Origin: Azonexus sp.
GTDB lineage: Bacteria > Pseudomonadota > Gammaproteobacteria > Burkholderiales > Rhodocyclaceae
NCBI RefSeq assembly: GCF_023150235.1
Contig: NZ_JAKLLH010000002.1
Span: 62,001 to 126,000, forward strand
Direction of reading: 5' to 3'
DNA length: 64,000 nt
The number at the start of each line of letters is the position of its first letter. Positions within the stretch are counted from its first letter, which is position 1. The position numbers and the translations under genes were made by a program. The notes beneath the pieces are model-generated. The model was not told the origin of the DNA and did no database searches. It saw only the letters and a list, made by a program, of their open reading frames with translations. Shown here piece by piece: positions 1-64,000 of the stretch.

Positions 1-371
1 AGGATGCTGCCGCGCGCTTTCTCGGCGAACACGACTTCTCGGCCTTTCGCGCCGCCGAATGCCAGGCCAAGTCGCCGGTCAAGACCATGAGCCAGGCGAC
101 GGTTCGCCGTTGCGGCCCGGTCCTGGTCTTCGACTTTGCTGCCAGCGCTTTTCTGCACCACATGGTGCGCAATCTGGTTGGCACCCTGGTCCATATCGGC
201 AAGGGCGCCCAGCCGGCCAGCTGGGCCGACGAATTGCTGCAGATGCAGGACCGCAAGCTGGCGGCGCCGACCTTCGCGCCCGATGGTCTTTATTTCCGGG
301 GGCCGGTCTATGAGCCGCATTGGCAATTGCCCGATCCGGCGGATGATCTGATTGACGCCTTTTTGCTGTAA
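1..371 (+). CDS. truA: tRNA pseudouridine(38-40) synthase, 3' part
   Basis: C-terminal part of TruA, which isomerises U38-U40 in the anticodon stem of tRNAs. The reading frame is open from the left edge (first full codon at base 3) to a TAA at 369-371, so the start and the catalytic Asp lie outside the window. The visible part contains the family stretch GEHDFSAFRAAECQAKSP near its start and the FLHHMVRNLVGTLV segment, both typical of the TruA C-terminal half. It precedes trpF as in many beta- and gammaproteobacteria. A palindromic repeat (384-397) lies 12 nt after the stop. Identification is firm; only completeness is limited. Confidence 0.93.
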   Translation, partial: DAAARFLGEHDFSAFRAAECQAKSPVKTMSQATVRRCGPVLVFDFAASAFLHHMVRNLVGTLVHIGKGAQPASWADELLQMQDRKLAAPTFAPDGLYFRGPVYEPHWQLPDPADDLIDAFLL

Positions 372-383
372 AACGCCGTTTTT

Positions 384-397
384 CACGGTCGACCGTG
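384..397. repeat. Palindrome CACGGTCGACCGTG, copy 1
   Basis: Exact 14-nt palindrome in the truA-trpF spacer, 12 nt after the truA stop. One further base pair extends it (383/398), after which the flanks do not pair. It can fold as a 5-bp stem with a UCGA loop. A T-run precedes it and no U-tract follows directly, so it is not a classical terminator for truA. It is one of six copies in the window (384, 12361, 29647, 31746, 37729, 42398). Confidence 0.85.
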
Positions 398-453
398 ACT
401 CGCCTGTTTAAACTGCGATTTTTCTTCTCTCAGCTTTCCCTGATGCCTTCACG

Positions 454-1080
454 ATGACCCGAATCAAGATCTGCGGCCTGACCCGCGAAGCCGATGTCGA
501 TGCGGCGGTGGCGGCCGGCGCCGATGCGCTCGGTTTTGTCTTCTATCCGCCCAGCCCGCGCTACCTCAGCCCGCAGCGGGCGGCCGAACTGGTGGCGCGG
601 GTGCCGCCCTTTGTCGAGACGGTCGGCCTCTTCGTCAATGCCGAGTCGGAGACGGTGCGGGCGACCTGTGCCGCCGTGCCGCTCAATCTGCTGCAATTCC
701 ACGGCGACGAGGATGCCGACTACTGCCGGCAGTTCGCGCGACCCTGGCTGAAAGCGGCGCGGGTGAGGCCGGGATTGAATCTGCTAGAATTCGCGCGCTC
801 GTTCGCGGCAGCGCGCGGCCTGTTGCTCGATGCCTTCGTCGAAGGTTACGGCGGCGGTGGCCACGTGTTCGACTGGACGCTGATTCCGCCCGATCTGCCG
901 GGGCATTTGATCCTTTCCGGCGGGTTGACCGTGGACAACGTCGGCGACGCGATTGCGCGCCTGCGGCCGGCGGCGGTCGATGTTTCTTCCGGGGTCGAGG
1001 CGGGCAAGGGGATCAAGGATCATCAGAAAATGGCGGCTTTCGTCGCTGCCGTACGGGCAGCGGAGCAGATGGCCGCTTAG
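454..1080 (+). CDS. trpF: Phosphoribosylanthranilate isomerase
   Basis: Catalyses the Amadori rearrangement of phosphoribosylanthranilate to CdRP in tryptophan synthesis. The 208-residue protein has the usual single-domain (beta/alpha)8 length and starts with TRIKICGLTREADVDAA, carrying the catalytic Cys of the KICG motif. The C-terminal phosphate-binding end is also present: LSGGLTVDNVGDAI, then VDVSSGVEAGKGIKD. The ATG at 454 starts exactly at the conserved N-terminus, although no strong Shine-Dalgarno is visible. trpB and trpA follow after a 170-nt leader; trpC/trpD are not in the window, so the trp genes are split as is common in this group. Confidence 0.97.
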   Translation: MTRIKICGLTREADVDAAVAAGADALGFVFYPPSPRYLSPQRAAELVARVPPFVETVGLFVNAESETVRATCAAVPLNLLQFHGDEDADYCRQFARPWLKAARVRPGLNLLEFARSFAAARGLLLDAFVEGYGGGGHVFDWTLIPPDLPGHLILSGGLTVDNVGDAIARLRPAAVDVSSGVEAGKGIKDHQKMAAFVAAVRAAEQMAA

Positions 1081-1250
1081 GAAGTCGGGGCGCACGCGCA
1101 GCGGGCGCCGGTTTGCAGACGCAGAGAGAAAAGATGCGTAAATCAGCGGGTGGCATCACCCGGATGTGTTGGCGGCGCCATCTGGCGAATCATCCCTGAC
1201 TCAGGGCGGGTTCCCTTTACGTCCATTTTTTCTCTTCAAGGAAGATTGCC
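1081..1250 (+). other. trpF-trpB leader region
   Basis: A 170-nt gap within an otherwise tight gene run. It contains two small stem-loops, GGGTG-GCAT-CACCC near 1148-1161 and CCCTGA-c-TCAGGG at 1194-1206, and a T-run (about 1225-1231) before the trpB ribosome site AAGGA at 1239. A possible 21-codon ORF (1134-1199) has only one Trp codon, so it does not look like a trp attenuator peptide. A promoter or post-transcriptional control of trpBA is possible but not shown. Confidence 0.35.
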
Positions 1251-2468
1251 ATGTCCCAGAATTCGACCACCGCTCCCTACGCTTTCCCCGATGCCCAAGG
1301 CCACTTCGGCCCCTACGGCGGCGTTTTCGTCGCCGAAACCCTGTTCGGCGCCCTCGACGAACTGAAGGCTGCCTATGCCGCCGCCCAGGCCGACCCGGCC
1401 TTCCGCGCCGAATACGACTACGAACTCAAGCACTTCGTCGGCCGCCCGTCGCCGATTTATCACGCCAAGCGTCTCTCCGAAATTTGTGGCGGCGCCCAGA
1501 TCTACCTCAAGCGCGAAGACTTGAACCACACCGGCGCCCACAAGGTGAATAACTGCATCGGCCAGGCCTTGCTCGCCAAGCGCATGGGCAAGCCGCGCGT
1601 CATCGCCGAAACCGGTGCTGGCCAGCACGGCGTGGCGACGGCGACGGTCGCCGCCCGCTACGGCTTCGAGTGCGTGGTCTATATGGGCGCCGAGGATGTG
1701 CGCCGCCAGGCTGCCAACGTGTACCGGATGAAACTGCTCGGCGCCACCGTGGTGCCGGTCGAAAGCGGCTCCAAGACGCTCAAGGACGCGCTCAACGAAG
1801 CGATGCGCGACTGGGTCACCAACATCCACAACACCTTCTACATCATCGGCACCGTCGCCGGCCCGCACCCTTACCCGATGCTGGTCCGCGATTTCCAGAA
1901 GATCATCGGCGAGGAGTGCCTGGAGCAGATGCCGGAAATGGCCGGCCGTCAGCCGGATGCGGTGATCGCTGCGGTCGGTGGCGGTTCCAACGCGATGGGC
2001 ATCTTCTACCCCTACATCGACGTCCCCGGCGTTCGCCTGATCGGTGTCGAAGCCGCCGGCTCGGGGATCGAGACCGGCCAGCACGCGGCGTCGCTGACCG
2101 CCGGCGTCCCCGGCGTGCTGCACGGCAACCGTACCTACCTGCTGCAGGACGCCGACGGCCAGATCATCGAGACGCATTCGGTCTCGGCCGGCCTCGACTA
2201 CCCCGGCGTCGGCCCCGAGCACGCCTGGTTGAAGGACCTCGGTCGCGCCGAATACCAGCCGATCAAGGACGACGAAGCGCTCAAGGCCTTCCACGACCTG
2301 TGCCGGCTCGAAGGCATCATCCCGGCGCTCGAATCCAGCCACGCGCTGGCCTATGCGATGAAGCTGGCGCCGACCCTGGCCAAGGACAAGATCCTGCTGG
2401 TGAACCTGTCCGGTCGTGGCGACAAGGACATGCACACCGTCGCCGAAAAATCCGGGATTCAGTTCTAA
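1251..2468 (+). CDS. trpB: Tryptophan synthase beta chain
   Basis: PLP enzyme that condenses indole with serine, working as an alpha2-beta2 complex with TrpA. At 405 residues it has normal length. The PLP lysine is in HTGAHKVNN (about residues 86-94), followed by the [14 protein letters not shown] region and the glycine-rich phosphate loop VGGGSNAMG. The C-terminal LSGRGDKD motif is present. The ATG at 1251 is preceded by AAGGAAGATTGCC and gives the usual N-terminus before [15 protein letters not shown]. Only 27 nt separate it from trpA, so the two are surely co-transcribed. Confidence 0.98.
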
Positions 2469-2495
2469 GCCGCCCGCTCACGCCAGGAGAAAAAC

Positions 2496-3302
2496 ATGTC
2501 GCGTATTCAAAACACCTTTGCCCGGCTCAATGCGCAAGGGCGCAAGGCGCTGATCCCCTTCATCACCGCCGGCGACCCGGCGGCCGAACTGACCGTGCCG
2601 CTGATGCACGCGCTGGTCGAAGCCGGCGCCGACATCATCGAATTGGGCGTTCCTTTTTCCGACCCGATGGCCGACGGCCCGACCATCCAGCGCGCGTCCG
2701 AACGGGCGCTGGCCAAGGGCATGAGCCTGCGCAAGGTGCTGCAACTGGTCGCCAGCTTCCGCAGTGCCGACGATAAAACGCCGGTGGTGCTGATGGGCTA
2801 CGCCAACCCGATCGAGGCGATGGGGCAACAGACCTTCGCCGAAAAGGCGGCGCAGTCGGGCGTCGATGGCGTGCTGGTGGTTGATTATCCGCCGGAAGAG
2901 GCGGTCAGCTTCGGCGCCGCGATCAAGGCCAAGGGCCTCGATCCGATTTTCCTGATCGCGCCGACGTCGACCGTGGAACGCATCGAACAGGTCGCCGAAA
3001 TCGCTTCCGGCTATGTGTATTACGTGTCGCTGGCCGGGGTCACCGGTTCCGGCGCCTTGAATGTCGACGCCGTCGCCGAGAAGCTGCCGGCGATCCGGGC
3101 CAAGACCGGCCTGCCGGTCGGCGTCGGTTTTGGTATCCGCAACGCCGAAACGGCGGGGCGCATCGCCGGTTTTGCCGACGCCGTCGTGGTTGGTAGCCGG
3201 ATTATTGAAGAAATCGAGAAGTCGACCGTGGATAACGCCTGCGCCAACGTCAAGGCCTTGGTCGCCGATCTGCGGCGCGGGATGGATGAGGTAAAAGCAT
3301 GA
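2496..3302 (+). CDS. trpA: Tryptophan synthase alpha chain
   Basis: Cleaves indole-3-glycerol phosphate to indole and glyceraldehyde-3-phosphate, passing indole to TrpB. The 268-residue TIM barrel contains the catalytic Glu in [18 protein letters not shown] and the catalytic Asp in [11 protein letters not shown], and the phosphate-binding [10 protein letters not shown] near the C-terminus. A clear AGGAGAAAAAC ribosome site precedes the ATG. Its stop overlaps the accD start (ATGA at 3299), suggesting translational coupling in a trpBA-accD-folC operon. Confidence 0.98.
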
Positions 3303-4165
3303 GCTGGGTCAATAAAGAAAACTCCCCCAAGATCAAGCGCGAGCAGGGTTCGCGCCGCGCCAACATGCCGGAAGGCTTGTGGCACAAATGCAGCGCCTGC
3401 GAAGCGGTGCTCTACGCCACCGACCTCGAAAGCAATCTGCAGGTCTGCCCCAAGTGCGGCCACCACCACCGCCTGTCGGCACGCGCCCGCCTGGAAGTGC
3501 TCCTTGACGCCGATGGCCGCAGCGAAATCGGCGCCGAAGTCGGGCCGATTGATACGCTGGAGTTCAAGGATTCCAAGTCCTATACCCAGCGTCTCGAAGG
3601 CGCCAGCCAAAGCACCGGCGAGCGCGATTCGCTGGTAGTGATGCAGGGCACGCTGAAGTCCTTGCCGGTGGTCGCCGCCGCCTTCGAATTCGAGTTCATG
3701 GGCGGTTCGATGGGCTCGGTGCTCGGCGAGCGTTTCGTCCGTGGCGTCGACGCCGCCATCGCAAGCAAGTCGGCCTTCATCTGCATCACCGCTTCCGGCG
3801 GTGCCCGGATGCAGGAAGGCCTGTTCTCGCTGATGCAGATGGCCAAGACCAACGCCGCGCTGGCCAAACTGGCCGATGCCGGCCTGCCCTACATCGCGAT
3901 CCTCACCGACCCGACCATGGGCGGCGTTTCTGCGTCCTTTGCCTTCGTTGGCGACATCGTCATCGGCGAACCTGGCGCACTGATCGGCTTTGCCGGCCCG
4001 CGCGTGATCGAGCAGACGGTGCGCGAAAAACTGCCGGAAGGCTTCCAGCGCTCCGAATTCCTGCTCGAAAAGGGCGCCATCGACCTGATCGTCGACCGTC
4101 GCGAAATGCGCGAAAAGCTGGCCCAGCTGCTGGCTCAGCTGCAAAAGCGCCCGCTCGCGGCTTGA
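3299..4165 (+). CDS. accD: Acetyl-CoA carboxylase carboxyltransferase subunit beta
   Basis: Beta half of the carboxyltransferase of acetyl-CoA carboxylase, producing malonyl-CoA for fatty acid synthesis with AccA (not in this window). The N-terminus has the four-cysteine zinc finger CSACEAVLY...CPKCGHH (about residues 31-53), followed by the crotonase-like carboxyltransferase fold including [12 protein letters not shown] and [12 protein letters not shown]. The length of 288 residues is normal. The start overlaps the trpA stop by four bases and the stop overlaps a possible TTG start of folC. Confidence 0.98.
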
Positions 4166-5496
4166 GCCAGGCGATGCAGACGCTCGCCGACTGGCTGGCC
4201 CACCTCGAAGGCCTGCACCCCAAGGGGCAGGCCGGGATCGAGCTGGGGCTGGACCGTATCCGCCGGGTCAAGGACGCGCTCGGGCAGCAACAGCACTGCC
4301 CGGTGATCATCGTCGGCGGCACCAACGGCAAGGGCTCGACCTGCGCCTATCTGGAAAACATCCTCAAAAAGGGTGGCTATAAAGTCGGTTGCTACACCTC
4401 GCCGCATCTGCTCGCCTATAACGAGCGGGTCCGTGTCGATGGCCGGCCGATTGACGACGCCGCGCTGTGCGCCGCCTTTGCCCGGGTCGAAGCTGCGCGG
4501 CTCACCGCCGGTACCGACGGCGGGCCGGAGACCCTGACCTACTTCGAATTCGGCACCCTGGCTGCCTGGGAAGTCTTTGCCGCCGCCGGGATCGAGGTGG
4601 CGGTGCTCGAAATCGGCCTCGGCGGCCGCCTTGACGCGGTCAACGCCTACGAACCCGATATTTCCATCGTTACCGGGATTGCCCTCGACCATACCGACTG
4701 GCTGGGGCCGGACCGCGAAGCCATTGGCTTCGAAAAAGCCGGCATCTATCGCGCCGGCAAGCCGGCCTTCTGCGCCGATCCCAACCCGCCGCAAAGCCTG
4801 ATCGACCACGCGGCGGCGATTGGTGCCGATCTGCGTTTGCTCGGCCGCGATTTCGGCTTCGAGCGGCCGGCGGCCGAAGCTTCGGAAAACCGCTTGCAGT
4901 GGCGCTGGTGGTGCCAGAAGGACGGGCAATTGCTCAAGCGTGCGCTGGCTTACCCCGGCTTGCGCGGCCCGACCCAACTGCTCAACGCCAGTGTTGCGCT
5001 GGCGGCGCTGGAGGCCCTGACCCCGCGTTTGCCGGTGACCATGCAGGCGATCCGGCCGGGGCTGATCGAAACCGAACTCGCCGGCCGCTTCCAGGTGTTG
5101 CCGGGCAAGCCGGCCATCGTCCTCGACGTCGGCCACAATCCGCAGGCGGTCGCGGTGCTTGCCGGCAACCTGTCGAACATGGGCTTTTTTGACCGGACCC
5201 ACGCGGTGGTCGGGATGCTTGCCGATAAAGACATCGCCGGTGCGCTGCAGCCGCTCAAGGGGCGCGTCGACTACTGGCACCTGGCCACGCTGGACGGTCC
5301 GCGCGGCACCGCGGCCGAGGCGCTGGCGGCGATTGTCGCGGACGGCGACCTGGGCGGCGAGGTGTTTTGCCACCCGTCGCCGGAGGCCGCCACCGAGGCA
5401 GCCAAGGGGGTAGCAGGTGAAAGTGATAGAATTCTCGTCTTCGGTTCTTTCCTGACGGTCGCCGGCGCCCTGCGCGTGCTGCGTCCGCAATCCTGA
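4162..5496 (+). CDS. folC: Folylpolyglutamate/dihydrofolate synthase
   Basis: Mur-ligase-family enzyme that joins glutamate to dihydropteroate and then adds further glutamates to folates. The ATP loop is [10 protein letters not shown], followed by [15 protein letters not shown] and [11 protein letters not shown], all FolC hallmarks, and the C-terminal ligase domain has [10 protein letters not shown]-type sequence ([11 protein letters not shown]). The longest frame starts at TTG 4162, overlapping the accD stop; ATG 4174 ([16 protein letters not shown]) matches family N-termini equally well and may be the true start. It sits in the accD-folC-SPOR-cvpA-purF run seen in many proteobacteria. Confidence 0.96.
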
Positions 5497-5499
5497 GGC

Positions 5500-6309
5500 A
5501 TGGAAGACAACGACCCGCAACAGCATCTGAAAAAACGCGCCCGTCGCCGTCTGGTCGGCGCGGTCGCTTTCGCCTCGGTAGTCGCCGTGGTGCTGCCGAC
5601 GATCATGGATCAGGAGCCGCGCCAGCCGGTGCAGGATGTCGAAATCCGCATCCCCGGCCAGGACGAGAAGCCGTTTGCGCCCAAGTTTGCGCAGGCGCCG
5701 GCCGATTCCGTCGCCCACGGCGGGCCGGCCGAGCCGCCCCGCGCCACGGCGCGCGCCGGCGAAGCGGAAACGCCGGCCGTGAAGCCGCCAGCGGTAACGC
5801 CGCCAGCGGTGCCGACGGCCCGGCTGGTCGATACCGTGCCGGGCAAGCTCGATGCCGCAGCCGCCAGGTCCGGCGAAAAAGGCCCGGAAAAGCCGGCGGA
5901 AAAGCCGCCGGTCGAGTCCAAGCCGGGCAAGCTGCCGGAAAAAACCGGGGAAAAACCGCCCGAGAAGCCTGCCGACAAACCTGCCGACAAACTGGCCGCC
6001 AAGCCCGACGAAGGCAAGCGGGCGGCGGCAATCCTCGCCGGCCAGTTCGGCGAAGCGGCACCTGCGCCCGCAGCCAAGGGCGGCGAGCATCTGGTGCTGA
6101 TCGGTGCCTTCGCCAACGAAGGCAATGTCAAGATTCTCAAGAGCAAGCTTGGCGAGCTGAACATCAAGACTTACACCGAACCGCTCGATACGCCGCAGGG
6201 CCGCAAGATCCGCCTGCGGGCCGGGCCGTTCCCGAATCGCGATGCGGCGGAAAAGGCGCTGGAGAAAATGCGCCGGATTGGCGTTTCCGGTGTGGTTGCG
6301 CCCCGCTGA
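5500..6309 (+). CDS. SPOR-domain inner-membrane protein (DedD-like)
   Basis: A 269-residue bitopic protein. A short basic cytoplasmic N-terminus (KKRARRRLVGA) leads into a single transmembrane helix at about residues 17-34. A long low-complexity periplasmic linker rich in Pro, Lys and Glu follows, then a C-terminal SPOR domain (about 197-269, with HLVLIGAFANEGNV and RAGPFPNRDAAEKA). SPOR domains bind denuded septal peptidoglycan, so a cell-division role like that of E. coli DedD is inferred; the folC-dedD-cvpA-purF context is the same as in E. coli. Expansion of PPA/KP-type linker repeats is normal for the family. The cvpA start overlaps its stop. Confidence 0.9.
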   Translation: MEDNDPQQHLKKRARRRLVGAVAFASVVAVVLPTIMDQEPRQPVQDVEIRIPGQDEKPFAPKFAQAPADSVAHGGPAEPPRATARAGEAETPAVKPPAVTPPAVPTARLVDTVPGKLDAAAARSGEKGPEKPAEKPPVESKPGKLPEKTGEKPPEKPADKPADKLAAKPDEGKRAAAILAGQFGEAAPAPAAKGGEHLVLIGAFANEGNVKILKSKLGELNIKTYTEPLDTPQGRKIRLRAGPFPNRDAAEKALEKMRRIGVSGVVAPR

Positions 6310-6800
6310 TGACCATTTTCGATTACATCGTTCTCGCCATCGTCGGCTTGTCGCTGCTCTTCGGACTGTGGCGCGGCGTCGTCGGCGAGGTGATCGCACT
6401 CCTGGCGTGGGCACTTGCGGCGTTTGCCGCGGTCGAATTCGGCGTCATCGTCGGACAGCGGGTTTTTGACGGTGTCGCCGATCCGGCGATGCGAACCTTG
6501 GCCGGTTGCGTCCTGATCGTGGTTGGCGTGCTGGTGGCGATGGCTCTGGTGCGGATGGCCGTACGCAGCATGATCCAGGCGCTCGGGTTATCGGTATCGG
6601 ACCGCTTGCTCGGGATGCTGTTCGGGATTGCGCGCGGCGTGCTGGTGGCGCTGGTGCTGGTTGCGTTGGGCGGGATGACGGCGGCGCCGCAGCAAGGCTG
6701 GTGGCGGCAGGCGACCCTGGCTCCGGCACTGGAGATTGCGGTGCTGACCTTGCGCCCGTGGTTGCCGGAAGAACTGGCGAAGCGGATCAAATTTGGTTAA
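6309..6800 (+). CDS. cvpA: CvpA family membrane protein
   Basis: Small inner-membrane protein of the CvpA/colicin V production family. The 163 residues show four hydrophobic segments (about 5-20, 25-48, 63-85 and 103-125), with the usual IVLAIVGLSLLFGLWRG start. Its biochemical role is not settled; in enterobacteria it is linked to envelope stress and, through its neighbour purF, was once thought to be purine-related. The ATG overlaps the stop of the SPOR gene (TGATG). A 91-nt gap separates it from purF. Confidence 0.92.
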   Translation: MTIFDYIVLAIVGLSLLFGLWRGVVGEVIALLAWALAAFAAVEFGVIVGQRVFDGVADPAMRTLAGCVLIVVGVLVAMALVRMAVRSMIQALGLSVSDRLLGMLFGIARGVLVALVLVALGGMTAAPQQGWWRQATLAPALEIAVLTLRPWLPEELAKRIKFG

Positions 6801-6891
6801 TCGGAGGGTTGACCGTGGAAACGACCGGTTTTAGCCGGTGTTCGGCGGCGCAGCCCTCTCACTCGATTTAAATACTAGGCAGGAAAAGATT

Positions 6892-8430
6892 ATGTGCGGG
6901 ATTCTCGGTGTCATGGCAAATACGCCGGTCAACCAGTTGCTTTACGATGGCCTGATGGTGCTGCAGCACCGCGGCCAGGACGCTGCCGGCATCGCCACGG
7001 TCGAAGGCAACACCTTTCACCTGCATAAGGGGCCGGGGCTGGTGCGCGACGTGTTCCGCACCCGCAACATGCGGGCGCTGCCCGGCAACTGGGGGATCGG
7101 CCACGTCCGCTACCCGACCGCCGGTTCGGCCTACAACTTCGCCGAAGCGCAACCGTTCTACGTCAATTCGCCCTTCGGCATCGTCCTCGGTCACAACGGC
7201 AACCTGACCAATGCCGAGCAGCTCAAGGAAGAGATGTTCCGCATGGATCGCCGGCACATCAACACCAATTCCGATTCGGAAGTCCTGCTCAACGTCCTGG
7301 CGCACGAACTGCAAGCGGCTTCCTCGGGCTACGAACTCGATGTCGACGCGATCTTCCAGGCCGTTGCCGGGGTCCATCGCCGTTGCCGCGGCGCCTATGC
7401 CGTGGTCGCGCTGATCGCCGGCTACGGGCTGCTCGCCTTCCGCGATCCGCACGGCATCCGGCCGCTGGTCTATGGTCAGAACCAGACGGCGGAGGGCATG
7501 GAGTACCTGGTTTCCTCCGAGTCGGTCGCGCTCGATACCCTGGGCTTCAAGGTCGTGCGCGATCTGGAGCCGGGCGAGGCGATCTTCATCGACCTCGACA
7601 AGCAGCTGCACAGCCGCCAGTGCGCACAGCAGCCGCTGTATGCGCCGTGCATCTTCGAATACGTCTATCTCGCTCGTCCCGATACCGTGATCGATGGTGT
7701 TTCGGTGTACGAGGCCCGCTTGAAGATGGGTGAGGCCCTGGCCGAGAAGGTCAAGACCATGATCCCGGTCGAGGAAATCGACGTGGTGATTCCGATCCCC
7801 GATTCCAGCCGCCCATCGGCGATGCAACTGGCACAGGCGCTGAACATCCCGTTCCGCGAAGGTTTCGTCAAGAACCGCTACGTTGGTCGCACCTTCATCA
7901 TGCCGGGTCAGGCGATGCGCCGGAAATCGGTACGCCAGAAACTGAATACCGTCGGTCAGGAGTTCAAGGGCAAGCGCGTGCTGCTGGTCGACGACTCCAT
8001 CGTCCGCGGCACCACCAGCCGCGAAATCGTCGACATGGCGCGGGCCGCCGGTGCGGTCAAGGTCTATTTCGCCTCGGCTTCGCCCCCGGTGCGCTTCCCC
8101 AACGTGTACGGGATCGACATGCCGACGCGTGCTGAATTGATCGCCACCGGCCGTACCGATGTGCAGATCGCCGCCGAAATCGGCGCCGATGCGCTGGTTT
8201 ACCAGGATCTGGAAGCGATGAAACAGTCGATCACCGCGCTGCGTGCTGACCTGACCGTGTTCGACGCCGCCTGTTTCGACGGTTGCTACGTGACTGGCGA
8301 CATCGACGAGTACTACCTCGACGCGGTCGAAGGCAAGCGCGGCGGCAAGGCCGGCAAGAACGACGATGACGGCGACGGCAAAGCCTCGCAGCAACTGGCG
8401 TTGCAGGTTTCCGCAGGCGGTCAGGACTGA
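6892..8430 (+). CDS. purF: Amidophosphoribosyltransferase
   Basis: First committed enzyme of purine synthesis: uses glutamine and PRPP to make 5-phosphoribosylamine. The start was set at ATG 6892 rather than an upstream in-frame ATG (6838), because the glutaminase domain needs Cys right after the initiator (M-CGILGV). Class II glutaminase motifs (GHVRYPTAG, LGHNGNLTN) are followed by the phosphoribosyltransferase domain with the PRPP loop VLLVDDSIVRGTTSRE at about residues 363-378. Length is 512 residues. The end carries a Gly/Lys/Asp-rich tail beyond the conserved domain. The stop overlaps the metZ start (TGATG). Confidence 0.98.
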   Translation: MCGILGVMANTPVNQLLYDGLMVLQHRGQDAAGIATVEGNTFHLHKGPGLVRDVFRTRNMRALPGNWGIGHVRYPTAGSAYNFAEAQPFYVNSPFGIVLGHNGNLTNAEQLKEEMFRMDRRHINTNSDSEVLLNVLAHELQAASSGYELDVDAIFQAVAGVHRRCRGAYAVVALIAGYGLLAFRDPHGIRPLVYGQNQTAEGMEYLVSSESVALDTLGFKVVRDLEPGEAIFIDLDKQLHSRQCAQQPLYAPCIFEYVYLARPDTVIDGVSVYEARLKMGEALAEKVKTMIPVEEIDVVIPIPDSSRPSAMQLAQALNIPFREGFVKNRYVGRTFIMPGQAMRRKSVRQKLNTVGQEFKGKRVLLVDDSIVRGTTSREIVDMARAAGAVKVYFASASPPVRFPNVYGIDMPTRAELIATGRTDVQIAAEIGADALVYQDLEAMKQSITALRADLTVFDAACFDGCYVTGDIDEYYLDAVEGKRGGKAGKNDDDGDGKASQQLALQVSAGGQD

Positions 8431-9635
8431 TGGCCGGCGCGCTCGAAAAATTCGGCGCCGAGGGCGCCGCTTACCAGCCGGAAACCCTGGCGGTTCGTGC
8501 CGGGCAGGAGCGCAGCCAGTTCGGCGAGCACGCCGAGGCGCTTTACCTGACCTCCAGCTTCGTGTTCAAGAGCGCGGCCGAAGCGGCCCGCCGTTTTTCC
8601 GGTGAGGAAGTCGGCAACGTTTACGCCCGCTTCTCGAATCCGACCGTCAGCATGTTCGAGGAGCGCCTCGCCGCTCTCGAAGGCGCCGAGGCTTGCGTCG
8701 CCACCGCCAGCGGCATGGCCGCGATCATGGCGACGGTACTCGCCCACCTCAAGCAGGGCGATCACATCGTCGCCTCCAACAGCCTGTTCGGCGCCACCGT
8801 GCAGTTGTTCTCGAACATCCTGGCGCGTACCGGGATCACCACCACCTTCGTCGCACAGACCGATCCGGCGGCGTGGGAAGCGGCGATCCGGCCCGAGACC
8901 AAGCTGTTCTTCCTCGAAACCCCGTCGAACCCGCTGACCGAAATTGCCGATATCCGGGCGTTGACCGTGATCGCCAAGGCGCGCGGCATTCTGGTCGCAG
9001 TCGATAACTGTTTCTGCACCCCGATCCTGCAGAAACCGCTCGAACTCGGTGCCGATCTGGTGATCCATTCGGCGACCAAGTATCTCGACGGCCAGGGCCG
9101 CGTCCTCGGCGGTGCGGTCTGCGGCGCCAAGAAGCTGACCGACGAAGTCTTCAAATACCTGCGCACCGCCGGTCCGACGCTGTCGGCGTTCAACGCCTGG
9201 GTCCTGCTCAAGGGCCTGGAAACCTTGAAGCTGCGCGTCGAGGCGCAGGCCTCCAACGCCGCGCAACTGGCCGCCTGGCTGGAAGCGCATCCCAAGGTCG
9301 AACGGGTTTACTACCCCGGCCTGCCTTCGCATCCGCAATACGAACTGGCGCAGCGCCAGCAGAAGAGCGGCGGTGCGATTGTTTCCTTCGTCGTCAAGGG
9401 CGGCCGCGAACAGGCGTGGACGGTGGTCGACCACTGTCAGCTGCTGTCGATCACCGCCAACCTCGGCGATACCAAGACCACCATCACCCATCCGGCCTCG
9501 ACCACCCACGGTCGCATCACCCCGGAAGCCCGCGCGGCTGCCGGCATCGGCGAGGGCCTGCTGCGCATCGCCGTGGGCCTGGAGTCGGTGCTCGATCTGC
9601 AAGCCGACCTCGAACGCGGGCTGGCGCAGATTTGA
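8430..9635 (+). CDS. metZ: O-succinylhomoserine sulfhydrylase
   Basis: PLP enzyme of the Cys/Met metabolism family, inferred to make homocysteine directly from O-succinylhomoserine and sulfide. The PLP lysine is in HSATKYLDGQGRVLGG, the form characteristic of MetZ rather than MetB/MetC. Other family features are YARFSNPTVSMFEERLAALE near the N-terminus, ATASGMAAI, and the C-terminal NLGDTKTTITHPASTTH segment. The length of 401 residues is normal. It overlaps purF by one base, and the purF-metZ pairing is typical of betaproteobacteria and pseudomonads. O-acetylhomoserine use cannot be excluded from sequence alone. Confidence 0.94.
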   Translation: MAGALEKFGAEGAAYQPETLAVRAGQERSQFGEHAEALYLTSSFVFKSAAEAARRFSGEEVGNVYARFSNPTVSMFEERLAALEGAEACVATASGMAAIMATVLAHLKQGDHIVASNSLFGATVQLFSNILARTGITTTFVAQTDPAAWEAAIRPETKLFFLETPSNPLTEIADIRALTVIAKARGILVAVDNCFCTPILQKPLELGADLVIHSATKYLDGQGRVLGGAVCGAKKLTDEVFKYLRTAGPTLSAFNAWVLLKGLETLKLRVEAQASNAAQLAAWLEAHPKVERVYYPGLPSHPQYELAQRQQKSGGAIVSFVVKGGREQAWTVVDHCQLLSITANLGDTKTTITHPASTTHGRITPEARAAAGIGEGLLRIAVGLESVLDLQADLERGLAQI

Positions 9636-9736
9636 TTTTTTTACCGGGAAGCGCAGAACGGACGATCCACGCCGTTTTGCGCCCGGCTCATTGCTTTTGT
9701 CCTTGAGCCACGGTGTTCAATTTTTTCAGGAATTCC

Positions 9737-11029
9737 ATGAAATTTACCGACCTCGGCTTGAATGCCGAAATCCAGCGTGCCGTTGCCGAACAAGGCTACG
9801 ACACACCGACGCCGATCCAGCAACAGGCGATTCCCGCCGTGCTCGCCGGCCACGACCTGATGGCGACGGCCCAGACCGGCACCGGCAAGACTGCCGGGTT
9901 TACGCTGCCTATCCTGCAGCGACTCACCGCCGGGGCCAACGACCGCCTCAGCCGCGTTGCACGGACGCCGCGCGTACTGGTACTGACGCCGACCCGCGAA
10001 CTGGCGATCCAGGTCGAGGAGAGCGTGCGCACCTATGGCAAGCACTTGCCGATCAATTCGGTCGCGGTCTTTGGCGGCGTCGGCATCAACCCGCAGATCG
10101 GCCATTTGCGTCGCGGCGTCGATATCCTGGTGGCGACGCCGGGTCGTCTGCTCGACCATGTGCAGCAATCCACGGTCAACCTCGGCGCGATCGAGATTTT
10201 CGTTCTCGACGAAGCCGACCGCATGCTCGACATGGGCTTCATCCGCGATATCCGCAAGATCATCGCGTTGCTGCCCAAGGAACGGCAGAACCTGCTCTTC
10301 TCGGCGACCTTCTCGCCGGAAATCCGCGAGCTGGCGACCGGCCTGCTGCAGCAGCCGGTCAGTGTCGATGTCGCGCCGCGCAATACCGCGGCCGAAACCG
10401 TCAAGCAAACGGTGATCGAGACCAATCGCGAGCAGAAAAAGGATTTGCTCGAGCAGCTGTTCACCGAACGCAGCCTGCACCAGGTGCTGGTTTTTGCCCG
10501 CACCAAGCACGGTGCCGACGCGTTGGCGCGCAAGCTCGACAAGGCCGGGATCAAGGCCGGCGCGATCCACGGCGACAAGTCGCAAGGGGCACGCACCCGC
10601 GTGCTCAGTGAATTCAAGGAAGGCAAGCTGGCGGCACTGGTCGCCACCGACATCGCCGCGCGCGGCATCGACATCGACGGCTTGCCCTACGTGATCAACT
10701 ACGAGCTGCCCAACGTTCCCGAGGATTACGTGCACCGGATCGGTCGTACCGGCCGTGCCGGGATGGAAGGCGAGGCGATTTCGCTGGTCTGCCACGAAGA
10801 GCGGCCGCAGCTCAAGGACATCGAGAAGCTGATACGGCGTTCGCTTGATCGGGTGGTCGTCCCCGGTTTCGAGGCGGCCGCCCAGGCCACCCCGCGTCCG
10901 CCGCAGCCCGCACCGGGCAAGCGCACCGGTCAGCCGGGCCGCAAGAGTGGCGGCGAAGGCTCCGGCGGCAAGAAGCCGGGCAGTCCGCGCAACGGCCAGC
11001 CGCATCGCAGCGGCAGCCGCCACCGCTGA
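9737..11029 (+). CDS. rhlE: DEAD-box RNA helicase (RhlE type)
   Basis: ATP-dependent RNA helicase, probably acting in ribosome assembly or mRNA decay. The start was placed at ATG 9737 ([13 protein letters not shown]) after a TTTCAGGA ribosome site, 24 nt inside the longest GTG frame. It has the Q motif ([11 protein letters not shown]), motif [12 protein letters not shown], motif Ia [10 protein letters not shown], motif [15 protein letters not shown], motif III FSATF and motif [12 protein letters not shown]. The last 60 or so residues form a basic, Gly/Pro/Arg-rich tail typical of RhlE proteins. It stands alone between metZ and the HD-GYP gene. Confidence 0.94.
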
Positions 11030-11093
11030 AGCCGCTCGCGCCGGGTTAAAATCCCCGCCTCCCTCCCTCTTCACGCTACCCAGTCACTTCGCC

Positions 11094-12341
11094 ATGCCGC
11101 GTGTTTCCATCGATCATCTGCAGCCAGGGGTCTTTGTTTCCCTGGCTGAGTTGGGTTGGCTTGAGCACCCCTTCCTGCTCAACAGTTTCCGCATTGCCGA
11201 CAAGAAACAGATCCAGATTCTGCGTCAGCTAGGCCTGAAATCGGTGGAGTGGGACCCGGCCAGGAGCAGTGTGCAACCCCTGACGGAAAATGCACCGGCG
11301 CCGGAAGCGGAAGAGGAAATCGATTTTTCCGGCGCTGCATTGAATGTGATGCTCGACTCCAAGCGCGAGCGGGCTGTCCGCGTGCGCGAGCAACGCGAGC
11401 GCCTGGCCCGCTGCGAGCGGCTCTACGAGCAGGAAACTACCGGGATGGGCGAAATCCTCAAAGATCTCGGCGCGCGTCCGGTCGAATCGCACGCCCGGGC
11501 CAAGGCGGCGGTCGGCCGGATCGTTGGCGGTTTGCTCAAGGCCGACAGCGTCGCCGTGCACCTGGTCAACATGAAGGGCAAGGAGCCGGGGCTGGCGCAT
11601 CACGCGATGAACGTGATGGTGCTGTCGCTGCTGCTCGGCAAGGCCGCCGGCGCCGGCGAGGAGGATTTGAAGAATCTCGGCCTGGGCGCGCTCTTCCACG
11701 ATGTCGGCAAGACCGAGGTGCCGTCGCGGGTGCTGAAGAATGCGCAACGCTCGGCGTCGGAAGAGCATTTCTACCAGGCCCACGTCGGTTACGGGATCAA
11801 GAACGTCGCGGCGATTGCCGACATGGCCGTTGCCGCCAGGAACATCATTGCCTGCCACCACGAGCGTTTCGACGGCAAGGGCTATCCCAACCACCTGCCG
11901 GGCGCCAAGATTCCCCGCCTGGCGCGGATGGCGGCGATTGCCAACCGCTACGACAATCTCTGCAATCCCTTCGATCTGCGCACGGCCAAAATGCCGACCG
12001 AAGCGGTGGCGCAGATGTTCAAGCGCGAGGGCGAGGCTTTCGACCCCGAGTTGCTCAGCCTCTTCATCAAGGTTCTGGGTATCTATCCGCCGGGCAGCTT
12101 CGTGCAATTGAGCGACGGCAGCGTCGGCATCGTGGTCGAAACCAATAGCCGCGAGCTGCTGCGGCCGCTGGTCATGCTCTACGACAAGGACGTGCCGCGC
12201 CACGAAGCCCTGCTGATCGATCTTGCCGATGCCGATCTCGGCGTCAAGCAAGCCCTGCATCCGGCCAAATTGCCGTTGCCGCTGGTCGAATACCTGGCAC
12301 CGCGCGGGCGGGTCGATTACTACGTCGAGGCGGTCCGTTGA
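11094..12341 (+). CDS. DUF3391 / HD-GYP domain protein
   Basis: Predicted c-di-GMP phosphodiesterase-like protein of 415 residues. The ATG at 11094 starts the typical DUF3391 N-terminus (RVSIDHLQPGVFV, GWLEHPFLLNSF). A charged helical linker (about 85-115) leads to the HD-GYP domain: HHAMNV (169-174), FHDVGK (201-206), AHVGYGI (229-235) and HHERFDGKGYP (255-265). The Asp usually found in the later IAD-x-YDAL segment, inferred to be a metal ligand, is Asn here (IANRYDNL, Asn284), so activity is uncertain. A 32-nt palindrome follows the stop. The next gene encodes the c-di-GMP-binding ATPase MshE, so a role in setting MSHA pilus or biofilm behaviour is inferred. Confidence 0.9.
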   Translation: MPRVSIDHLQPGVFVSLAELGWLEHPFLLNSFRIADKKQIQILRQLGLKSVEWDPARSSVQPLTENAPAPEAEEEIDFSGAALNVMLDSKRERAVRVREQRERLARCERLYEQETTGMGEILKDLGARPVESHARAKAAVGRIVGGLLKADSVAVHLVNMKGKEPGLAHHAMNVMVLSLLLGKAAGAGEEDLKNLGLGALFHDVGKTEVPSRVLKNAQRSASEEHFYQAHVGYGIKNVAAIADMAVAARNIIACHHERFDGKGYPNHLPGAKIPRLARMAAIANRYDNLCNPFDLRTAKMPTEAVAQMFKREGEAFDPELLSLFIKVLGIYPPGSFVQLSDGSVGIVVETNSRELLRPLVMLYDKDVPRHEALLIDLADADLGVKQALHPAKLPLPLVEYLAPRGRVDYYVEAVR

Positions 12342-12350
12342 GGCATTTTG

Positions 12351-12382
12351 GGCAATTTTCACGGTCGACCGTGAAAATTGCC
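12351..12382. repeat. 32-nt perfect palindrome, copy 2 of the CACGGTCGACCGTG family
   Basis: The core CACGGTCGACCGTG lies at 12360-12373. The flanks GGCAATTTT and AAAATTGCC extend the symmetry without a mismatch to 32 nt. As RNA it would form a 14-bp stem with a UCGA loop. The sequence ATTTTTC follows directly on the + strand, so this copy could terminate transcription of the HD-GYP gene, whose stop lies 9 nt upstream. Confidence 0.92.
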
Positions 12383-12556
12383 ATTTTTCCCGGATTTCCG
12401 GCGTTTTTGCCATCTTTCGCCCACTGCTTTGCTGGCGGCGCTCCGCTTTGGCCGCAATCCATGCTCACGGCTTGCCCGGCCGGGTAAAAGCCGTTAACGT
12501 TGCGCGTTGCTGCCGACCGGCGGCGAATGCAGATAAATCCACTTTCGGAGCCAGGG

Positions 12557-14266
12557 ATGCCCCCCCCGCAGAAAATCCGTCTCGGCGACCTGCTGATCGA
12601 GCAGGGCTTGTTGACCCAGGAGCAGCTGAAAGCCTCGCTGGATCAGCAAAAGGCGACCGGGCGCAAGCTGGGGCGGATTTTCGTCGATAGCGGCTACGTC
12701 ACCGAGGAGGGCATCTCGCAGGCCCTGGCACGCCAGTTGCGGGCGCCCTTCATCGACCTGCGCGGTTTCAAGCCGCCCGATGAAAAATTGCTCAAGCTGT
12801 TGAGCGAAGCGCAGGCCCGCCGTTTCCGGGCGCTGGTGCTGGGTGAGGAAGAGGGTCTGTTGCGAGTCGGTTTTGCCGATCCGACCGATCTGCAGACCTA
12901 CGACGAGGTGGCTCGCCTGGTCCGCCGTGAAATGAGCATCGCGGTGGTCACCGAGTCGCAATTGCTGGCGCTGATCGACCGCGTTTACCGCCGTACCGAG
13001 GAAATTACCGGCCTGGCCAAGGAGTTGACCGCCGAACTCGGCGAGTCCACGGTCGATTTCGGCGATGTGATGGGCCTCACCGCGAGCGTTGAAGATGCGC
13101 CGGTGGTCAAGCTGATCCACACCGTGTTCGACGAAGCGATGCGCTCGCGCGCCTCCGATATCCACATCGAGCCGGAAGAAAAAAAGCTGCGCATCCGTTT
13201 CCGGATCGACGGCGTGCTGCACATCCAGACCGAAGCCGACATCAAGGTCGCCGGGGCGCTCGCCCTGCGCCTGAAGCTGATGTCCGGCCTCGATATTTCC
13301 GAAAAACGCTTGCCGCAGGACGGCCGTTTCAACGTCAAGGTGCGCAATGTCTCGGTCGATATCCGCATCTCGACCTTGCCGACCCAGCACGGCGAATCGG
13401 TGGTGATGCGTCTGCTGGCACAGAATGCTGGCCTGCTCAGCCTCGACGCGGTCAGCATGCCGAAGAAGGTGCTCGAAGTCTTGCGCCGGGCGATCGCCAA
13501 GCCGTCCGGGATCGTCCTGGTCACCGGTCCGACCGGCTCGGGCAAGACGACGACGCTCTACGCGGCGCTGAACGACCTGAATTCGCCGGAGCGCAAGATT
13601 CTCACCGTCGAGGACCCGGTCGAATACCGCTTGCCGGGGATCAATCAGGTCCAGGTCCAGGACAAGATCGACCTGACTTTTGGCCGCGTCCTGCGGGCAG
13701 CGCTGCGCCAGGATCCGGACGTGATCCTGGTCGGCGAAATGCGCGACCAGGAAACCGCCGAAATCGGCCTGCGGGCCGCGATGACCGGCCACCTGGTGCT
13801 GTCCACCCTGCACACCAACGATGTGCTATCGACCCCGATCCGCCTGCTCGACATGGGCGTGCCGCGCTACATGGTCGCGCTCAGCCTGCAACTGGTGATG
13901 GCGCAGCGCCTGGTGCGGGTGATCTGCGAAAGCTGCCGCCAGCCGCATGCGCCGACGCCGACCGAGCATGCCTGGCTGCTCGACGCGCTGAAGGGCTACA
14001 AGAACGAGCCGCGCGCCTTCAAGGGGGTGGGGTGCGAGCAGTGCAACATGACCGGCTACCAGGGACGAACCGGGGTCTATGAGTACCTCGAGATGACCAA
14101 CGACATCGTCGATGCGCTCAACGACCCCGACCCCAATCGCTACGTCCAGGTGGCACGCCGGCAAATGGCCGGCAATACCCTGCGCGACGACGCCCTGCGC
14201 CTGGTCATGACCGGCCGGACGACGGTGGACGAGGCGATGCGGATCACCGGGCAGGTGGACGACTGA
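12557..14266 (+). CDS. mshE: MSHA pilus assembly ATPase MshE
   Basis: GspE/PilB-family hexameric ATPase that powers pilus extension at the inner membrane. The start chosen is ATG 12557 (after GGAGCCAGGG), giving 569 residues. Residues 8-31 match the 24-residue MshEN c-di-GMP-binding pattern RLGxx(LVI)(LVI)xxG(LVI)(LVI)xxxxLxxxLxxQ. After a five-residue spacer a second, looser copy spans 37-60. The ATPase core has Walker A GPTGSGKTTTLY, Walker B-type ILVGEMRDQETA, and the metal-binding CESC...CEQC pair near the C-terminus. It begins the first msh block and overlaps mshG (TGATG). Confidence 0.95.
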   Translation: MPPPQKIRLGDLLIEQGLLTQEQLKASLDQQKATGRKLGRIFVDSGYVTEEGISQALARQLRAPFIDLRGFKPPDEKLLKLLSEAQARRFRALVLGEEEGLLRVGFADPTDLQTYDEVARLVRREMSIAVVTESQLLALIDRVYRRTEEITGLAKELTAELGESTVDFGDVMGLTASVEDAPVVKLIHTVFDEAMRSRASDIHIEPEEKKLRIRFRIDGVLHIQTEADIKVAGALALRLKLMSGLDISEKRLPQDGRFNVKVRNVSVDIRISTLPTQHGESVVMRLLAQNAGLLSLDAVSMPKKVLEVLRRAIAKPSGIVLVTGPTGSGKTTTLYAALNDLNSPERKILTVEDPVEYRLPGINQVQVQDKIDLTFGRVLRAALRQDPDVILVGEMRDQETAEIGLRAAMTGHLVLSTLHTNDVLSTPIRLLDMGVPRYMVALSLQLVMAQRLVRVICESCRQPHAPTPTEHAWLLDALKGYKNEPRAFKGVGCEQCNMTGYQGRTGVYEYLEMTNDIVDALNDPDPNRYVQVARRQMAGNTLRDDALRLVMTGRTTVDEAMRITGQVDD

Positions 14267-15498
14267 TGCCTTACTTTGAATACACCGGCCGGGCCGGCGA
14301 CGGTAGCGAAGCGCGCGGCGTGCTCGAAGCGGCAACGTCCGGTGCCGCCGCCGACCAGCTGTTGCAGCGCGGCATCCGGCCGGTGCGGATCGTGCCCGGC
14401 AAAGCGCCAAGCGCCGGCTTCGATCTCGGCGCGGTCTTTGCCAATCTGAACAAGCCCAAGATCCTGCCCATCGACGTGATGCTCTTCACCCGCCAACTGC
14501 ACACCCTGCTGCGTGCCGGCGTTCCCATCCTGCGGGCGCTTGCCGGCTTGCAGGAATCGATGAGCAATCGTTCGATGCAGGCGGTGTTGCAGGACATCCG
14601 CGACAGCCTGCAAAGCGGACGCGAGTTGTCCGCCTGCTTCGCCAAGCATCCGCGCATCTTTACCCCCTTCTACATATCGATGGTGCGAGTCGGCGAAATG
14701 ACCGGCCTGCTCGAGGAAATCTTCATCCGCCTCTACGAGCACCTCGATTTCGAGCGTTTCATGCGCGAGCAGGTCAAATCCGCGCTCCGCTATCCCAGCT
14801 TCGTCGTCCTCGCCATGGCGGTCGCCATCGTCATCGTCAATCTCTTCGTGATCCCGGCCTTCGCCAAGGTTTTTGCCGGCTTCAAGGTGCAACTGCCCCT
14901 GATGACGCGAATCCTGATCGGCTTTTCCGATTTCATGCAGAACTACTGGTACGTGATGCTGGCGGCAGTCATCGCCGCCGTCTTTGCCTTCCGCTCATGG
15001 ACCTCGACGGCTGGCGGCCTCTACCAATGGGACCGGATCAAGATGCGTATTCCGGTGGCCGGCAAGATCGTGCAGAAAGCAACCCTTGCCCGCTTTTCCC
15101 GCAGCTTCGCGCTCGCTTTCCGCAGCGGCGTGCCGGTCATCCAAGGCCTGTCCAACGTCGCGCTCACGGTCGACAACGCCTATGTGGCAAAAAAGATCGA
15201 AGGCATGCGCGAAACCGTCGAACGCGGCGATACCGTGCTCCGCGCCGCCGTCGCCTCGGGTATCTTCACTCCGGTGGTCCTGCAGATGATCGCCGTCGGC
15301 GAAGAGTCCGGCGCCCTCGACGAAATGATGGGCGAAGTCGCCGAGATGTATCAGCGCGAAGTCGAATACGAACTGAAGACCCTGGCGCAGCAGATCGAGC
15401 CCATTCTCATCGTCTTCCTCGGCGCCCTGGTCCTGGTCCTGGCCCTGGGCATCTTCCTCCCCCTGTGGGACCTCGGCAAAGCCGCCAAGGGAGGCTGA
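14266..15498 (+). CDS. mshG: MSHA pilus inner-membrane platform protein MshG
   Basis: GspF/PilC-family polytopic protein forming the platform on which the ATPase MshE acts. The 410-residue protein has two T2SSF repeats, the first around residues 70-190 (LFTRQLHTLLRAGVPILRAL) and the second around 270-395 (FSRSFALAFRSGVPVIQGL). Three strong hydrophobic segments are seen at about 170-190, 222-242 and 377-400. It starts inside the mshE stop and ends just before a pseudopilin gene. Confidence 0.95.
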   Translation: MPYFEYTGRAGDGSEARGVLEAATSGAAADQLLQRGIRPVRIVPGKAPSAGFDLGAVFANLNKPKILPIDVMLFTRQLHTLLRAGVPILRALAGLQESMSNRSMQAVLQDIRDSLQSGRELSACFAKHPRIFTPFYISMVRVGEMTGLLEEIFIRLYEHLDFERFMREQVKSALRYPSFVVLAMAVAIVIVNLFVIPAFAKVFAGFKVQLPLMTRILIGFSDFMQNYWYVMLAAVIAAVFAFRSWTSTAGGLYQWDRIKMRIPVAGKIVQKATLARFSRSFALAFRSGVPVIQGLSNVALTVDNAYVAKKIEGMRETVERGDTVLRAAVASGIFTPVVLQMIAVGEESGALDEMMGEVAEMYQREVEYELKTLAQQIEPILIVFLGALVLVLALGIFLPLWDLGKAAKGG

Positions 15499-15500
15499 CA

Positions 15501-16001
15501 ATGCGACAGCGCGGCTTCACCCTGCTTGAGCTGGTGCTGGTGATCGTCATCTTTGGCTTGTTGCTGGGGGTTTATCTGCGATCGGTGCGCTACTATCAGG
15601 AAATGGCCGAGCAGGCGACGGTATCGTTGACCCTCTCCAACATCCGTACCGGCATGGCCCATGAGTGGGTGGACAGGATCGTTCAGGGCAAGGCGGGGGA
15701 GAAAATCGATCAACTGATTGGCAGCAATCCCGTGCGCTGGCTGGAAAATCCTCCGCCGGCTTATTACGGCGAAATCAAGGCCCCAAATCCGGAGCGGATG
15801 GAAACGGCTTCCTGGTATTTCGATCTGTCTCAAAAAGAGCTGGTTTATGTCGTAAACAATGGCAGTGAGCTTGAAGTGGAAAATATGTCAGGCAGGAAAG
15901 TCTTGCGTTGGAAAGTCGCACTGGAGGACAATTCCGGCAGTACCTCTGCGGTTTTCGGCAACCTCGTTTTGCAGCCGGTCGTAAAGTATCGTTGGTTTTA
16001 A
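15501..16001 (+). CDS. Type IV pilin-like protein (MshF/MshB position)
   Basis: A 166-residue pseudopilin. It has a very short leader MRQRG followed by FTLLELVLVIVIFGLLLGV, with Glu at +5 after the expected PilD cleavage site. The C-terminal domain (for example SWYFDLSQKELVYVVNNG) has no similarity I recognise and no cysteine pair. It starts 2 nt after the mshG stop and ends 16 nt before mshA. Its place corresponds to mshF or mshB of Vibrio and Shewanella, but I cannot tell which from sequence; a minor pilin in the MSHA fibre or priming complex is inferred. Confidence 0.8.
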   Translation: MRQRGFTLLELVLVIVIFGLLLGVYLRSVRYYQEMAEQATVSLTLSNIRTGMAHEWVDRIVQGKAGEKIDQLIGSNPVRWLENPPPAYYGEIKAPNPERMETASWYFDLSQKELVYVVNNGSELEVENMSGRKVLRWKVALEDNSGSTSAVFGNLVLQPVVKYRWF

Positions 16002-16017
16002 TTACAGGAGTTGAAGA

Positions 16018-16431
16018 ATGAAAAAGCAGGCGGGTTTTACCCTGATCGAACTGGTGGTCGTGATCGTGATCCTCGGTATCTTGGCGGCGACGGCGTTGCC
16101 GAAATTTGTGGACTTGGGTTCCGATGCCCGTAAGGCCGCACTAAAAGGACTACAGGGGGCGGTGTTGGCTGCAGCCAACATGGCGTACGCCAAAGCTGCG
16201 CTTGCCGGTGAACTGGGTGCCACTGGTTCGGTAACAATTAACGGCGCTTCAGTATCCCTCGTATACGGCTATCCAGCGGCTGCGGCTATCGATGGCTTGC
16301 TGCAAGATCGTGCTGGTGCGACGTTCTCATCGGGTGTTTGGACCTTGAAGACCAGTTGTACCGCAACCTACAACGTGGCTACCGGTGCAAATGCTCCGGC
16401 GACAGTAACGATTGTAGATACGGGTTGTTAA
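16018..16431 (+). CDS. mshA: MSHA major pilin
   Basis: Type IVa-like pilin of 137 residues, inferred to be the main fibre subunit. The leader MKKQAG precedes [27 protein letters not shown], with Glu5 and the MSHA-type LPKFVDL continuation. Two cysteines close to the C-terminus (CTATYN and the terminal DTGC) would form the usual D-region disulfide. A strong ribosome site ACAGGAG precedes the ATG, in keeping with high expression. Compared with the flanking housekeeping genes the codon choice is less GC-biased. It sits between the pseudopilin and mshQ-like genes. Confidence 0.93.
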
Positions 16432-16557
16432 TTGCCTGTTTTTCGATGAAGGGTTTCTAGCCTGAGTATGTGCAGGTTGGGCGGTTTTTTGCGAGGGCGA
16501 GATGGCGCGGATGCCTCTCGCCTTTCACTTATTGAGCAGGTTATTTCCGGTTCAACG

Positions 16558-19500
16558 ATGATTCCACGTGGCTTGCCGAAAATCTTCTCGCTATGCATTC
16601 ACGCTCTGAGGCTGCTCGCTCTCTGCTGGTTTTCTATTCCTACGGCACAAGCCGTCACCTACGCCAACGCCTCGGTGCCTATTGCCTGGATCGATCCGAT
16701 CTCGGGCGGGCATGCGCGGGTCGGCTATAACACCGGAACCTATTTCTTCTCGGATACGGGAGGCTGCGGTACCAGCGGTACGACGCTCGACGATACCTTG
16801 AGCAACGCGATTACCCTGGGTTTCAATTTCTGGTTTGGTGGGGTTTCTTATTCCAGCCTGCAGGTCAGTACCAACGGGCGCCTTCAATTCGGTAACAATA
16901 CTTGCGGCTACGGTACCCAGAGTGTCGGGCCACCGCAGACCTATCCCTACGTTTATCCCAGCACGAACATGAATCAGACGATGAAGATCTTCGGGGCCGA
17001 TCTGGACCCTACGGATCTTGTCGATCGACCCAATTACCCATCGAGTACGGCCAAAACCAATTGCATGCGTTCGGGGACCGGTGGCAATTCCTGCGGGATT
17101 TACATCGCTACCCTGGGGACCGCGCCCTACCGTAAATTCGTGGTGACCTGGTACAACGTGCCGGAGTGGGTCAGCACCAGCAACACTTCCGGCAGCTTTA
17201 CCATGCAGGCCATCCTGCATGAGAACGGCGAGTTCGTTTTCCAGTATCTGAGCCTGAATCATGGCGGTAGCGGGCAGGCCGAGGTTGGCTGGCAGGTTGA
17301 TATGCAGGATTACGATGTCCTGCGTTTCCCCGGCGGTAGTGAGCCCGATAACAACACGGCCATGAAATTCTACATTCCGCAGCCGATGGCGGAGTACCGC
17401 ATGGAGCAGGCGAGCTGGCCGGCGGGTAGCAGTGTGCTCGATACCAGCGGTAATGCGCGGCATGCCTCTCCTTTCAGTGCCGGAGCATCGACATTGCCGA
17501 CCACGACACCCAGTGGCAAGGTCTGTCGCGGAGCAAGCATCCCGGCAAATACGTCAGCCAGCGATATTTCGGCGATTGCGACACCCTTCAGCATGCAGAC
17601 CGTGGGTAGTCAGGGAAGCTTCACCTTCTGGTATCGGCATCCCGATAACGGAGAAAGGATGTTGCTCGATGCCTCTGGCGTCAGCGCGACGCCGGGTGCC
17701 AGTCGCTGGTTTTATGTCATGAAAACAACATCGAGGCGCCTGAAATTCGTCATCTACGACGATGCCGGTACTCGTTACGAAGCCCTGACCAGTAGCAATG
17801 CCTTGTCTTCCTCCGGTAGTTGGGACCATATCGGGGTGTCGTGGAATTTCAATGGCAAGCCGGGGAGCAATCAGGATCGCCTGCTGCTCTGGATTAACGG
17901 CAGTCTGGTCAAAACGCAGGCATTCACGACTTCGGCACCGATGTCTACAGCAATCGGCACGCTTCATATCGGAGACAACCGTAGCCCGCTCGGCGTCGAG
18001 AATAATGCCGGCGATCCCGCGCCGAACGGCCCGCGCGGTACCGGAAGCTCGGCCGGAGGGACGATTGATGAACTGCGCATTTATAACGTCGAGGGCGGCA
18101 AGGGTCTTATCGACCGGGATCGCAACCAGGCTTCCGCTTGCCTGTCGCACTACGCCATTACCCATGCCGGCGCCGGTTCAACCTGTCAGCCGACACAAAT
18201 CACGATCACGGCTCACGATATGGGGCACAGCCCTCTCCTGATGCCGAACAACACGACTTCGATCCAGATCGGAACTTCTTCCGGTAGAGGGGATTGGGCG
18301 ATCATCAACGGTTATGGCGTCCTGAACAACGGCCTCGCCGACGACGGTGTCGCCACCTATCTCTTTAACGGTGAATACCAGGTCGTCCTCGGCTTGACGC
18401 ATGGCCAGGCGGGAACCGTGAGTGTCAATGTGACCGACGGTCAATTGGCGGAGAGTCCGGCGGAGGACCCGAATCTTGTCATTTCATTGTGTTCGGGGAT
18501 TTCCGGGTTCAATGCTTGCGACAAGGTCGTCGCTCCCGCACTGCGCTGTACGCCACCATTGACTGCCGATCCGGCGAATCTCGCCTACGCCCGTTTGAAA
18601 ACCAAGCTTGCCGGTGACGATTTTGCCTTCGATCTTGTCGCGCTGAAGGCAGATGGAACCCTGGAGCCCGCATTCGCCGGCAAAGTCAATATCGATCTGG
18701 TGGCCAACAGTACCAACGATATTGCAACCAATGCCGGTACCCGTTGCCCGGACTCGCAAACAGCCATCATTCCGGTGGCCAGCAATGTCGGCTTCGGTTC
18801 GGCGGCCCTGCCTACCGCCGATACCCCGGGCTATGGCCAGGTCAATGTTCCCGCTACCACGATAGCCAGCGTGGTTCCAGGTAATCCGGGCTATCGGGCG
18901 TATCGCGATGTCAGGGTGCGTTTTACCTGCAATTCAACCTATTGCCCTCCCTCTGGCATGGTTCGCTGTTCCAGCGACAATTTCGCGATTCGTCCCAAGG
19001 ATGTAAGTATCACGCCGGTAGCGCCACTGGTGCAAAACAACAATTCCTACGCCGGGGCCACGGGATACAAGCAGGTTGCCGGTTCGGATTTTTCCCTGGT
19101 GGCGACGGCGGTATCCGGTTATAACGGTGTGCTTTCCGTTGATGTCGGCGCCAATCTGGTGACCAGTTGCTGGGGAAACTCCAGTGGTTGTCCCGCACCT
19201 TTGCCGACGACGGCCCTGCGTACCGTATCGTCCACCAATGTCACCTTCAGTGCGGCATCGGTGGCGAGCGGTAGTACGGGCAACAGCATTTTTCAGTATC
19301 ACGATGCCGGAACTTTCCGTTTCGAGAAATTCGCGGTCTCCGATCAACTCTATACTGCCGTCGATAAGCCGAATGACTGTATCGAGAACAGTAGTAGCAA
19401 CGACCGGCTTGCCGACGATGGTGTAAGCCCGGACCCGAACGGAAAAGTGGGTTGCACCCTGGCCAACCAGTCACAGCTTGGTCCCTTCGGTCGCTTTTAT

Positions 19501-20364
19501 CCCGACCGCTTTGCTTACGTCAGCGGCTCGCTTACCCAGGGGCTGCAAAACTTCAGCTACTTTGGCCGACCCAACGATTTTTCCCTGACCTACACCATGG
19601 AGGCGCGTAGCCTGGGCAATCCATCGGCCACCGACAGCGTGATCACGAAGCGTTACAACGCTTCCACGCCCTCGCTGGTGGCCAGTAATGCTGCGGAGGC
19701 TACCGATTTGCTGGCGCTCGGGCGTGTTGCCTGGGTCGGAGGAGGGGGGGCGTGGACGAATGGTCAATACATCTTCACCTCCGGGAATTCGCTGATCCGG
19801 CCGGCGCAGCCCTTCAATAACGGACCTTACGATCAACTGTATTTCGGTGTCGATCTGGCCGAAACCGGTCTCGATGGGCGCAGCACGAGTACGTCGAAGA
19901 ATTTCCGGCTTGGAGGGCCGAATTGCACAACCGGTTGTACGCACCGCCAGATCAATGCCGACGCGGCTGTCGCCCGCTTCGGTCGTCTGCGCCTGCTGAG
20001 TGTTTATGGCACCGTTCCTCCCTTGTTGATGCCAGTGGAGGCGCAGTACTGGAATGGTCGTTCCTGGGCCAGGAACGACCGTGACGCTACGCCGTTGACC
20101 AGTGTCGTGCTGAGCTACGACACGGCGGGCTGGCCCTTGCCCAGTTTCCCGGTACTGGTGGCGGGGCGTGCTTCGTTGTCGATCAGCCCGGCCAGCGTTG
20201 GTGTGCGAACCCTGACGGCCGATCTGAGCACCCTGCCGTGGCTGCAAGCCAACTGGAACGGGGCGCCGGCTTATGACCAGAATCCTTCGGCAACGGCTGC
20301 TTTTGGTATTTATGGTGGCAGTCCACAACAGCAACGCTTGATCCATGTCCGCGAATTGTATTGA
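16558..20364 (+). CDS. mshQ: MshQ-like large secreted protein with LamG-like and DUF6701 regions
   Basis: A 1268-residue exported protein. The start was set at ATG 16558 because it opens a signal peptide (hydrophobic IHALRLLALCWF, cleavage near AQA, residues 30-32); the frame itself is open from 16468. The N-terminal third contains an all-beta, Gly/Thr-rich region with paired cysteines. Residues of about 277-510 resemble a LamG/concanavalin-like domain (GSFTFWYRHPDNG, WDHIGVSW, GTIDELRIYN). The remainder (about 540-1268) resembles the DUF6701 region of MshQ proteins. A pilus-tip or pilus-associated adhesin is inferred from its place between mshA and the minor pilins. Its last 20 bases overlap the next pilin gene. 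Confidence 0.83.
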   Translation: MIPRGLPKIFSLCIHALRLLALCWFSIPTAQAVTYANASVPIAWIDPISGGHARVGYNTGTYFFSDTGGCGTSGTTLDDTLSNAITLGFNFWFGGVSYSSLQVSTNGRLQFGNNTCGYGTQSVGPPQTYPYVYPSTNMNQTMKIFGADLDPTDLVDRPNYPSSTAKTNCMRSGTGGNSCGIYIATLGTAPYRKFVVTWYNVPEWVSTSNTSGSFTMQAILHENGEFVFQYLSLNHGGSGQAEVGWQVDMQDYDVLRFPGGSEPDNNTAMKFYIPQPMAEYRMEQASWPAGSSVLDTSGNARHASPFSAGASTLPTTTPSGKVCRGASIPANTSASDISAIATPFSMQTVGSQGSFTFWYRHPDNGERMLLDASGVSATPGASRWFYVMKTTSRRLKFVIYDDAGTRYEALTSSNALSSSGSWDHIGVSWNFNGKPGSNQDRLLLWINGSLVKTQAFTTSAPMSTAIGTLHIGDNRSPLGVENNAGDPAPNGPRGTGSSAGGTIDELRIYNVEGGKGLIDRDRNQASACLSHYAITHAGAGSTCQPTQITITAHDMGHSPLLMPNNTTSIQIGTSSGRGDWAIINGYGVLNNGLADDGVATYLFNGEYQVVLGLTHGQAGTVSVNVTDGQLAESPAEDPNLVISLCSGISGFNACDKVVAPALRCTPPLTADPANLAYARLKTKLAGDDFAFDLVALKADGTLEPAFAGKVNIDLVANSTNDIATNAGTRCPDSQTAIIPVASNVGFGSAALPTADTPGYGQVNVPATTIASVVPGNPGYRAYRDVRVRFTCNSTYCPPSGMVRCSSDNFAIRPKDVSITPVAPLVQNNNSYAGATGYKQVAGSDFSLVATAVSGYNGVLSVDVGANLVTSCWGNSSGCPAPLPTTALRTVSSTNVTFSAASVASGSTGNSIFQYHDAGTFRFEKFAVSDQLYTAVDKPNDCIENSSSNDRLADDGVSPDPNGKVGCTLANQSQLGPFGRFYPDRFAYVSGSLTQGLQNFSYFGRPNDFSLTYTMEARSLGNPSATDSVITKRYNASTPSLVASNAAEATDLLALGRVAWVGGGGAWTNGQYIFTSGNSLIRPAQPFNNGPYDQLYFGVDLAETGLDGRSTSTSKNFRLGGPNCTTGCTHRQINADAAVARFGRLRLLSVYGTVPPLLMPVEAQYWNGRSWARNDRDATPLTSVVLSYDTAGWPLPSFPVLVAGRASLSISPASVGVRTLTADLSTLPWLQANWNGAPAYDQNPSATAAFGIYGGSPQQQRLIHVRELY

Positions 20365-20857
20365 TCTCGCCGTGATCAATGGGAGGCGAGGGGAACGGCA
20401 GGCCGGTTTCACGCTGGTGGAGCTGGTCGCGGTAATGATCCTGATTGGTATTCTGTCGGTGCTTGCCTTGCCCTCTCTCGATTCCGCCCTGTCGTTTCGT
20501 GAAACCGAATTCCGTGCTCGCGTGATTGCGGCTTTGCGCCATGCACAGAAAACCGCAGTTAGTCATCGTCGTCTGGTTTGTGCGGAATTTGCCGCCAGCA
20601 GCCTGAGCTTGACGGTGGATCATGATCGATCTTTCGCTTGCGATAGCCGTGTGCTCAACTTGCCGGATGTGGCCGGTAACCAGGTTCAGGGAAGCGGTAA
20701 TGCCGCTTTTTCAACGGTGCCGCCCAGTCTGTTTTTCCAGCCGGATGGCCGGGTGACGACCGATGCCGCCGGTGCGGTACCGGCAGCCGTCAATACCAGC
20801 ATTGATGGGCGGGCTTTCATCATTCAGGGAAGTACGGGTTATGTCGGTGCACCGTAG
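20345..20857 (+). CDS. mshC: MSHA minor pilin MshC (GspH-like)
   Basis: Pseudopilin of up to 170 residues. A leader of about 20 residues ending GERQAG precedes FTLVELVAVMILIGILSVLALP, with Glu at +5, then a GspH/FimT-like domain (FRARVIAALRHAQKTAVSHRR). The ATG at 20345 overlaps the mshQ stop; a GTG at 20372 would give a shorter and more usual leader, so the exact start is uncertain. Cys residues in VCAEF and FACDSR may form the pilin disulfide. The assignment as MshC rests on the GspH-like domain and on the order C-D-O-P that follows. Confidence 0.85.
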   Translation: MSANCIDLAVINGRRGERQAGFTLVELVAVMILIGILSVLALPSLDSALSFRETEFRARVIAALRHAQKTAVSHRRLVCAEFAASSLSLTVDHDRSFACDSRVLNLPDVAGNQVQGSGNAAFSTVPPSLFFQPDGRVTTDAAGAVPAAVNTSIDGRAFIIQGSTGYVGAP

Positions 20858-21299
20858 ATGTACGGGTTTTACCCTGCCCGAGTTGATTCTGGCCATTGTT
20901 GTGATCGGTATCGGGGTTGCGGGCCTGGCCATTGCTTTCAGCACGGCGGTGCGAAACTCTGCCGATCCAGTGATCGACAAGCAATTGATGGCGATTGCTG
21001 AGGCGATGATGGAGGAAATTGCCTTGAAGCCCCTGAATGATCCGGGAACGGGGGGTACGATACCGGCCGTGGGCTGCGTACGCTCGGCGGCGGACGATGT
21101 TGGCGATTACGCTGCCTACGTCGATCGAGCAATTTGCGATCTCGACGGAAATACGGTGCCGGTATTGGCGGCGTACCGGGTCAGCGTGCTCTTGACGCCG
21201 GGCGACCTTCTGGGCGGGGTGCCGATGACGCGGATTACGGTAACCGCGGCGAATGGCAACAATCAATTCGTCCTTGTCGGCTGGCGTTGGGGGGGCTGA
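20841..21299 (+). CDS. mshD: MSHA minor pilin MshD
   Basis: A 152-residue prepilin-like protein. The start was taken at ATG 20841 (MSVHRRCTG), which puts the cleavage motif G|FTLPELILAIVVIGIGVAGLA ten residues in and overlaps the mshC end by 17 nt. An upstream in-frame ATG (20763) would give an implausibly long leader. The rest includes MEEIALKPLND and ends VLVGWRWGG. MshD is a GspI/PilV-type minor pilin, probably part of the priming complex at the fibre tip. mshO starts 8 nt later. Confidence 0.87.
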   Translation: MSVHRRCTGFTLPELILAIVVIGIGVAGLAIAFSTAVRNSADPVIDKQLMAIAEAMMEEIALKPLNDPGTGGTIPAVGCVRSAADDVGDYAAYVDRAICDLDGNTVPVLAAYRVSVLLTPGDLLGGVPMTRITVTAANGNNQFVLVGWRWGG

Positions 21300-21307
21300 T
21301 CTTGTCG

Positions 21308-22189
21308 ATGCGCTTGTCTCGTTGTGTCTTTTCCGCCAGATCGGACGATGAGCGGGGATTTACCTTGGTGGAATTGGTGATCGTGATGGTTCTGATCGGT
21401 GTCCTCTCCGCCTCCTTCATGATTTTTTTCCGGCCGATGCTGGACGCTTATCTCGATGCCCAGCGCCGGGCCGATTTGAGCGATATGGCCGATACTGCCT
21501 TGCGCCGGATGATGCAGGAATTGCGAACGGCGGTGCCGAATTCGGTCAACCTGGTGGCGTCGAACTGTTTGCAGTTCGTGCCAAGCATTGACGGTGGGCG
21601 CTATCGTCAGGATGCTGCCGCTGACGCTGATGATCCCCAGCCCTGCGTCCCTTCGGCAAACTGCAGCGCCTTTCCCGACCCCGCCGGAGCGGCTGGAGCG
21701 GCGGTGCAACTCGATGTGCTGCTGCCGGCCCCCGATTTGAATATTGCGGTTGGTGATTTTCTTGCGATCAACAGTCAGTCGCAGGGAGCTTTTTACGGTG
21801 CCGCCAGCACTGCCCGTTATACCGTGAATGCAGTCGCTGGCCCATTGAAAGCCGCTTACGGCGGGAGGCGGCTGACTCTCAATCGCAATCCGGCCGCCGG
21901 TGGCTATGCCGGTGGACGCTTTCAGGTGGTCAGCGCGGCGCAACCTTCCGTAATGTACAGCTGTAGTGCCGGGCGTTTGCTGCGCAGCGTGCTGGGGACC
22001 GAGGCCGCGGTTGCCTGCGCGGCCGTTGGGGATGTCGTGGCAACCGATGTCGCAGCCTGCGATTTCTCCTATGCGCCGAGCCCGAGTGCAACCCAGGCCA
22101 ACGGCTTTGTCTCCCTGTTTCTGGAGTTGGCGCGCGACGGCGAGGCCGTCAGCCTCTCCTACGGGGTTCACGTGGATAACATGCCATGA
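21308..22189 (+). CDS. mshO: MSHA minor pilin MshO
   Basis: A 293-residue GspJ/PilW-type minor pilin. The leader SARSDDERG is followed by FTLVELVIVMVLIGVLSASFM, then DMADTALRRMMQELRTAVPNS, which is typical of MshO/PilW. ATG 21308 was chosen as the start; TTG 21302 is possible. Several cysteines (CLQF, CVPSANC, CSAG, ACDF) may form disulfides. Its stop overlaps the mshP start (ATGA). Confidence 0.88.
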   Translation: MRLSRCVFSARSDDERGFTLVELVIVMVLIGVLSASFMIFFRPMLDAYLDAQRRADLSDMADTALRRMMQELRTAVPNSVNLVASNCLQFVPSIDGGRYRQDAAADADDPQPCVPSANCSAFPDPAGAAGAAVQLDVLLPAPDLNIAVGDFLAINSQSQGAFYGAASTARYTVNAVAGPLKAAYGGRRLTLNRNPAAGGYAGGRFQVVSAAQPSVMYSCSAGRLLRSVLGTEAAVACAAVGDVVATDVAACDFSYAPSPSATQANGFVSLFLELARDGEAVSLSYGVHVDNMP

Positions 22190-22662
22190 ACATCGCTTGG
22201 CGACGGCAGCGCGGGCTTGGGGTCATTGCGGCAATCGTCGTGCTGGTGATCCTCGCCGCGCTCGCTGCCGGAATCGTGGCTTTCTCCAGCGGCCAGCAGC
22301 GTGCCTCGGCGCTGGATGCTCAGTCGGTGCGTGCCTGGCAGGCGGCAAAGGCGGGTAATGAATGGGGGGTGTTTCAGGTGCTTAACGGAGTGTGGCGTAG
22401 CGATGGGGCTGCCAATCCTTGTCCAGTAGATATGGGGGCGGGAAATAAAATCGATGCAGCGCCCCTCGACTTGACGGCCTTGACCGGTTTCCGTGTTCAG
22501 GTCTCCGTTCAGTGCTGGCGTTACAAGGAAGGCAGCTCGGAACTTCGTCTCTACCGTGTTGAATCGATAGCCTGCAATGCCCCTGCCTGTGACACGGCTG
22601 CCGATGCCAGCGTGGCTGGATATGTCGAGCGTCGACGGGTGGTCATGGTCACGGGCTCATGA
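22186..22662 (+). CDS. mshP: MSHA biogenesis protein MshP
   Basis: A 158-residue membrane-anchored protein of the MshP/PilX type. The basic N-terminus NIAWRRQRGLG is followed by one hydrophobic helix (VIAAIVVLVILAALAAGIVAF, about residues 12-33) that resembles a pilin helix but lacks the Glu5 of true prepilins. The C-terminal part has paired cysteines (CPVD, CWRY, CNAPACD). It is the last gene of the first msh block; a 195-nt AT-rich gap with a promoter follows. Confidence 0.83.
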   Translation: MNIAWRRQRGLGVIAAIVVLVILAALAAGIVAFSSGQQRASALDAQSVRAWQAAKAGNEWGVFQVLNGVWRSDGAANPCPVDMGAGNKIDAAPLDLTALTGFRVQVSVQCWRYKEGSSELRLYRVESIACNAPACDTAADASVAGYVERRRVVMVTGS

Positions 22663-22795
22663 TTTTCCGAGCAAACCGATACGTTGAGGCAGTAGGCTGC
22701 TTATTATTTTTGTTGGAAAAATGAGAAAGCTGGCAGTTGCTGTTTTCAACCCGTTTATCCCCTGGTGCTTGTCAGGTTGGTGAAAAGAAAAATCG

Positions 22796-22824
22796 TTGAA
22801 AAATAAATAGTTGGCGTGTACTAT
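22796..22824 (+). promoter_or_regulatory. Sigma-70 promoter of the second msh block
   Basis: TTGAAA at 22796-22801 and TACTAT at 22819-22824 are separated by exactly 17 nt in an AT-rich part of the mshP-mshI gap. Transcription would start near 22831, about 27 nt before the mshI ATG, with GAGAGG as the ribosome site. The remainder of the gap (22663-22795) shows nothing else recognisable. The second block is therefore probably transcribed independently of the first. Confidence 0.65.
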
Positions 22825-22857
22825 TCAAGCTAATTGTAGGTTCCCCGAGAGGCTTGG

Positions 22858-23790
22858 ATGTTTTCCTTTGCGAAGCGCGCGCAAAAAAGTGGTCTGCTGG
22901 CGGTCGGCGTGTTGCCGGATCGTGTCCAGTGCGCGCGTTTTGCTTATGACGGTGCCTTGGCGAGGTTGTCGTTCTGGCATGAAGAAATGGCTTCCGGGGG
23001 GCGGGGGCAGGTCTTGCTGCAGCTGGCCAGGGGCGCTGGAGTGAAGTCGGCGCGTTGCGCGACCTTGCTGGCGCCTGGCGACTATCGTCTGCTGCAGACC
23101 GAGGCGCCGGCAGTTCCCGAGGAAGAAGTTGGCGAAGCCCTGCGCTGGCAGTTGCGCGATCAGGTTGATTTGCCGGTCGAGACAGCGGTAATCGATCATC
23201 TGCCCTTGCCCGATGCCGGAGGGGGCGGCCGGCCACGGCAGGTGTTCGCGGCGCTGGCCGCCGAGGCGGTGATTGCGCCGCTGGTGCGCGATTTTCAGGC
23301 GGCGGGGCTGGATTTGCAGGTCATCGATCTGCCCGAGTTGGCGCAGCGCAATATTGCCGCCCTGTTCGAGACGGAAAACCGTGGCCTGGCTTTTCTGGCC
23401 TTTGGCGAGACCTCGGCCTTGCTGACCTTCAATTACCAGGGCGAATTGTTCGCCCTGCGCCGGATTGAGATTGGTGCCGCCCAGTTCGCGGGGGCTTCCG
23501 CCGAGCGGCGCGACCAATTGGCCGAGCGCGTGGTGCTCGAAATGCAGCGTTCGATGGACACGGTCGACCGCCAGTTCAGCGCGATTTCGCTTTCGCGCCT
23601 GATGTTGCTCCTGCCGCCGGAGAGCGGGCTGGAGGCGCATTTCGCCAACGCCTTCTATCTTCCTTTCGAGACAGCCGATCTTGCCACCGTGCTCGATCTC
23701 TCCTGCTGTCCGGCCTTGCTGGCGCCGGAAATGCAGCGCCAGGCGCTGCCGGTGCTCGGGGCCGCCCTGCGGCGGGAGGAGGCACGGTGA
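22858..23790 (+). CDS. mshI: MSHA biogenesis protein MshI (PilM-like)
   Basis: A 310-residue cytoplasmic protein corresponding to MshI/PilM, an actin-like component that docks to the PilN-like protein at the inner membrane. It shows the start FAKRAQKSGLLAVGVLPDRVQC and the later PEEEVGEALRWQLRDQVD segment, similar to the PilM alignment-complex family. No signal peptide or membrane helix is seen. It heads block 2 behind a promoter, and its stop overlaps the following gene by 4 nt. Confidence 0.85.
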   Translation: MFSFAKRAQKSGLLAVGVLPDRVQCARFAYDGALARLSFWHEEMASGGRGQVLLQLARGAGVKSARCATLLAPGDYRLLQTEAPAVPEEEVGEALRWQLRDQVDLPVETAVIDHLPLPDAGGGGRPRQVFAALAAEAVIAPLVRDFQAAGLDLQVIDLPELAQRNIAALFETENRGLAFLAFGETSALLTFNYQGELFALRRIEIGAAQFAGASAERRDQLAERVVLEMQRSMDTVDRQFSAISLSRLMLLLPPESGLEAHFANAFYLPFETADLATVLDLSCCPALLAPEMQRQALPVLGAALRREEAR

Positions 23791-24539
23791 GTCGCAACAT
23801 CAATCTCTACGATGCCCGTTTCCTCAAGAAGCGCGATTGGCTGGCCGGGCGCAGCGTGGCCTTGCTGACCTTGCTCGCGGTGTTTGTCGTCACTCTGGGG
23901 GCGGGCGCGGCTCGCTGGTCGCTGGCGCAGCAGGAGTTGCAGGCAAAAAACCTGGCCGGCCATTTGCAGCAGGCCCGCCAGGGCTTTGGTGAATTGACGC
24001 GCTTGCTGAGCAGCCGCAAGCCCGACCAGGCCTTGATCGACGACATTGCCGCACTGCAGCGCGATATCGACCTGGCGCGGCAGACCGGGAATATCCTGCA
24101 GGGAATGGCCGATGGCGGGCAGCAGGCGCATCTGGGCGATATTCTCAAGGTTCTGGCACGCAGCAGTGTCGATGGCTTGTGGCTGACCGGCCTGGCGCTT
24201 GCCGATGGCGGGCGTAATCTGGAAATTCGGGGCCGGGTGCTTGATCAGTCCCTGCTCCCGGCCTATCTGCGCCGGCTCGAAAGTGAGCCGATTTTTCGCG
24301 GGCGGCATTTCGCGGCGCTTGAAATGCGGGGCGCGCAGTGGGAGGCGCCCGCGGCCGCGTCGACCACGGTCAACCGGCCTGCACGGCAGGAAACCCGGCG
24401 TGAGCGCTGGTACGTGGATTTTGCCCTGCATACGACGCCGCCGCCTGACGATGCCAAGGGAGCGGGTAAGGCGGTACAGGCGGTTGCGATGCCCGCTGAG
24501 CAGAAACTCGTCGGCACCCGCCGGCAGGTGGGTTCATGA
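23787..24539 (+). CDS. PilN-domain MSHA assembly protein
   Basis: A 250-residue bitopic inner-membrane protein. Its N-terminus, SRNINLYDARFLKKRDWL, has the conserved INLYD-type peptide by which PilN binds PilM. One transmembrane helix (about residues 24-46) is followed by a coiled-coil stretch (50-90, rich in Gln and Leu) and a periplasmic beta domain. Equivalent to the gene called mshI2 in some Shewanella annotations. It overlaps mshI and mshJ by four bases each (ATGA junctions). Confidence 0.83.
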   Translation: MSRNINLYDARFLKKRDWLAGRSVALLTLLAVFVVTLGAGAARWSLAQQELQAKNLAGHLQQARQGFGELTRLLSSRKPDQALIDDIAALQRDIDLARQTGNILQGMADGGQQAHLGDILKVLARSSVDGLWLTGLALADGGRNLEIRGRVLDQSLLPAYLRRLESEPIFRGRHFAALEMRGAQWEAPAAASTTVNRPARQETRRERWYVDFALHTTPPPDDAKGAGKAVQAVAMPAEQKLVGTRRQVGS

Positions 24540-25207
24540 ACCGCCGTCTGGAAGCCTGGTTCTCTCGTTTCGATGCCCTCAGCCGGCGTGAGCGCCTGCT
24601 TTTGGCGGTGGCCAGCATCGGCGGTGTGCTGATGCTCGGCAATGCCTTGTTCATCGATTTGCCGCTGGCGCGCTCGCGGGTGGTCGGCAAGCAATTCCTG
24701 GGGGAGCAAAATGAATTGCGTACCCTGGAGCAGCAAATTGCCATTCTGAGCACGGGCATCAAGGATCCAGACCAGGAAAACCGGATGCAGCGTGACCGCT
24801 TGCGCCAGCAATTGCTCGATTTGCAGCAGCAGATTCGGGCTCAGGGCAAGAACCTGGTGCGGCCGGAGGAGGTGCCGGGCTTGCTCGAGAGCCTGCTCAA
24901 CCGGCATGCCTCGCTACGCTTGCTGAGTTTGCGCACGCTGGCGGCGGAGCCGGCGGTGAATCTGCCGCCCGAGCAGCAAAAAGCGCTCGAGGCCGGCACG
25001 ATCCGGGCGCCACAAATCTGGCGTCATGGTGTTGAAATCCGCCTTCAGGGGGCTTACCAGGAGCTGCAGGCCTATGTGGCCGAGTTGGAAGCCCTGGATC
25101 GGCGCCTGGCCTGGGGCGGGGTGCGTTTGCAGGCGGACTACCCGAAAAGCGAGTTGCAACTCGTGCTCTACACCTACAGCCTGGATTCCGCATGGCTGAA
25201 GCTCTGA
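24536..25207 (+). CDS. mshJ: MSHA biogenesis protein MshJ (PilO/GspM-like)
   Basis: A 223-residue bitopic protein. A short cytoplasmic N-terminus (FSRFDALSRRERLLLAVASIG) runs into a transmembrane segment at about 18-36. A coiled coil (about 45-105) and a compact periplasmic domain follow, the PilO/GspM layout. It is inferred to form the inner-membrane alignment complex with the PilN-like protein. The 3' end overlaps the mshK start by 16 nt. Confidence 0.83.
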   Translation: MNRRLEAWFSRFDALSRRERLLLAVASIGGVLMLGNALFIDLPLARSRVVGKQFLGEQNELRTLEQQIAILSTGIKDPDQENRMQRDRLRQQLLDLQQQIRAQGKNLVRPEEVPGLLESLLNRHASLRLLSLRTLAAEPAVNLPPEQQKALEAGTIRAPQIWRHGVEIRLQGAYQELQAYVAELEALDRRLAWGGVRLQADYPKSELQLVLYTYSLDSAWLKL

Positions 25208-25593
25208 TCCGCGGCTTTTCCTCCTTCCTGCTCCTGCTGCTGGCGGCACCACTGGCGGCGCAGGGACGCGACCCGACCTTGCCACCAAAAGGTTACTATC
25301 TGCCGCTGCCGGGGCAGCTTGCCGCTGAGCCGGGGGAAGGCGAGGCGGCAGCCGCACCGCGTGCATTGCAGATCGTGGTGCGGCCGCATGCGGCACGACC
25401 GTTCGCGGTGATCGATGGGCAGCCGGTGGTGCTCGGAGCGCGTTTTGACGACAAGCGACTGGTGCGGGTCAACGAGACGGAAGTGGTTTTATCCGGCCAG
25501 GAAGGCCGGGAGACCTTGGCAATGACGCCAAGTGTGGTAAAAATGCCGGTTGTTTTGGCCGATGCCCGCAGCAAGCGGGGCGAGAGACAATGA
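25192..25593 (+). CDS. mshK: MSHA biogenesis protein MshK
   Basis: A 133-residue exported protein with an N-terminal signal peptide (LIRGFSSFLLLLLAAPLAAQG). It is followed by RDPTLPPKGY, the DPTrP-like start of MshK/PilP-type proteins that link the inner-membrane complex to the secretin. A domain with VIDGQPVVLGARFDDKRLVRV follows, resembling PilP/GspC periplasmic domains. It overlaps both neighbours and precedes the secretin gene, as expected. Confidence 0.83.
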   Translation: MAEALIRGFSSFLLLLLAAPLAAQGRDPTLPPKGYYLPLPGQLAAEPGEGEAAAAPRALQIVVRPHAARPFAVIDGQPVVLGARFDDKRLVRVNETEVVLSGQEGRETLAMTPSVVKMPVVLADARSKRGERQ

Positions 25594-27509
25594 CGATAAA
25601 CGGAACGGGTGGCTGGATCGGGCGCGGTGTATGGGCGGGCATGCTCGCCGCCATCCTCGCCGGTTGCGCGGCACCGCGTGTGCCGCAGCAGGAAACCTAC
25701 GGCAAGATCGTCGACCAGGTGGGCAATGCCAGCGAGACGGTGTCCCGTCCCAGCCGCGCGGCCGAAGCCGCGACGAAGGAAATCAATGCCGCCCTGCTGC
25801 CGCCCATGCAGATCGAGGCGCCACGGGCGCCGCGCGTGGCCGAGCAGCGTTTCGACCTTTCGGTGACCAATGCCCCGGCGACCCAGGTCTTCATGGCGCT
25901 GGTGTCGGGGAGCCGCTACAGCATGTTGTTACCGCCGGACCTGAGCGGCAGCATTACCGTCAGTCTCAAGGATGTCAGCGTCCGCGAGGCCCTGGAATCC
26001 CTGCGCGATCTCTACGGCTATGATTTCCGCGTCCAGGGGACGCGCATCACCATCATTCCCAATACCCTGCAGACGCGCCTGTTCCAGATCAGCTACCTGG
26101 CCAGCAAGCGCGGTGGCACCTCGTCGACACGGGTGTCCACCAGCGGTGTCGCGGCCGGGGCCGGTGGCGCGAGCGGGAATACCGCCGGGGCCTCCAATCT
26201 CGGGGGAAGCACCGGCATGGGGCAGCAAGGGGCTGCTGCCCAGGGGGGCGTGATGAACGAGTCCGCCAGCGTATTCACCGGCGTGCTCAACGACTTCTGG
26301 TTCGATCTCTCGCAGGCGCTGGCGACCGTGCTGGCCTGCGAGTTCGATATTTCGCGCGCCAGCGGTAGCTCGGCCGCGATGAACATCCTCGCCGGACAGT
26401 TGATGGGGCAGCGCATCGACAAGCTGAAATGCCCGGAAGGGCGCAGCTACCTGGTCAACAGCCAGTCCGGCGTGGTCATGGTGCGCGGCATGCCCTCCGA
26501 ATTGCGCGAGGTCGAGCGCCTGCTCAAGGTCTTGCAGGCCAACATCGAACGCCAGGTGATGATCGAGGCCAAGATCGTCGAGGTCGAACTCAAGGACGAA
26601 TTCCGTACCGGCATCAACTGGGCTGCCTTCGACAAGAACGGCGGGCATCGCATGTCGATCAACGGCAACACCACCAATTATGCCTTCCCTGGTGGCGAGC
26701 CCTTGTCGGCGGTCAGTTCGCAGACCGACGCGAATGGCAATCCGGTGATCTATTCGGCGACCCTGGCCGGTCTTACCAACGGCGTCGTCAAGCAGTTCGC
26801 GGTACCGGGCGCCCTCGGGCTGGCTTTCCAGACCGGAAATTTCGCTTCGCTGATCAATTTCCTGCAGACGCAGGGCAATGTTTACGTGATGTCCAATCCA
26901 CGGATCGCCACCCTCAACAACCAGAAGGCCGTGATCAAGGTCGGTACCGACGATTACTACATCACGGCAGTGACGCCGCCGACGCAGAATGCCAGCACCT
27001 CCGGCAATACCGTCAGCGCCCCGACGATAACTGCCCAGCCCTTCTTCTCCGGCATCGCTCTCGACGTCACGCCGCAAATCGACGATACCGGGACCATCAC
27101 GCTGCATATCCGCCCCTCGGTGACCGATGTCTCCGAGCGCGACAAGACCATCAATTTCGGCCAGTTCGGTCAATACACCGTTCCCTACGCCTCGACCAAG
27201 GTCAAGGAAAGCGACAGCATCGTGCGGGTGCGCGACGGGATGATCGTTGCCATTGGCGGCTTGATGTCAGAAGGGCAGAGCAACAGCGGCAACAAGGTGC
27301 CGGGCGCCGGCGATCTGCCGGTCGCCGGAAATCTCTTCAAGCAGACCGAGCGTTCGACGCTCAAGCGAGAACTGGTGATCCTGCTCAAGCCGACCCTGAT
27401 CCAGGAGGACATTGACTGGCGCCAGGATCTGCAGGACACGCAGGATCGTCTGCGCGAATACGATCCGGCCAGGATACGCCAGCTACCGGATATCTTCAGC
27501 AAGCCATGA
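25590..27509 (+). CDS. mshL: MSHA outer-membrane secretin MshL
   Basis: A 639-residue lipoprotein secretin forming the pilus pore in the outer membrane. The signal peptide ends in the lipobox LAGC (Cys26). N-domains (about 80-160, VFMALVSGSRYSMLLPPDLSG) are followed by a Ser/Gly/Ala-rich insert (about 170-220). A further N-domain (240-320) precedes the C-terminal secretin core, with VMSNPRIATLNNQKAVIKVG at about 430-450 and VGTD...VPYASTKVKESDSIVRVRDGMIVAIGGLM before the end. It overlaps mshK and mshM by ATGA junctions. Confidence 0.95.
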   Translation: MTINGTGGWIGRGVWAGMLAAILAGCAAPRVPQQETYGKIVDQVGNASETVSRPSRAAEAATKEINAALLPPMQIEAPRAPRVAEQRFDLSVTNAPATQVFMALVSGSRYSMLLPPDLSGSITVSLKDVSVREALESLRDLYGYDFRVQGTRITIIPNTLQTRLFQISYLASKRGGTSSTRVSTSGVAAGAGGASGNTAGASNLGGSTGMGQQGAAAQGGVMNESASVFTGVLNDFWFDLSQALATVLACEFDISRASGSSAAMNILAGQLMGQRIDKLKCPEGRSYLVNSQSGVVMVRGMPSELREVERLLKVLQANIERQVMIEAKIVEVELKDEFRTGINWAAFDKNGGHRMSINGNTTNYAFPGGEPLSAVSSQTDANGNPVIYSATLAGLTNGVVKQFAVPGALGLAFQTGNFASLINFLQTQGNVYVMSNPRIATLNNQKAVIKVGTDDYYITAVTPPTQNASTSGNTVSAPTITAQPFFSGIALDVTPQIDDTGTITLHIRPSVTDVSERDKTINFGQFGQYTVPYASTKVKESDSIVRVRDGMIVAIGGLMSEGQSNSGNKVPGAGDLPVAGNLFKQTERSTLKRELVILLKPTLIQEDIDWRQDLQDTQDRLREYDPARIRQLPDIFSKP

Positions 27510-28492
27510 GCGACGAAACGCAGGAGGAGCAAGTCGCCAGCGCCGTACCGGCCCCCGCCAGTCAGGCAGCGGTAACGACGGGCGACGGACCCGTCGATAC
27601 CGTCGCCGATCTCCTCTCCGCGACGCTGGCCAGCGGGCGCATGCCGGCGCCGCTCTACCTGGCGCACTTCGGCCTGCATGAAGCACCTTTCGGCATCACT
27701 CCAGATACCAGTTTTATTTGCACCACGCACAGCCACCAGGAAGGTCTCAATACCTTGATGCTGGCTTTGCAAGGCGGGGAGGGCTTCGTCAAGATCACCG
27801 GCGAGGTCGGCTGCGGCAAGAGTCTTCTTTGCCGACGCCTGTTGCGCGCGCTCGAAGGCAGCGACTATGTCGGTGCCTATCTGCCCAACCCGGCGCTTTC
27901 CCCGGAGACCTTGCTCCGTTCCATCGCGGCCGAGCTCGGGCTGGAGTTGCCGGAAAACCGTCACCCCTACTGGCTGCTGCGTCTGCTGAATGAGGGTTTG
28001 CTCAACTTCGCGGCACAGGGAAAGAACGTCTTGCTGGTCATCGACGAGGCCCAGGCCATTCCGATCCAGACCCTGGAAATCTTGCGCCTGCTCTCGAACC
28101 TCGAAACCGAAAAACGCAAACTGATGCAGATCGTCCTTTTCGGGCAGCCCGAACTCGATACCACCCTGGCCAATCCCGCCATTCGCCAGCTGCTGCAACG
28201 CATTGCCTTTTCCTACCGGCTGACCGGTTTGCGCAAGGACGAATTGCACCCCTACCTGCGCCATCGCATGCGGGCTGCCGGCCAGGCTGGTGGCGAGGTG
28301 TTCGGCGACGATGCGGCGAGCGCGCTCTACAAGGCCTCGAAGGGGACGCCGAGACTGGTCAACATCCTGGCCAACAAATGTCTCCTCGCTGTTTTTGGCG
28401 AAGGCGGGCAGATGGTTCGTGCTCGCCACGTCAGGGCGGCGGCGCGCGATACCGAAGGCGCCAGCCGCCGCTGGGGCTGGTGGGGGCGATAA
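27506..28492 (+). CDS. mshM: MSHA biogenesis ATPase MshM (ExeA-like)
   Basis: AAA ATPase of the ExeA/GspA/MshM family, 328 residues. It starts its conserved part with YLAHFGLHEAPFGITPDTSF, has Walker A GEVGCGKS and Walker B VLLVIDEAQ, and ends with the GTPRLVNILANKCLL sensor region. The first 45 residues are a low-complexity extension. The family assists secretin assembly and is usually linked to a peptidoglycan-binding partner. No C-terminal transmembrane or PG-binding domain is visible. Confidence 0.92.
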   Translation: MSDETQEEQVASAVPAPASQAAVTTGDGPVDTVADLLSATLASGRMPAPLYLAHFGLHEAPFGITPDTSFICTTHSHQEGLNTLMLALQGGEGFVKITGEVGCGKSLLCRRLLRALEGSDYVGAYLPNPALSPETLLRSIAAELGLELPENRHPYWLLRLLNEGLLNFAAQGKNVLLVIDEAQAIPIQTLEILRLLSNLETEKRKLMQIVLFGQPELDTTLANPAIRQLLQRIAFSYRLTGLRKDELHPYLRHRMRAAGQAGGEVFGDDAASALYKASKGTPRLVNILANKCLLAVFGEGGQMVRARHVRAAARDTEGASRRWGWWGR

Positions 28493-28504
28493 GGGAGAGT
28501 CCGG

Positions 28505-29626
28505 GTGAGTTTGATCAATCGCATGCTGCAGGACCTGGATAAACGCCAGGCTGGCGGATCGGGGGAAAGCGCCTTGCCCGTCGGCGTGCAGGTCGCGACC
28601 AGTGCGCCGCTACCGCCACGCTTGCGCCCGGCGGTAGCTGTTTTCGCGCTGCTAGGCCTGGCCCTCGCCGCCACATTTCATTTCTGGGAAGGTCCGCTCC
28701 CTCTCGCTTCGCTCCCTTTCATCGACTCACCGCAATCCGGCCTTGCCCTTCAGCCGGTTGTTTCCGTTAAGGCAACGCCACAGGCGGCGCCGGAAGGGGC
28801 CGGCGACCGTGGCTTGCCGGCGCAGTCTCCGGTCGGGAGCGAGCCGGTAAAGTCGGAAGTGCCGCTGGAGAACGGCCTCGCACCGGCGGTCACCGACAAA
28901 TCGCTGGAAAAGCCGGTGGCAACCGCTCCCGGCGCTTCCGGGAACGTGGCTGCTGCCAGGCCGGCGGCGAAGAAAAAAGCGGCCAGGGAAGCATCGGAGG
29001 AAGTCGAGCCGGCGCATGACAAGGCGCCGCCGCTTAGGCTGGATAAGCCAGTGGCCGGCGAGGATCTGCGGAATGTCGCCGATTTCCATTATCGCCAGGC
29101 GCTCGACGCTTATGCGCTTGGCCGGACAACGGAAAGTCTCGCCCAGGGACGCGAGGCCATCCGGCTCAACCCGGATCATCTCGATGCCCGCCAGCTTCTC
29201 CTGCGTCAGCTCGTCGAGCAGCGCGATCTGGAGGCGGCACGTTCCCTGCTGCGCGATGGCGTGGCCCGGCATCCGCAGCAGGCTGGCTGGGTCAAGCTGC
29301 TATTGCGTCTCGAGCTTGAACGCGGCGATCTGACGGCTGCCCGCTCCGTGGTCGAGCAAGCCCCCGCCAGCGTTGTCGGCCAGGCCGATTTTCAATCCCT
29401 TGCCGGCTTGCTTGCCCAGCGCCAGGGGCGCCAGGCCGAAGCCGCCGATCACTTCCGTTCGGCCCTGGGGCGCAATCCGGCCGACGGCCGTGCCTGGATC
29501 GGGCTGGGATTGGCGCTGGAAGCCCAGGGCCATGAGCCGGAAGCGCGCGAAGCCTTTCGTCGCGCACTGACGACCGAAGGCTTGCCCGGCGAGTTGCAGG
29601 CCCTGGCGCAGAAAAAGACACGTTGA
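28505..29626 (+). CDS. mshN: MSHA biogenesis TPR protein MshN
   Basis: A 373-residue bitopic protein starting at GTG 28505 behind GGGAGAG. SLINRMLQDLDKRQ is the conserved MshN/GspB-like N-terminus. A transmembrane helix (about 43-60) is followed by a Pro/Ala/Lys/Glu-rich periplasmic linker (70-180) and then TPR-like repeats (about 190-370, AGRTTESLAQGREAIRLNPDHLDAR-type helices). It closes block 2. A copy of the dispersed palindrome lies 20 nt after the stop and could mark the 3' end of the transcript. Confidence 0.9.
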   Translation: MSLINRMLQDLDKRQAGGSGESALPVGVQVATSAPLPPRLRPAVAVFALLGLALAATFHFWEGPLPLASLPFIDSPQSGLALQPVVSVKATPQAAPEGAGDRGLPAQSPVGSEPVKSEVPLENGLAPAVTDKSLEKPVATAPGASGNVAAARPAAKKKAAREASEEVEPAHDKAPPLRLDKPVAGEDLRNVADFHYRQALDAYALGRTTESLAQGREAIRLNPDHLDARQLLLRQLVEQRDLEAARSLLRDGVARHPQQAGWVKLLLRLELERGDLTAARSVVEQAPASVVGQADFQSLAGLLAQRQGRQAEAADHFRSALGRNPADGRAWIGLGLALEAQGHEPEAREAFRRALTTEGLPGELQALAQKKTR

Positions 29627-29646
29627 GGGCAAAAAAGCCGCTTTTC

Positions 29647-29660
29647 CACGGTCGACCGTG
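29647..29660. repeat. Palindrome CACGGTCGACCGTG, copy 3
   Basis: Exact 14-nt palindrome 20 nt downstream of the mshN stop, in the convergent mshN/recQ gap. The outer flanks contain GGGCAAAA on the left and TTTTCGCCC on the right, which could pair with one bulge to enclose the core in a longer imperfect stem. A short TTTT lies within the right arm. Confidence 0.85.
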
Positions 29661-29720
29661 ATCGAGGCCCGATTTTCGCCCGGATGCCGATGCGGCGGAT
29701 GGTTCCGCCTGGGAGAAGCA

Positions 29721-29880
29721 GGGGCGGCCTGGAAAAAGCAGTTTTAACGCGGATGACGCAGATCCATCGCCGATGACGCGGATCTATGCGCTTTTCGGCG
29801 TACGCGGGCACTCATCCGGCGGCGGCTTCGGGGCGGCCTGGATCCGTCATTGGAAAATCCGCATTGATCAGCGAAATCCA
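29721..29880. repeat. Intergenic repeat cluster between mshN and recQ
   Basis: The 277-nt convergent gap (29627-29903) has no gene. Besides the palindrome it holds a 13-nt direct repeat GGGGCGGCCTGGA at 29721 and again at 29830. Two near-identical 14-mers occur at 29750 and 29771 (GGATGACGCAGATC and CGATGACGCGGATC). Further on are ATCCGTCAT and AATCCGCATTGATCAGCG motifs that are roughly the inverse of the first set. This resembles the degenerate GCGGAT/ATCCGC intergenic repeats of some proteobacteria. No transposase or target-site duplication is seen. Confidence 0.55.
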
Positions 29881-29903
29881 CGGCTGAGCCGGGCTTGCTC
29901 GGT

Positions 29904-31745
<1,842 letters not shown>

Positions 31746-31748
<3 letters not shown>

Positions 31749-31759
31749 GGTCGACCGTG
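31746..31759. repeat. Palindrome CACGGTCGACCGTG, copy 4
   Basis: Exact 14-nt palindrome between lpxH and recQ (both - strand), 50 nt after the lpxH stop and overlapping the putative GTG start of recQ. The outer arms AAATGGC (31733-31739) and GCCATTT (31766-31772) are complementary and symmetric about the same centre, separated from the core by a 6x6 internal loop, giving a 40-nt imperfect dyad. Confidence 0.85.
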
Positions 31760-31809
31760 GCAGAAGCCATTTTTTGGGCAGGCGGGCGTTCCGCCGTAAG
31801 TGCGGGAAT

Positions 31810-32541
31810 TCATCGCTTGGCCGTCCAGGCGTGACGGGTCAGTGTTTCGCCGTCCCAGGCCAGGTAGTCGCCGCTCTCCTCGTGCCAGTCGCCGAGTACC
31901 CAGCGTTCGACATGGATGCCGTCGACGATGTGGTCGTGGGTTGCCGGCTGGTGCGTGTGACCGTGGATGAAGGTGGCGTAGCCGTGCGCACGCAGGAAAT
32001 CGTCGGTGGCCGCAGCTTGCAGATCGCTGCAGGGTGAGTCCTTGGCCTGCTGGCTGGCGATGCTTTGGGCGCGCATCTGTGCCGCCAGTTGTCGCCGCTG
32101 CTCGCGCGGGCGGGCGAGGAAAGCCTGCTGCCAGGCCGGATCGCGCAATTGGGCGCGTACCTGCTGGTAGGCGAGGTCGTCGATACAGAGCGCGTCGCCG
32201 TGGGCAAGCACGAACTGCCATTCCGGCGTCGACAAGAGATAGGGTTCGCTCAGTAAGCGGCAGCCGCTGGCCCGGGCGAATTCGGGACCGAGCAGAAAAT
32301 CGCGGTTACCGTGCAGCAGGCCGATGCGGACGCCGGCTTCGCTGGCGTCCCTCAGCCCGGAAACGACGCGGGCGTTGTCGGCATCGGCGAGATCGTCGTC
32401 GCCGATCCAGGCTTCAAAAAGATCGCCGAGCAGATACAGTTCGCCGGCCTGGCGTACCGGGCCGGCGAGAAAGTCGAGAAACAGGGTCGTCACCCCGGGG
32501 GAGCGGGGTGAAAGATGGAGATCGGAAGCGAAAAGGATCAA
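31810..32541 (-). CDS. lpxH: UDP-2,3-diacylglucosamine diphosphatase
   Basis: Calcineurin-like metallophosphoesterase that cleaves UDP-2,3-diacylglucosamine to lipid X in lipid A synthesis, peripheral to the inner membrane. Metal-binding motifs are in place: FASDLHLSP at the N-terminus, [22 protein letters not shown], and the C-terminal HGHTHQP. The length of 243 residues is normal. The start overlaps the ppiB stop by four bases (ATGA), so it is probably translated with the cyclophilin genes. Confidence 0.96.
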
Positions 32542-33035
32542 ACGATTTCCGCTTTTTCGATGATCACGTCCTCGACCGGAACATCCTGGTGGAAACCCTT
32601 GTTGCCGGTGCGCACGGCACGAATGGCGTCGACCACGTCGAGGCCTTCGACCACTTCGCCGAAGACGCAGTAGCCCCAGCCCTGGCCCATCGGCGCCTTG
32701 AAGTCGAGGAAGTCGTTATCGACGGTATTGATGAAGAACTGGGCGGTCGCCGAGTGCGGATCGTTGGTGCGGGCCATGGCGATGCTGCCGCGCTTGTTCT
32801 TGAGGCCGTTGGCAGCCTCGTTCTCGATCGGGTCCAGGGTCGGCTTCTGCTCCATGCCGACGGCAAAGCCACCGCCCTGGATCATGAAGTTCTTGATCAC
32901 GCGGTGAAAAACGGTGCCACTGTAGTGGCCGGATTCGACGTAGGCGAGGAAGTTGGCCACGGTTTTCGGAGCCTTCTCGGCATCCAGCTGCAGGGTAATG
33001 GTGCCGTGGTTGGTGCTCAGTTTGACTTGCGACAT
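32538..33035 (-). CDS. ppiB: Cytoplasmic peptidyl-prolyl cis-trans isomerase B
   Basis: Single-domain cyclophilin of 165 residues with no signal peptide, so cytoplasmic. Cyclophilin signatures are [16 protein letters not shown], the active-site Arg-Phe region, [21 protein letters not shown] and [12 protein letters not shown]. It lies 12 nt downstream of ppiA and overlaps lpxH. The tandem with the exported homologue suggests a local duplication followed by separate localisation. Confidence 0.95.
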
Positions 33036-33047
33036 GATGGGGAGTCC

Positions 33048-33635
33048 TTATTTTTCGGAAATGATCTTGACGTCGTGGATGACGACGGGCGTCACCGGAA
33101 CGTTTTCGTAATAGCCTTGGCTGCCGGTGGGCTGCTTGGCGATCTTGTCGACGATATCCATGCCCTGGGTCACCTTGCCGAACACGGTGTAGCCCCAGGA
33201 GCGCCCGTCGGTTGGAGCCCGGTGGTTGAGGAAATCGTTGTTCTTCAGGTTGATGAAGAACTGCACTCGCGCCGAGTGCGGGTCGGCGGTGCGGGCCATG
33301 GCCAGCGTGCCGCGCTCGTTGCCGAGGCCATTGCCGGCTTCGTTCTGCAGGGCCGGCGTGCGGGTCTTCTTTTCTTCCATCGCCGGCGTGAAACCGCCGC
33401 CCTGGATCATGAAACCGTCGATCACGCGGTGGAAGATGGTGCCTTCGTAAAAACCGTGCCTGGCGTTGTAGATGAACATCTCGACCGTGCGCGGTGCCTT
33501 CTCCGGGTAGAGTTCCAGCGTGAGCTTGCCGTGCGAGGTATTCATTTCCAGGGTCGGTGCGGCGCTGACCAGGGCCGAGGCGACAAGACCGGCAATCAGG
33601 CTGCCGCTACGGACGATGAACGATGTGTGGCGCAT
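33048..33635 (-). CDS. ppiA: Periplasmic peptidyl-prolyl cis-trans isomerase
   Basis: Cyclophilin of 195 residues with a signal peptide (FIVRSGSLIAGLVASALVSA), hence periplasmic. It contains [39 protein letters not shown] and WGYTVFGKVTQG. The start at 33635 was chosen because it begins the signal peptide and forms a TGATG overlap with the stop of the upstream transpeptidase-family gene; a longer open frame (to 34007) is not credible. A role in folding of envelope proteins is inferred. Confidence 0.94.
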   Translation of the reverse strand: MRHTSFIVRSGSLIAGLVASALVSAAPTLEMNTSHGKLTLELYPEKAPRTVEMFIYNARHGFYEGTIFHRVIDGFMIQGGGFTPAMEEKKTRTPALQNEAGNGLGNERGTLAMARTADPHSARVQFFINLKNNDFLNHRAPTDGRSWGYTVFGKVTQGMDIVDKIAKQPTGSQGYYENVPVTPVVIHDVKIISEK

Positions 33636-34972
33636 CAGGCGCTCCCTTCGTAGATGATTTTCCATTTGCCGTCTTCTCTCTGCCAGTACTGCCGCTTGCG
33701 CATCCGGTTGTCCAGATTGTTGCTGCGGTAATCCTGCTCGAAGGTGACGACGATGACTTCTTCCTTGCCCGGATTGCGGAAGACCGAGAGGTTGTCGATC
33801 TTGACCTTGATCCATTCCTTGCTGGTGCCGACCTGGCGTTTCTGCTGGGCGAACTGCTCGAAATCCTGCTTCTCCCCGGAGCGGAAACGCTTCGAGTAAT
33901 GCTTGAGATAGCGTTCGACATCGCGGCTTTCCCAGTCGCCACGCCAGTTTTCGATGGTCTGGTTGAGCTCGGTGCGTTCCTTGTTCCAGTCGTCCAGCGA
34001 CAGCCATTCGATGGAGCTGCTGATGATGACCGGCGTCAATCCAACTTGCAGATTCTTGGCGACCGCATCCAGGTCCTGATTGGTCAGGACGACACAGCCA
34101 TCGGAAGCGCGCGGCGGGCGGGCAAAGGTATCCGACGGTGTGCCATGCAGCCAGATGCCGCTACCGCCGCGCCCCTGGCGCCGGTCGAGTTCGTTCGGGT
34201 AGTTGAGCGGAAAGGCGCCGCTGCCATAGAGATCGGCCAGTTTCTGGCGCGGCAGGTTGGCAGTGATGTGGTAAACGCCGATGGGCGTCTTTTTGTCGCC
34301 TTCGACCAGTTTGTCGGCGCCGAGCTTGCCGTGGGTGACGTAGTAATCGGCGACGAAGCGCGGGCGACCGCCGTTCCGGGTGTCGTTTTCGTACAGGTAG
34401 AGGCGCGAGCGCCGGGTGTCGACGACAATGGCGTGCTTTTGCCCGGGCTGCATCTGCAGCAGATAGCGGGGTACGGCGTCGCCGGGCGGCTTTTGGCGGT
34501 AAGCATCGAGGCGTGCCAGGGCTTCGGCACGCAGATCGGCCACCTTGTCGGCGGGCGCGTTGTTCAGGGCGCCAAAATTTTCGATCGGGCGGGTGCGGGC
34601 CAGCAATAGATCGCCGCGTATGAGGTGCGCCAAGCGAAAATTCGGATATTGCTTGAGCAGGCTTTCCGTCAGCGATAGCGCTTGGTTCAGGCGATTTGCC
34701 TCGATTTCGCTGAAAATCCGCGTCAGGCGGGCTTCGGGCGCCGAATCCGAGACCGTTGCCGGCAATTCGCTCCGCTGGGAGGCCGGCGCCGCGCTCGCGG
34801 CCAAGGCGGCAGCGACCGGAAGCGCGACATGCGGTGCCGCTCCGGCCCCCTTTTTGCTGGTCACGACCTTGGCGTTAGGCGCCTTGCTCTTTTCGCGCGG
34901 GTCGTGAACCTTGCCCTGAACCGTCAGCGGCAAGCCGACGCACAGCGACAGAATGGCCAGGCGAATGCGCAT
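33635..34972 (-). CDS. L,D-transpeptidase-family protein with NTF2-like C-terminus (Csd6-like)
   Basis: Exported 445-residue protein. A signal peptide (LAILSLCVGLPLTVQG) begins at ATG 34972, which overlaps the upstream TPR gene's stop (TGATG); a longer frame starts at 35002. A helical region (about 80-160) precedes a YkuD/YafK catalytic domain (about 178-320) with the active-site HGT at 276 and SDGC at 290-293. The C-terminal 110 residues (335-445) look like an NTF2/SnoaL-type domain, as in Helicobacter Csd6. Cross-linking or trimming of peptidoglycan tetrapeptides, or attachment of a protein partner, is inferred. Which of these activities it has cannot be read from sequence. Confidence 0.85.
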   Translation of the reverse strand: MRIRLAILSLCVGLPLTVQGKVHDPREKSKAPNAKVVTSKKGAGAAPHVALPVAAALAASAAPASQRSELPATVSDSAPEARLTRIFSEIEANRLNQALSLTESLLKQYPNFRLAHLIRGDLLLARTRPIENFGALNNAPADKVADLRAEALARLDAYRQKPPGDAVPRYLLQMQPGQKHAIVVDTRRSRLYLYENDTRNGGRPRFVADYYVTHGKLGADKLVEGDKKTPIGVYHITANLPRQKLADLYGSGAFPLNYPNELDRRQGRGGSGIWLHGTPSDTFARPPRASDGCVVLTNQDLDAVAKNLQVGLTPVIISSSIEWLSLDDWNKERTELNQTIENWRGDWESRDVERYLKHYSKRFRSGEKQDFEQFAQQKRQVGTSKEWIKVKIDNLSVFRNPGKEEVIVVTFEQDYRSNNLDNRMRKRQYWQREDGKWKIIYEGSA

Positions 34973-36171
34973 CAACGGGATTTTTCTTCCTTGATCAACC
35001 ATTTGCCGCCGTTACGAACGAAAACCATGACCTTGCCGGTGGAAGTAGAAATTCCGGGTGCCTTGTAGTGCTGGCGGAATCGGGCGGTCGCCTGATTGCC
35101 TTCAATCGTGATTTTCGGGGTGTCGTAGCTGACCGAAATCTTGCCGCCCTTGCCGGCGATGCGTTGCTCGCGCTCCTCCTCCCAAGCCTTGCGCGACACA
35201 CCCTTGGGGGTCTCGAAATCGCTGGCGTAAGCCGCGAAATAAGCCTTCATTTCCTTGCGCATCCATGCGCCGGACCAGGCGGCGAGCACCTTGTTGATCT
35301 CTTCCACGGTGGGGTCGGGCTTGCTATCGACCGTCACCCTGGCTGGTGTCGGAGGGGGGGGCGCGGTGCTGCTGGTGGCGGAGGGCGGCGTCAGGCTCGG
35401 CTTTGCCGCAATGACGGGTGGAGGCGGCGGAGTGGAAGGGGCTGCGGGCTGCGCGGCTGCTGCCGGCTTGCCCGTCGTGCTTGCGGGCGTTGCGGCGGCT
35501 GCGCCGGCGGCAATCGTGGGCGATGTTGCCGTGGCGCTTGCCGTGGCGCCCGGGGCGGACGGCTTGACGTTGGCGCGGCCAGAGGTGCTGATCAGGTCGC
35601 GAATCAGTGCCAGCTTGTTCTGCGTGGCCGAGTTGGCGTTGTCGAGTTGCAGTGCCTTGTCGTAAGCCTGGCTGGCCAGCTTGGCATAGATGTCGCCAAG
35701 GTTTTCATAAGCAATGGCGTATGAAGGATGTGTGCGGATTGCCATTTCCAGCGCCGCTCGCGCCTTGTCGTACTGCTTCTGCTGGGCATGCAGCACGGCC
35801 AGGTTGTTGTAGGGTTCCGGCAGTTCCGGATAATCCTCGCTCAGCTTGGTGAAAACGGCGATGGCATCGGAGGCGCGATTCATCTCGGTATAGATCAGAC
35901 CCTTGAGGAAGCGTCCCTGGGCATCCTTCGGCCGGCTGGCGAGATAGGCGTCGACTTTTTCCAGCGCCTGCGGGTATTGCCCTTGCTTGATCAGGCGCTG
36001 CACATCGGGCAGGTTGTCGGCGAGAACCGGCAAGGCCATGCCGATCAGAAGCCCGGCAGCGGCTGCGCGCAGCCTGCGGAACGGCGCGGAACGGGCAGCG
36101 CGGGGCAAGGCTGGGCCGGGCTGAAGCGGGAATGTCGAGGTCGGCGGCATGCTATAATTCGCGGGTTTCAC
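34972..36171 (-). CDS. TPR-repeat periplasmic protein with NTF2-like C-terminus
   Basis: A protein of up to 399 residues (GTG 36171; ATG 36150 would give 392). A basic N-terminus and hydrophobic segment ending VLADN suggest export. Residues of about 55-180 hold TPR-type repeats (QGRFLKGLIYTEMNRASDAI, YNNLAVLHAQQKQYDKARAAL, YAIAYENLGDIYAKLA). A long Ala/Pro/Thr/Ser linker (about 190-280) leads to a C-terminal domain of about 115 residues resembling the C-terminus of the transpeptidase-family protein that follows. Coupled translation (TGATG) suggests the two work together in the envelope. Function is otherwise unknown. Confidence 0.75.
   Translation of the reverse strand: MKPANYSMPPTSTFPLQPGPALPRAARSAPFRRLRAAAAGLLIGMALPVLADNLPDVQRLIKQGQYPQALEKVDAYLASRPKDAQGRFLKGLIYTEMNRASDAIAVFTKLSEDYPELPEPYNNLAVLHAQQKQYDKARAALEMAIRTHPSYAIAYENLGDIYAKLASQAYDKALQLDNANSATQNKLALIRDLISTSGRANVKPSAPGATASATATSPTIAAGAAAATPASTTGKPAAAAQPAAPSTPPPPPVIAAKPSLTPPSATSSTAPPPPTPARVTVDSKPDPTVEEINKVLAAWSGAWMRKEMKAYFAAYASDFETPKGVSRKAWEEEREQRIAGKGGKISVSYDTPKITIEGNQATARFRQHYKAPGISTSTGKVMVFVRNGGKWLIKEEKSR
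36150..36158 (+). promoter_or_regulatory. Extended -10 promoter of cysS
   Basis: TGCTATAAT matches the extended -10 consensus TGnTATAAT exactly; no good -35 is visible upstream, as is usual for extended -10 promoters. Transcription would start near 36165, leaving about 100 nt of leader before cysS. The site overlaps the first codons of the divergent TPR gene, so the two promoters may interfere. Confidence 0.5.
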
Positions 36172-36268
36172 AATCTTCCGATTCTATCAAAAACGCCGCT
36201 GAATCCATAGGTTCAGGCAGAGATCCCTGCCGTTTTTTACTGTGGAGCGAGTGGTGGGACAAACCGGC

Positions 36269-37642
36269 ATGCTCAAGATTTTCAACTCCCTGAAGCGCGA
36301 AAAAGAGACATTCAACCCCATTGAACCGGGCAAGGTCCGCATGTACGTCTGTGGCATGACGGTTTATGACTACTGCCACCTCGGGCATGCGCGGGTGATG
36401 GTGGTGTTCGACATGGTCTATCGCTGGCTCAAGGCCTCCGGTTATGACGTCACCTATGTCCGCAACATCACCGATATCGACGACAAGATCATCAAGCGTG
36501 CCAACGAGAACGGCGAGACCATCCTGCAACTGACCGACCGCTTCATCGCATACATGCATGAAGATGCCGATGCACTCGGCGTCCTGCGCCCCGATCACGA
36601 GCCGCGGGCAACCGAATTCGTGCCGCAGATGCTGGACATCATCCAGCGTCTGGAAGCCAACGGCCTGGCTTATCGGGCCACCGACGGCGACGTCAATTAC
36701 GCGGTGCGCAAGTTTCCGGGCTACGGCAAGCTGTCCGGCAAGTCGCTCGACGATCTGCGGGCCGGCGAGCGGGTCGAGGTCGACTCGGCCAAGCAGGACC
36801 CGCTCGATTTCGTCCTCTGGAAACATGCCAAGCCGGGTGAGCCGGCCTGGCCGTCGCGCTGGGGTGATGGGCGTCCGGGCTGGCACATCGAGTGCTCGGC
36901 GATGAGTTCGAGCATCCTCGGGCAGCATTTCGATATTCACGGCGGCGGCCAGGATCTGCAGTTCCCGCACCACGAGAACGAGATCGCCCAGTCCGAAGGG
37001 GCCAATTGCTGCGCCTACGTGAATTACTGGATGCACAACGGTTTTGTCAGGGTCGACAACGAAAAGATGTCGAAATCGCTCGGCAACTTCTTCACCATTC
37101 GCGAAGTGCTGCGGCAATACGATGCCGAAGTGGTGCGTTTCTTCATCCTGCGCGCGCATTACCGCAGTCCGTTGAATTATTCCGATGCGCATCTCGACGA
37201 TGCCCGGCGCAGCCTGGATACGCTTTATTTCACCCTGCGCGACGTGCCGCCGGCCGTGGTCGATATCGACTGGCAACAGCCGTTCGCCGCCCGCTTTGCC
37301 GCCGCGCTGAACGAGGATTTCGACTCGCACGGGGCAATTGCGGTGCTTTACGAACTCGCCGGCGAAGCCAATCGCCAGAAAAGTGGTGAACTTTCCGGCT
37401 TGCTCAAGGCCCTGGCCGGACTGATCGGCTTGCTCGAACGCGACCCGCTGGCCTATCTGCGCGGTGCGGTGGGCACCGAGACCGGGCCTGGTGAAGCAGA
37501 AATCGACCAGTGGGTGGCGGAGCGGGTTGCCGCGAAGCAGGCGCGCAATTTTGCTGAAGCCGACCGGATCCGCGACCAACTCAAAGTGCTCGGGATCGTC
37601 CTCGACGATACCGCGCAAGGGACAACCTGGCGCCGGGCCTGA
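36269..37642 (+). CDS. cysS: Cysteinyl-tRNA synthetase
   Basis: Class I aminoacyl-tRNA synthetase that charges tRNA-Cys. ATG 36269 ([13 protein letters not shown]) matches the family N-terminus; the open frame extends to GTG 36242. Zinc and substrate motifs are [17 protein letters not shown] (HIGH variant HLGH), [11 protein letters not shown] and [12 protein letters not shown], and the KMSKS loop is [10 protein letters not shown]. The length of 457 residues is normal. It is transcribed alone; a hairpin terminator lies 35 nt after the stop. Confidence 0.98.
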
Positions 37643-37676
37643 CGGAGCGCGGCGGTGGCAGCTTTCCCGCAGGTAG

Positions 37677-37702
37677 CGGCCCCGAATGGGGCCGTTGCTT
37701 TG
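37677..37702 (+). terminator. Hairpin terminator of cysS
   Basis: CGGCCCC (37677-37683), loop GAAT, GGGGCCG (37688-37694), followed by TTGCTTT. A 7-bp GC-only stem with a modest T-rich tail, 35 nt after the cysS stop. Confidence 0.6.
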
Positions 37703-37728
37703 GGTGCCGGATGAAAAACCGCCAAAAA

Positions 37729-37742
37729 CCCGGTCGACCGTG
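37729..37742. repeat. Palindrome, copy 5 (CCCGGTCGACCGTG)
   Basis: One mismatch from the family core (C instead of A at 37730). It lies in the convergent cysS/binding-protein gap, 22 nt beyond the end of the - strand gene and 87 nt after cysS. ACCGCC (37718-37723) and GGCGGT (37749-37754) can pair around it. Confidence 0.7.
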
Positions 37743-37763
37743 GCGGGCGGCGGTGCTGCCGGA

Positions 37764-38903
37764 TCAGCGCAGGAGTTTGCCGTCGGGGCCGACCACGGTC
37801 AGTTCGACGAAGCGCGAACCGGTGCGGTGCTTGCTGCCGTAATCGATGCGGTAGCCGCCGAGATCGAAGTGATTGAGGGTCTCCAGCGCAGAAACGAGCT
37901 TTTCCCGCGTTGGCTCCTTGCCGGCACGTTTCAGGCCTTCGATCAGGGTACGAGTCATCAGATAGGCTTCCAGCCCGTGGTAGGACGCCTGCTCGTCGCC
38001 GACCAGGCGCCGGTAGTCGCGAACGACTGGCAGGGTATCGTTCCACAAATGCGGCACGACCTGGGAAATGACGACCCCGCGGGCGCTCCTGCCCAGTTCG
38101 GCAATGAATTGTTCGGTGCCGATCGGGGAAAGGGTGGCGAACATCGGATATTGTCCGGCCTGTTTCATGGCCTGGATGAAGGCAGCCGCCGGCTTGTGCA
38201 GCGCGACCAGGACCACGGCTTGTACCGACCCGGCAGCAATCTTGTCGACTGCCGCGGCGATATCGGGTGACTGGCGGTCAATGGCGGCGCTGGCGGCCAG
38301 GGTCAGCTTGTGCTGTTTCAGTGCATTGCCGACACCGTCCAGGCCTGAACGACCGAAGCTGTCGTTGTGGTAGAGCACGGCAATGCGCTTGAGTCCGAGT
38401 GAAATCAACTGGCGGACGATGGCCTCGGTTTCGTCGGCGTAGCTGGCGCGGGTATTGAAGAAATAGCGGGCACTTGGGTTGATGGTGAAGGCTTCGCGCA
38501 AGGCCTCGGTGCCGGAAATGGCGCCGATCAATGGTACGCGCGCCGGCCCGAACGCTTGGTTCATCGCATCGACGGTGGCGTTGGAGCCGTAATAGCCAAT
38601 CAGCGCAAAGATTCTTTTTTCGTCGATCAGGTGGCGGGTGTTGCTTACCGTGCGCCGGCTATCGTAGGCATCGTCGAGGGCCAGTAACTGTAGCTTGCGG
38701 CCGTGGATGCCGCCGGTCCGGTTAACTTGCTCGAATCCAGCCTGCACGGCTGATTGCATCTGTCTGCCATAACTTCCGATCGTTCCGGACAGTGGGGCGG
38801 ACATGCCGATGACGATATTTTTCTCGTCGATACCCGGCTCGCCGTGCGCCAGAAGCGACAGCGTCATGGAGCACGCAAGCGCCAGCCATTTCAAAATGTC
38901 CAT
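37764..38903 (-). CDS. ABC-type branched-chain amino-acid-like substrate-binding protein
   Basis: Periplasmic binding protein of the LivK/type 1 fold family, 379 residues. A signal peptide (LKWLALACSMTLSLLAHG) precedes IVIGMSAPLSGTIGSYGRQM, the typical start of the family, and FALIGYYGSNATVDA and VLYHNDSFGRSGLDGVG follow. No permease or ATPase gene is adjacent, so the ligand and the partner transporter are unknown; such orphan proteins can also feed sensors. It is convergent with cysS and 181 nt from dnaJ. Confidence 0.87.
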   Translation of the reverse strand: MDILKWLALACSMTLSLLAHGEPGIDEKNIVIGMSAPLSGTIGSYGRQMQSAVQAGFEQVNRTGGIHGRKLQLLALDDAYDSRRTVSNTRHLIDEKRIFALIGYYGSNATVDAMNQAFGPARVPLIGAISGTEALREAFTINPSARYFFNTRASYADETEAIVRQLISLGLKRIAVLYHNDSFGRSGLDGVGNALKQHKLTLAASAAIDRQSPDIAAAVDKIAAGSVQAVVLVALHKPAAAFIQAMKQAGQYPMFATLSPIGTEQFIAELGRSARGVVISQVVPHLWNDTLPVVRDYRRLVGDEQASYHGLEAYLMTRTLIEGLKRAGKEPTREKLVSALETLNHFDLGGYRIDYGSKHRTGSRFVELTVVGPDGKLLR

Positions 38904-39015
38904 GGTCCAGGTGAAGGTGACGGAAAGAGTGGCCTCATTCTAACAGCCGCATCCGCGATCCGGAGTTTTCCTCTTACTTTGGTGATAAGTCCGTGTTTTC
39001 GTATCGCGCATGTGC

Positions 39016-39046
39016 AAAAGGCCTGTCGCTGGCGACAGGCCTTTCT
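39016..39046 (-). terminator. Terminator after dnaJ
   Basis: Strong hairpin AAAGGCCTGTCGC-TGGC-GACAGGCCTTT with A and T runs on both sides, so it can work in both directions. It lies about 40 nt beyond the dnaJ stop on the - strand. The rest of the 38904-39084 gap shows no other feature that I recognise. Confidence 0.85.
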
Positions 39047-39084
39047 TGGAGAGGGGAAAAGGATGCCGGGGGCGGATGGGGCGA

Positions 39085-40224
<1,140 letters not shown>

Positions 40225-40229
40225 TTTTT

Positions 40230-40359
40230 AGGATCGAGGAGTTAGTGGTTAGGATCGAGAGATCGACAGGCTTATCAAGGGTCAGGAGGACTAAAACCGG
40301 GCTGGGGAATTTCCCCTTGGGCCCGGTTGTTCGCAGCTAAAAGCTCGATCCTCGATCCT
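40230..40359. repeat. Inverted GAGGATCGAG-type repeats in the dnaK-dnaJ spacer
   Basis: AGGATCGAGGA at 40230-40240 and its exact reverse complement at 40349-40359 frame most of the 144-nt spacer. Extra copies of AGGATCGAG (40251) and CTCGATC (40344) stand beside the arms. Between them is the hairpin terminator at 40295-40328. The left arm directly abuts the dnaJ start. It looks like a small non-coding repeat unit. Confidence 0.6.
40290..40328 (-). terminator. Terminator between dnaK and dnaJ
   Basis: Two nested stems: AACCGGGC (40295-40302) with GCCCGGTT (40321-40328), and GGGG (40304-40307) with CCCC (40313-40316). On the - strand the stem ends in CGGTTTTAG. It could partly terminate dnaK transcripts and lower dnaJ output relative to dnaK. 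Confidence 0.65.
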
Positions 40360-40368
40360 GACGGATCC

Positions 40369-42312
40369 TTACTTCTTGTCCTTGTTCACTTCCGTGAATT
40401 CGGCATCGACCACGTCGCCTTCGACTGTCTTTTCCTTGGCCGGTTGTTGCTGTCCGCCCGCGGCGCCTGCTGCAGCACCGGCTTCGGCCTGCTGTTGGGC
40501 ATACATCTTTTCACCCAGCTTCTGGGCCGCGGTGGACAGGGCTTCGGTCTTGGCCGTGATGACGTCCTTGTCGCCGTCGCGCAGCACGTCCTCGACGTCC
40601 TTGATCGCGGCTTCGATGGCTTCCTTCTCGCCAGCATCGAGCTTGTCGCCGTATTCGGTCAGCGATTTCTTGACCATGTGCACCATGCCATCAGCCTGGT
40701 TGCGGGCGTCGGCCAGCTCGTGCGCCTTCTTGTCTTCTTCGGCGTGCAGCTCGGCGTCCTTGACCATGCGTTGGATTTCTTCCTCGCTGAGGCCGGAGTT
40801 GGCCTTGATGGTGATCTTGTTTTCCTTGCCGGTGGCCTTGTCCTTGGCGGTGACGTGCATGATGCCGTTGGCGTCGATGTCGAAAATGACTTCGATTTGC
40901 GGCGTGCCGCGGGGGGCCGGCGGGATGCCTTCGAGGTTGAACTGGCCGAGGCTCTTGTTGCCGGCGGCGACTTCGCGCTCGCCCTGCAGCACGTGGATGG
41001 TCACCGCGCCCTGGTTGTCGTCGGCGGTCGAGAAGACTTGCGAGGCCTTGGTCGGGATGGTGGTGTTCTTCTGGATCAGCTTGGTCATGATGCCGCCCAG
41101 GGTTTCGATACCGAGCGACAGCGGGGTCACGTCGAGCAGCAGCACGTCCTTGACTTCGCCCTGCAGCACGCCGCCCTGGATGGCGGCGCCGACGGCGACG
41201 GCTTCATCCGGGTTGACGTCCTTGCGCGGCTCCTTGCCGAAGATTTCCTTGACCTTCTCCTGGACCTTGGGCATACGCGACTGGCCGCCGACCAGGATCA
41301 CGTCGTCGATGTCACCGATCTTGCAGCCGGCGTCCTTCAGTGCGGTGACGCAGGGCGCGACGGTACGCTCGACCAGTTCGTCGACCAGCGACTCGAACTT
41401 GGCACGGGTGATCTTCAGCGCCAGGTGCTTCGGACCGGAAGCATCAGCGGTGATGTAGGGCAGGTTGATTTCGGTCTGCTGGCTGGAAGAGAGCTCGATC
41501 TTGGCCTTTTCGGCGGCTTCCTTGAGGCGTTGCAGCGCCAGCACGTCCTTCTTCAGGTCGACGCCGGATTCCTTCTTGAATTCGTCGATGATGTAGTCGA
41601 TCAGGCGCTGGTCGAAGTCTTCGCCGCCCAGGAAGGTGTCGCCGTTAGTGGCCAGTACTTCAAACTGCTTTTCGCCATCGACGTCGGCGATTTCGATGAT
41701 GGAGATGTCGAAGGTGCCGCCGCCGAGGTCATAGACGGCGATCTTCTTGTCCTTGCCGGACACCTTGTCCATGCCGAAGGCCAGCGCCGCTGCGGTCGGT
41801 TCGTTGATGATGCGCTTGACTTCCAGACCGGCGATGCGACCGGCGTCCTTGGTCGCCTGGCGCTGGCTGTCGTTGAAGTAGGCAGGCACGGTGATGACCG
41901 CTTCGGTGACTTCCTCGCCGAGGTAGTCTTCGGCGGTCTTCTTCATCTTGCGCAGCACTTCGGCGGAAACCTGCGGCGGGGCGATTTTCTTGTCGCGCGC
42001 TTCGACCCAGGCGTCGCCGTTGTCGGCCTTGACGATCTTGAAGGGCATCAGGGCGATGTCCTTCTGTACTTCCTTCTCCTCGAAGCGGCGGCCAATCAGG
42101 CGCTTGACCGCGTACAGCGTGTTCTTCGGGTTGGTCACGGCCTGGCGCTTGGCCGGCGCACCGCAGAGGATTTCGCCGTCTTCGGTGTAGCCAATGACCG
42201 ACGGGGTGGTGCGCGCGCCTTCGGCGTTTTCGATGACTTTCGGCTGACCGCCTTCCATGATCGCGACGCAGCTGTTGGTGGTGCCGAGGTCAATACCAAT
42301 GATCTTGCCCAT
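40369..42312 (-). CDS. dnaK: Chaperone protein DnaK
   Basis: Hsp70 chaperone of 647 residues. The nucleotide-binding domain has [15 protein letters not shown] at the start, [13 protein letters not shown] (phosphate 2) and [13 protein letters not shown]. The substrate domain includes [18 protein letters not shown] and the hydrophobic linker region before it. The lid ends in a Gly/Ala/Gln-rich tail and [10 protein letters not shown]. It has its own sigma-32-type promoter at 42350-42377 and lies between grpE and dnaJ. Confidence 0.99.
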
Positions 42313-42349
42313 GTTCTGTTCCTTGCTAGGTAAATTGCTGATGTTCGTG

Positions 42350-42377
42350 AATTGGGGGCTGACTTTCCGATTTCAAG
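42350..42377 (-). promoter_or_regulatory. Sigma-32 heat-shock promoter of dnaK
   Basis: On the - strand, CTTGAAA (complement of 42371-42377) and CCCCAATT (complement of 42350-42357) are 13 nt apart, close to the sigma-32 consensus CTTGAAA-N11-16-CCCCATNT. It starts 38 nt upstream of the dnaK ATG, so dnaK can be induced separately from grpE. Confidence 0.75.
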
Positions 42378-42389
42378 CGCCCATTTCCA

Positions 42390-42419
42390 GCGATTTTTAC
42401 GGTCGACCGTGAAAATCGC
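42390..42419. repeat. Palindrome, copy 6, extended to 30 nt
   Basis: Core ACGGTCGACCGT with a single T/G mismatch next to it (42398/42411), then eight further paired positions: left arm GCGATTTT, right arm AAAATCGC. The outer arms differ from those of the 12351 copy (GGCAATTTT) yet still pair. It lies 11 nt after the grpE stop and just upstream of the dnaK heat-shock promoter. No U-tract follows in the direction of grpE transcription. Confidence 0.85.
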
Positions 42420-42430
42420 GGTTTTTCGTC

Positions 42431-42985
42431 TTATTTGCCCTTGGCGACCATGACCAGAGCCGGGCGCAGCGTGCGTTCGGCGATGGTGTAGCCCTTTTGC
42501 AGGACGGTGACGACGGTGTTGGCTTCCTGCTCGGAGTCGATCATGCCGATGGCTTGATGCTTGTGCGGGTCGAACTTCTCGCCCACTGGATTGACTTCCT
42601 GCAGGGCGTTTTTCTCGAAGGCGGAAACCAACTGCTTGAGGGTCAACTCGACCCCCGACTTGAAACTGTCGACCGTCTGTTCCTGGACCGCCAGTGCGGC
42701 TTCCAGGCTGTCCTTGACCGCCAGCAATTCGCCGGCGAATTTCTCGACCGCGAATTTATGGGCCTTGGAAATATCTTCCTGGGCGCGTCGACGGATGTTT
42801 TCGCCTTCGGCCTTGGCGCGCAGCCAGGCATCGTAGTGCTCGGCGGCCTTCAGTTCAAGCGCCTGCAACTGCTCCTGCATGCTCGGCAGGGTGTCGACAT
42901 TGGCCGCCTGCGCAGCCGTATCGCCGCTCAAGGTTTCGGCTCCGGATTCGGGCGGGTTTTCCTGCATGGTCTGTTGTTCGGACAT
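42431..42985 (-). CDS. grpE: Nucleotide exchange factor GrpE
   Basis: Releases ADP from DnaK. The start was set at ATG 42985 ([12 protein letters not shown]) behind TGGAGAATCCCG; a longer open frame to 43039 would run through the promoter. It has 184 residues: an acidic disordered N-terminus, a long helix (about 45-95, [26 protein letters not shown]) and the beta domain with [18 protein letters not shown] and [18 protein letters not shown]. First gene of the heat-shock cluster, under a sigma-32-type promoter. Confidence 0.97.
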
Positions 42986-43012
42986 CGGGATTCTCCAATA
43001 AAACTGAACCCC

Positions 43013-43040
43013 ATATGGGGCTGCGGTGCGGGCTTTCAAG
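43013..43040 (-). promoter_or_regulatory. Sigma-32 heat-shock promoter of grpE
   Basis: On the - strand CTTGAAA (complement of 43034-43040), a 13-nt spacer and CCCCATAT (complement of 43013-43020) match the sigma-32 consensus almost perfectly. Transcription would start near 43006, about 20 nt before the ATG. No CIRCE-like TTAGCACTC repeat is present here. Confidence 0.85.
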
Positions 43041-43080
43041 TGCCCGGCAAAAAGATTTCGCCGCTTCTTGCCCGAAAAAT

Positions 43081-43106
43081 GAAAAAGGGCGTCGCCTGGA
43101 CGCCCC
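43081..43106 (-). terminator. Terminator of the chemoreceptor gene
   Basis: On the - strand GGGCGTC-loop CAGGC-GACGCCC is followed by TTTTTC, ending 43 nt beyond the chemoreceptor stop. A standard Rho-independent terminator that separates this gene from the grpE promoter. Confidence 0.85.
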
Positions 43107-43123
43107 GAGGGAGTGCCGTACTT

Positions 43124-44743
43124 TCAGACCCGGAAGCGACCCACCAATCCGCCCAGGCCGTCGGCGAGATTCTTCAGATCGTGTGCGGCGTCGGCGGTTT
43201 GCTCGACCGACTGGTTGTTGTCACGCGCCATCGAGGCGATGGATTCGATGCTGGCTTCAACATCGCTGGCAACGCGGCGCTGTTGCTCGGTGGCGGCGGC
43301 AATCGCGTCCAGCCCGTGACCGACTTCCAGCACCGAACCATTGGTCGCCTGCAGAACGCTGGCGACGCTATTGACCGCCGTCTGGCTGCTTTCCAGGTGC
43401 TCGAGGCCGGCGTCGATACTGCGCCGGACGGCAACTGACTGGGCATTCAGACTGGAGGTGATGGCGTCGATCTCGCTTGCCGAGCGTGAAGATTTTTCCG
43501 CCAGCTTGCGGACTTCATCGGCGACGACGGCAAAGCCGCGCCCTTGCTCGCCGGCACGGGCGGCCTCGATCGCTGCGTTCAAGGCCAGCAAGTTGGTCTG
43601 CTCGGCGATGTCCTTCACCTCGCGCGTCATTTGCGTGATGGCATCGGTATTGCGTACGAAATTGTTCACCGATTCGGCCATTTCCTTCACCGCTTGCGCA
43701 ACGATGTTCATTTCATTGCGCAGGGTTTCCAGATTGCGCCCACCTTCGGTGGCACGCTCCAGGCTTTCCTGCGACTGGTGCTGGACGTGTTCGGCACTTT
43801 GCGCGATCGAGGCGATGCTCGATACCAGTTGCTCGACGGCAGCGGCGGCGGCGATCGATTTTTCGTTTTGCAGATGTGAACTGCTGGAAACCGCGTCGGC
43901 GCTGTCGGAGAGGGAGGAGACACGAGCGGAAACCTGCTGTGCCGAATCGCGGACCTGGCGGACGAGCTGATTGAAATTCTCCATCATCTCGTTGAAAACG
44001 AAGGCCGACTGGCCGATTTCGTCCTTGCCCTTCACCGGCAGGCGCCGGGTCAGGTCGCCTTCGCCACGGGCGATATCGCGCAGGCCGAAGCGCAGTTCTT
44101 CCAGCGGTGCGGTAACGAAGTGGCGGCTCAGCCAATACACGATCAGCAGCAAGGCACCCAGGGCACCGAGCGCGGCACCGGCGATCTTGAGCCGGAAGGA
44201 GGCGACTTCGGCCTCGACCGAGTCGAGCGAAACCTTCATGCTGACCACGCCGAGGACTGTCCCCTCGGGAACCTGGTGGCACATGATGCAATCCTTGCCC
44301 AGGTAATTCTTCGAGGCCTTGGTCGGGTTGATCACCCGCAGGAAGGTGCCGCCGCCGTCGCTTTCCACCGACAGGTGGGCCTTGCCGCTGTCCATCACCT
44401 GTTTTTCCAGCGTATCGAGTTCGCGCTTGCTCTTGCTGTCGGGGCCAAAAAGCTTGCTCACGGCCTCGCCACGGGCGACGTGCAGGTCCTTGATGATCGA
44501 CAGCTGCTTGATCTGATCGAGAAAAACCTCGCGCTGACCGACCGTGCCGGTGATCATCATCCCGGTCAGACCGGCCATGGTCATTTCATGGATGCTTTGC
44601 GCGAAATCCTGGGCTTGCCGGATCGCCGTTTCGCGGTTGACTTGCGTGGTCCAGACAATGGCGCTTATCCAGATGATCGCCAGAATCAGCCAGATGGCTG
44701 CAGTTAAACGGACCCAGATTTTCAGGTCGGCAAGGCGCGGCAT
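43124..44743 (-). CDS. Methyl-accepting chemotaxis protein with periplasmic c-type heme motif
   Basis: A 539-residue chemoreceptor. TM1 (about 12-31), periplasmic sensor (32-185), TM2 (about 186-206), HAMP (207-260) and a cytoplasmic signalling domain with the hairpin tip region [34 protein letters not shown] are all visible. The sensor contains CIMCH at residues 152-156, a CxxCH c-type heme attachment site close to the membrane, followed by [18 protein letters not shown]. This resembles heme-c chemoreceptor sensors described in Geobacter, suggesting redox, NO or O2 sensing. No CheB/CheR-binding pentapeptide is seen at the C-terminus (RFRV). Ribosome site AAGGGG precedes the ATG. Confidence 0.9.
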
Positions 44744-44818
44744 TGGTTTCCCCTTCGTTTCTCACCACCCGCTGGCAAGCGGGCCTGGTGGCAGCCTGAG
44801 CCGGTGATTCCGGGGTGT

Positions 44819-45877
44819 TCAGGCGGTCAAGTCAATTTGTTGGATTGTGCCAGTATTGCCATTTTCCTGCAAAAAAACCCCTGTGCTGCGTATGGCTGCT
44901 TGAAGTTGGTTGTTGCTGTCCTTGATCTCGAAAGGCGTTGCCACCTGGCCCAGGTGAATGGCTCCCACACCGGCGGCCGCAAGGGTCTGCAACTGCTTCT
45001 CACCGTTCTGGTCCAGGCTCCAGATACGCAGACTGGCAAAGGCGGTGTCGTTTTCGTCTATCCATCCATTCCCGTCATCATCCAGCCTGGCCAGTTCGGC
45101 AAAGCCATTGTCGGTCTCGGGGCCGAACAATTCGCGGCCATTGTTGACCTTGCCATCGCCATTGCGGTCGAAGACCAGGAAGCCGCTACCGGAAGCAAGG
45201 AAGTTGATGCTTTCTGAGCGGCCATCGGCGTTCAGATCGAAGGCAAAGCGCTGATCGGTAAGTTGTGCGGCCGTACCGCTGAAATTGAGTACCAGCGGAT
45301 CCTTGCGCTTTGGTTCGTTACCGATGCGCAGGCTCTGGCTGCTTTCCTCGTAGTATTCGCGACGCATTGCCAGTTCGATCTTGAAGTTGATTTCCCTGCC
45401 GTCGCTGGTGAGTACTTTTCCTTCTGCCGCAAACTGGGTTTCCTCGACTTCGCGATAGGTTTCGCGGCGTACGTACTCCAGTCCAGCGCTTCCTTGTTGC
45501 AGCGAGCTGGCTTGCGTGCGGCCACTTTCCCTGTGGTTGCGGATCGAGGTCTGAAGCTCTTCGCTGTCGAAAATTTCCAGCTCGTGGCCGAGGAAGAACT
45601 CGACGACCGAGCGAATGAGCTGGGTTTTCGGGTCGCCGTCCACACTTTTTTCCAGGTCGTCGCTAATGCGTTCGGCACCGGCCGCGTCGCCGGCCGCAAG
45701 CTCTCGCCCCGCTTGCGACAGATCGACGCGCCCGGGGTTTCCGGCGACAGATGCCTGTCCGCCACTCGGGCCGGATTCCCGGCTGCCCGCCCAGGTGCGC
45801 AGCGATTCACGCACCTCGCGATGTTTCAGTTCTGCGTGCGATGCATCCATCTGCAGATTTGCGCTGGCAATCTTCAT
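44819..45877 (-). CDS. EF-hand-like calcium-binding protein of unknown function
   Basis: A 352-residue protein without signal peptide or membrane helix. The C-terminal half has three Asp/Asn-rich loops: DLNADG (214-219), DRNGDG (237-242) followed by KVNNGRELFG, and DDDGNG (266-271) followed by WIDENDTAF. The pattern DRNGDG..NNGRELFG is shared with many uncharacterised proteobacterial proteins. The N-terminal half is hydrophilic and helix-rich, and the middle (about 140-185) has a charged beta segment. It stands between the chemoreceptor and hemH with gaps of 66-75 nt. Calcium-dependent folding or export by a type I system is possible but not shown. Confidence 0.7.
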   Translation of the reverse strand: MKIASANLQMDASHAELKHREVRESLRTWAGSRESGPSGGQASVAGNPGRVDLSQAGRELAAGDAAGAERISDDLEKSVDGDPKTQLIRSVVEFFLGHELEIFDSEELQTSIRNHRESGRTQASSLQQGSAGLEYVRRETYREVEETQFAAEGKVLTSDGREINFKIELAMRREYYEESSQSLRIGNEPKRKDPLVLNFSGTAAQLTDQRFAFDLNADGRSESINFLASGSGFLVFDRNGDGKVNNGRELFGPETDNGFAELARLDDDGNGWIDENDTAFASLRIWSLDQNGEKQLQTLAAAGVGAIHLGQVATPFEIKDSNNQLQAAIRSTGVFLQENGNTGTIQQIDLTA

Positions 45878-45943
45878 GGCCGTTCTCCGGGACAGGGAAT
45901 GTCCCTATTAACGACCCATGCCCGCGGTAGTTGAGGCTGCCAG

Positions 45944-47047
45944 CTAGTTTTTGCCGCCCAGAGTGCCGGCGCGCTGGGCCGAGGCAGCCAGTTCCTCGCG
46001 GCTTCGCGCTGGTCGCTCGAGCCAGTCGGAAAGTTCTCCCCGCACCAGGTCTGCCAATGCCTCGATCCAGTCGGGATTTTCGTTCAGGGCCGGAATGTAG
46101 TGGTATTCCCTGCCGCCGGCGGCCAGGAAATCCTCTCGCCCTTCCTGAGCGATTTCCTCCAGTGTTTCGAGGCAGTCGGCGACGAAACCGGGGCAGATGA
46201 CGTCGACTCGCTCGACACCGTCGCGAGCCCATTGTTCCAGGGTGGCCGTGGTGTAGGGCTGCAGCCATTCGGCTTTGCCGAAGCGCGATTGGAAGGAGAC
46301 CTGATATTGCCCTTGTAGCAGACCCAGCGCTTCCACCAGCAGACGGGCGGTTTTCTGGCATTCGCAAAAATAGGGGTCGCCGAGGTCCAGGCTACGCTTG
46401 GGCAGGCCGTGGAAGCTGAGCAGCAATTTATCCCTGGCGCCGGGTCGACCGTGAATTTCCCAGTGTTTGCTTACACTGGCGGCGAGGGCGGCAATGTAGG
46501 CCGGATCGTCGTGAAAATGTCGCACGAACCTCAGTTCGGGTTGATTGCGCGTCTGTTGAAGCCAGGCGGCTGCGGCATCGACCACCGTTGCCGTCGTGCT
46601 GGCGGCGTATTGCGGGTACATCGGCAGCAGCAGGATGCGTTCCGCGCCTTGTGCTTTCAGTCGGGATAAGGTGTCCGGGATCGAAGGGCGGCCGTAGCGC
46701 ATGGCCCAGTCGACCATGACGGGAAGGTTTCTGCGGTTCAGGACTTCCGCGAGCAGGGCGCTCTGGCGCTCGGTATGCACGCGCAGGGGGGAGCCATCGG
46801 GCATCCAGATGCTGGCATATTTGGCGGCAGATTTTTTTGGCCGGGTGTTGAGAATGATGCCGTTCAGGATGGGCCACCAGAGCAGTCGCGGAATTTCGAC
46901 GACGCGTGGGTCGGAGAGAAACTGTTTGAGATAACGCCGCAGGGACGGGGCATCGGGCGCATCGGGCGTGCCCAGATTGACCAGAAGGACGGCTGTATGT
47001 CCGGCGGTACCGTGACGGTAGGGGGGCTCGGGAAGATAGCGGGGCAT
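45944..47047 (-). CDS. hemH: Ferrochelatase
   Basis: Inserts Fe2+ into protoporphyrin IX, the last step of protoheme synthesis. The 367-residue protein starts at ATG 47047 ([28 protein letters not shown] region) overlapping the hrcA stop; a longer open frame is not needed. Catalytic features are [11 protein letters not shown] with the essential His and [15 protein letters not shown] with the conserved Glu. The fragment encoding HGRPG contains 11 nt identical to the dispersed palindrome, probably by chance. HrcA-HemH coupling is common in this group. Confidence 0.97.
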
Positions 47048-48075
47048 CAGGGGGTGTCCGGATGGGAAAGGGCGGAGGAGAGCATGCGGGCGGTGATATC
47101 CACGATCGGGATGACACGCTCGTAAGCCATGCGAGTGGGGCCGATGACTCCGAGAGAGCCGACGACCCGGCCGTTGACCGAGTAGGGCGCGGTGATCACG
47201 CTGCATTCATCGAGTGGGGCAATGCCGGATTCGCTGCCGATGAAAATGCGTACACCTTCGGCGCGGTGGGAAATGTCGAGTAATCGCATCAGGCTGGAGC
47301 GCTGCTCGAAAAGGTCGAACAGCTTGCGCAAGCGTTGCATGTTGGAGGCCAGTTCGTCGACGTCGAGCAGGTTCTTTTCACCGCTGATGACGTAGGGCGT
47401 GCTGTTTTCCGAAAGTGCGGCATCGCCGGCTTCGAGCGCCAGGGCCATCAGCGGCTTGATGTCGTCGCGCAACTGTCGTATCTCGTGCGACAGCCGGTGG
47501 CGGATCTGCTCGAAATCCTGGCCGGCAAAATGCTGGTTCAGGTAACTGGCGGCGCTGACCAGTTCGCTGCTGCTGTAGGCTCGGTCGGTATGAACGATGC
47601 GGTTTTGCACATCGCCATCGGTGGTGACCAGGATCAGGAGAATGCGCTTTTCCGCGAGACTGAGGAACTCGATCTGGCGGATGACCGTCTGTGTTCGTCT
47701 TTGCGAGACCACCACGCCGGCAAAGTGCGTCAGGCTGGATAGCATCTGCGAGGCATTGGCGATCAACTGGCTGGCGGGCAGGCCATGCAGGGCTTCCTCC
47801 ATTTCGTCGAGTTGACGTGCTTCCAGGGGCTGGACAGTGAGCAGGCTATCCACGAACAGACGATAGCCGCGTGCGGTCGGGATGCGTCCGGCGGAGGTAT
47901 GAGGACTGGCCACGAAGCCGGCTTCCTCAAGATCGGCCATCACGTTGCGGATGGTTGCCGGCGACAGGTCCAGCCCGGAAACACGCGACAGTACACGCGA
48001 GCCTATGGGCTGCCCTTCGGCAATGTAGTGTTCGACCAGCGTCTTGAGCAGGCTTCTTGAGCGTTCATCCAGCAT
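47047..48075 (-). CDS. hrcA: Heat-inducible transcription repressor HrcA
   Basis: Repressor that binds CIRCE elements (usually upstream of groESL) and is kept active by GroEL. The 342-residue protein starts at ATG 48075 ([27 protein letters not shown]), with a winged-helix N-terminus ([20 protein letters not shown]), and the later conserved [35 protein letters not shown]. The open frame upstream of 48075 is antisense to nadK and not real. No CIRCE is present in this window, so its target lies elsewhere. Confidence 0.97.
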
Positions 48076-48138
48076 GACCCGATTGTACAAAAAACATGGG
48101 CAGACGCAGCAAGCCCTTTTGTGCAAGAATTCGCCCCC

Positions 48139-49050
48139 ATGAACAGGAGCTTCGCTTCCATCCGCTCGCCGCGCACCATCGCTCTGATCGGCAGGTACCA
48201 CAGCCCCGAAATCGCAGAATCCCTGCGTCGGCTGGCCGAGTACCTGCACGAGAGAGGGGTTTCCGTTTTCATCGAGCGCGAAACTGCCGAGAATATCGGA
48301 CGCCAGGTCGATCTGACGCGCTGGGTCACTTGCGGTTTCAACGATATCGGCGCACACGCCGACCTGGCCATCGTCCTGGGGGGCGACGGCACCATGCTCA
48401 ATGCCGCACGACGCCTTGCCCGTTATTGTGTGCCGCTGGTCGGGGTCAATCAGGGGCGCCTCGGTTTCATGACCGATATCGGTCGCGACGACATGCTGAC
48501 CTGCATGGACGATTTGCTCGACGGTCGCTTTACCCCGGAAAAGCGCATGCTGCTGGCCGCTGAATTGATACGTGGCGGCCGTGAAATCGCCAATAACATG
48601 GCGCTCAACGATGTGGTCATCGACAAGGGCGCAATTGGCCGGATGATCGAGTTCGAGTTGTTCATCGACGGTGAATTCATCTACAACCTGCGCTCGGATG
48701 GCCTGATCGTATCGACTCCAACCGGTTCGACGGCCTATTCCCTGTCTGCCGGTGGCCCGATCCTGCACCCGACTCTGACCGGGATCGCTCTCGTTCCTCT
48801 CTGTCCGCACGCACTCAGCAATCGGCCGATCATTGTCAATGACAGCGCCGAAATCGAATTGCGTCTGGCACATGCCGATGACGCACGGGCGCACTTCGAC
48901 GGTCAGCTGACCCTGGATTTGCAGCCGGAAGACTGTATTCGATTGCGGCGTTCGGAATACACCATTTGTCTGCTCCACCCGCCGGGCTACAGCTATTTTG
49001 CGATGTTGCGGCAGAAACTGCACTGGAGCGAACGTCCCAAGGGGGTTTGA
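48139..49050 (+). CDS. nadK: NAD kinase
   Basis: Phosphorylates NAD to NADP. The 303-residue protein has the GGDGTML motif, [18 protein letters not shown] and [19 protein letters not shown] signatures. ATG 48139 gives the typical N-terminus; GTG 48121 is possible, and neither has a clear ribosome site. It is divergent from hrcA with a 63-nt gap, and its stop overlaps recN (TGATG). Confidence 0.96.
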
Positions 49051-50711
49051 TGCTGCGCAGTCTGTCCATTCGCGATTTCGTGATCGTAGATCGTCTGGAG
49101 CTGGAGTTTCGCTCCGGTTTCGGGGCCTTGACCGGTGAAACGGGGGCTGGCAAGTCGATCCTGATCGATGCGCTGGCGCTGGCGCTGGGAGAGCGGGCCG
49201 ATCCCGGGGTGGTTCGTTCCGGCAGGGAGCGGGCTGAAATCGGGGCCGTATTCGATCTCGCAGCGCTGCCGGAAGTGCGGGATTGGCTGGTCGGGCATGA
49301 TTTCGCCGTCGATGACGAGCTGTTGCTGCGGCGCGTGGTCGATGCCGGAGGGCGTTCGCGGGCTTATATCAACGGTTCCGCGGCAACCGCGCAGCAATTG
49401 CGTGAAGTCGGTGACTACTTGGTCGATATTCACGGTCAACACGCGCATCAGTCACTTTTGCGCGCCGATGCGCAGCGCCAGTTGTTTGATCGGCATGCCG
49501 GGCTGTCCACCCTGGCGCGTCGTGTCGGTGAGGCCTGGCGTGAATGGCGCGATCTCCGGCAGGCTTTCGACCGTGCCAGCGCCGATTCGGCAAGCCTGCT
49601 GCGCGAGCGCGAGCAGTTGGAATGGCAGCTCGGCGAGCTCGAGCGCCTGGAGTTCACGGTCGACGAGTGGGATGCTCTGGAAATCGAGCAACGCCGCTTG
49701 GGGCATGCGGCCGGCCTGATTGATGGCGCCCAGTTTGCCCTGACGGTTTTGTCGGGGGAGGAGGGCGCTTGCGAGAAGCAGGTGGGGGGGGCGGTGGCGC
49801 GCTTGCAGGGGCTGATGGCCTTCGATCCGGTCCTGGCCGAGGTGGCTGGCTTGCTGCAATCGGTGCAGGCGGAGCTCGGCGAGGCGGTGTCGCAATTGCA
49901 GCGCTACATCGATCGAATCGATATCGATCCGCTCCGGCTGACCGAGGTGGAGCAGCGCATCGATGCCGTTCTGGCATTGGCGCGTCGTCATCGTGTCCAG
50001 CCCCCGGAACTGCCGACTCTCCAGGCCGACTGGCGACGGCGCCTGGAAGATCTGCGGGCGGCTGCCGATCTTCATGCACTGGAGCAGCGGGTGTTTATGC
50101 TGGAGGCTGCCTACCGAGCCCTGGCGGAAGAATTGTCCGTCGCACGGCGGGCGGCCGCGCAGGAAGTTGGTGCCGCGGTCAGCGCCATCATGCGCCAGCT
50201 GGCACTTGCTGCCGGGCGCTTCGAGGTGGCCTTGTTGCCTCTGGCTCAGCCGGCTCCGCATGGGCTTGAACAAGTCGAGTTCCGCATCGCCGGTCTCGCC
50301 GGCAGCGAAGCGCGTTCCCTGGCCAAGGTGGCTTCCGGCGGTGAGTTGTCGCGCATCAGTCTGGCCATCCAGGTACTCACCTCGCGTTCGGCCAGGGTTC
50401 CAACTCTGATTTTCGATGAGGTCGATGTTGGCATCGGCGGTGGCGTGGCTGAAATTGTCGGACGTTTGTTGCGCCAGTTGGGGGAGGAGCGGCAGGTGCT
50501 CTGTGTCACCCACTTGCCGCAGGTGGCGGCCCGGGCTGCGTGGCAGTGGCAGGTCAGCAAGTCCGGTCAGGATGATCGGGTCATCAGCTCGATTCGCGTT
50601 CTCGAAGACTCGGAACGGGTGGACGAAATCGCACGCATGCTGGGGGGGGTTGAAGTTACCGGGATTACACTCGCACATGCTCGTGAATTGCTGGCCTTGC
50701 CGCCGACGTGA
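49050..50711 (+). CDS. recN: DNA repair protein RecN
   Basis: SMC-like ATPase for double-strand break repair, 553 residues. [20 protein letters not shown] and Walker A GETGAGKS mark the N-terminal head, a coiled coil occupies about 170-380, and the C-terminal head has the signature [14 protein letters not shown] and Walker [13 protein letters not shown]. The start overlaps the nadK stop, as in many proteobacteria. Its end is only 7 nt from the end of the convergent transporter gene, with no hairpin between them. Confidence 0.97.
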
Positions 50712-50718
50712 GCAGAGG

Positions 50719-51318
50719 TTAGAGAAGTCGGGCGAGGGCGTAAATGGACAGCAGGAGGAACAGTATCCCGCTACCGCGGTGAATCCAGGCCAGAGGGAGT
50801 TGCTTGAGATAGCGGCGGCCGGCATAAATGCCGATCAGCGAAGTCGTGCTCAAGGCCAGGGTGGCTCCACTCCAGACGGCGGTGGCTGCCTGTGTGCTTC
50901 CCAGACCGGCGACGGCAATCTGGGTCTTGTCGCCGAACTCGGCAAGGAAGATCATCAGGAAGGCGGTGGCGAAAATGCTGTGGCCCGGTTTTTCGACACA
51001 CTCCTCTTCGCCATCATCCGTGTGGCGTAGCGCGTGAATGCCGAAGGCTGCAAAAAGCAGGGCAACAGCAAGCGTCGTCAGCCAACTGGGGAGCCAGGCA
51101 GCAACTGCGGTACCGAAAAGGGTGGCCAGCAGGTTGAGCAGGGCAAACGCTGCGATAGCGCCCGTCGCAACCGGCAGGCCGCGGTGCCGCGAAGCCATGG
51201 TCATGCATACCAGCTGGCTTTTGTCGCCGAATTCTGCCAGTGAGATCAGGGCGAAGGTGGTGCCCGCCGAGGTTAGCCACTGAGCAGTGGCGCCTGCGGC
51301 CAGGTCGGGGATCGACAA
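50719..51318 (-). CDS. mneA: GDT1/TMEM165-family cation transporter (MneA-like)
   Basis: A 199-residue membrane protein with six predicted helices in two homologous halves, each carrying the UPF0016 signature: LAEFGDKSQL (about 27-36) and LAEFGDKTQI (about 125-134). Bacterial members such as Vibrio MneA export Mn2+, and eukaryotic ones move Ca2+/Mn2+. The first codon is TTG 51318, directly after the fur stop (TGA-TTG), so translation is probably coupled to fur. Manganese efflux is the favoured role; the ion is inferred. Confidence 0.85.
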   Translation of the reverse strand: MSIPDLAAGATAQWLTSAGTTFALISLAEFGDKSQLVCMTMASRHRGLPVATGAIAAFALLNLLATLFGTAVAAWLPSWLTTLAVALLFAAFGIHALRHTDDGEEECVEKPGHSIFATAFLMIFLAEFGDKTQIAVAGLGSTQAATAVWSGATLALSTTSLIGIYAGRRYLKQLPLAWIHRGSGILFLLLSIYALARLL

Positions 51319-51756
51319 TCAGCCGTCCCCGTTCTTGCGATGCGGGCAGGTGCTCTTGGTGCATTGAGCATAGAGATAGAGGGCGTGATCCTGAATGGCG
51401 AAGCCTCTTTCCTCGGCGATTGCATTTTGACGCTTTTCTATCTCCGGGTCGTAAAACTCCTCGACACGCCCGCAGTCGATACAGACCAAGTGATCGTGAT
51501 GCTTGCCACGATTGATCTCGAATACCGCCTTTCCAGATTCAAAAAAGTGCCGCTCGAGCAGGCCGGCCTGCTCGAATTGGGTCAGGACCCGGTAGACGGT
51601 CGCCAGTCCGATATCCATGTGTTCCGCAATCAGCAGACGGTAAACGTCTTCTGCAGCGAGATGACGCTGTTGGCTGTTCTCGAATAGCTCGAGAATCTTC
51701 AGGCGGGGAAAGGTGGCTTTCAGCCCGATGTTCTTCAGGCTTTGCGCATCGCTCAT
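51319..51756 (-). CDS. fur: Ferric uptake regulator
   Basis: Metal-dependent repressor of 145 residues. The winged helix ([47 protein letters not shown]) is followed by the metal-binding dimerisation domain with [11 protein letters not shown] and the second cysteine pair CTKSTC. Sequence is of the Fur rather than Zur type. It is divergent from bamE, the arrangement typical of betaproteobacteria. It is unusual in sharing a transcript with a manganese-type exporter, so a Mur-like input from Mn2+ should be considered. Confidence 0.96.
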
Positions 51757-51849
51757 CGTGTATTTTCCGGAAAACGTGGCTCGGGGCCGTTGGGGATTTC
51801 GGGTATGATATAACGCTTCCCCGTCGTTTGAGAAACTCCGGAATTGAGC

Positions 51850-53144
<1,295 letters not shown>

Positions 53145-53169
53145 AGCCACCCGCGGGCGCCTTGCCGAT

Positions 53170-53199
53170 TTGCTTGATTAACGGCGTTTCGGGTAGAAT
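53170..53199 (+). promoter_or_regulatory. Possible carAB promoter
   Basis: TTGCTT (53170-53175), 18 nt, then TAGAAT (53194-53199), in the 139-nt dapB-carA gap. The match is moderate. No arginine or pyrimidine operator can be recognised. Confidence 0.4.
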
Positions 53200-53283
53200 T
53201 TGAAGGTTTGAAAGTACAAGCGGGGAGGCGCGAGCCTTCCCGCTTGGCACATGAATAAGCTGAAATTCCCAGGAGAGCCGGTC

Positions 53284-54441
53284 GTGTCCTTGTTGCCCTC
53301 ATTTTCCCCCGCCATTCTTGCCCTTGCCGACGGAACGGTTTTTCGCGGCCAGTCCATCGGCGCTGACGGCGTCACCAGCGGCGAAGTGGTATTCAATACC
53401 GCCATGTCGGGCTATCAGGAAATCCTTACCGATCCTTCCTATTGCCGTCAGATCGTGACGCTGACTTATCCGCACATCGGTAACACCGGTTGCAATGCGG
53501 AAGATTTCGAATCCAACGCGAACTACGCTGCCGGCCTGGTCATTCGTGACTTGCCACGGCGCGCTTCGAATTGGCGTTGTCAGGACGATTTGTCGTCCTA
53601 TTTGAAAAAACATGGCATTGTTGCCATCGCGGGTATCGATACTCGCAAATTGACCCGCATCCTGCGCGAAAAGGGTGCTCAGGCTGGCTGCATTCTCGCC
53701 GGTGAAGTCGACGAGTCCAAGGCCTTGGCGATGGCTCGCGCCTTCCCGGGGTTGGCTGGCATGGATCTGGCCAAGGTGGTTTCCGCCAAGGAAGGCTATG
53801 CCTGGAGTGAGGCGGAATGGACGCTGAAGGGCTACAAACAGCGCGGTGAAGAGCGTTTCCATGTGGTGGCCTACGACTTCGGCGTCAAGCGAAACATCCT
53901 GCGCATGCTGGCTGAACGTGGCGTCAAGCTGACGGTCGTGCCGGCGCAAACGCCGGCGGCTGACGTATTGGCGATGAAACCGGACGGCATTTTCCTGTCG
54001 AACGGTCCGGGTGACCCGGAACCGTGCGATTACGCGATCGCCGCGATCCGCGAATTCCTCGAGCGCGGTGTGCCGACTTTCGGTATCTGCCTGGGGCATC
54101 AGCTGTTGGCGCTCGCCTCTGGAGCCAAGACCCTGAAGATGAAATTCGGTCACCACGGCGCCAACCATCCGGTCAAGGACATGGATACCGGCCAGGTCCT
54201 GATCACCAGCCAGAACCACGGTTTTGCGGTCGATGCCGATTCGCTGCCGGCCAATCTGCGTCCCACCCACGTCTCGCTGTTCGACGGTTCCCTGCAAGGT
54301 ATTGCTCGCACCGACGTGCCGGCCTTCTCCTTCCAGGGGCACCCGGAAGCCAGTCCTGGTCCGCACGATGTGGCCTACCTTTTCGACCGCTTCCTCGACT
54401 GCATGACGCGCGGCGTCGCTGCGTTGAACCCCGCGCAATAA
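53284..54441 (+). CDS. carA: Carbamoyl-phosphate synthase small (glutaminase) subunit
   Basis: Provides ammonia from glutamine to CarB for arginine and pyrimidine synthesis. Start chosen at GTG 53284, which sits 8 nt after AGGAG and matches known N-termini ([16 protein letters not shown]); the frame is open from ATG 53251. The N-terminal domain has [21 protein letters not shown] and TYPHIGNTG; the glutaminase domain has [12 protein letters not shown] with the catalytic Cys and [11 protein letters not shown] with the His-Glu pair. 385 residues, 24 nt before carB. Confidence 0.96.
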
Positions 54442-54465
54442 GCGGCACAGAGAGAGAGATACAAG

Positions 54466-57672
<3,207 letters not shown>

Positions 57673-57682
57673 TCGTTGCTTC

Positions 57683-57725
57683 AACCGCCGGGTCGCCCTT
57701 TGCGGGCGCCGGCGGTTTTGCTTTT
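57683..57725 (+). terminator. Terminator after carB
   Basis: AACCGCCGG (57683-57691) pairs with CCGGCGGTT (57709-57717), with an inner CGCCC/GGGCG stem, followed by TTTTGCTTTTT. Good Rho-independent terminator; greA has its own ribosome site just beyond. Confidence 0.85.
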
Positions 57726-57738
57726 TCGAGGGAAAAAG

Positions 57739-58215
57739 ATGAATAAAGTACCGTTGACCGTAAAAGGCGCAGAAAGACTGCGGGAAGAGTTGCATCGGCT
57801 GAAAACTGTCGAGCGCCCGAGCGTGATTGCCGCTATCGCCGAAGCGCGCTCGCATGGTGATCTTTCCGAAAATGCCGAATACGATGCGGCCAAGGAGCGC
57901 CAGGGTTTTATCGAAGGCCGCATCCAGGAAGTCGAGGGTAAGCTGTCGAATGCCCAAATCATCGACCCGCAGTTGCTCGATGCCGATGGGCGCTGTGTTT
58001 TCGGCGCTACGGCCGAGATCGAGGACCAGGATTCCGGCGATGTCGTGACTTACCAGATCGTTGGCGAAGACGAGGCCGAGATCAAGGAGGGCAAGATTTC
58101 CGTTAGCTCACCGATGGCGCGGGCACTGATCGGGAAGTACGTGGGCGATATTGCCCAGGTACAGGCTCCGGGCGGACTGCGTGAATACGAAATCCTTGAT
58201 ATTCGATACGAGTAA
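57739..58215 (+). CDS. greA: Transcription elongation factor GreA
   Basis: Rescues backtracked RNA polymerase by stimulating transcript cleavage. The start was set at ATG 57739 ([18 protein letters not shown]) behind GAGGGAAAAAG; the longer open frame runs into the terminator. It has 158 residues: the coiled-coil N-domain with the acidic tip [18 protein letters not shown] and the FKBP-like C-domain ([26 protein letters not shown]). A 182-nt gap with a hairpin separates it from yhbY. Confidence 0.97.
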
Positions 58216-58264
58216 AGAGGCGTTGTTCCGGGAGCAGGCTTGTCGCCATTGGCCGGGCCAGCAG

Positions 58265-58300
58265 AGGGAAAACCGGGCTGAGCAAGATATTCAGCCCGGG
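58265..58300 (-). terminator. Hairpin in the greA-yhbY convergent gap
   Basis: CCGGGCTGA (58272-58280) and TCAGCCCGG (58290-58298) form a 9-bp stem. On the - strand it is followed by TTTTCCC, so it can terminate yhbY transcription, about 100 nt beyond its stop. On the + strand there is no T-run. The remainder of the gap (58301-58397) holds nothing I recognise. Confidence 0.6.
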
Positions 58301-58397
58301 GTGAGCATGCGAGGCAGGCGGCAGACGGCACGGATGGCAGCAAGTCGGGCCTGGCTGCCACGGGTGCCCGCTTCCTTGGGGCTGAGGTGCTTTGTTC

Positions 58398-58742
58398 TTA
58401 GCCCTGGAAACTGCGTTTGGTGCGCCTCGGGGTGGTACGCTGCGGTCTGCGTACCGGCTTTTGATCCTGGGGTATCGGGCGCCAGACGACCAGCAATTTG
58501 CCGATATGTTGTACCGGGGCGGCACCTAGTTCCTCGCAGATGCGATCATAGCAGGCGATGCGATTCTCACGGCTGTCGCCATAAACCCGGATCTTGATCA
58601 ATTCGTGGGCTTTGAGGCAGATGTCGATTTCCCGCATGACGGCATCGGTCAGTCCGTTTTCTTCCGAAATGGAGACCACCGGGTTCAGACTGTGGGCGCG
58701 GGCTTTCAGTTCGCGGCGCTCTATGGGCGATAATTGCAGCAT
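58398..58742 (-). CDS. yhbY: CRM-domain RNA-binding protein YhbY
   Basis: A 114-residue protein of the YhbY family, associated with pre-50S ribosomal particles. It starts LQLSPIERRELKARAHSLNPVVSISEENGLTDAV and contains the CRM-domain GxxG-like turn region with HELIKIRVYGDSRENR. The C-terminal tail is basic (RRPQRTTPRRTKR). It is divergent from rlmE with a 34-nt gap, the common yhbY/rlmE-ftsH arrangement. Confidence 0.95.
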   Translation of the reverse strand: MLQLSPIERRELKARAHSLNPVVSISEENGLTDAVMREIDICLKAHELIKIRVYGDSRENRIACYDRICEELGAAPVQHIGKLLVVWRPIPQDQKPVRRPQRTTPRRTKRSFQG

Positions 58743-58776
58743 TGTTTAAAACCTTTCAAAAACCGTATTTTACCGA

Positions 58777-59394
58777 ATGAAAAGAACCCGGACCAGCAAG
58801 GCGTGGATGCAGGAGCACGTCAACGACCCTTATGTGCAGTTGGCCAGAAAGGAAGGCTGGCGTTCGCGGGCTGCTTTCAAGCTGATGGAGATCGACGACA
58901 AGGATAAGCTGCTCAGGCGCGGCGAGGTAGTGGTCGACCTCGGGGCCACACCGGGAGGGTGGTCACAGGTGGCCGTCAAGCGGGTGGGCGCCGAAGGCAT
59001 GGTGATTGCGCTCGACCTGCTCGAAATGGAGCCTCTGCACGGCGTACACTTCATCCAGGGCGACTTCCGCGAGGATGAGGTGCTGGCGCAATTGGAGTCC
59101 TGTGTGGGTGACCGTCGGGTTGGCTTGGTCATGTCGGACATGGCGCCGAACATGTCTGGTGTGCCGCTGGTCGATCAGGCGCGAGTGATGCATCTGGCCG
59201 AGCTGGGGCTTGAATTCGCGAAAGAGCATTTGAAACCGGATGGTGCATTTCTGGTCAAAGTGTTTCAGGGAAGCGACTACGATGCTTTTCTGAGCTTGAT
59301 GCGTGCTGCTTTCAAGACCGTTCAGGTGAGGAAACCCGATGCTTCCCGTGATCGCAGTCCGGAGTTGTATTTGCTGGGCCGTGTCTTGCGTTGA
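58777..59394 (+). CDS. rlmE: 23S rRNA 2'-O-ribose U2552 methyltransferase
   Basis: SAM-dependent methyltransferase of the 50S subunit, also called RrmJ or FtsJ, and heat-inducible in E. coli. The 205-residue protein has the SAM loop [16 protein letters not shown], the catalytic [10 protein letters not shown] and [14 protein letters not shown] with the catalytic Lys, as well as [18 protein letters not shown] near the N-terminus. It precedes ftsH by 56 nt, as in most proteobacteria. Confidence 0.97.
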
Positions 59395-59450
59395 AAGTTT
59401 TGTTTAGAATGTCGTTTTTTTCGCTCGACGTTGGATAGAGGAGAGCAGGC

Positions 59451-61334
59451 TTGAACAACATGTTCAAAAATCTTGCGGTCTGGCTGGTGATCGGCCTGGT
59501 GTTGATGACCGTTTTCAATCAGTTCAATAGCCGTCAGGTACCGAACGGATCGGTCGAATACTCCCAGTTCATTGAGGAGGTCAAGCAGGGGCGAATCTCC
59601 AAGGTGGTGATGGAGGGGCGAACCCTGAAGGCAACGACGAGCGAGGGTAAACGGATCACTTCCTACGCGCCGCCCGATCTTTGGCTGGTCTCGGACTTGC
59701 TGAAAAATGGCGTCAAGATCGAGGCGAGGCCGGAAGAAGAGCCCTCTTTCCTGATGAATATCTTCGTCAGTTGGTTCCCCATGCTGCTCCTGATCGGTGT
59801 CTGGGTGTTCTTCATGCGCCAGATGCAGGGAGGAGGCAAGGGAGGTGCCTTCTCTTTCGGCAAGTCGCGTGCGCGGATGATGGATGAGGCACAAAATACG
59901 GTGACCTTTGTCGATGTTGCTGGCTGTGACGAGGCTAAGGAGGAGGTCCAGGAGTTGGTTGACTTCCTGCGCGATCCGTCGAAATTTCAGAAGCTCGGTG
60001 GGCGTATTCCCAAGGGTGTGCTGATGGTCGGCAATCCTGGTACCGGCAAGACCCTGCTGGCGAAGGCCATTGCTGGCGAGGCCAAGGTGCCCTTCTTCTC
60101 GATCTCCGGTTCCGATTTCGTTGAAATGTTTGTCGGTGTCGGCGCCGCGCGTGTCCGCGACATGTTCGAGAATGCGAAGAAGCACGCGCCGTGCATTATC
60201 TTCATCGACGAAATCGATGCGGTCGGTCGGCATCGTGGTGCGGGTCTCGGAGGCGGTAACGACGAGCGCGAACAAACCTTGAACCAGTTGCTGGTCGAGA
60301 TGGATGGTTTCGAGGGGCACTCCGGGATCATCGTAATTGCCGCAACCAATCGGCCCGATATTCTCGATCCGGCACTCCTGCGGCCTGGTCGCTTCGATCG
60401 CCAGGTGGTGGTTCCCCTGCCCGATATTCGTGGCCGCGAGGAAATTCTTAAAGTTCATATGCGTAAGGTGCCGATTTCCGGGGATGTCAAGGCAGATATC
60501 ATTGCTCGCGGTACTCCAGGATTTTCCGGGGCCGATCTGGCAAACTTGGTGAATGAGGCTGCCTTGTTCGCGGCTCGTCGGAACAAGCGCCTGGTCGATA
60601 TGGACGACTTCGAGATGGCCAAGGACAAAATCATGATGGGGGCCGAGCGCCGCAGCATGGTAATGACCGAGGAAGAGAAGATGAACACCGCCTACCACGA
60701 ATCTGGTCATGCCGTTGTCGCCAAACTGGTGCCGAAGTCCGACCCTGTGCATAAGGTTACGATCATCCCTCGTGGTCGCGCGCTGGGCTTGACCATGCAG
60801 TTGCCCGAGCAGGATCGCTATGCTTACGACAGGGAGTATCTGTTGTCGCGTATTGCCGTGTTGTTTGGTGGTCGTATTGCTGAAGAGTTGTTCATGAACC
60901 AGATGACGACCGGGGCTTCCAATGATTTCGAGCGGGCAACCTCGATGGCACGCGATATGGTCACCCGCTATGGGATGTCTGAGCTTGGTGTAATGGTCTA
61001 CGGTGAGAACGAGGGGGAGGTTTTCCTCGGTCGCTCCGTCACTCAGCACAAGAATGTTTCCGAAGCGACGATGCAGAAAGTTGATGCGGAGATTCGTCGC
61101 ATCATCGATCAGCAGTACGCCCTGGCTCGCCAGTTGCTGGAAGAGAATCGCGACAAGGTGGAGGCCATGACCAAGGCGCTGCTTGATTGGGAGACTATTG
61201 ATGCCGATCAGATTGACGACATCATGGGCGGTCGCCCGCCGCGGTCACCGCGCCCGTCATCCGGATCTCGGACAACGGGTGGGGCCTCGAACTCTTCGCC
61301 TGATGCGGAGCCAAGTGCGACTCCGGCCGTCTGA
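59451..61334 (+). CDS. ftsH: ATP-dependent zinc metalloprotease FtsH
   Basis: Membrane-anchored AAA protease for quality control and for turnover of regulators such as LpxC and sigma-32 in E. coli. TM1 lies at about 7-24 and TM2 at about 100-120, on either side of a small periplasmic domain. The AAA module has Walker A GNPGTGKT, Walker [12 protein letters not shown] and the [23 protein letters not shown]. The zinc motif is HESGH. TTG 59451, 7 nt after GGAG, is the better start than ATG 59460. 627 residues, followed by a strong terminator. Confidence 0.98.
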
Positions 61335-61354
61335 GTAATTCCGGAAAACTATTT

Positions 61355-61386
61355 GCCGGGAGCCGTGTGCTCCCGGTTTTTCTTTT
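61355..61386 (+). terminator. Terminator after ftsH
   Basis: CCGGGAGC-CGTGT-GCTCCCGG followed by TTTTTCTTTTT, 21 nt after the ftsH stop. One of the strongest terminators in the window. folP begins 15 nt later, so folP-glmM needs a promoter overlapping it or read-through. Confidence 0.9.
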
Positions 61387-61400
61387 TGGGAGAGGCCAAC

Positions 61401-62237
61401 TTGCTGCGTTGTGGAAAATACCGCTTGTCACTTGAGCGCCCCTTGTTGATGGGGATCGTGAACCTGACCCCGGACTCGTTTTCCGGGGATGGCGTCGGGG
61501 CATCGGTCGGGCTGGCCGTTGCTCACGCCCATGCACAATTTCAGGCGGGAGCGGATATTCTCGACCTTGGTGCTGAATCGACACGACCGGGGGCCCCGGT
61601 GGTTACGGAAGAAGAAGAATTGGCGCGCTTGCTGCCCGTTTTGCGCGAGGTGCTTGCTTGGGATGTTCCTGTTTCCGTCGATACCTATAAACCGGCGGTA
61701 ATGCGTGCTGCCTTGGAATTGGGATGCTCGATGATCAACGATATCTCCGGCTTGCGTCATCCGGAGGCATTGGCTCTTGTTTCTCGCTCCGATTGTGCGC
61801 TGTGCCTGATGCACATGCAGGGGACGCCGGGTAGCATGCAGGATAACCCGTGTTACCAGGATGTCGTGAGTGAGGTTAATGCTGGATTGCTGGAGGCGGC
61901 GGAGCGTTGTCGTGCCGCCGGGGTTGCTGCGGATCGCTTGCTTCTCGATCCGGGTTTCGGCTTTGGAAAAACCGTGGAACACAATATTTCACTTTTTCGT
62001 GGGTTGACCGTGACAGCGGCACAGGGGTATCCGGTTCTCGTTGGGGTTTCACGTAAAAGCATGCTCGGTGCGATTACCGGTCGTCCCATGGCGCAGCGGA
62101 TGCCGGCGAGTGTCGCTGCTGCATTGCTGGCGGCGCAGAGTGGAGCAGCCGTCCTGCGAGTGCACGATGTGGCCGCAACTCGCGATGCATTGGCGGTTTG
62201 GCGGGCCATCGGTTTTCAAGGGGAAGGCAATGTCTAG
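61401..62237 (+). CDS. folP: Dihydropteroate synthase
   Basis: Joins p-aminobenzoate to dihydropterin pyrophosphate; target of sulfonamides. TTG 61401 behind GGGAGAGG gives 278 residues and the normal spacing to [17 protein letters not shown]. Further signatures are [56 protein letters not shown] and [10 protein letters not shown]. The last 8 bases overlap glmM. The ftsH-folP-glmM order is as in E. coli. Confidence 0.97.
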
Positions 62238-63588
62238 GAAGTATTTCGGTACCGATGGTGTGCGTGGTCGAGTTGGTCTGGCGCCGATTACGCCGGAATT
62301 TGTCATGCGCCTCGGGTATGCCGCGGGGCAGGTGCTTCGTGAAAATTTTTCCGTTCATGGGGAAAGACCGACGGTGCTGATCGGCAAGGATACGAGACTT
62401 TCCGGTTATATGCTGGAGTCGGCCCTGGAGGCGGGTTTTTCCGCTGCCGGGGTTGATGTCTGTCTGGTCGGGCCCTTGCCAACACCGGCGATTGCCTATT
62501 TGACCAGGGCTCTGAGACTGCAGGCGGGGGTGGTTATTTCTGCCTCGCACAATCCTTATCCTGATAATGGAATCAAATTTTTTTCTGCCCAGGGAACAAA
62601 GTTACCTGATGCGACTGAACTAGCTATCGAGGCGAGGTTGGAGGAGCCTCTGGGGTGTGTCGCATCTGCAGATCTCGGGCGTGCCAAGCGAATTGATGAT
62701 GCCCGGGGACGTTATATCGAGTTCTGCAAGAGTACTTTCCCCGGTGAGCTCGATTTGCGGGGGATGAAAATTGTTGTTGATTGCGCACATGGTGCAGCCT
62801 ATCAGACCGCTCCCAGTGTTTTTCATGAACTAGGGGCGGAGGTGATTTCCATAGGCGTTCAGCCGAATGGCTTGAACATCAATGCCGGATGCGGCGCTAC
62901 GGCTCCGGCTGCCCTGATTGAGTCGGTGCGGGCTAATGGGGCGGATATGGGGCTTGCACTGGATGGCGACGCTGATCGTATTCAGATGGTTGATGCCGAG
63001 GGCGCTTTGTATGATGGAGATCAGTTGCTGTACGCAATTGTTCGGCAGCGCGCGCAATCGGGAAATGTGACGGGAGTGGTTGGAACCCTGATGTCCAACT
63101 TGGCATTGGAGCATGCGTTCGAGCGTATGAACATCCCTTTTGTCAGGGCTGCGGTGGGTGATCGTTATGTTCTCGAGATGTTGCATGCCCGGGGGTGGCT
63201 CTATGGCGGTGAGAACTCAGGGCATATCCTGACCCTGGATAGGCATAGCACCGGAGATGGAACGGTTGCTGCCTTGCAGGTGCTGGCAGCAATGCGGCAG
63301 CAGGAGAGGGGATTGTGTGAGCTCCTGTCGGATCTGCATCTGTATCCGCAGAACATGGTCAATGTGCCGGTGTCGGGTAATCGTCGCTGGCAGGATTCGC
63401 CGGTGGTAGTGGCTGCTCTGGCGGAGGTGGAGGCAAGAATGTCCGGGCGTGGCAGAGTGTTGCTGCGTGCTTCGGGTACGGAACCGGTTTTGAGGGTCAT
63501 GGTGGAAGGGGAGTCTGCGGAGGACGTGCGGAACGAAGCACAGGGATTGGCGGAGTTGGTTCGCAATGCTTTGGGCGGGGCTGTCTGA
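62230..63588 (+). CDS. glmM: Phosphoglucosamine mutase
   Basis: Converts glucosamine-6-phosphate to glucosamine-1-phosphate for UDP-GlcNAc. The 452-residue protein starts at ATG 62230 ([14 protein letters not shown]), inside the folP end. The phosphoserine loop is [18 protein letters not shown], the metal loop [13 protein letters not shown], the sugar loop GGENSGHI and the phosphate-binding loop [15 protein letters not shown]. tpiA follows behind a clear promoter. Confidence 0.98.
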
Positions 63589-63612
63589 TGTCCTTGATCA
63601 ACCGTGGTTTTC

Positions 63613-63642
63613 TTGACCGGCATTTTTCCGGCTCTGTATAAT
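63613..63642 (+). promoter_or_regulatory. Sigma-70 promoter of tpiA
   Basis: TTGACC (63613-63618), an 18-nt spacer and a perfect TATAAT (63637-63642) in the 87-nt glmM-tpiA gap. Transcription would start near 63649, about 25 nt ahead of the tpiA ATG. Confidence 0.7.
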
Positions 63643-63675
63643 CAGCAGGTTTTTCCTGCGAAAAGAGTGCGGATG

Positions 63676-64000
63676 ATGCGTAAGAAGTTGGTGGCCGGTA
63701 ACTGGAAAATGAATGGCTCGCTCGCACAAAACCGGGCATTGCTAGCTTCTTTGTGCCAGCAGCTGCCTATTTTGTCTTGCGAAGTTGCTGTATTTCCACC
63801 TTTTCCCTACCTTTCCCAGGCTTCCGAGCTACTTCACGGTAGTTCGATCAGGCTCGGAGCGCAAACGCTTAGCGAGTATCGGGAGGGGGCTTATACCGGA
63901 GAGGTTGCGGCAGGCATGCTGCGGGAAGTGGGTTGTAGTTATGTGCTGGTCGGGCATTCGGAGCGGCGCTCGTTGTTTGCTGAGTCGGATCAGGCGATTG
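63676..64000 (+). CDS. tpiA: Triosephosphate isomerase, 5' part
   Basis: Interconverts dihydroxyacetone phosphate and glyceraldehyde-3-phosphate. About 108 codons are visible before the window ends. They show the N-terminal KLVAGNWKMNGS with the substrate Lys, VAVFPPFPYL, RLGAQTLSEYREGAYTGEV and the catalytic-His segment YVLVGHSERR. The gene has two adjacent ATG codons (63673 and 63676); the second gives the usual M-R-K start. In related genomes secG and nuo genes follow, outside this window. Confidence 0.96.
   Translation, partial: MRKKLVAGNWKMNGSLAQNRALLASLCQQLPILSCEVAVFPPFPYLSQASELLHGSSIRLGAQTLSEYREGAYTGEVAAGMLREVGCSYVLVGHSERRSLFAESDQAI

Follow-up and report, generated by a model that had tools for sequence, protein, structure and literature searches.

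The 64-kb stretch of DNA analysed here (the window) carries one 14-bp palindrome, CACGGTCGACCGTG, at scattered places, which raises the question of what this repeated element is. A preliminary description had listed four exact copies, at 384, 12360, 29647 and 31746, and two with one mismatch, at 37729 and 42398, and all six were recovered. Together with copies at 23559 and 46440, eight lay within two mismatches, against an expected mean of 0.52; 0 of 100 shuffles reached eight, confirming the claimed enrichment over chance. Rfam at gathering thresholds gave no match in the window. The whole 3.4-Mb source genome (G000) contained 187 exact copies, and 279 with at most one mismatch vs 3 for the reversed pattern. 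In sampled stretches of two species, 48 of 63 exact palindromes lay outside called genes. The single-contig sister genome, G064, contained 164 exact copies.

The directional unit and its sites in the window

The palindrome was found to consist of two overlapping inverted copies of one directional unit, the overlap being GTCGAC (6 bp). The unit spans about 29 bp and reads NN (the dialect pair)-CGGTCRAC-N6-(weak 3-base A/T patch)-N5-A-WWWW, i.e. a core, CACGGTCRAC, a weak A/T patch at +16..18 and an almost invariant A/T tract at +25..28. The letters of the far tract are free, A or T occurring at roughly equal frequency. Directionality was evident from palindromes that no longer had a left arm (all 3 bases changed): they carried the far tract on one side only, with A/T fractions of 0.94 vs 0.34 in G000 (n = 8) and 0.95 vs 0.50 in G064 (n = 5). 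The A/T fraction at +25..28 was 0.86-0.98 in 139 single sites and 0.83-0.97 in 96 coding single sites, the latter being oriented 46 vs 50 relative to their genes. In samples of G000 and G064, 273 of 374 CACGGTCRAC cores had WWWW at +25..28, and 357 had three consecutive A/T within +24..29. Spacers differed between copies, which had little sequence in common beyond the core and the A/T positions. A core-free motif scan of five genomes returned the same motif as the top signal in G000, G059 and G073 and no comparable motif of this architecture in G065 or G034. As judged from sequence, a fixed core with a letter-free A/T tract suggests recognition by a protein, DNA shape included; the DNA-binding site, one of the options first offered for the palindrome, is right in kind.

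Full directional sites numbered 24 in the window, and 11 lay within called genes. Thus, a location between genes, as stated earlier, describes the palindromes and not the whole family. Five of the six palindromes indeed lie outside called genes, and the sixth, at 31746, shares 3 bases with the beginning of recQ. The palindrome at 384 is composed of two CA-dialect sites, 369..397 on the minus strand (left half) and 384..412 on the plus strand (right half). Those at 12360 and 29647 have left halves at 12345..12373 (-) and 29632..29660 (-) and right halves at 12360..12388 (+) and 29647..29675 (+). At 31746, the right half (31746..31774, +) is a full site; the left half (31731-31759, -) falls outside the 24 because its far tract is shifted inwards. 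The one-mismatch copy at 37729 is a one-sided site (37714..37742, -). Between dnaK and grpE, an inverted pair comprises a left half at 42383..42411 (-) and a right half with the first pair TA at 42398..42426 (+), the latter being kept in G064 and G030 and absent in G065.

As to sites within genes, CACGGTCAAC at 905..933 (-) lies in a phosphoribosylanthranilate isomerase gene (454-1080), and the same position in G059 is in the TG dialect. Gene 2496-3302 harbors two sites: 2947..2975 (-), spelled GA at the same position in G030, and 3202..3230 (-), identical in sequence in G030, with the motif absent from G059, G060 and G065. The site at 4635..4663 (+; first pair CG; gene 4174-5496) has a TG core with a broken far tract in G059 and G060, and the position of 8941..8969 (-; gene 8430-9635) is TG in G059 and G060, CG in G030 and without a site in G065. 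Further intragenic sites are 10171..10199 (+; gene 9737-11029), 15165..15193 (+; T2SSF (PilC/GspF-like) gene 14266-15498), 49431..49459 (+; gene 49050-50711) and 55880..55908 (-; first pair TG; gene 54466-57672). The two-mismatch palindrome copies at 23559 and 46440 correspond to the sites 23559..23587 (+; gene 23065-23790) and 46425..46453 (-; gene 45944-47047). One site, 6789..6817 (-), is at the 3' edge of gene 6309-6800, and two, 57734..57762 (-; first pair TA) and 61984..62012 (-), lie outside called genes, the gene caller having probably missed genes in the stretch around the last.

Abundance, dialects and turnover across genomes

G000 contained 1148 full sites vs 23 for the reversed control, and G064 contained 1162 vs 16. 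Locations were counted in stretches of the two species (462 and 569 kb). The 63 exact palindromes were distributed as 15 coding, 29 convergent, 17 tandem, 1 divergent and 1 edge, and among the 262 sites that were not part of one, 164 were coding; all these counts are approximate because genes were called with a home-made hexamer caller (coding fraction 0.81-0.85, somewhat under-called). Convergent gaps hold 29 of the 63 palindromes yet account for 20.7 kb of the 149.7 kb between genes, so that inverted pairs are enriched at gene ends, mainly convergent ones. Sites were spaced more evenly than chance (CV 0.76 vs 0.96 for random placement, sd 0.08) and balanced between strands (72 vs 77), also within each of five contiguous blocks. 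Uptake sequences would be expected to be depleted in recently acquired DNA; the sample's longest interval devoid of sites (12.2 kb, 54% G+C) contains a tRNA-Leu gene and is not convincingly foreign.

The 76 genomes of the genus fell into two groups, 40 with 391-1785 sites and 36 with 9-159, with none between 159 and 391. Elsewhere in the family, 303 sampled genomes from 67 genera yielded a maximum of 27 sites per genome. No full motif was seen in the dnaK stretches of Propionivibrio and Accumulibacter, the nearest named relatives among the 80 loci kept, both genera falling outside the genus on the tree. The first two bases of the motif vary by clade (CA, TG, GA, AG/GG), while the inner core CGGTCRAC and the far tract are fixed, all dialects carrying the same tract. 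The TG spelling accounts for 40 of 1148 sites in G000 vs 511 of 989 in G059 and 514 of 994 in G060, and for 898 of 1234 in G008 and 1145 of 1785 in G050. GTCAAC variants with the same tract make up 28% of 347 sites, and in the G073 sample they outnumber GTCGAC 40 to 15. On a tree of 21 of the 76 genomes, sister pairs have dialects in common, and the site-rich genomes include the deepest-drawn branch.

Orthologous places were then compared, counting only sites that had both 400-base flanks and a covering match. Such a match in G064 was available for 45 of 141 G000 sites, 39 of them gap-free and 6 gapped, and 32 of the 39 kept the full motif. Between the two genomes, core bases 2-9 were 95-100% identical and the tract 92-97%, compared with 72-95% (mean about 84%) for the spacer and 85% for the flanks; core and tract are thus kept at most sites in the sister species while the spacer drifts. 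Among covered places, G059 retained the full motif at 4 of 12, G060 at 4 of 15, G030 at 6 of 9 and G065 at 0 of 15; in a smaller first run, G073 retained it at 0 of 12 and G031 at 2 of 3. In G059 and G060, some of the corresponding codons carry the TG spelling, and elsewhere the sites are decayed. Sites arise and change in place mostly through substitution, not insertion, as read from these alignments. Turnover would explain the poor conservation of single sites beyond the sister species, which falls short of proving it to be the cause.

Proposed function and rival explanations

We consider the motif to be most probably a DNA uptake sequence (probability roughly 0.8), whose receptor is likely part of a type IV pilus uptake machine. 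This receptor, located at the cell surface and most likely a minor pilin, would recognize the core through base contacts and the A/T tracts through the shape of the minor groove, and same-species DNA would therefore be preferentially taken up. Because fragments taken up would recombine back into the chromosome, we infer a molecular drive, in which the bias would fix new copies wherever point mutation gives a near-match, within genes as well as between them. Changes in receptor specificity would give rise to the species dialects. The overlapping 14-bp palindrome would make one place readable from both strands, and palindromes build up at convergent gene ends, where sequence is unconstrained.

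Genes for competence were present in the source genome. A ComEC domain was found in 12 of 12 genomes tested, a DprA match in 75 of 76, and a ComP_DUS-family pilin (PF16732) in 70 of 76, rich and poor alike, G000 being included in each case. The site-rich G018 had no DprA match, and ComEC matches were partial or split in the site-rich G018 and G002 and likewise in the site-poor G034. The G000 ComP_DUS-family pilin gene adjoins GspH, PilW and PilY1 genes; PF16732 matches are a mix of minor pilins and not clean orthologues. Neither the ComP_DUS family nor the minor-pilin neighborhoods of 20 genomes (14 rich, 6 poor or low; G060 entered by the weaker of its two matches) separated site-rich from site-poor. 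Since ComEC, DprA and ComP_DUS matches also occur in site-poor genomes, the presence of none of them follows the motif among the genomes tested.

A genus-specific nucleoid or chromosome-organizing protein, to be compared with MatP, SlmA, Noc or HU/IHF-like proteins, might instead bind core and A/T tract at about a thousand sites. The combination of a core and a minor-groove tract is general among protein-DNA interactions, the sites are evenly spaced and strand-neutral, and such a protein recognizing this site would leave many of these marks as well. We nevertheless regard it as unlikely: clade-specific outer bases over a fixed core and near-absence from 36 of 76 congeners would be unusual for an essential organizer, sites lie within coding sequence in both orientations, and the five contiguous blocks lacked the local strand polarity that Chi or KOPS sites would show. 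A restriction-modification or orphan methylation target centered on GTCGAC would account for a palindromic hexamer over-represented within the site. It would have no need of a tract 15 bases away, and the non-palindromic GTCAAC forms, which carry the same tract and predominate in the G073 sample, make it very improbable.

The two remaining options of the preliminary description fared differently. REP/BIME or MITE-like palindromes spread by a RAYT transposase would fit many dispersed, mostly extragenic palindromes and the two Y1 transposase genes of G000. The proposed RAYT flanked by copies was not encountered, CACGGTCRAC being absent within 1.5 kb of both G000 Y1 genes, and G064 has no Y1_Tnp match despite its exact copies. 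Moreover, single sites also occur within genes, the 39 of 45 sister orthologues are gap-free through the site, and copies, with unshared spacers, are neither homologous lengthwise nor moved as units. This explanation was rejected as having hardly any likelihood. A conserved intrinsic terminator hairpin gains from the predominance of palindromes outside called genes, with 29 in convergent gaps, and from some copies, such as 42390-42419 (plus strand), in which a long stem is combined with a T run. In this example, however, dnaK and grpE on either side are encoded by the other strand from the one with the T run. The outer tracts of the 63 palindromes (A/T 8, T/A 10, A/A 8, T/T 10, mixed on at least one side 27) have no A-left/T-right bias, and most sites outside exact palindromes are intragenic. 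As a class or primary role, termination was rejected as very improbable, single copies being able to qualify; at some convergent ends it may be a secondary role. The supposed structured 3'-end element was thus correct for the location of the inverted pairs and not for their identity.

The proposed uptake sequence compared with known systems

Sequence-specific uptake has been described for two families, Neisseriaceae and Pasteurellaceae, mostly bacteria of mucosal surfaces, in the account of PMC7811141. This distribution has shaped theories of own-DNA preference. In the open-licence PMC literature, searches directed at Rhodocyclaceae, at Dechloromonas and at Betaproteobacteria gave no report of an uptake sequence in this group, and further searches gave nothing relevant among the matches listed; the string GGTCGACC gave no paper relevant by title among the matches listed, and ACGGTCGACCGT gave no match. 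The present motif would probably, with somewhat less assurance than its function in uptake, represent a third, independently evolved self-recognition system in transformation, in free-living Rhodocyclaceae and not in the host-associated Neisseriaceae or Pasteurellaceae. It would probably be older than the genus, with three or more losses since, and in the G000/G064 lineage the signal often takes a palindromic two-way form. If true, this would be a third origin of sequence-specific uptake, in seemingly environmental bacteria. Dialects and repeated absence over 76 related species would offer a comparative test of how uptake sequences arise, switch dialect and vanish, the site-rich and site-poor genomes would serve as a natural presence/absence table in the hunt for the receptor, and the right dialect on DNA could be a handle for transforming these bacteria.

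The Neisseriaceae DUS, as described in PMC3630211, occurs in hundreds to thousands of copies, within and between genes; it has a short directional core whose inner part is fixed while dialects differ between clades, and gene ends carry inverted pairs to which a secondary terminator role is ascribed. The motif resembles it in copy number, directional core, dialects, intragenic and intergenic placement and inverted pairs. It differs in its core, NNCGGTCRAC, from the DUS 10-mer with inner CTG and final A, and its inverted pairs overlap by 6 bp, whereas that source describes DUS pairs as non-overlapping. The strong A/T tract 15 bases downstream also sets it apart. As with DUS and USS inverted-pair terminators, palindromic pairs are enriched at 3' ends, mainly convergent ones; unlike in those, the outer tracts lack the A-left/T-right bias, and termination is therefore at most incidental here.

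The Pasteurellaceae USS, by the account of PMC7811141, has, besides its core, A/T tracts that influence uptake through their shape, and exceeds 1000 copies in Haemophilus, and PMC12616744 gives two dialects, with the cores AAGTGCGGT (Hin-USS) or ACAAGCGGT. The motif is similar in its core with A/T tracts, more than a thousand copies and dialects, and in the TG dialect only it has TGCGGT in common with the Hin-USS core AAGTGCGGT (PMC12616744). The remaining core differs, CGAC following TGCGGT here, and the strong tract is centered about 22 bases after the shared GCGG. Compared with Haemophilus, the tract is thereby displaced by about another half-turn of the helix. Given how distant the lineages are, we infer an origin independent of the USS.

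The palindrome and its underlying unit

All six palindrome copies reported for the window in the preliminary description were recovered at the positions it gave. Across the genome of the same Azonexus strain (G000), 187 exact palindromes were counted, and 279 with at most one mismatch as against 3 for the reversed pattern. The exact palindrome, which was also the query (instead of the full site pattern) for the search beyond the family, was sought in 149 genomes, namely G000 and 148 relatives. Its congeners G064, G030 and G018 contained 164, 17 and 11 copies, respectively, the remaining congeners searched had 0–2, and none occurred in the 73 genomes from other genera. The palindrome family is therefore genuine and restricted to one lineage. 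The 462-kb sample of G000 contained 27 perfect palindromes of the form NNCGGTCGACCGN'N', and the 569-kb sample of G064 contained 41. Most other samples were small, and counts in them were 0–4 each; G030 had 4 in 140 kb and G008 had 2 in 20 kb.

Profiles of the exact copies revealed A/T blocks that flank the palindrome directly and recur 18–22 bases from its centre. The middle of the outer block was 94–100% A or T, the choice between the two being free. The most over-represented 10-mer of G000, CACGGTCGAC (134 in 462 kb, 9.9 expected), corresponded to a half unit and not to the centre of the palindrome, and palindromes that had lost one arm (n = 8 and n = 5) kept the far tract on one side only. 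Alignment of 139 single sites yielded a directional unit with a core at positions 0–9, a weak A/T patch at 16–18 and a strong A/T tract at 24–28, the last also being upheld at sites within coding sequence. The sampled parts of G000 and G064 contained 374 CACGGTCRAC words, of which 273 had four A/T at 25–28 and 357 had three consecutive A/T within 24–29; the reversed control word occurred 8 times. For the 23 CACGGTCRAC words of the window, the four A/T were complete in 20. The palindrome is two such directional units overlapping by GTCGAC.

Placement in the genome

The location between genes or at gene edges, previously noted for the palindromes, holds for them in the window. It does not extend to the family as a whole, as 11 of the 24 full sites of the window lie inside called genes. 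Single sites within genes were oriented 46 and 50 times in the two directions, sites overall were balanced between the strands (72 versus 77), and their spacing was more even than random (CV 0.76 versus 0.96, sd 0.08). Exact palindromes favoured convergent gene ends, where 29 of 63 were found even though convergent gaps make up 20.7 of the 149.7 kb of intergenic sequence; one (1/63) lay in a divergent gap. Their outer tracts displayed no A-left/T-right bias, the form that a terminator needs. A REP-associated tyrosine transposase flanked by copies, which the preliminary description had proposed to look for, was not borne out: for both Y1 tyrosine transposase genes of G000 (G000:C35:61854-62183, locus L016, and G000:C25:69115-69450, locus L020), the nearest CACGGTCRAC is more than 1.5 kb away.

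Among the sampled sequences, the longest interval free of sites, G000:C40:123983-136231 (window position 61983 to the end, plus L024), has 54% G+C as compared with 62% for the window and holds a tRNA-Leu gene. Further strongly over-represented words, for example TGACCCCTTT/AAAGGGGTCA, AAACATGTTT and GGTTGAATCT, with 18–25 copies in 462 kb of G000, perhaps form a separate repeat array or family. Two 97-nt stretches of the window (32728-32824 and 33250-33346), 522 bases apart, 79% alike and located in neighbouring minus-strand genes, are probably derived from tandemly duplicated genes.

Numbers, dialects and turnover in the genus

Counting with CGGTCRAC-N15-WWWW gave 1148 sites in G000 (reversed control 23) and 1162 in G064 (reversed control 16). 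Counts in the 76 congeners, G000 included, fell into two groups, 391–1785 in 40 genomes and 9–159 in 36, with controls of 4–31. Eight of the 36 low-count genomes (G005, G061, G067, G045, G046, G047, G007 and G044) reached 88–159, exceeding their own controls; these intermediate counts may reflect decaying losses or imports from site-rich relatives. The listed sites of G045 are crowded onto some contigs. In a family sample of 316 genomes, 13 belonged to the genus and the remaining 303 (67 genera) contained at most 27 sites each.

Sister species without the CA spelling of the first two core bases used other spellings, with inner core and far tract unchanged: TG in G059, G060 and G008 (the last a 20-kb sample), CG and TG in G031, CA and GA in G030, AG, GG and GA in G038, and, in G073, CACGGTCAAC together with an A-rich patch of greater length. 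Genome-wide, TG accounted for 40/1148 sites in G000, 511/989 in G059, 898/1234 in G008 and 1145/1785 in G050. The CGGTCAAC variant in samples of G073, G042 and G068 (6 sites each from G042 and G068) had a stronger first A/T patch (+13 to +18) and added A/T near +31 to +34, which would fit an extended recognition site in this clade. A scan of five genomes for a 7-mer plus four A/T at fixed distance, no core being assumed, ranked the site motif first in G000, G059 and G073 and returned nothing comparable in the site-poor G065 and G034.

Of 141 sampled G000 sites, 45 were covered by the G064 alignment; 39 of these were gap-free, and 32 of the 39 retained the whole motif. Identity between the two genomes was 95–100% at core bases 2–9, 92–97% in the tract and 72–95% in the spacer (mean ~84%), the spacer thus resembling the flanks (85%). 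Outside the sister species, sites were kept at 4/12 positions in G059, 4/15 in G060 and 6/9 in G030 and, in an earlier smaller run, at 0/12 in G073 and 2/3 in G031. G065, with 15 sites genome-wide, kept the motif at 0/15 covered positions. At the same codon positions (window 905-933), CACGGTCAAC of G000 corresponds to TGCGGTCAAC of G059, and at 8941-8969 CACGGTCAAC is replaced by TGCGGTCAAC in both G059 and G060.

In a tree of three genes from 21 genomes (9/21 inner branches strongly supported), dialects were common to sister pairs. The branch drawn deepest comprised the site-rich G000 and G064, the branch joining the rest having 84/73 support. The four site-poor genomes (cut at 200 sites) occupied three places, with a minimum of 3 changes. 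The tree suggests that the ancestor had sites; if so, at least three losses followed.

Uptake sequences as a proposed explanation

The site would be an uptake sequence, DNA carrying it being taken up preferentially by the cell. A short directional core with one-sided A/T tracts, about 1000 copies, clade-specific spelling, change by point mutation, copies within genes, head-on doubling at the ends of genes and patchy absence are features of uptake sequences, described as such in three papers (PMC3630211, PMC7811141, PMC12616744). A ComEC domain was present in 12/12 genomes tested, DprA in 75/76 genomes of the genus and a ComP_DUS-family minor pilin in 70/76, the G000 copy adjoining GspH, PilW and PilY1 genes. 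None of the three separated site-rich from site-poor genomes, so no receptor candidate is singled out. In Pasteurellaceae, orthogroup presence/absence and residue coevolution had been applied to ComN (PMC12616744). Species with few sites may be competent yet indiscriminate in what they take up. In the site-poor G034, the ComEC domain is split across two overlapping reading frames (G034:C1:1959178-1959913), which may reflect gene disruption or misassembly. Adjacent genes at window 12557-16001 encode a T2SSE/MshEN ATPase, a T2SSF protein and an N-methylated prepilin; they are predicted to form a cluster for a type IV pilus, an MSHA-like system or type II secretion. The T2SSF gene contains a site (15165-15193).

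According to a passage in PMC7811141, sequence-specific uptake preferences are confined to Pasteurellaceae and Neisseriaceae, and open-licence PMC papers yielded no report of uptake sequences for the Rhodocyclaceae/Dechloromonas group or in a search on Betaproteobacteria. Receptor and foreign-DNA depletion apart, the defining features of uptake sequences that could be tested are present here. The core differs from that of the Neisseriaceae uptake sequence DUS, so by sequence the site is not a DUS. It differs likewise from the core of the Pasteurellaceae uptake signal sequence USS, TGCGGT alone being common to the TG dialect and the Haemophilus core. With a sequence unlike either and the tested features of the kind, the site is therefore probably a new variant of uptake sequence, independent of DUS and USS, that would direct preferential uptake.
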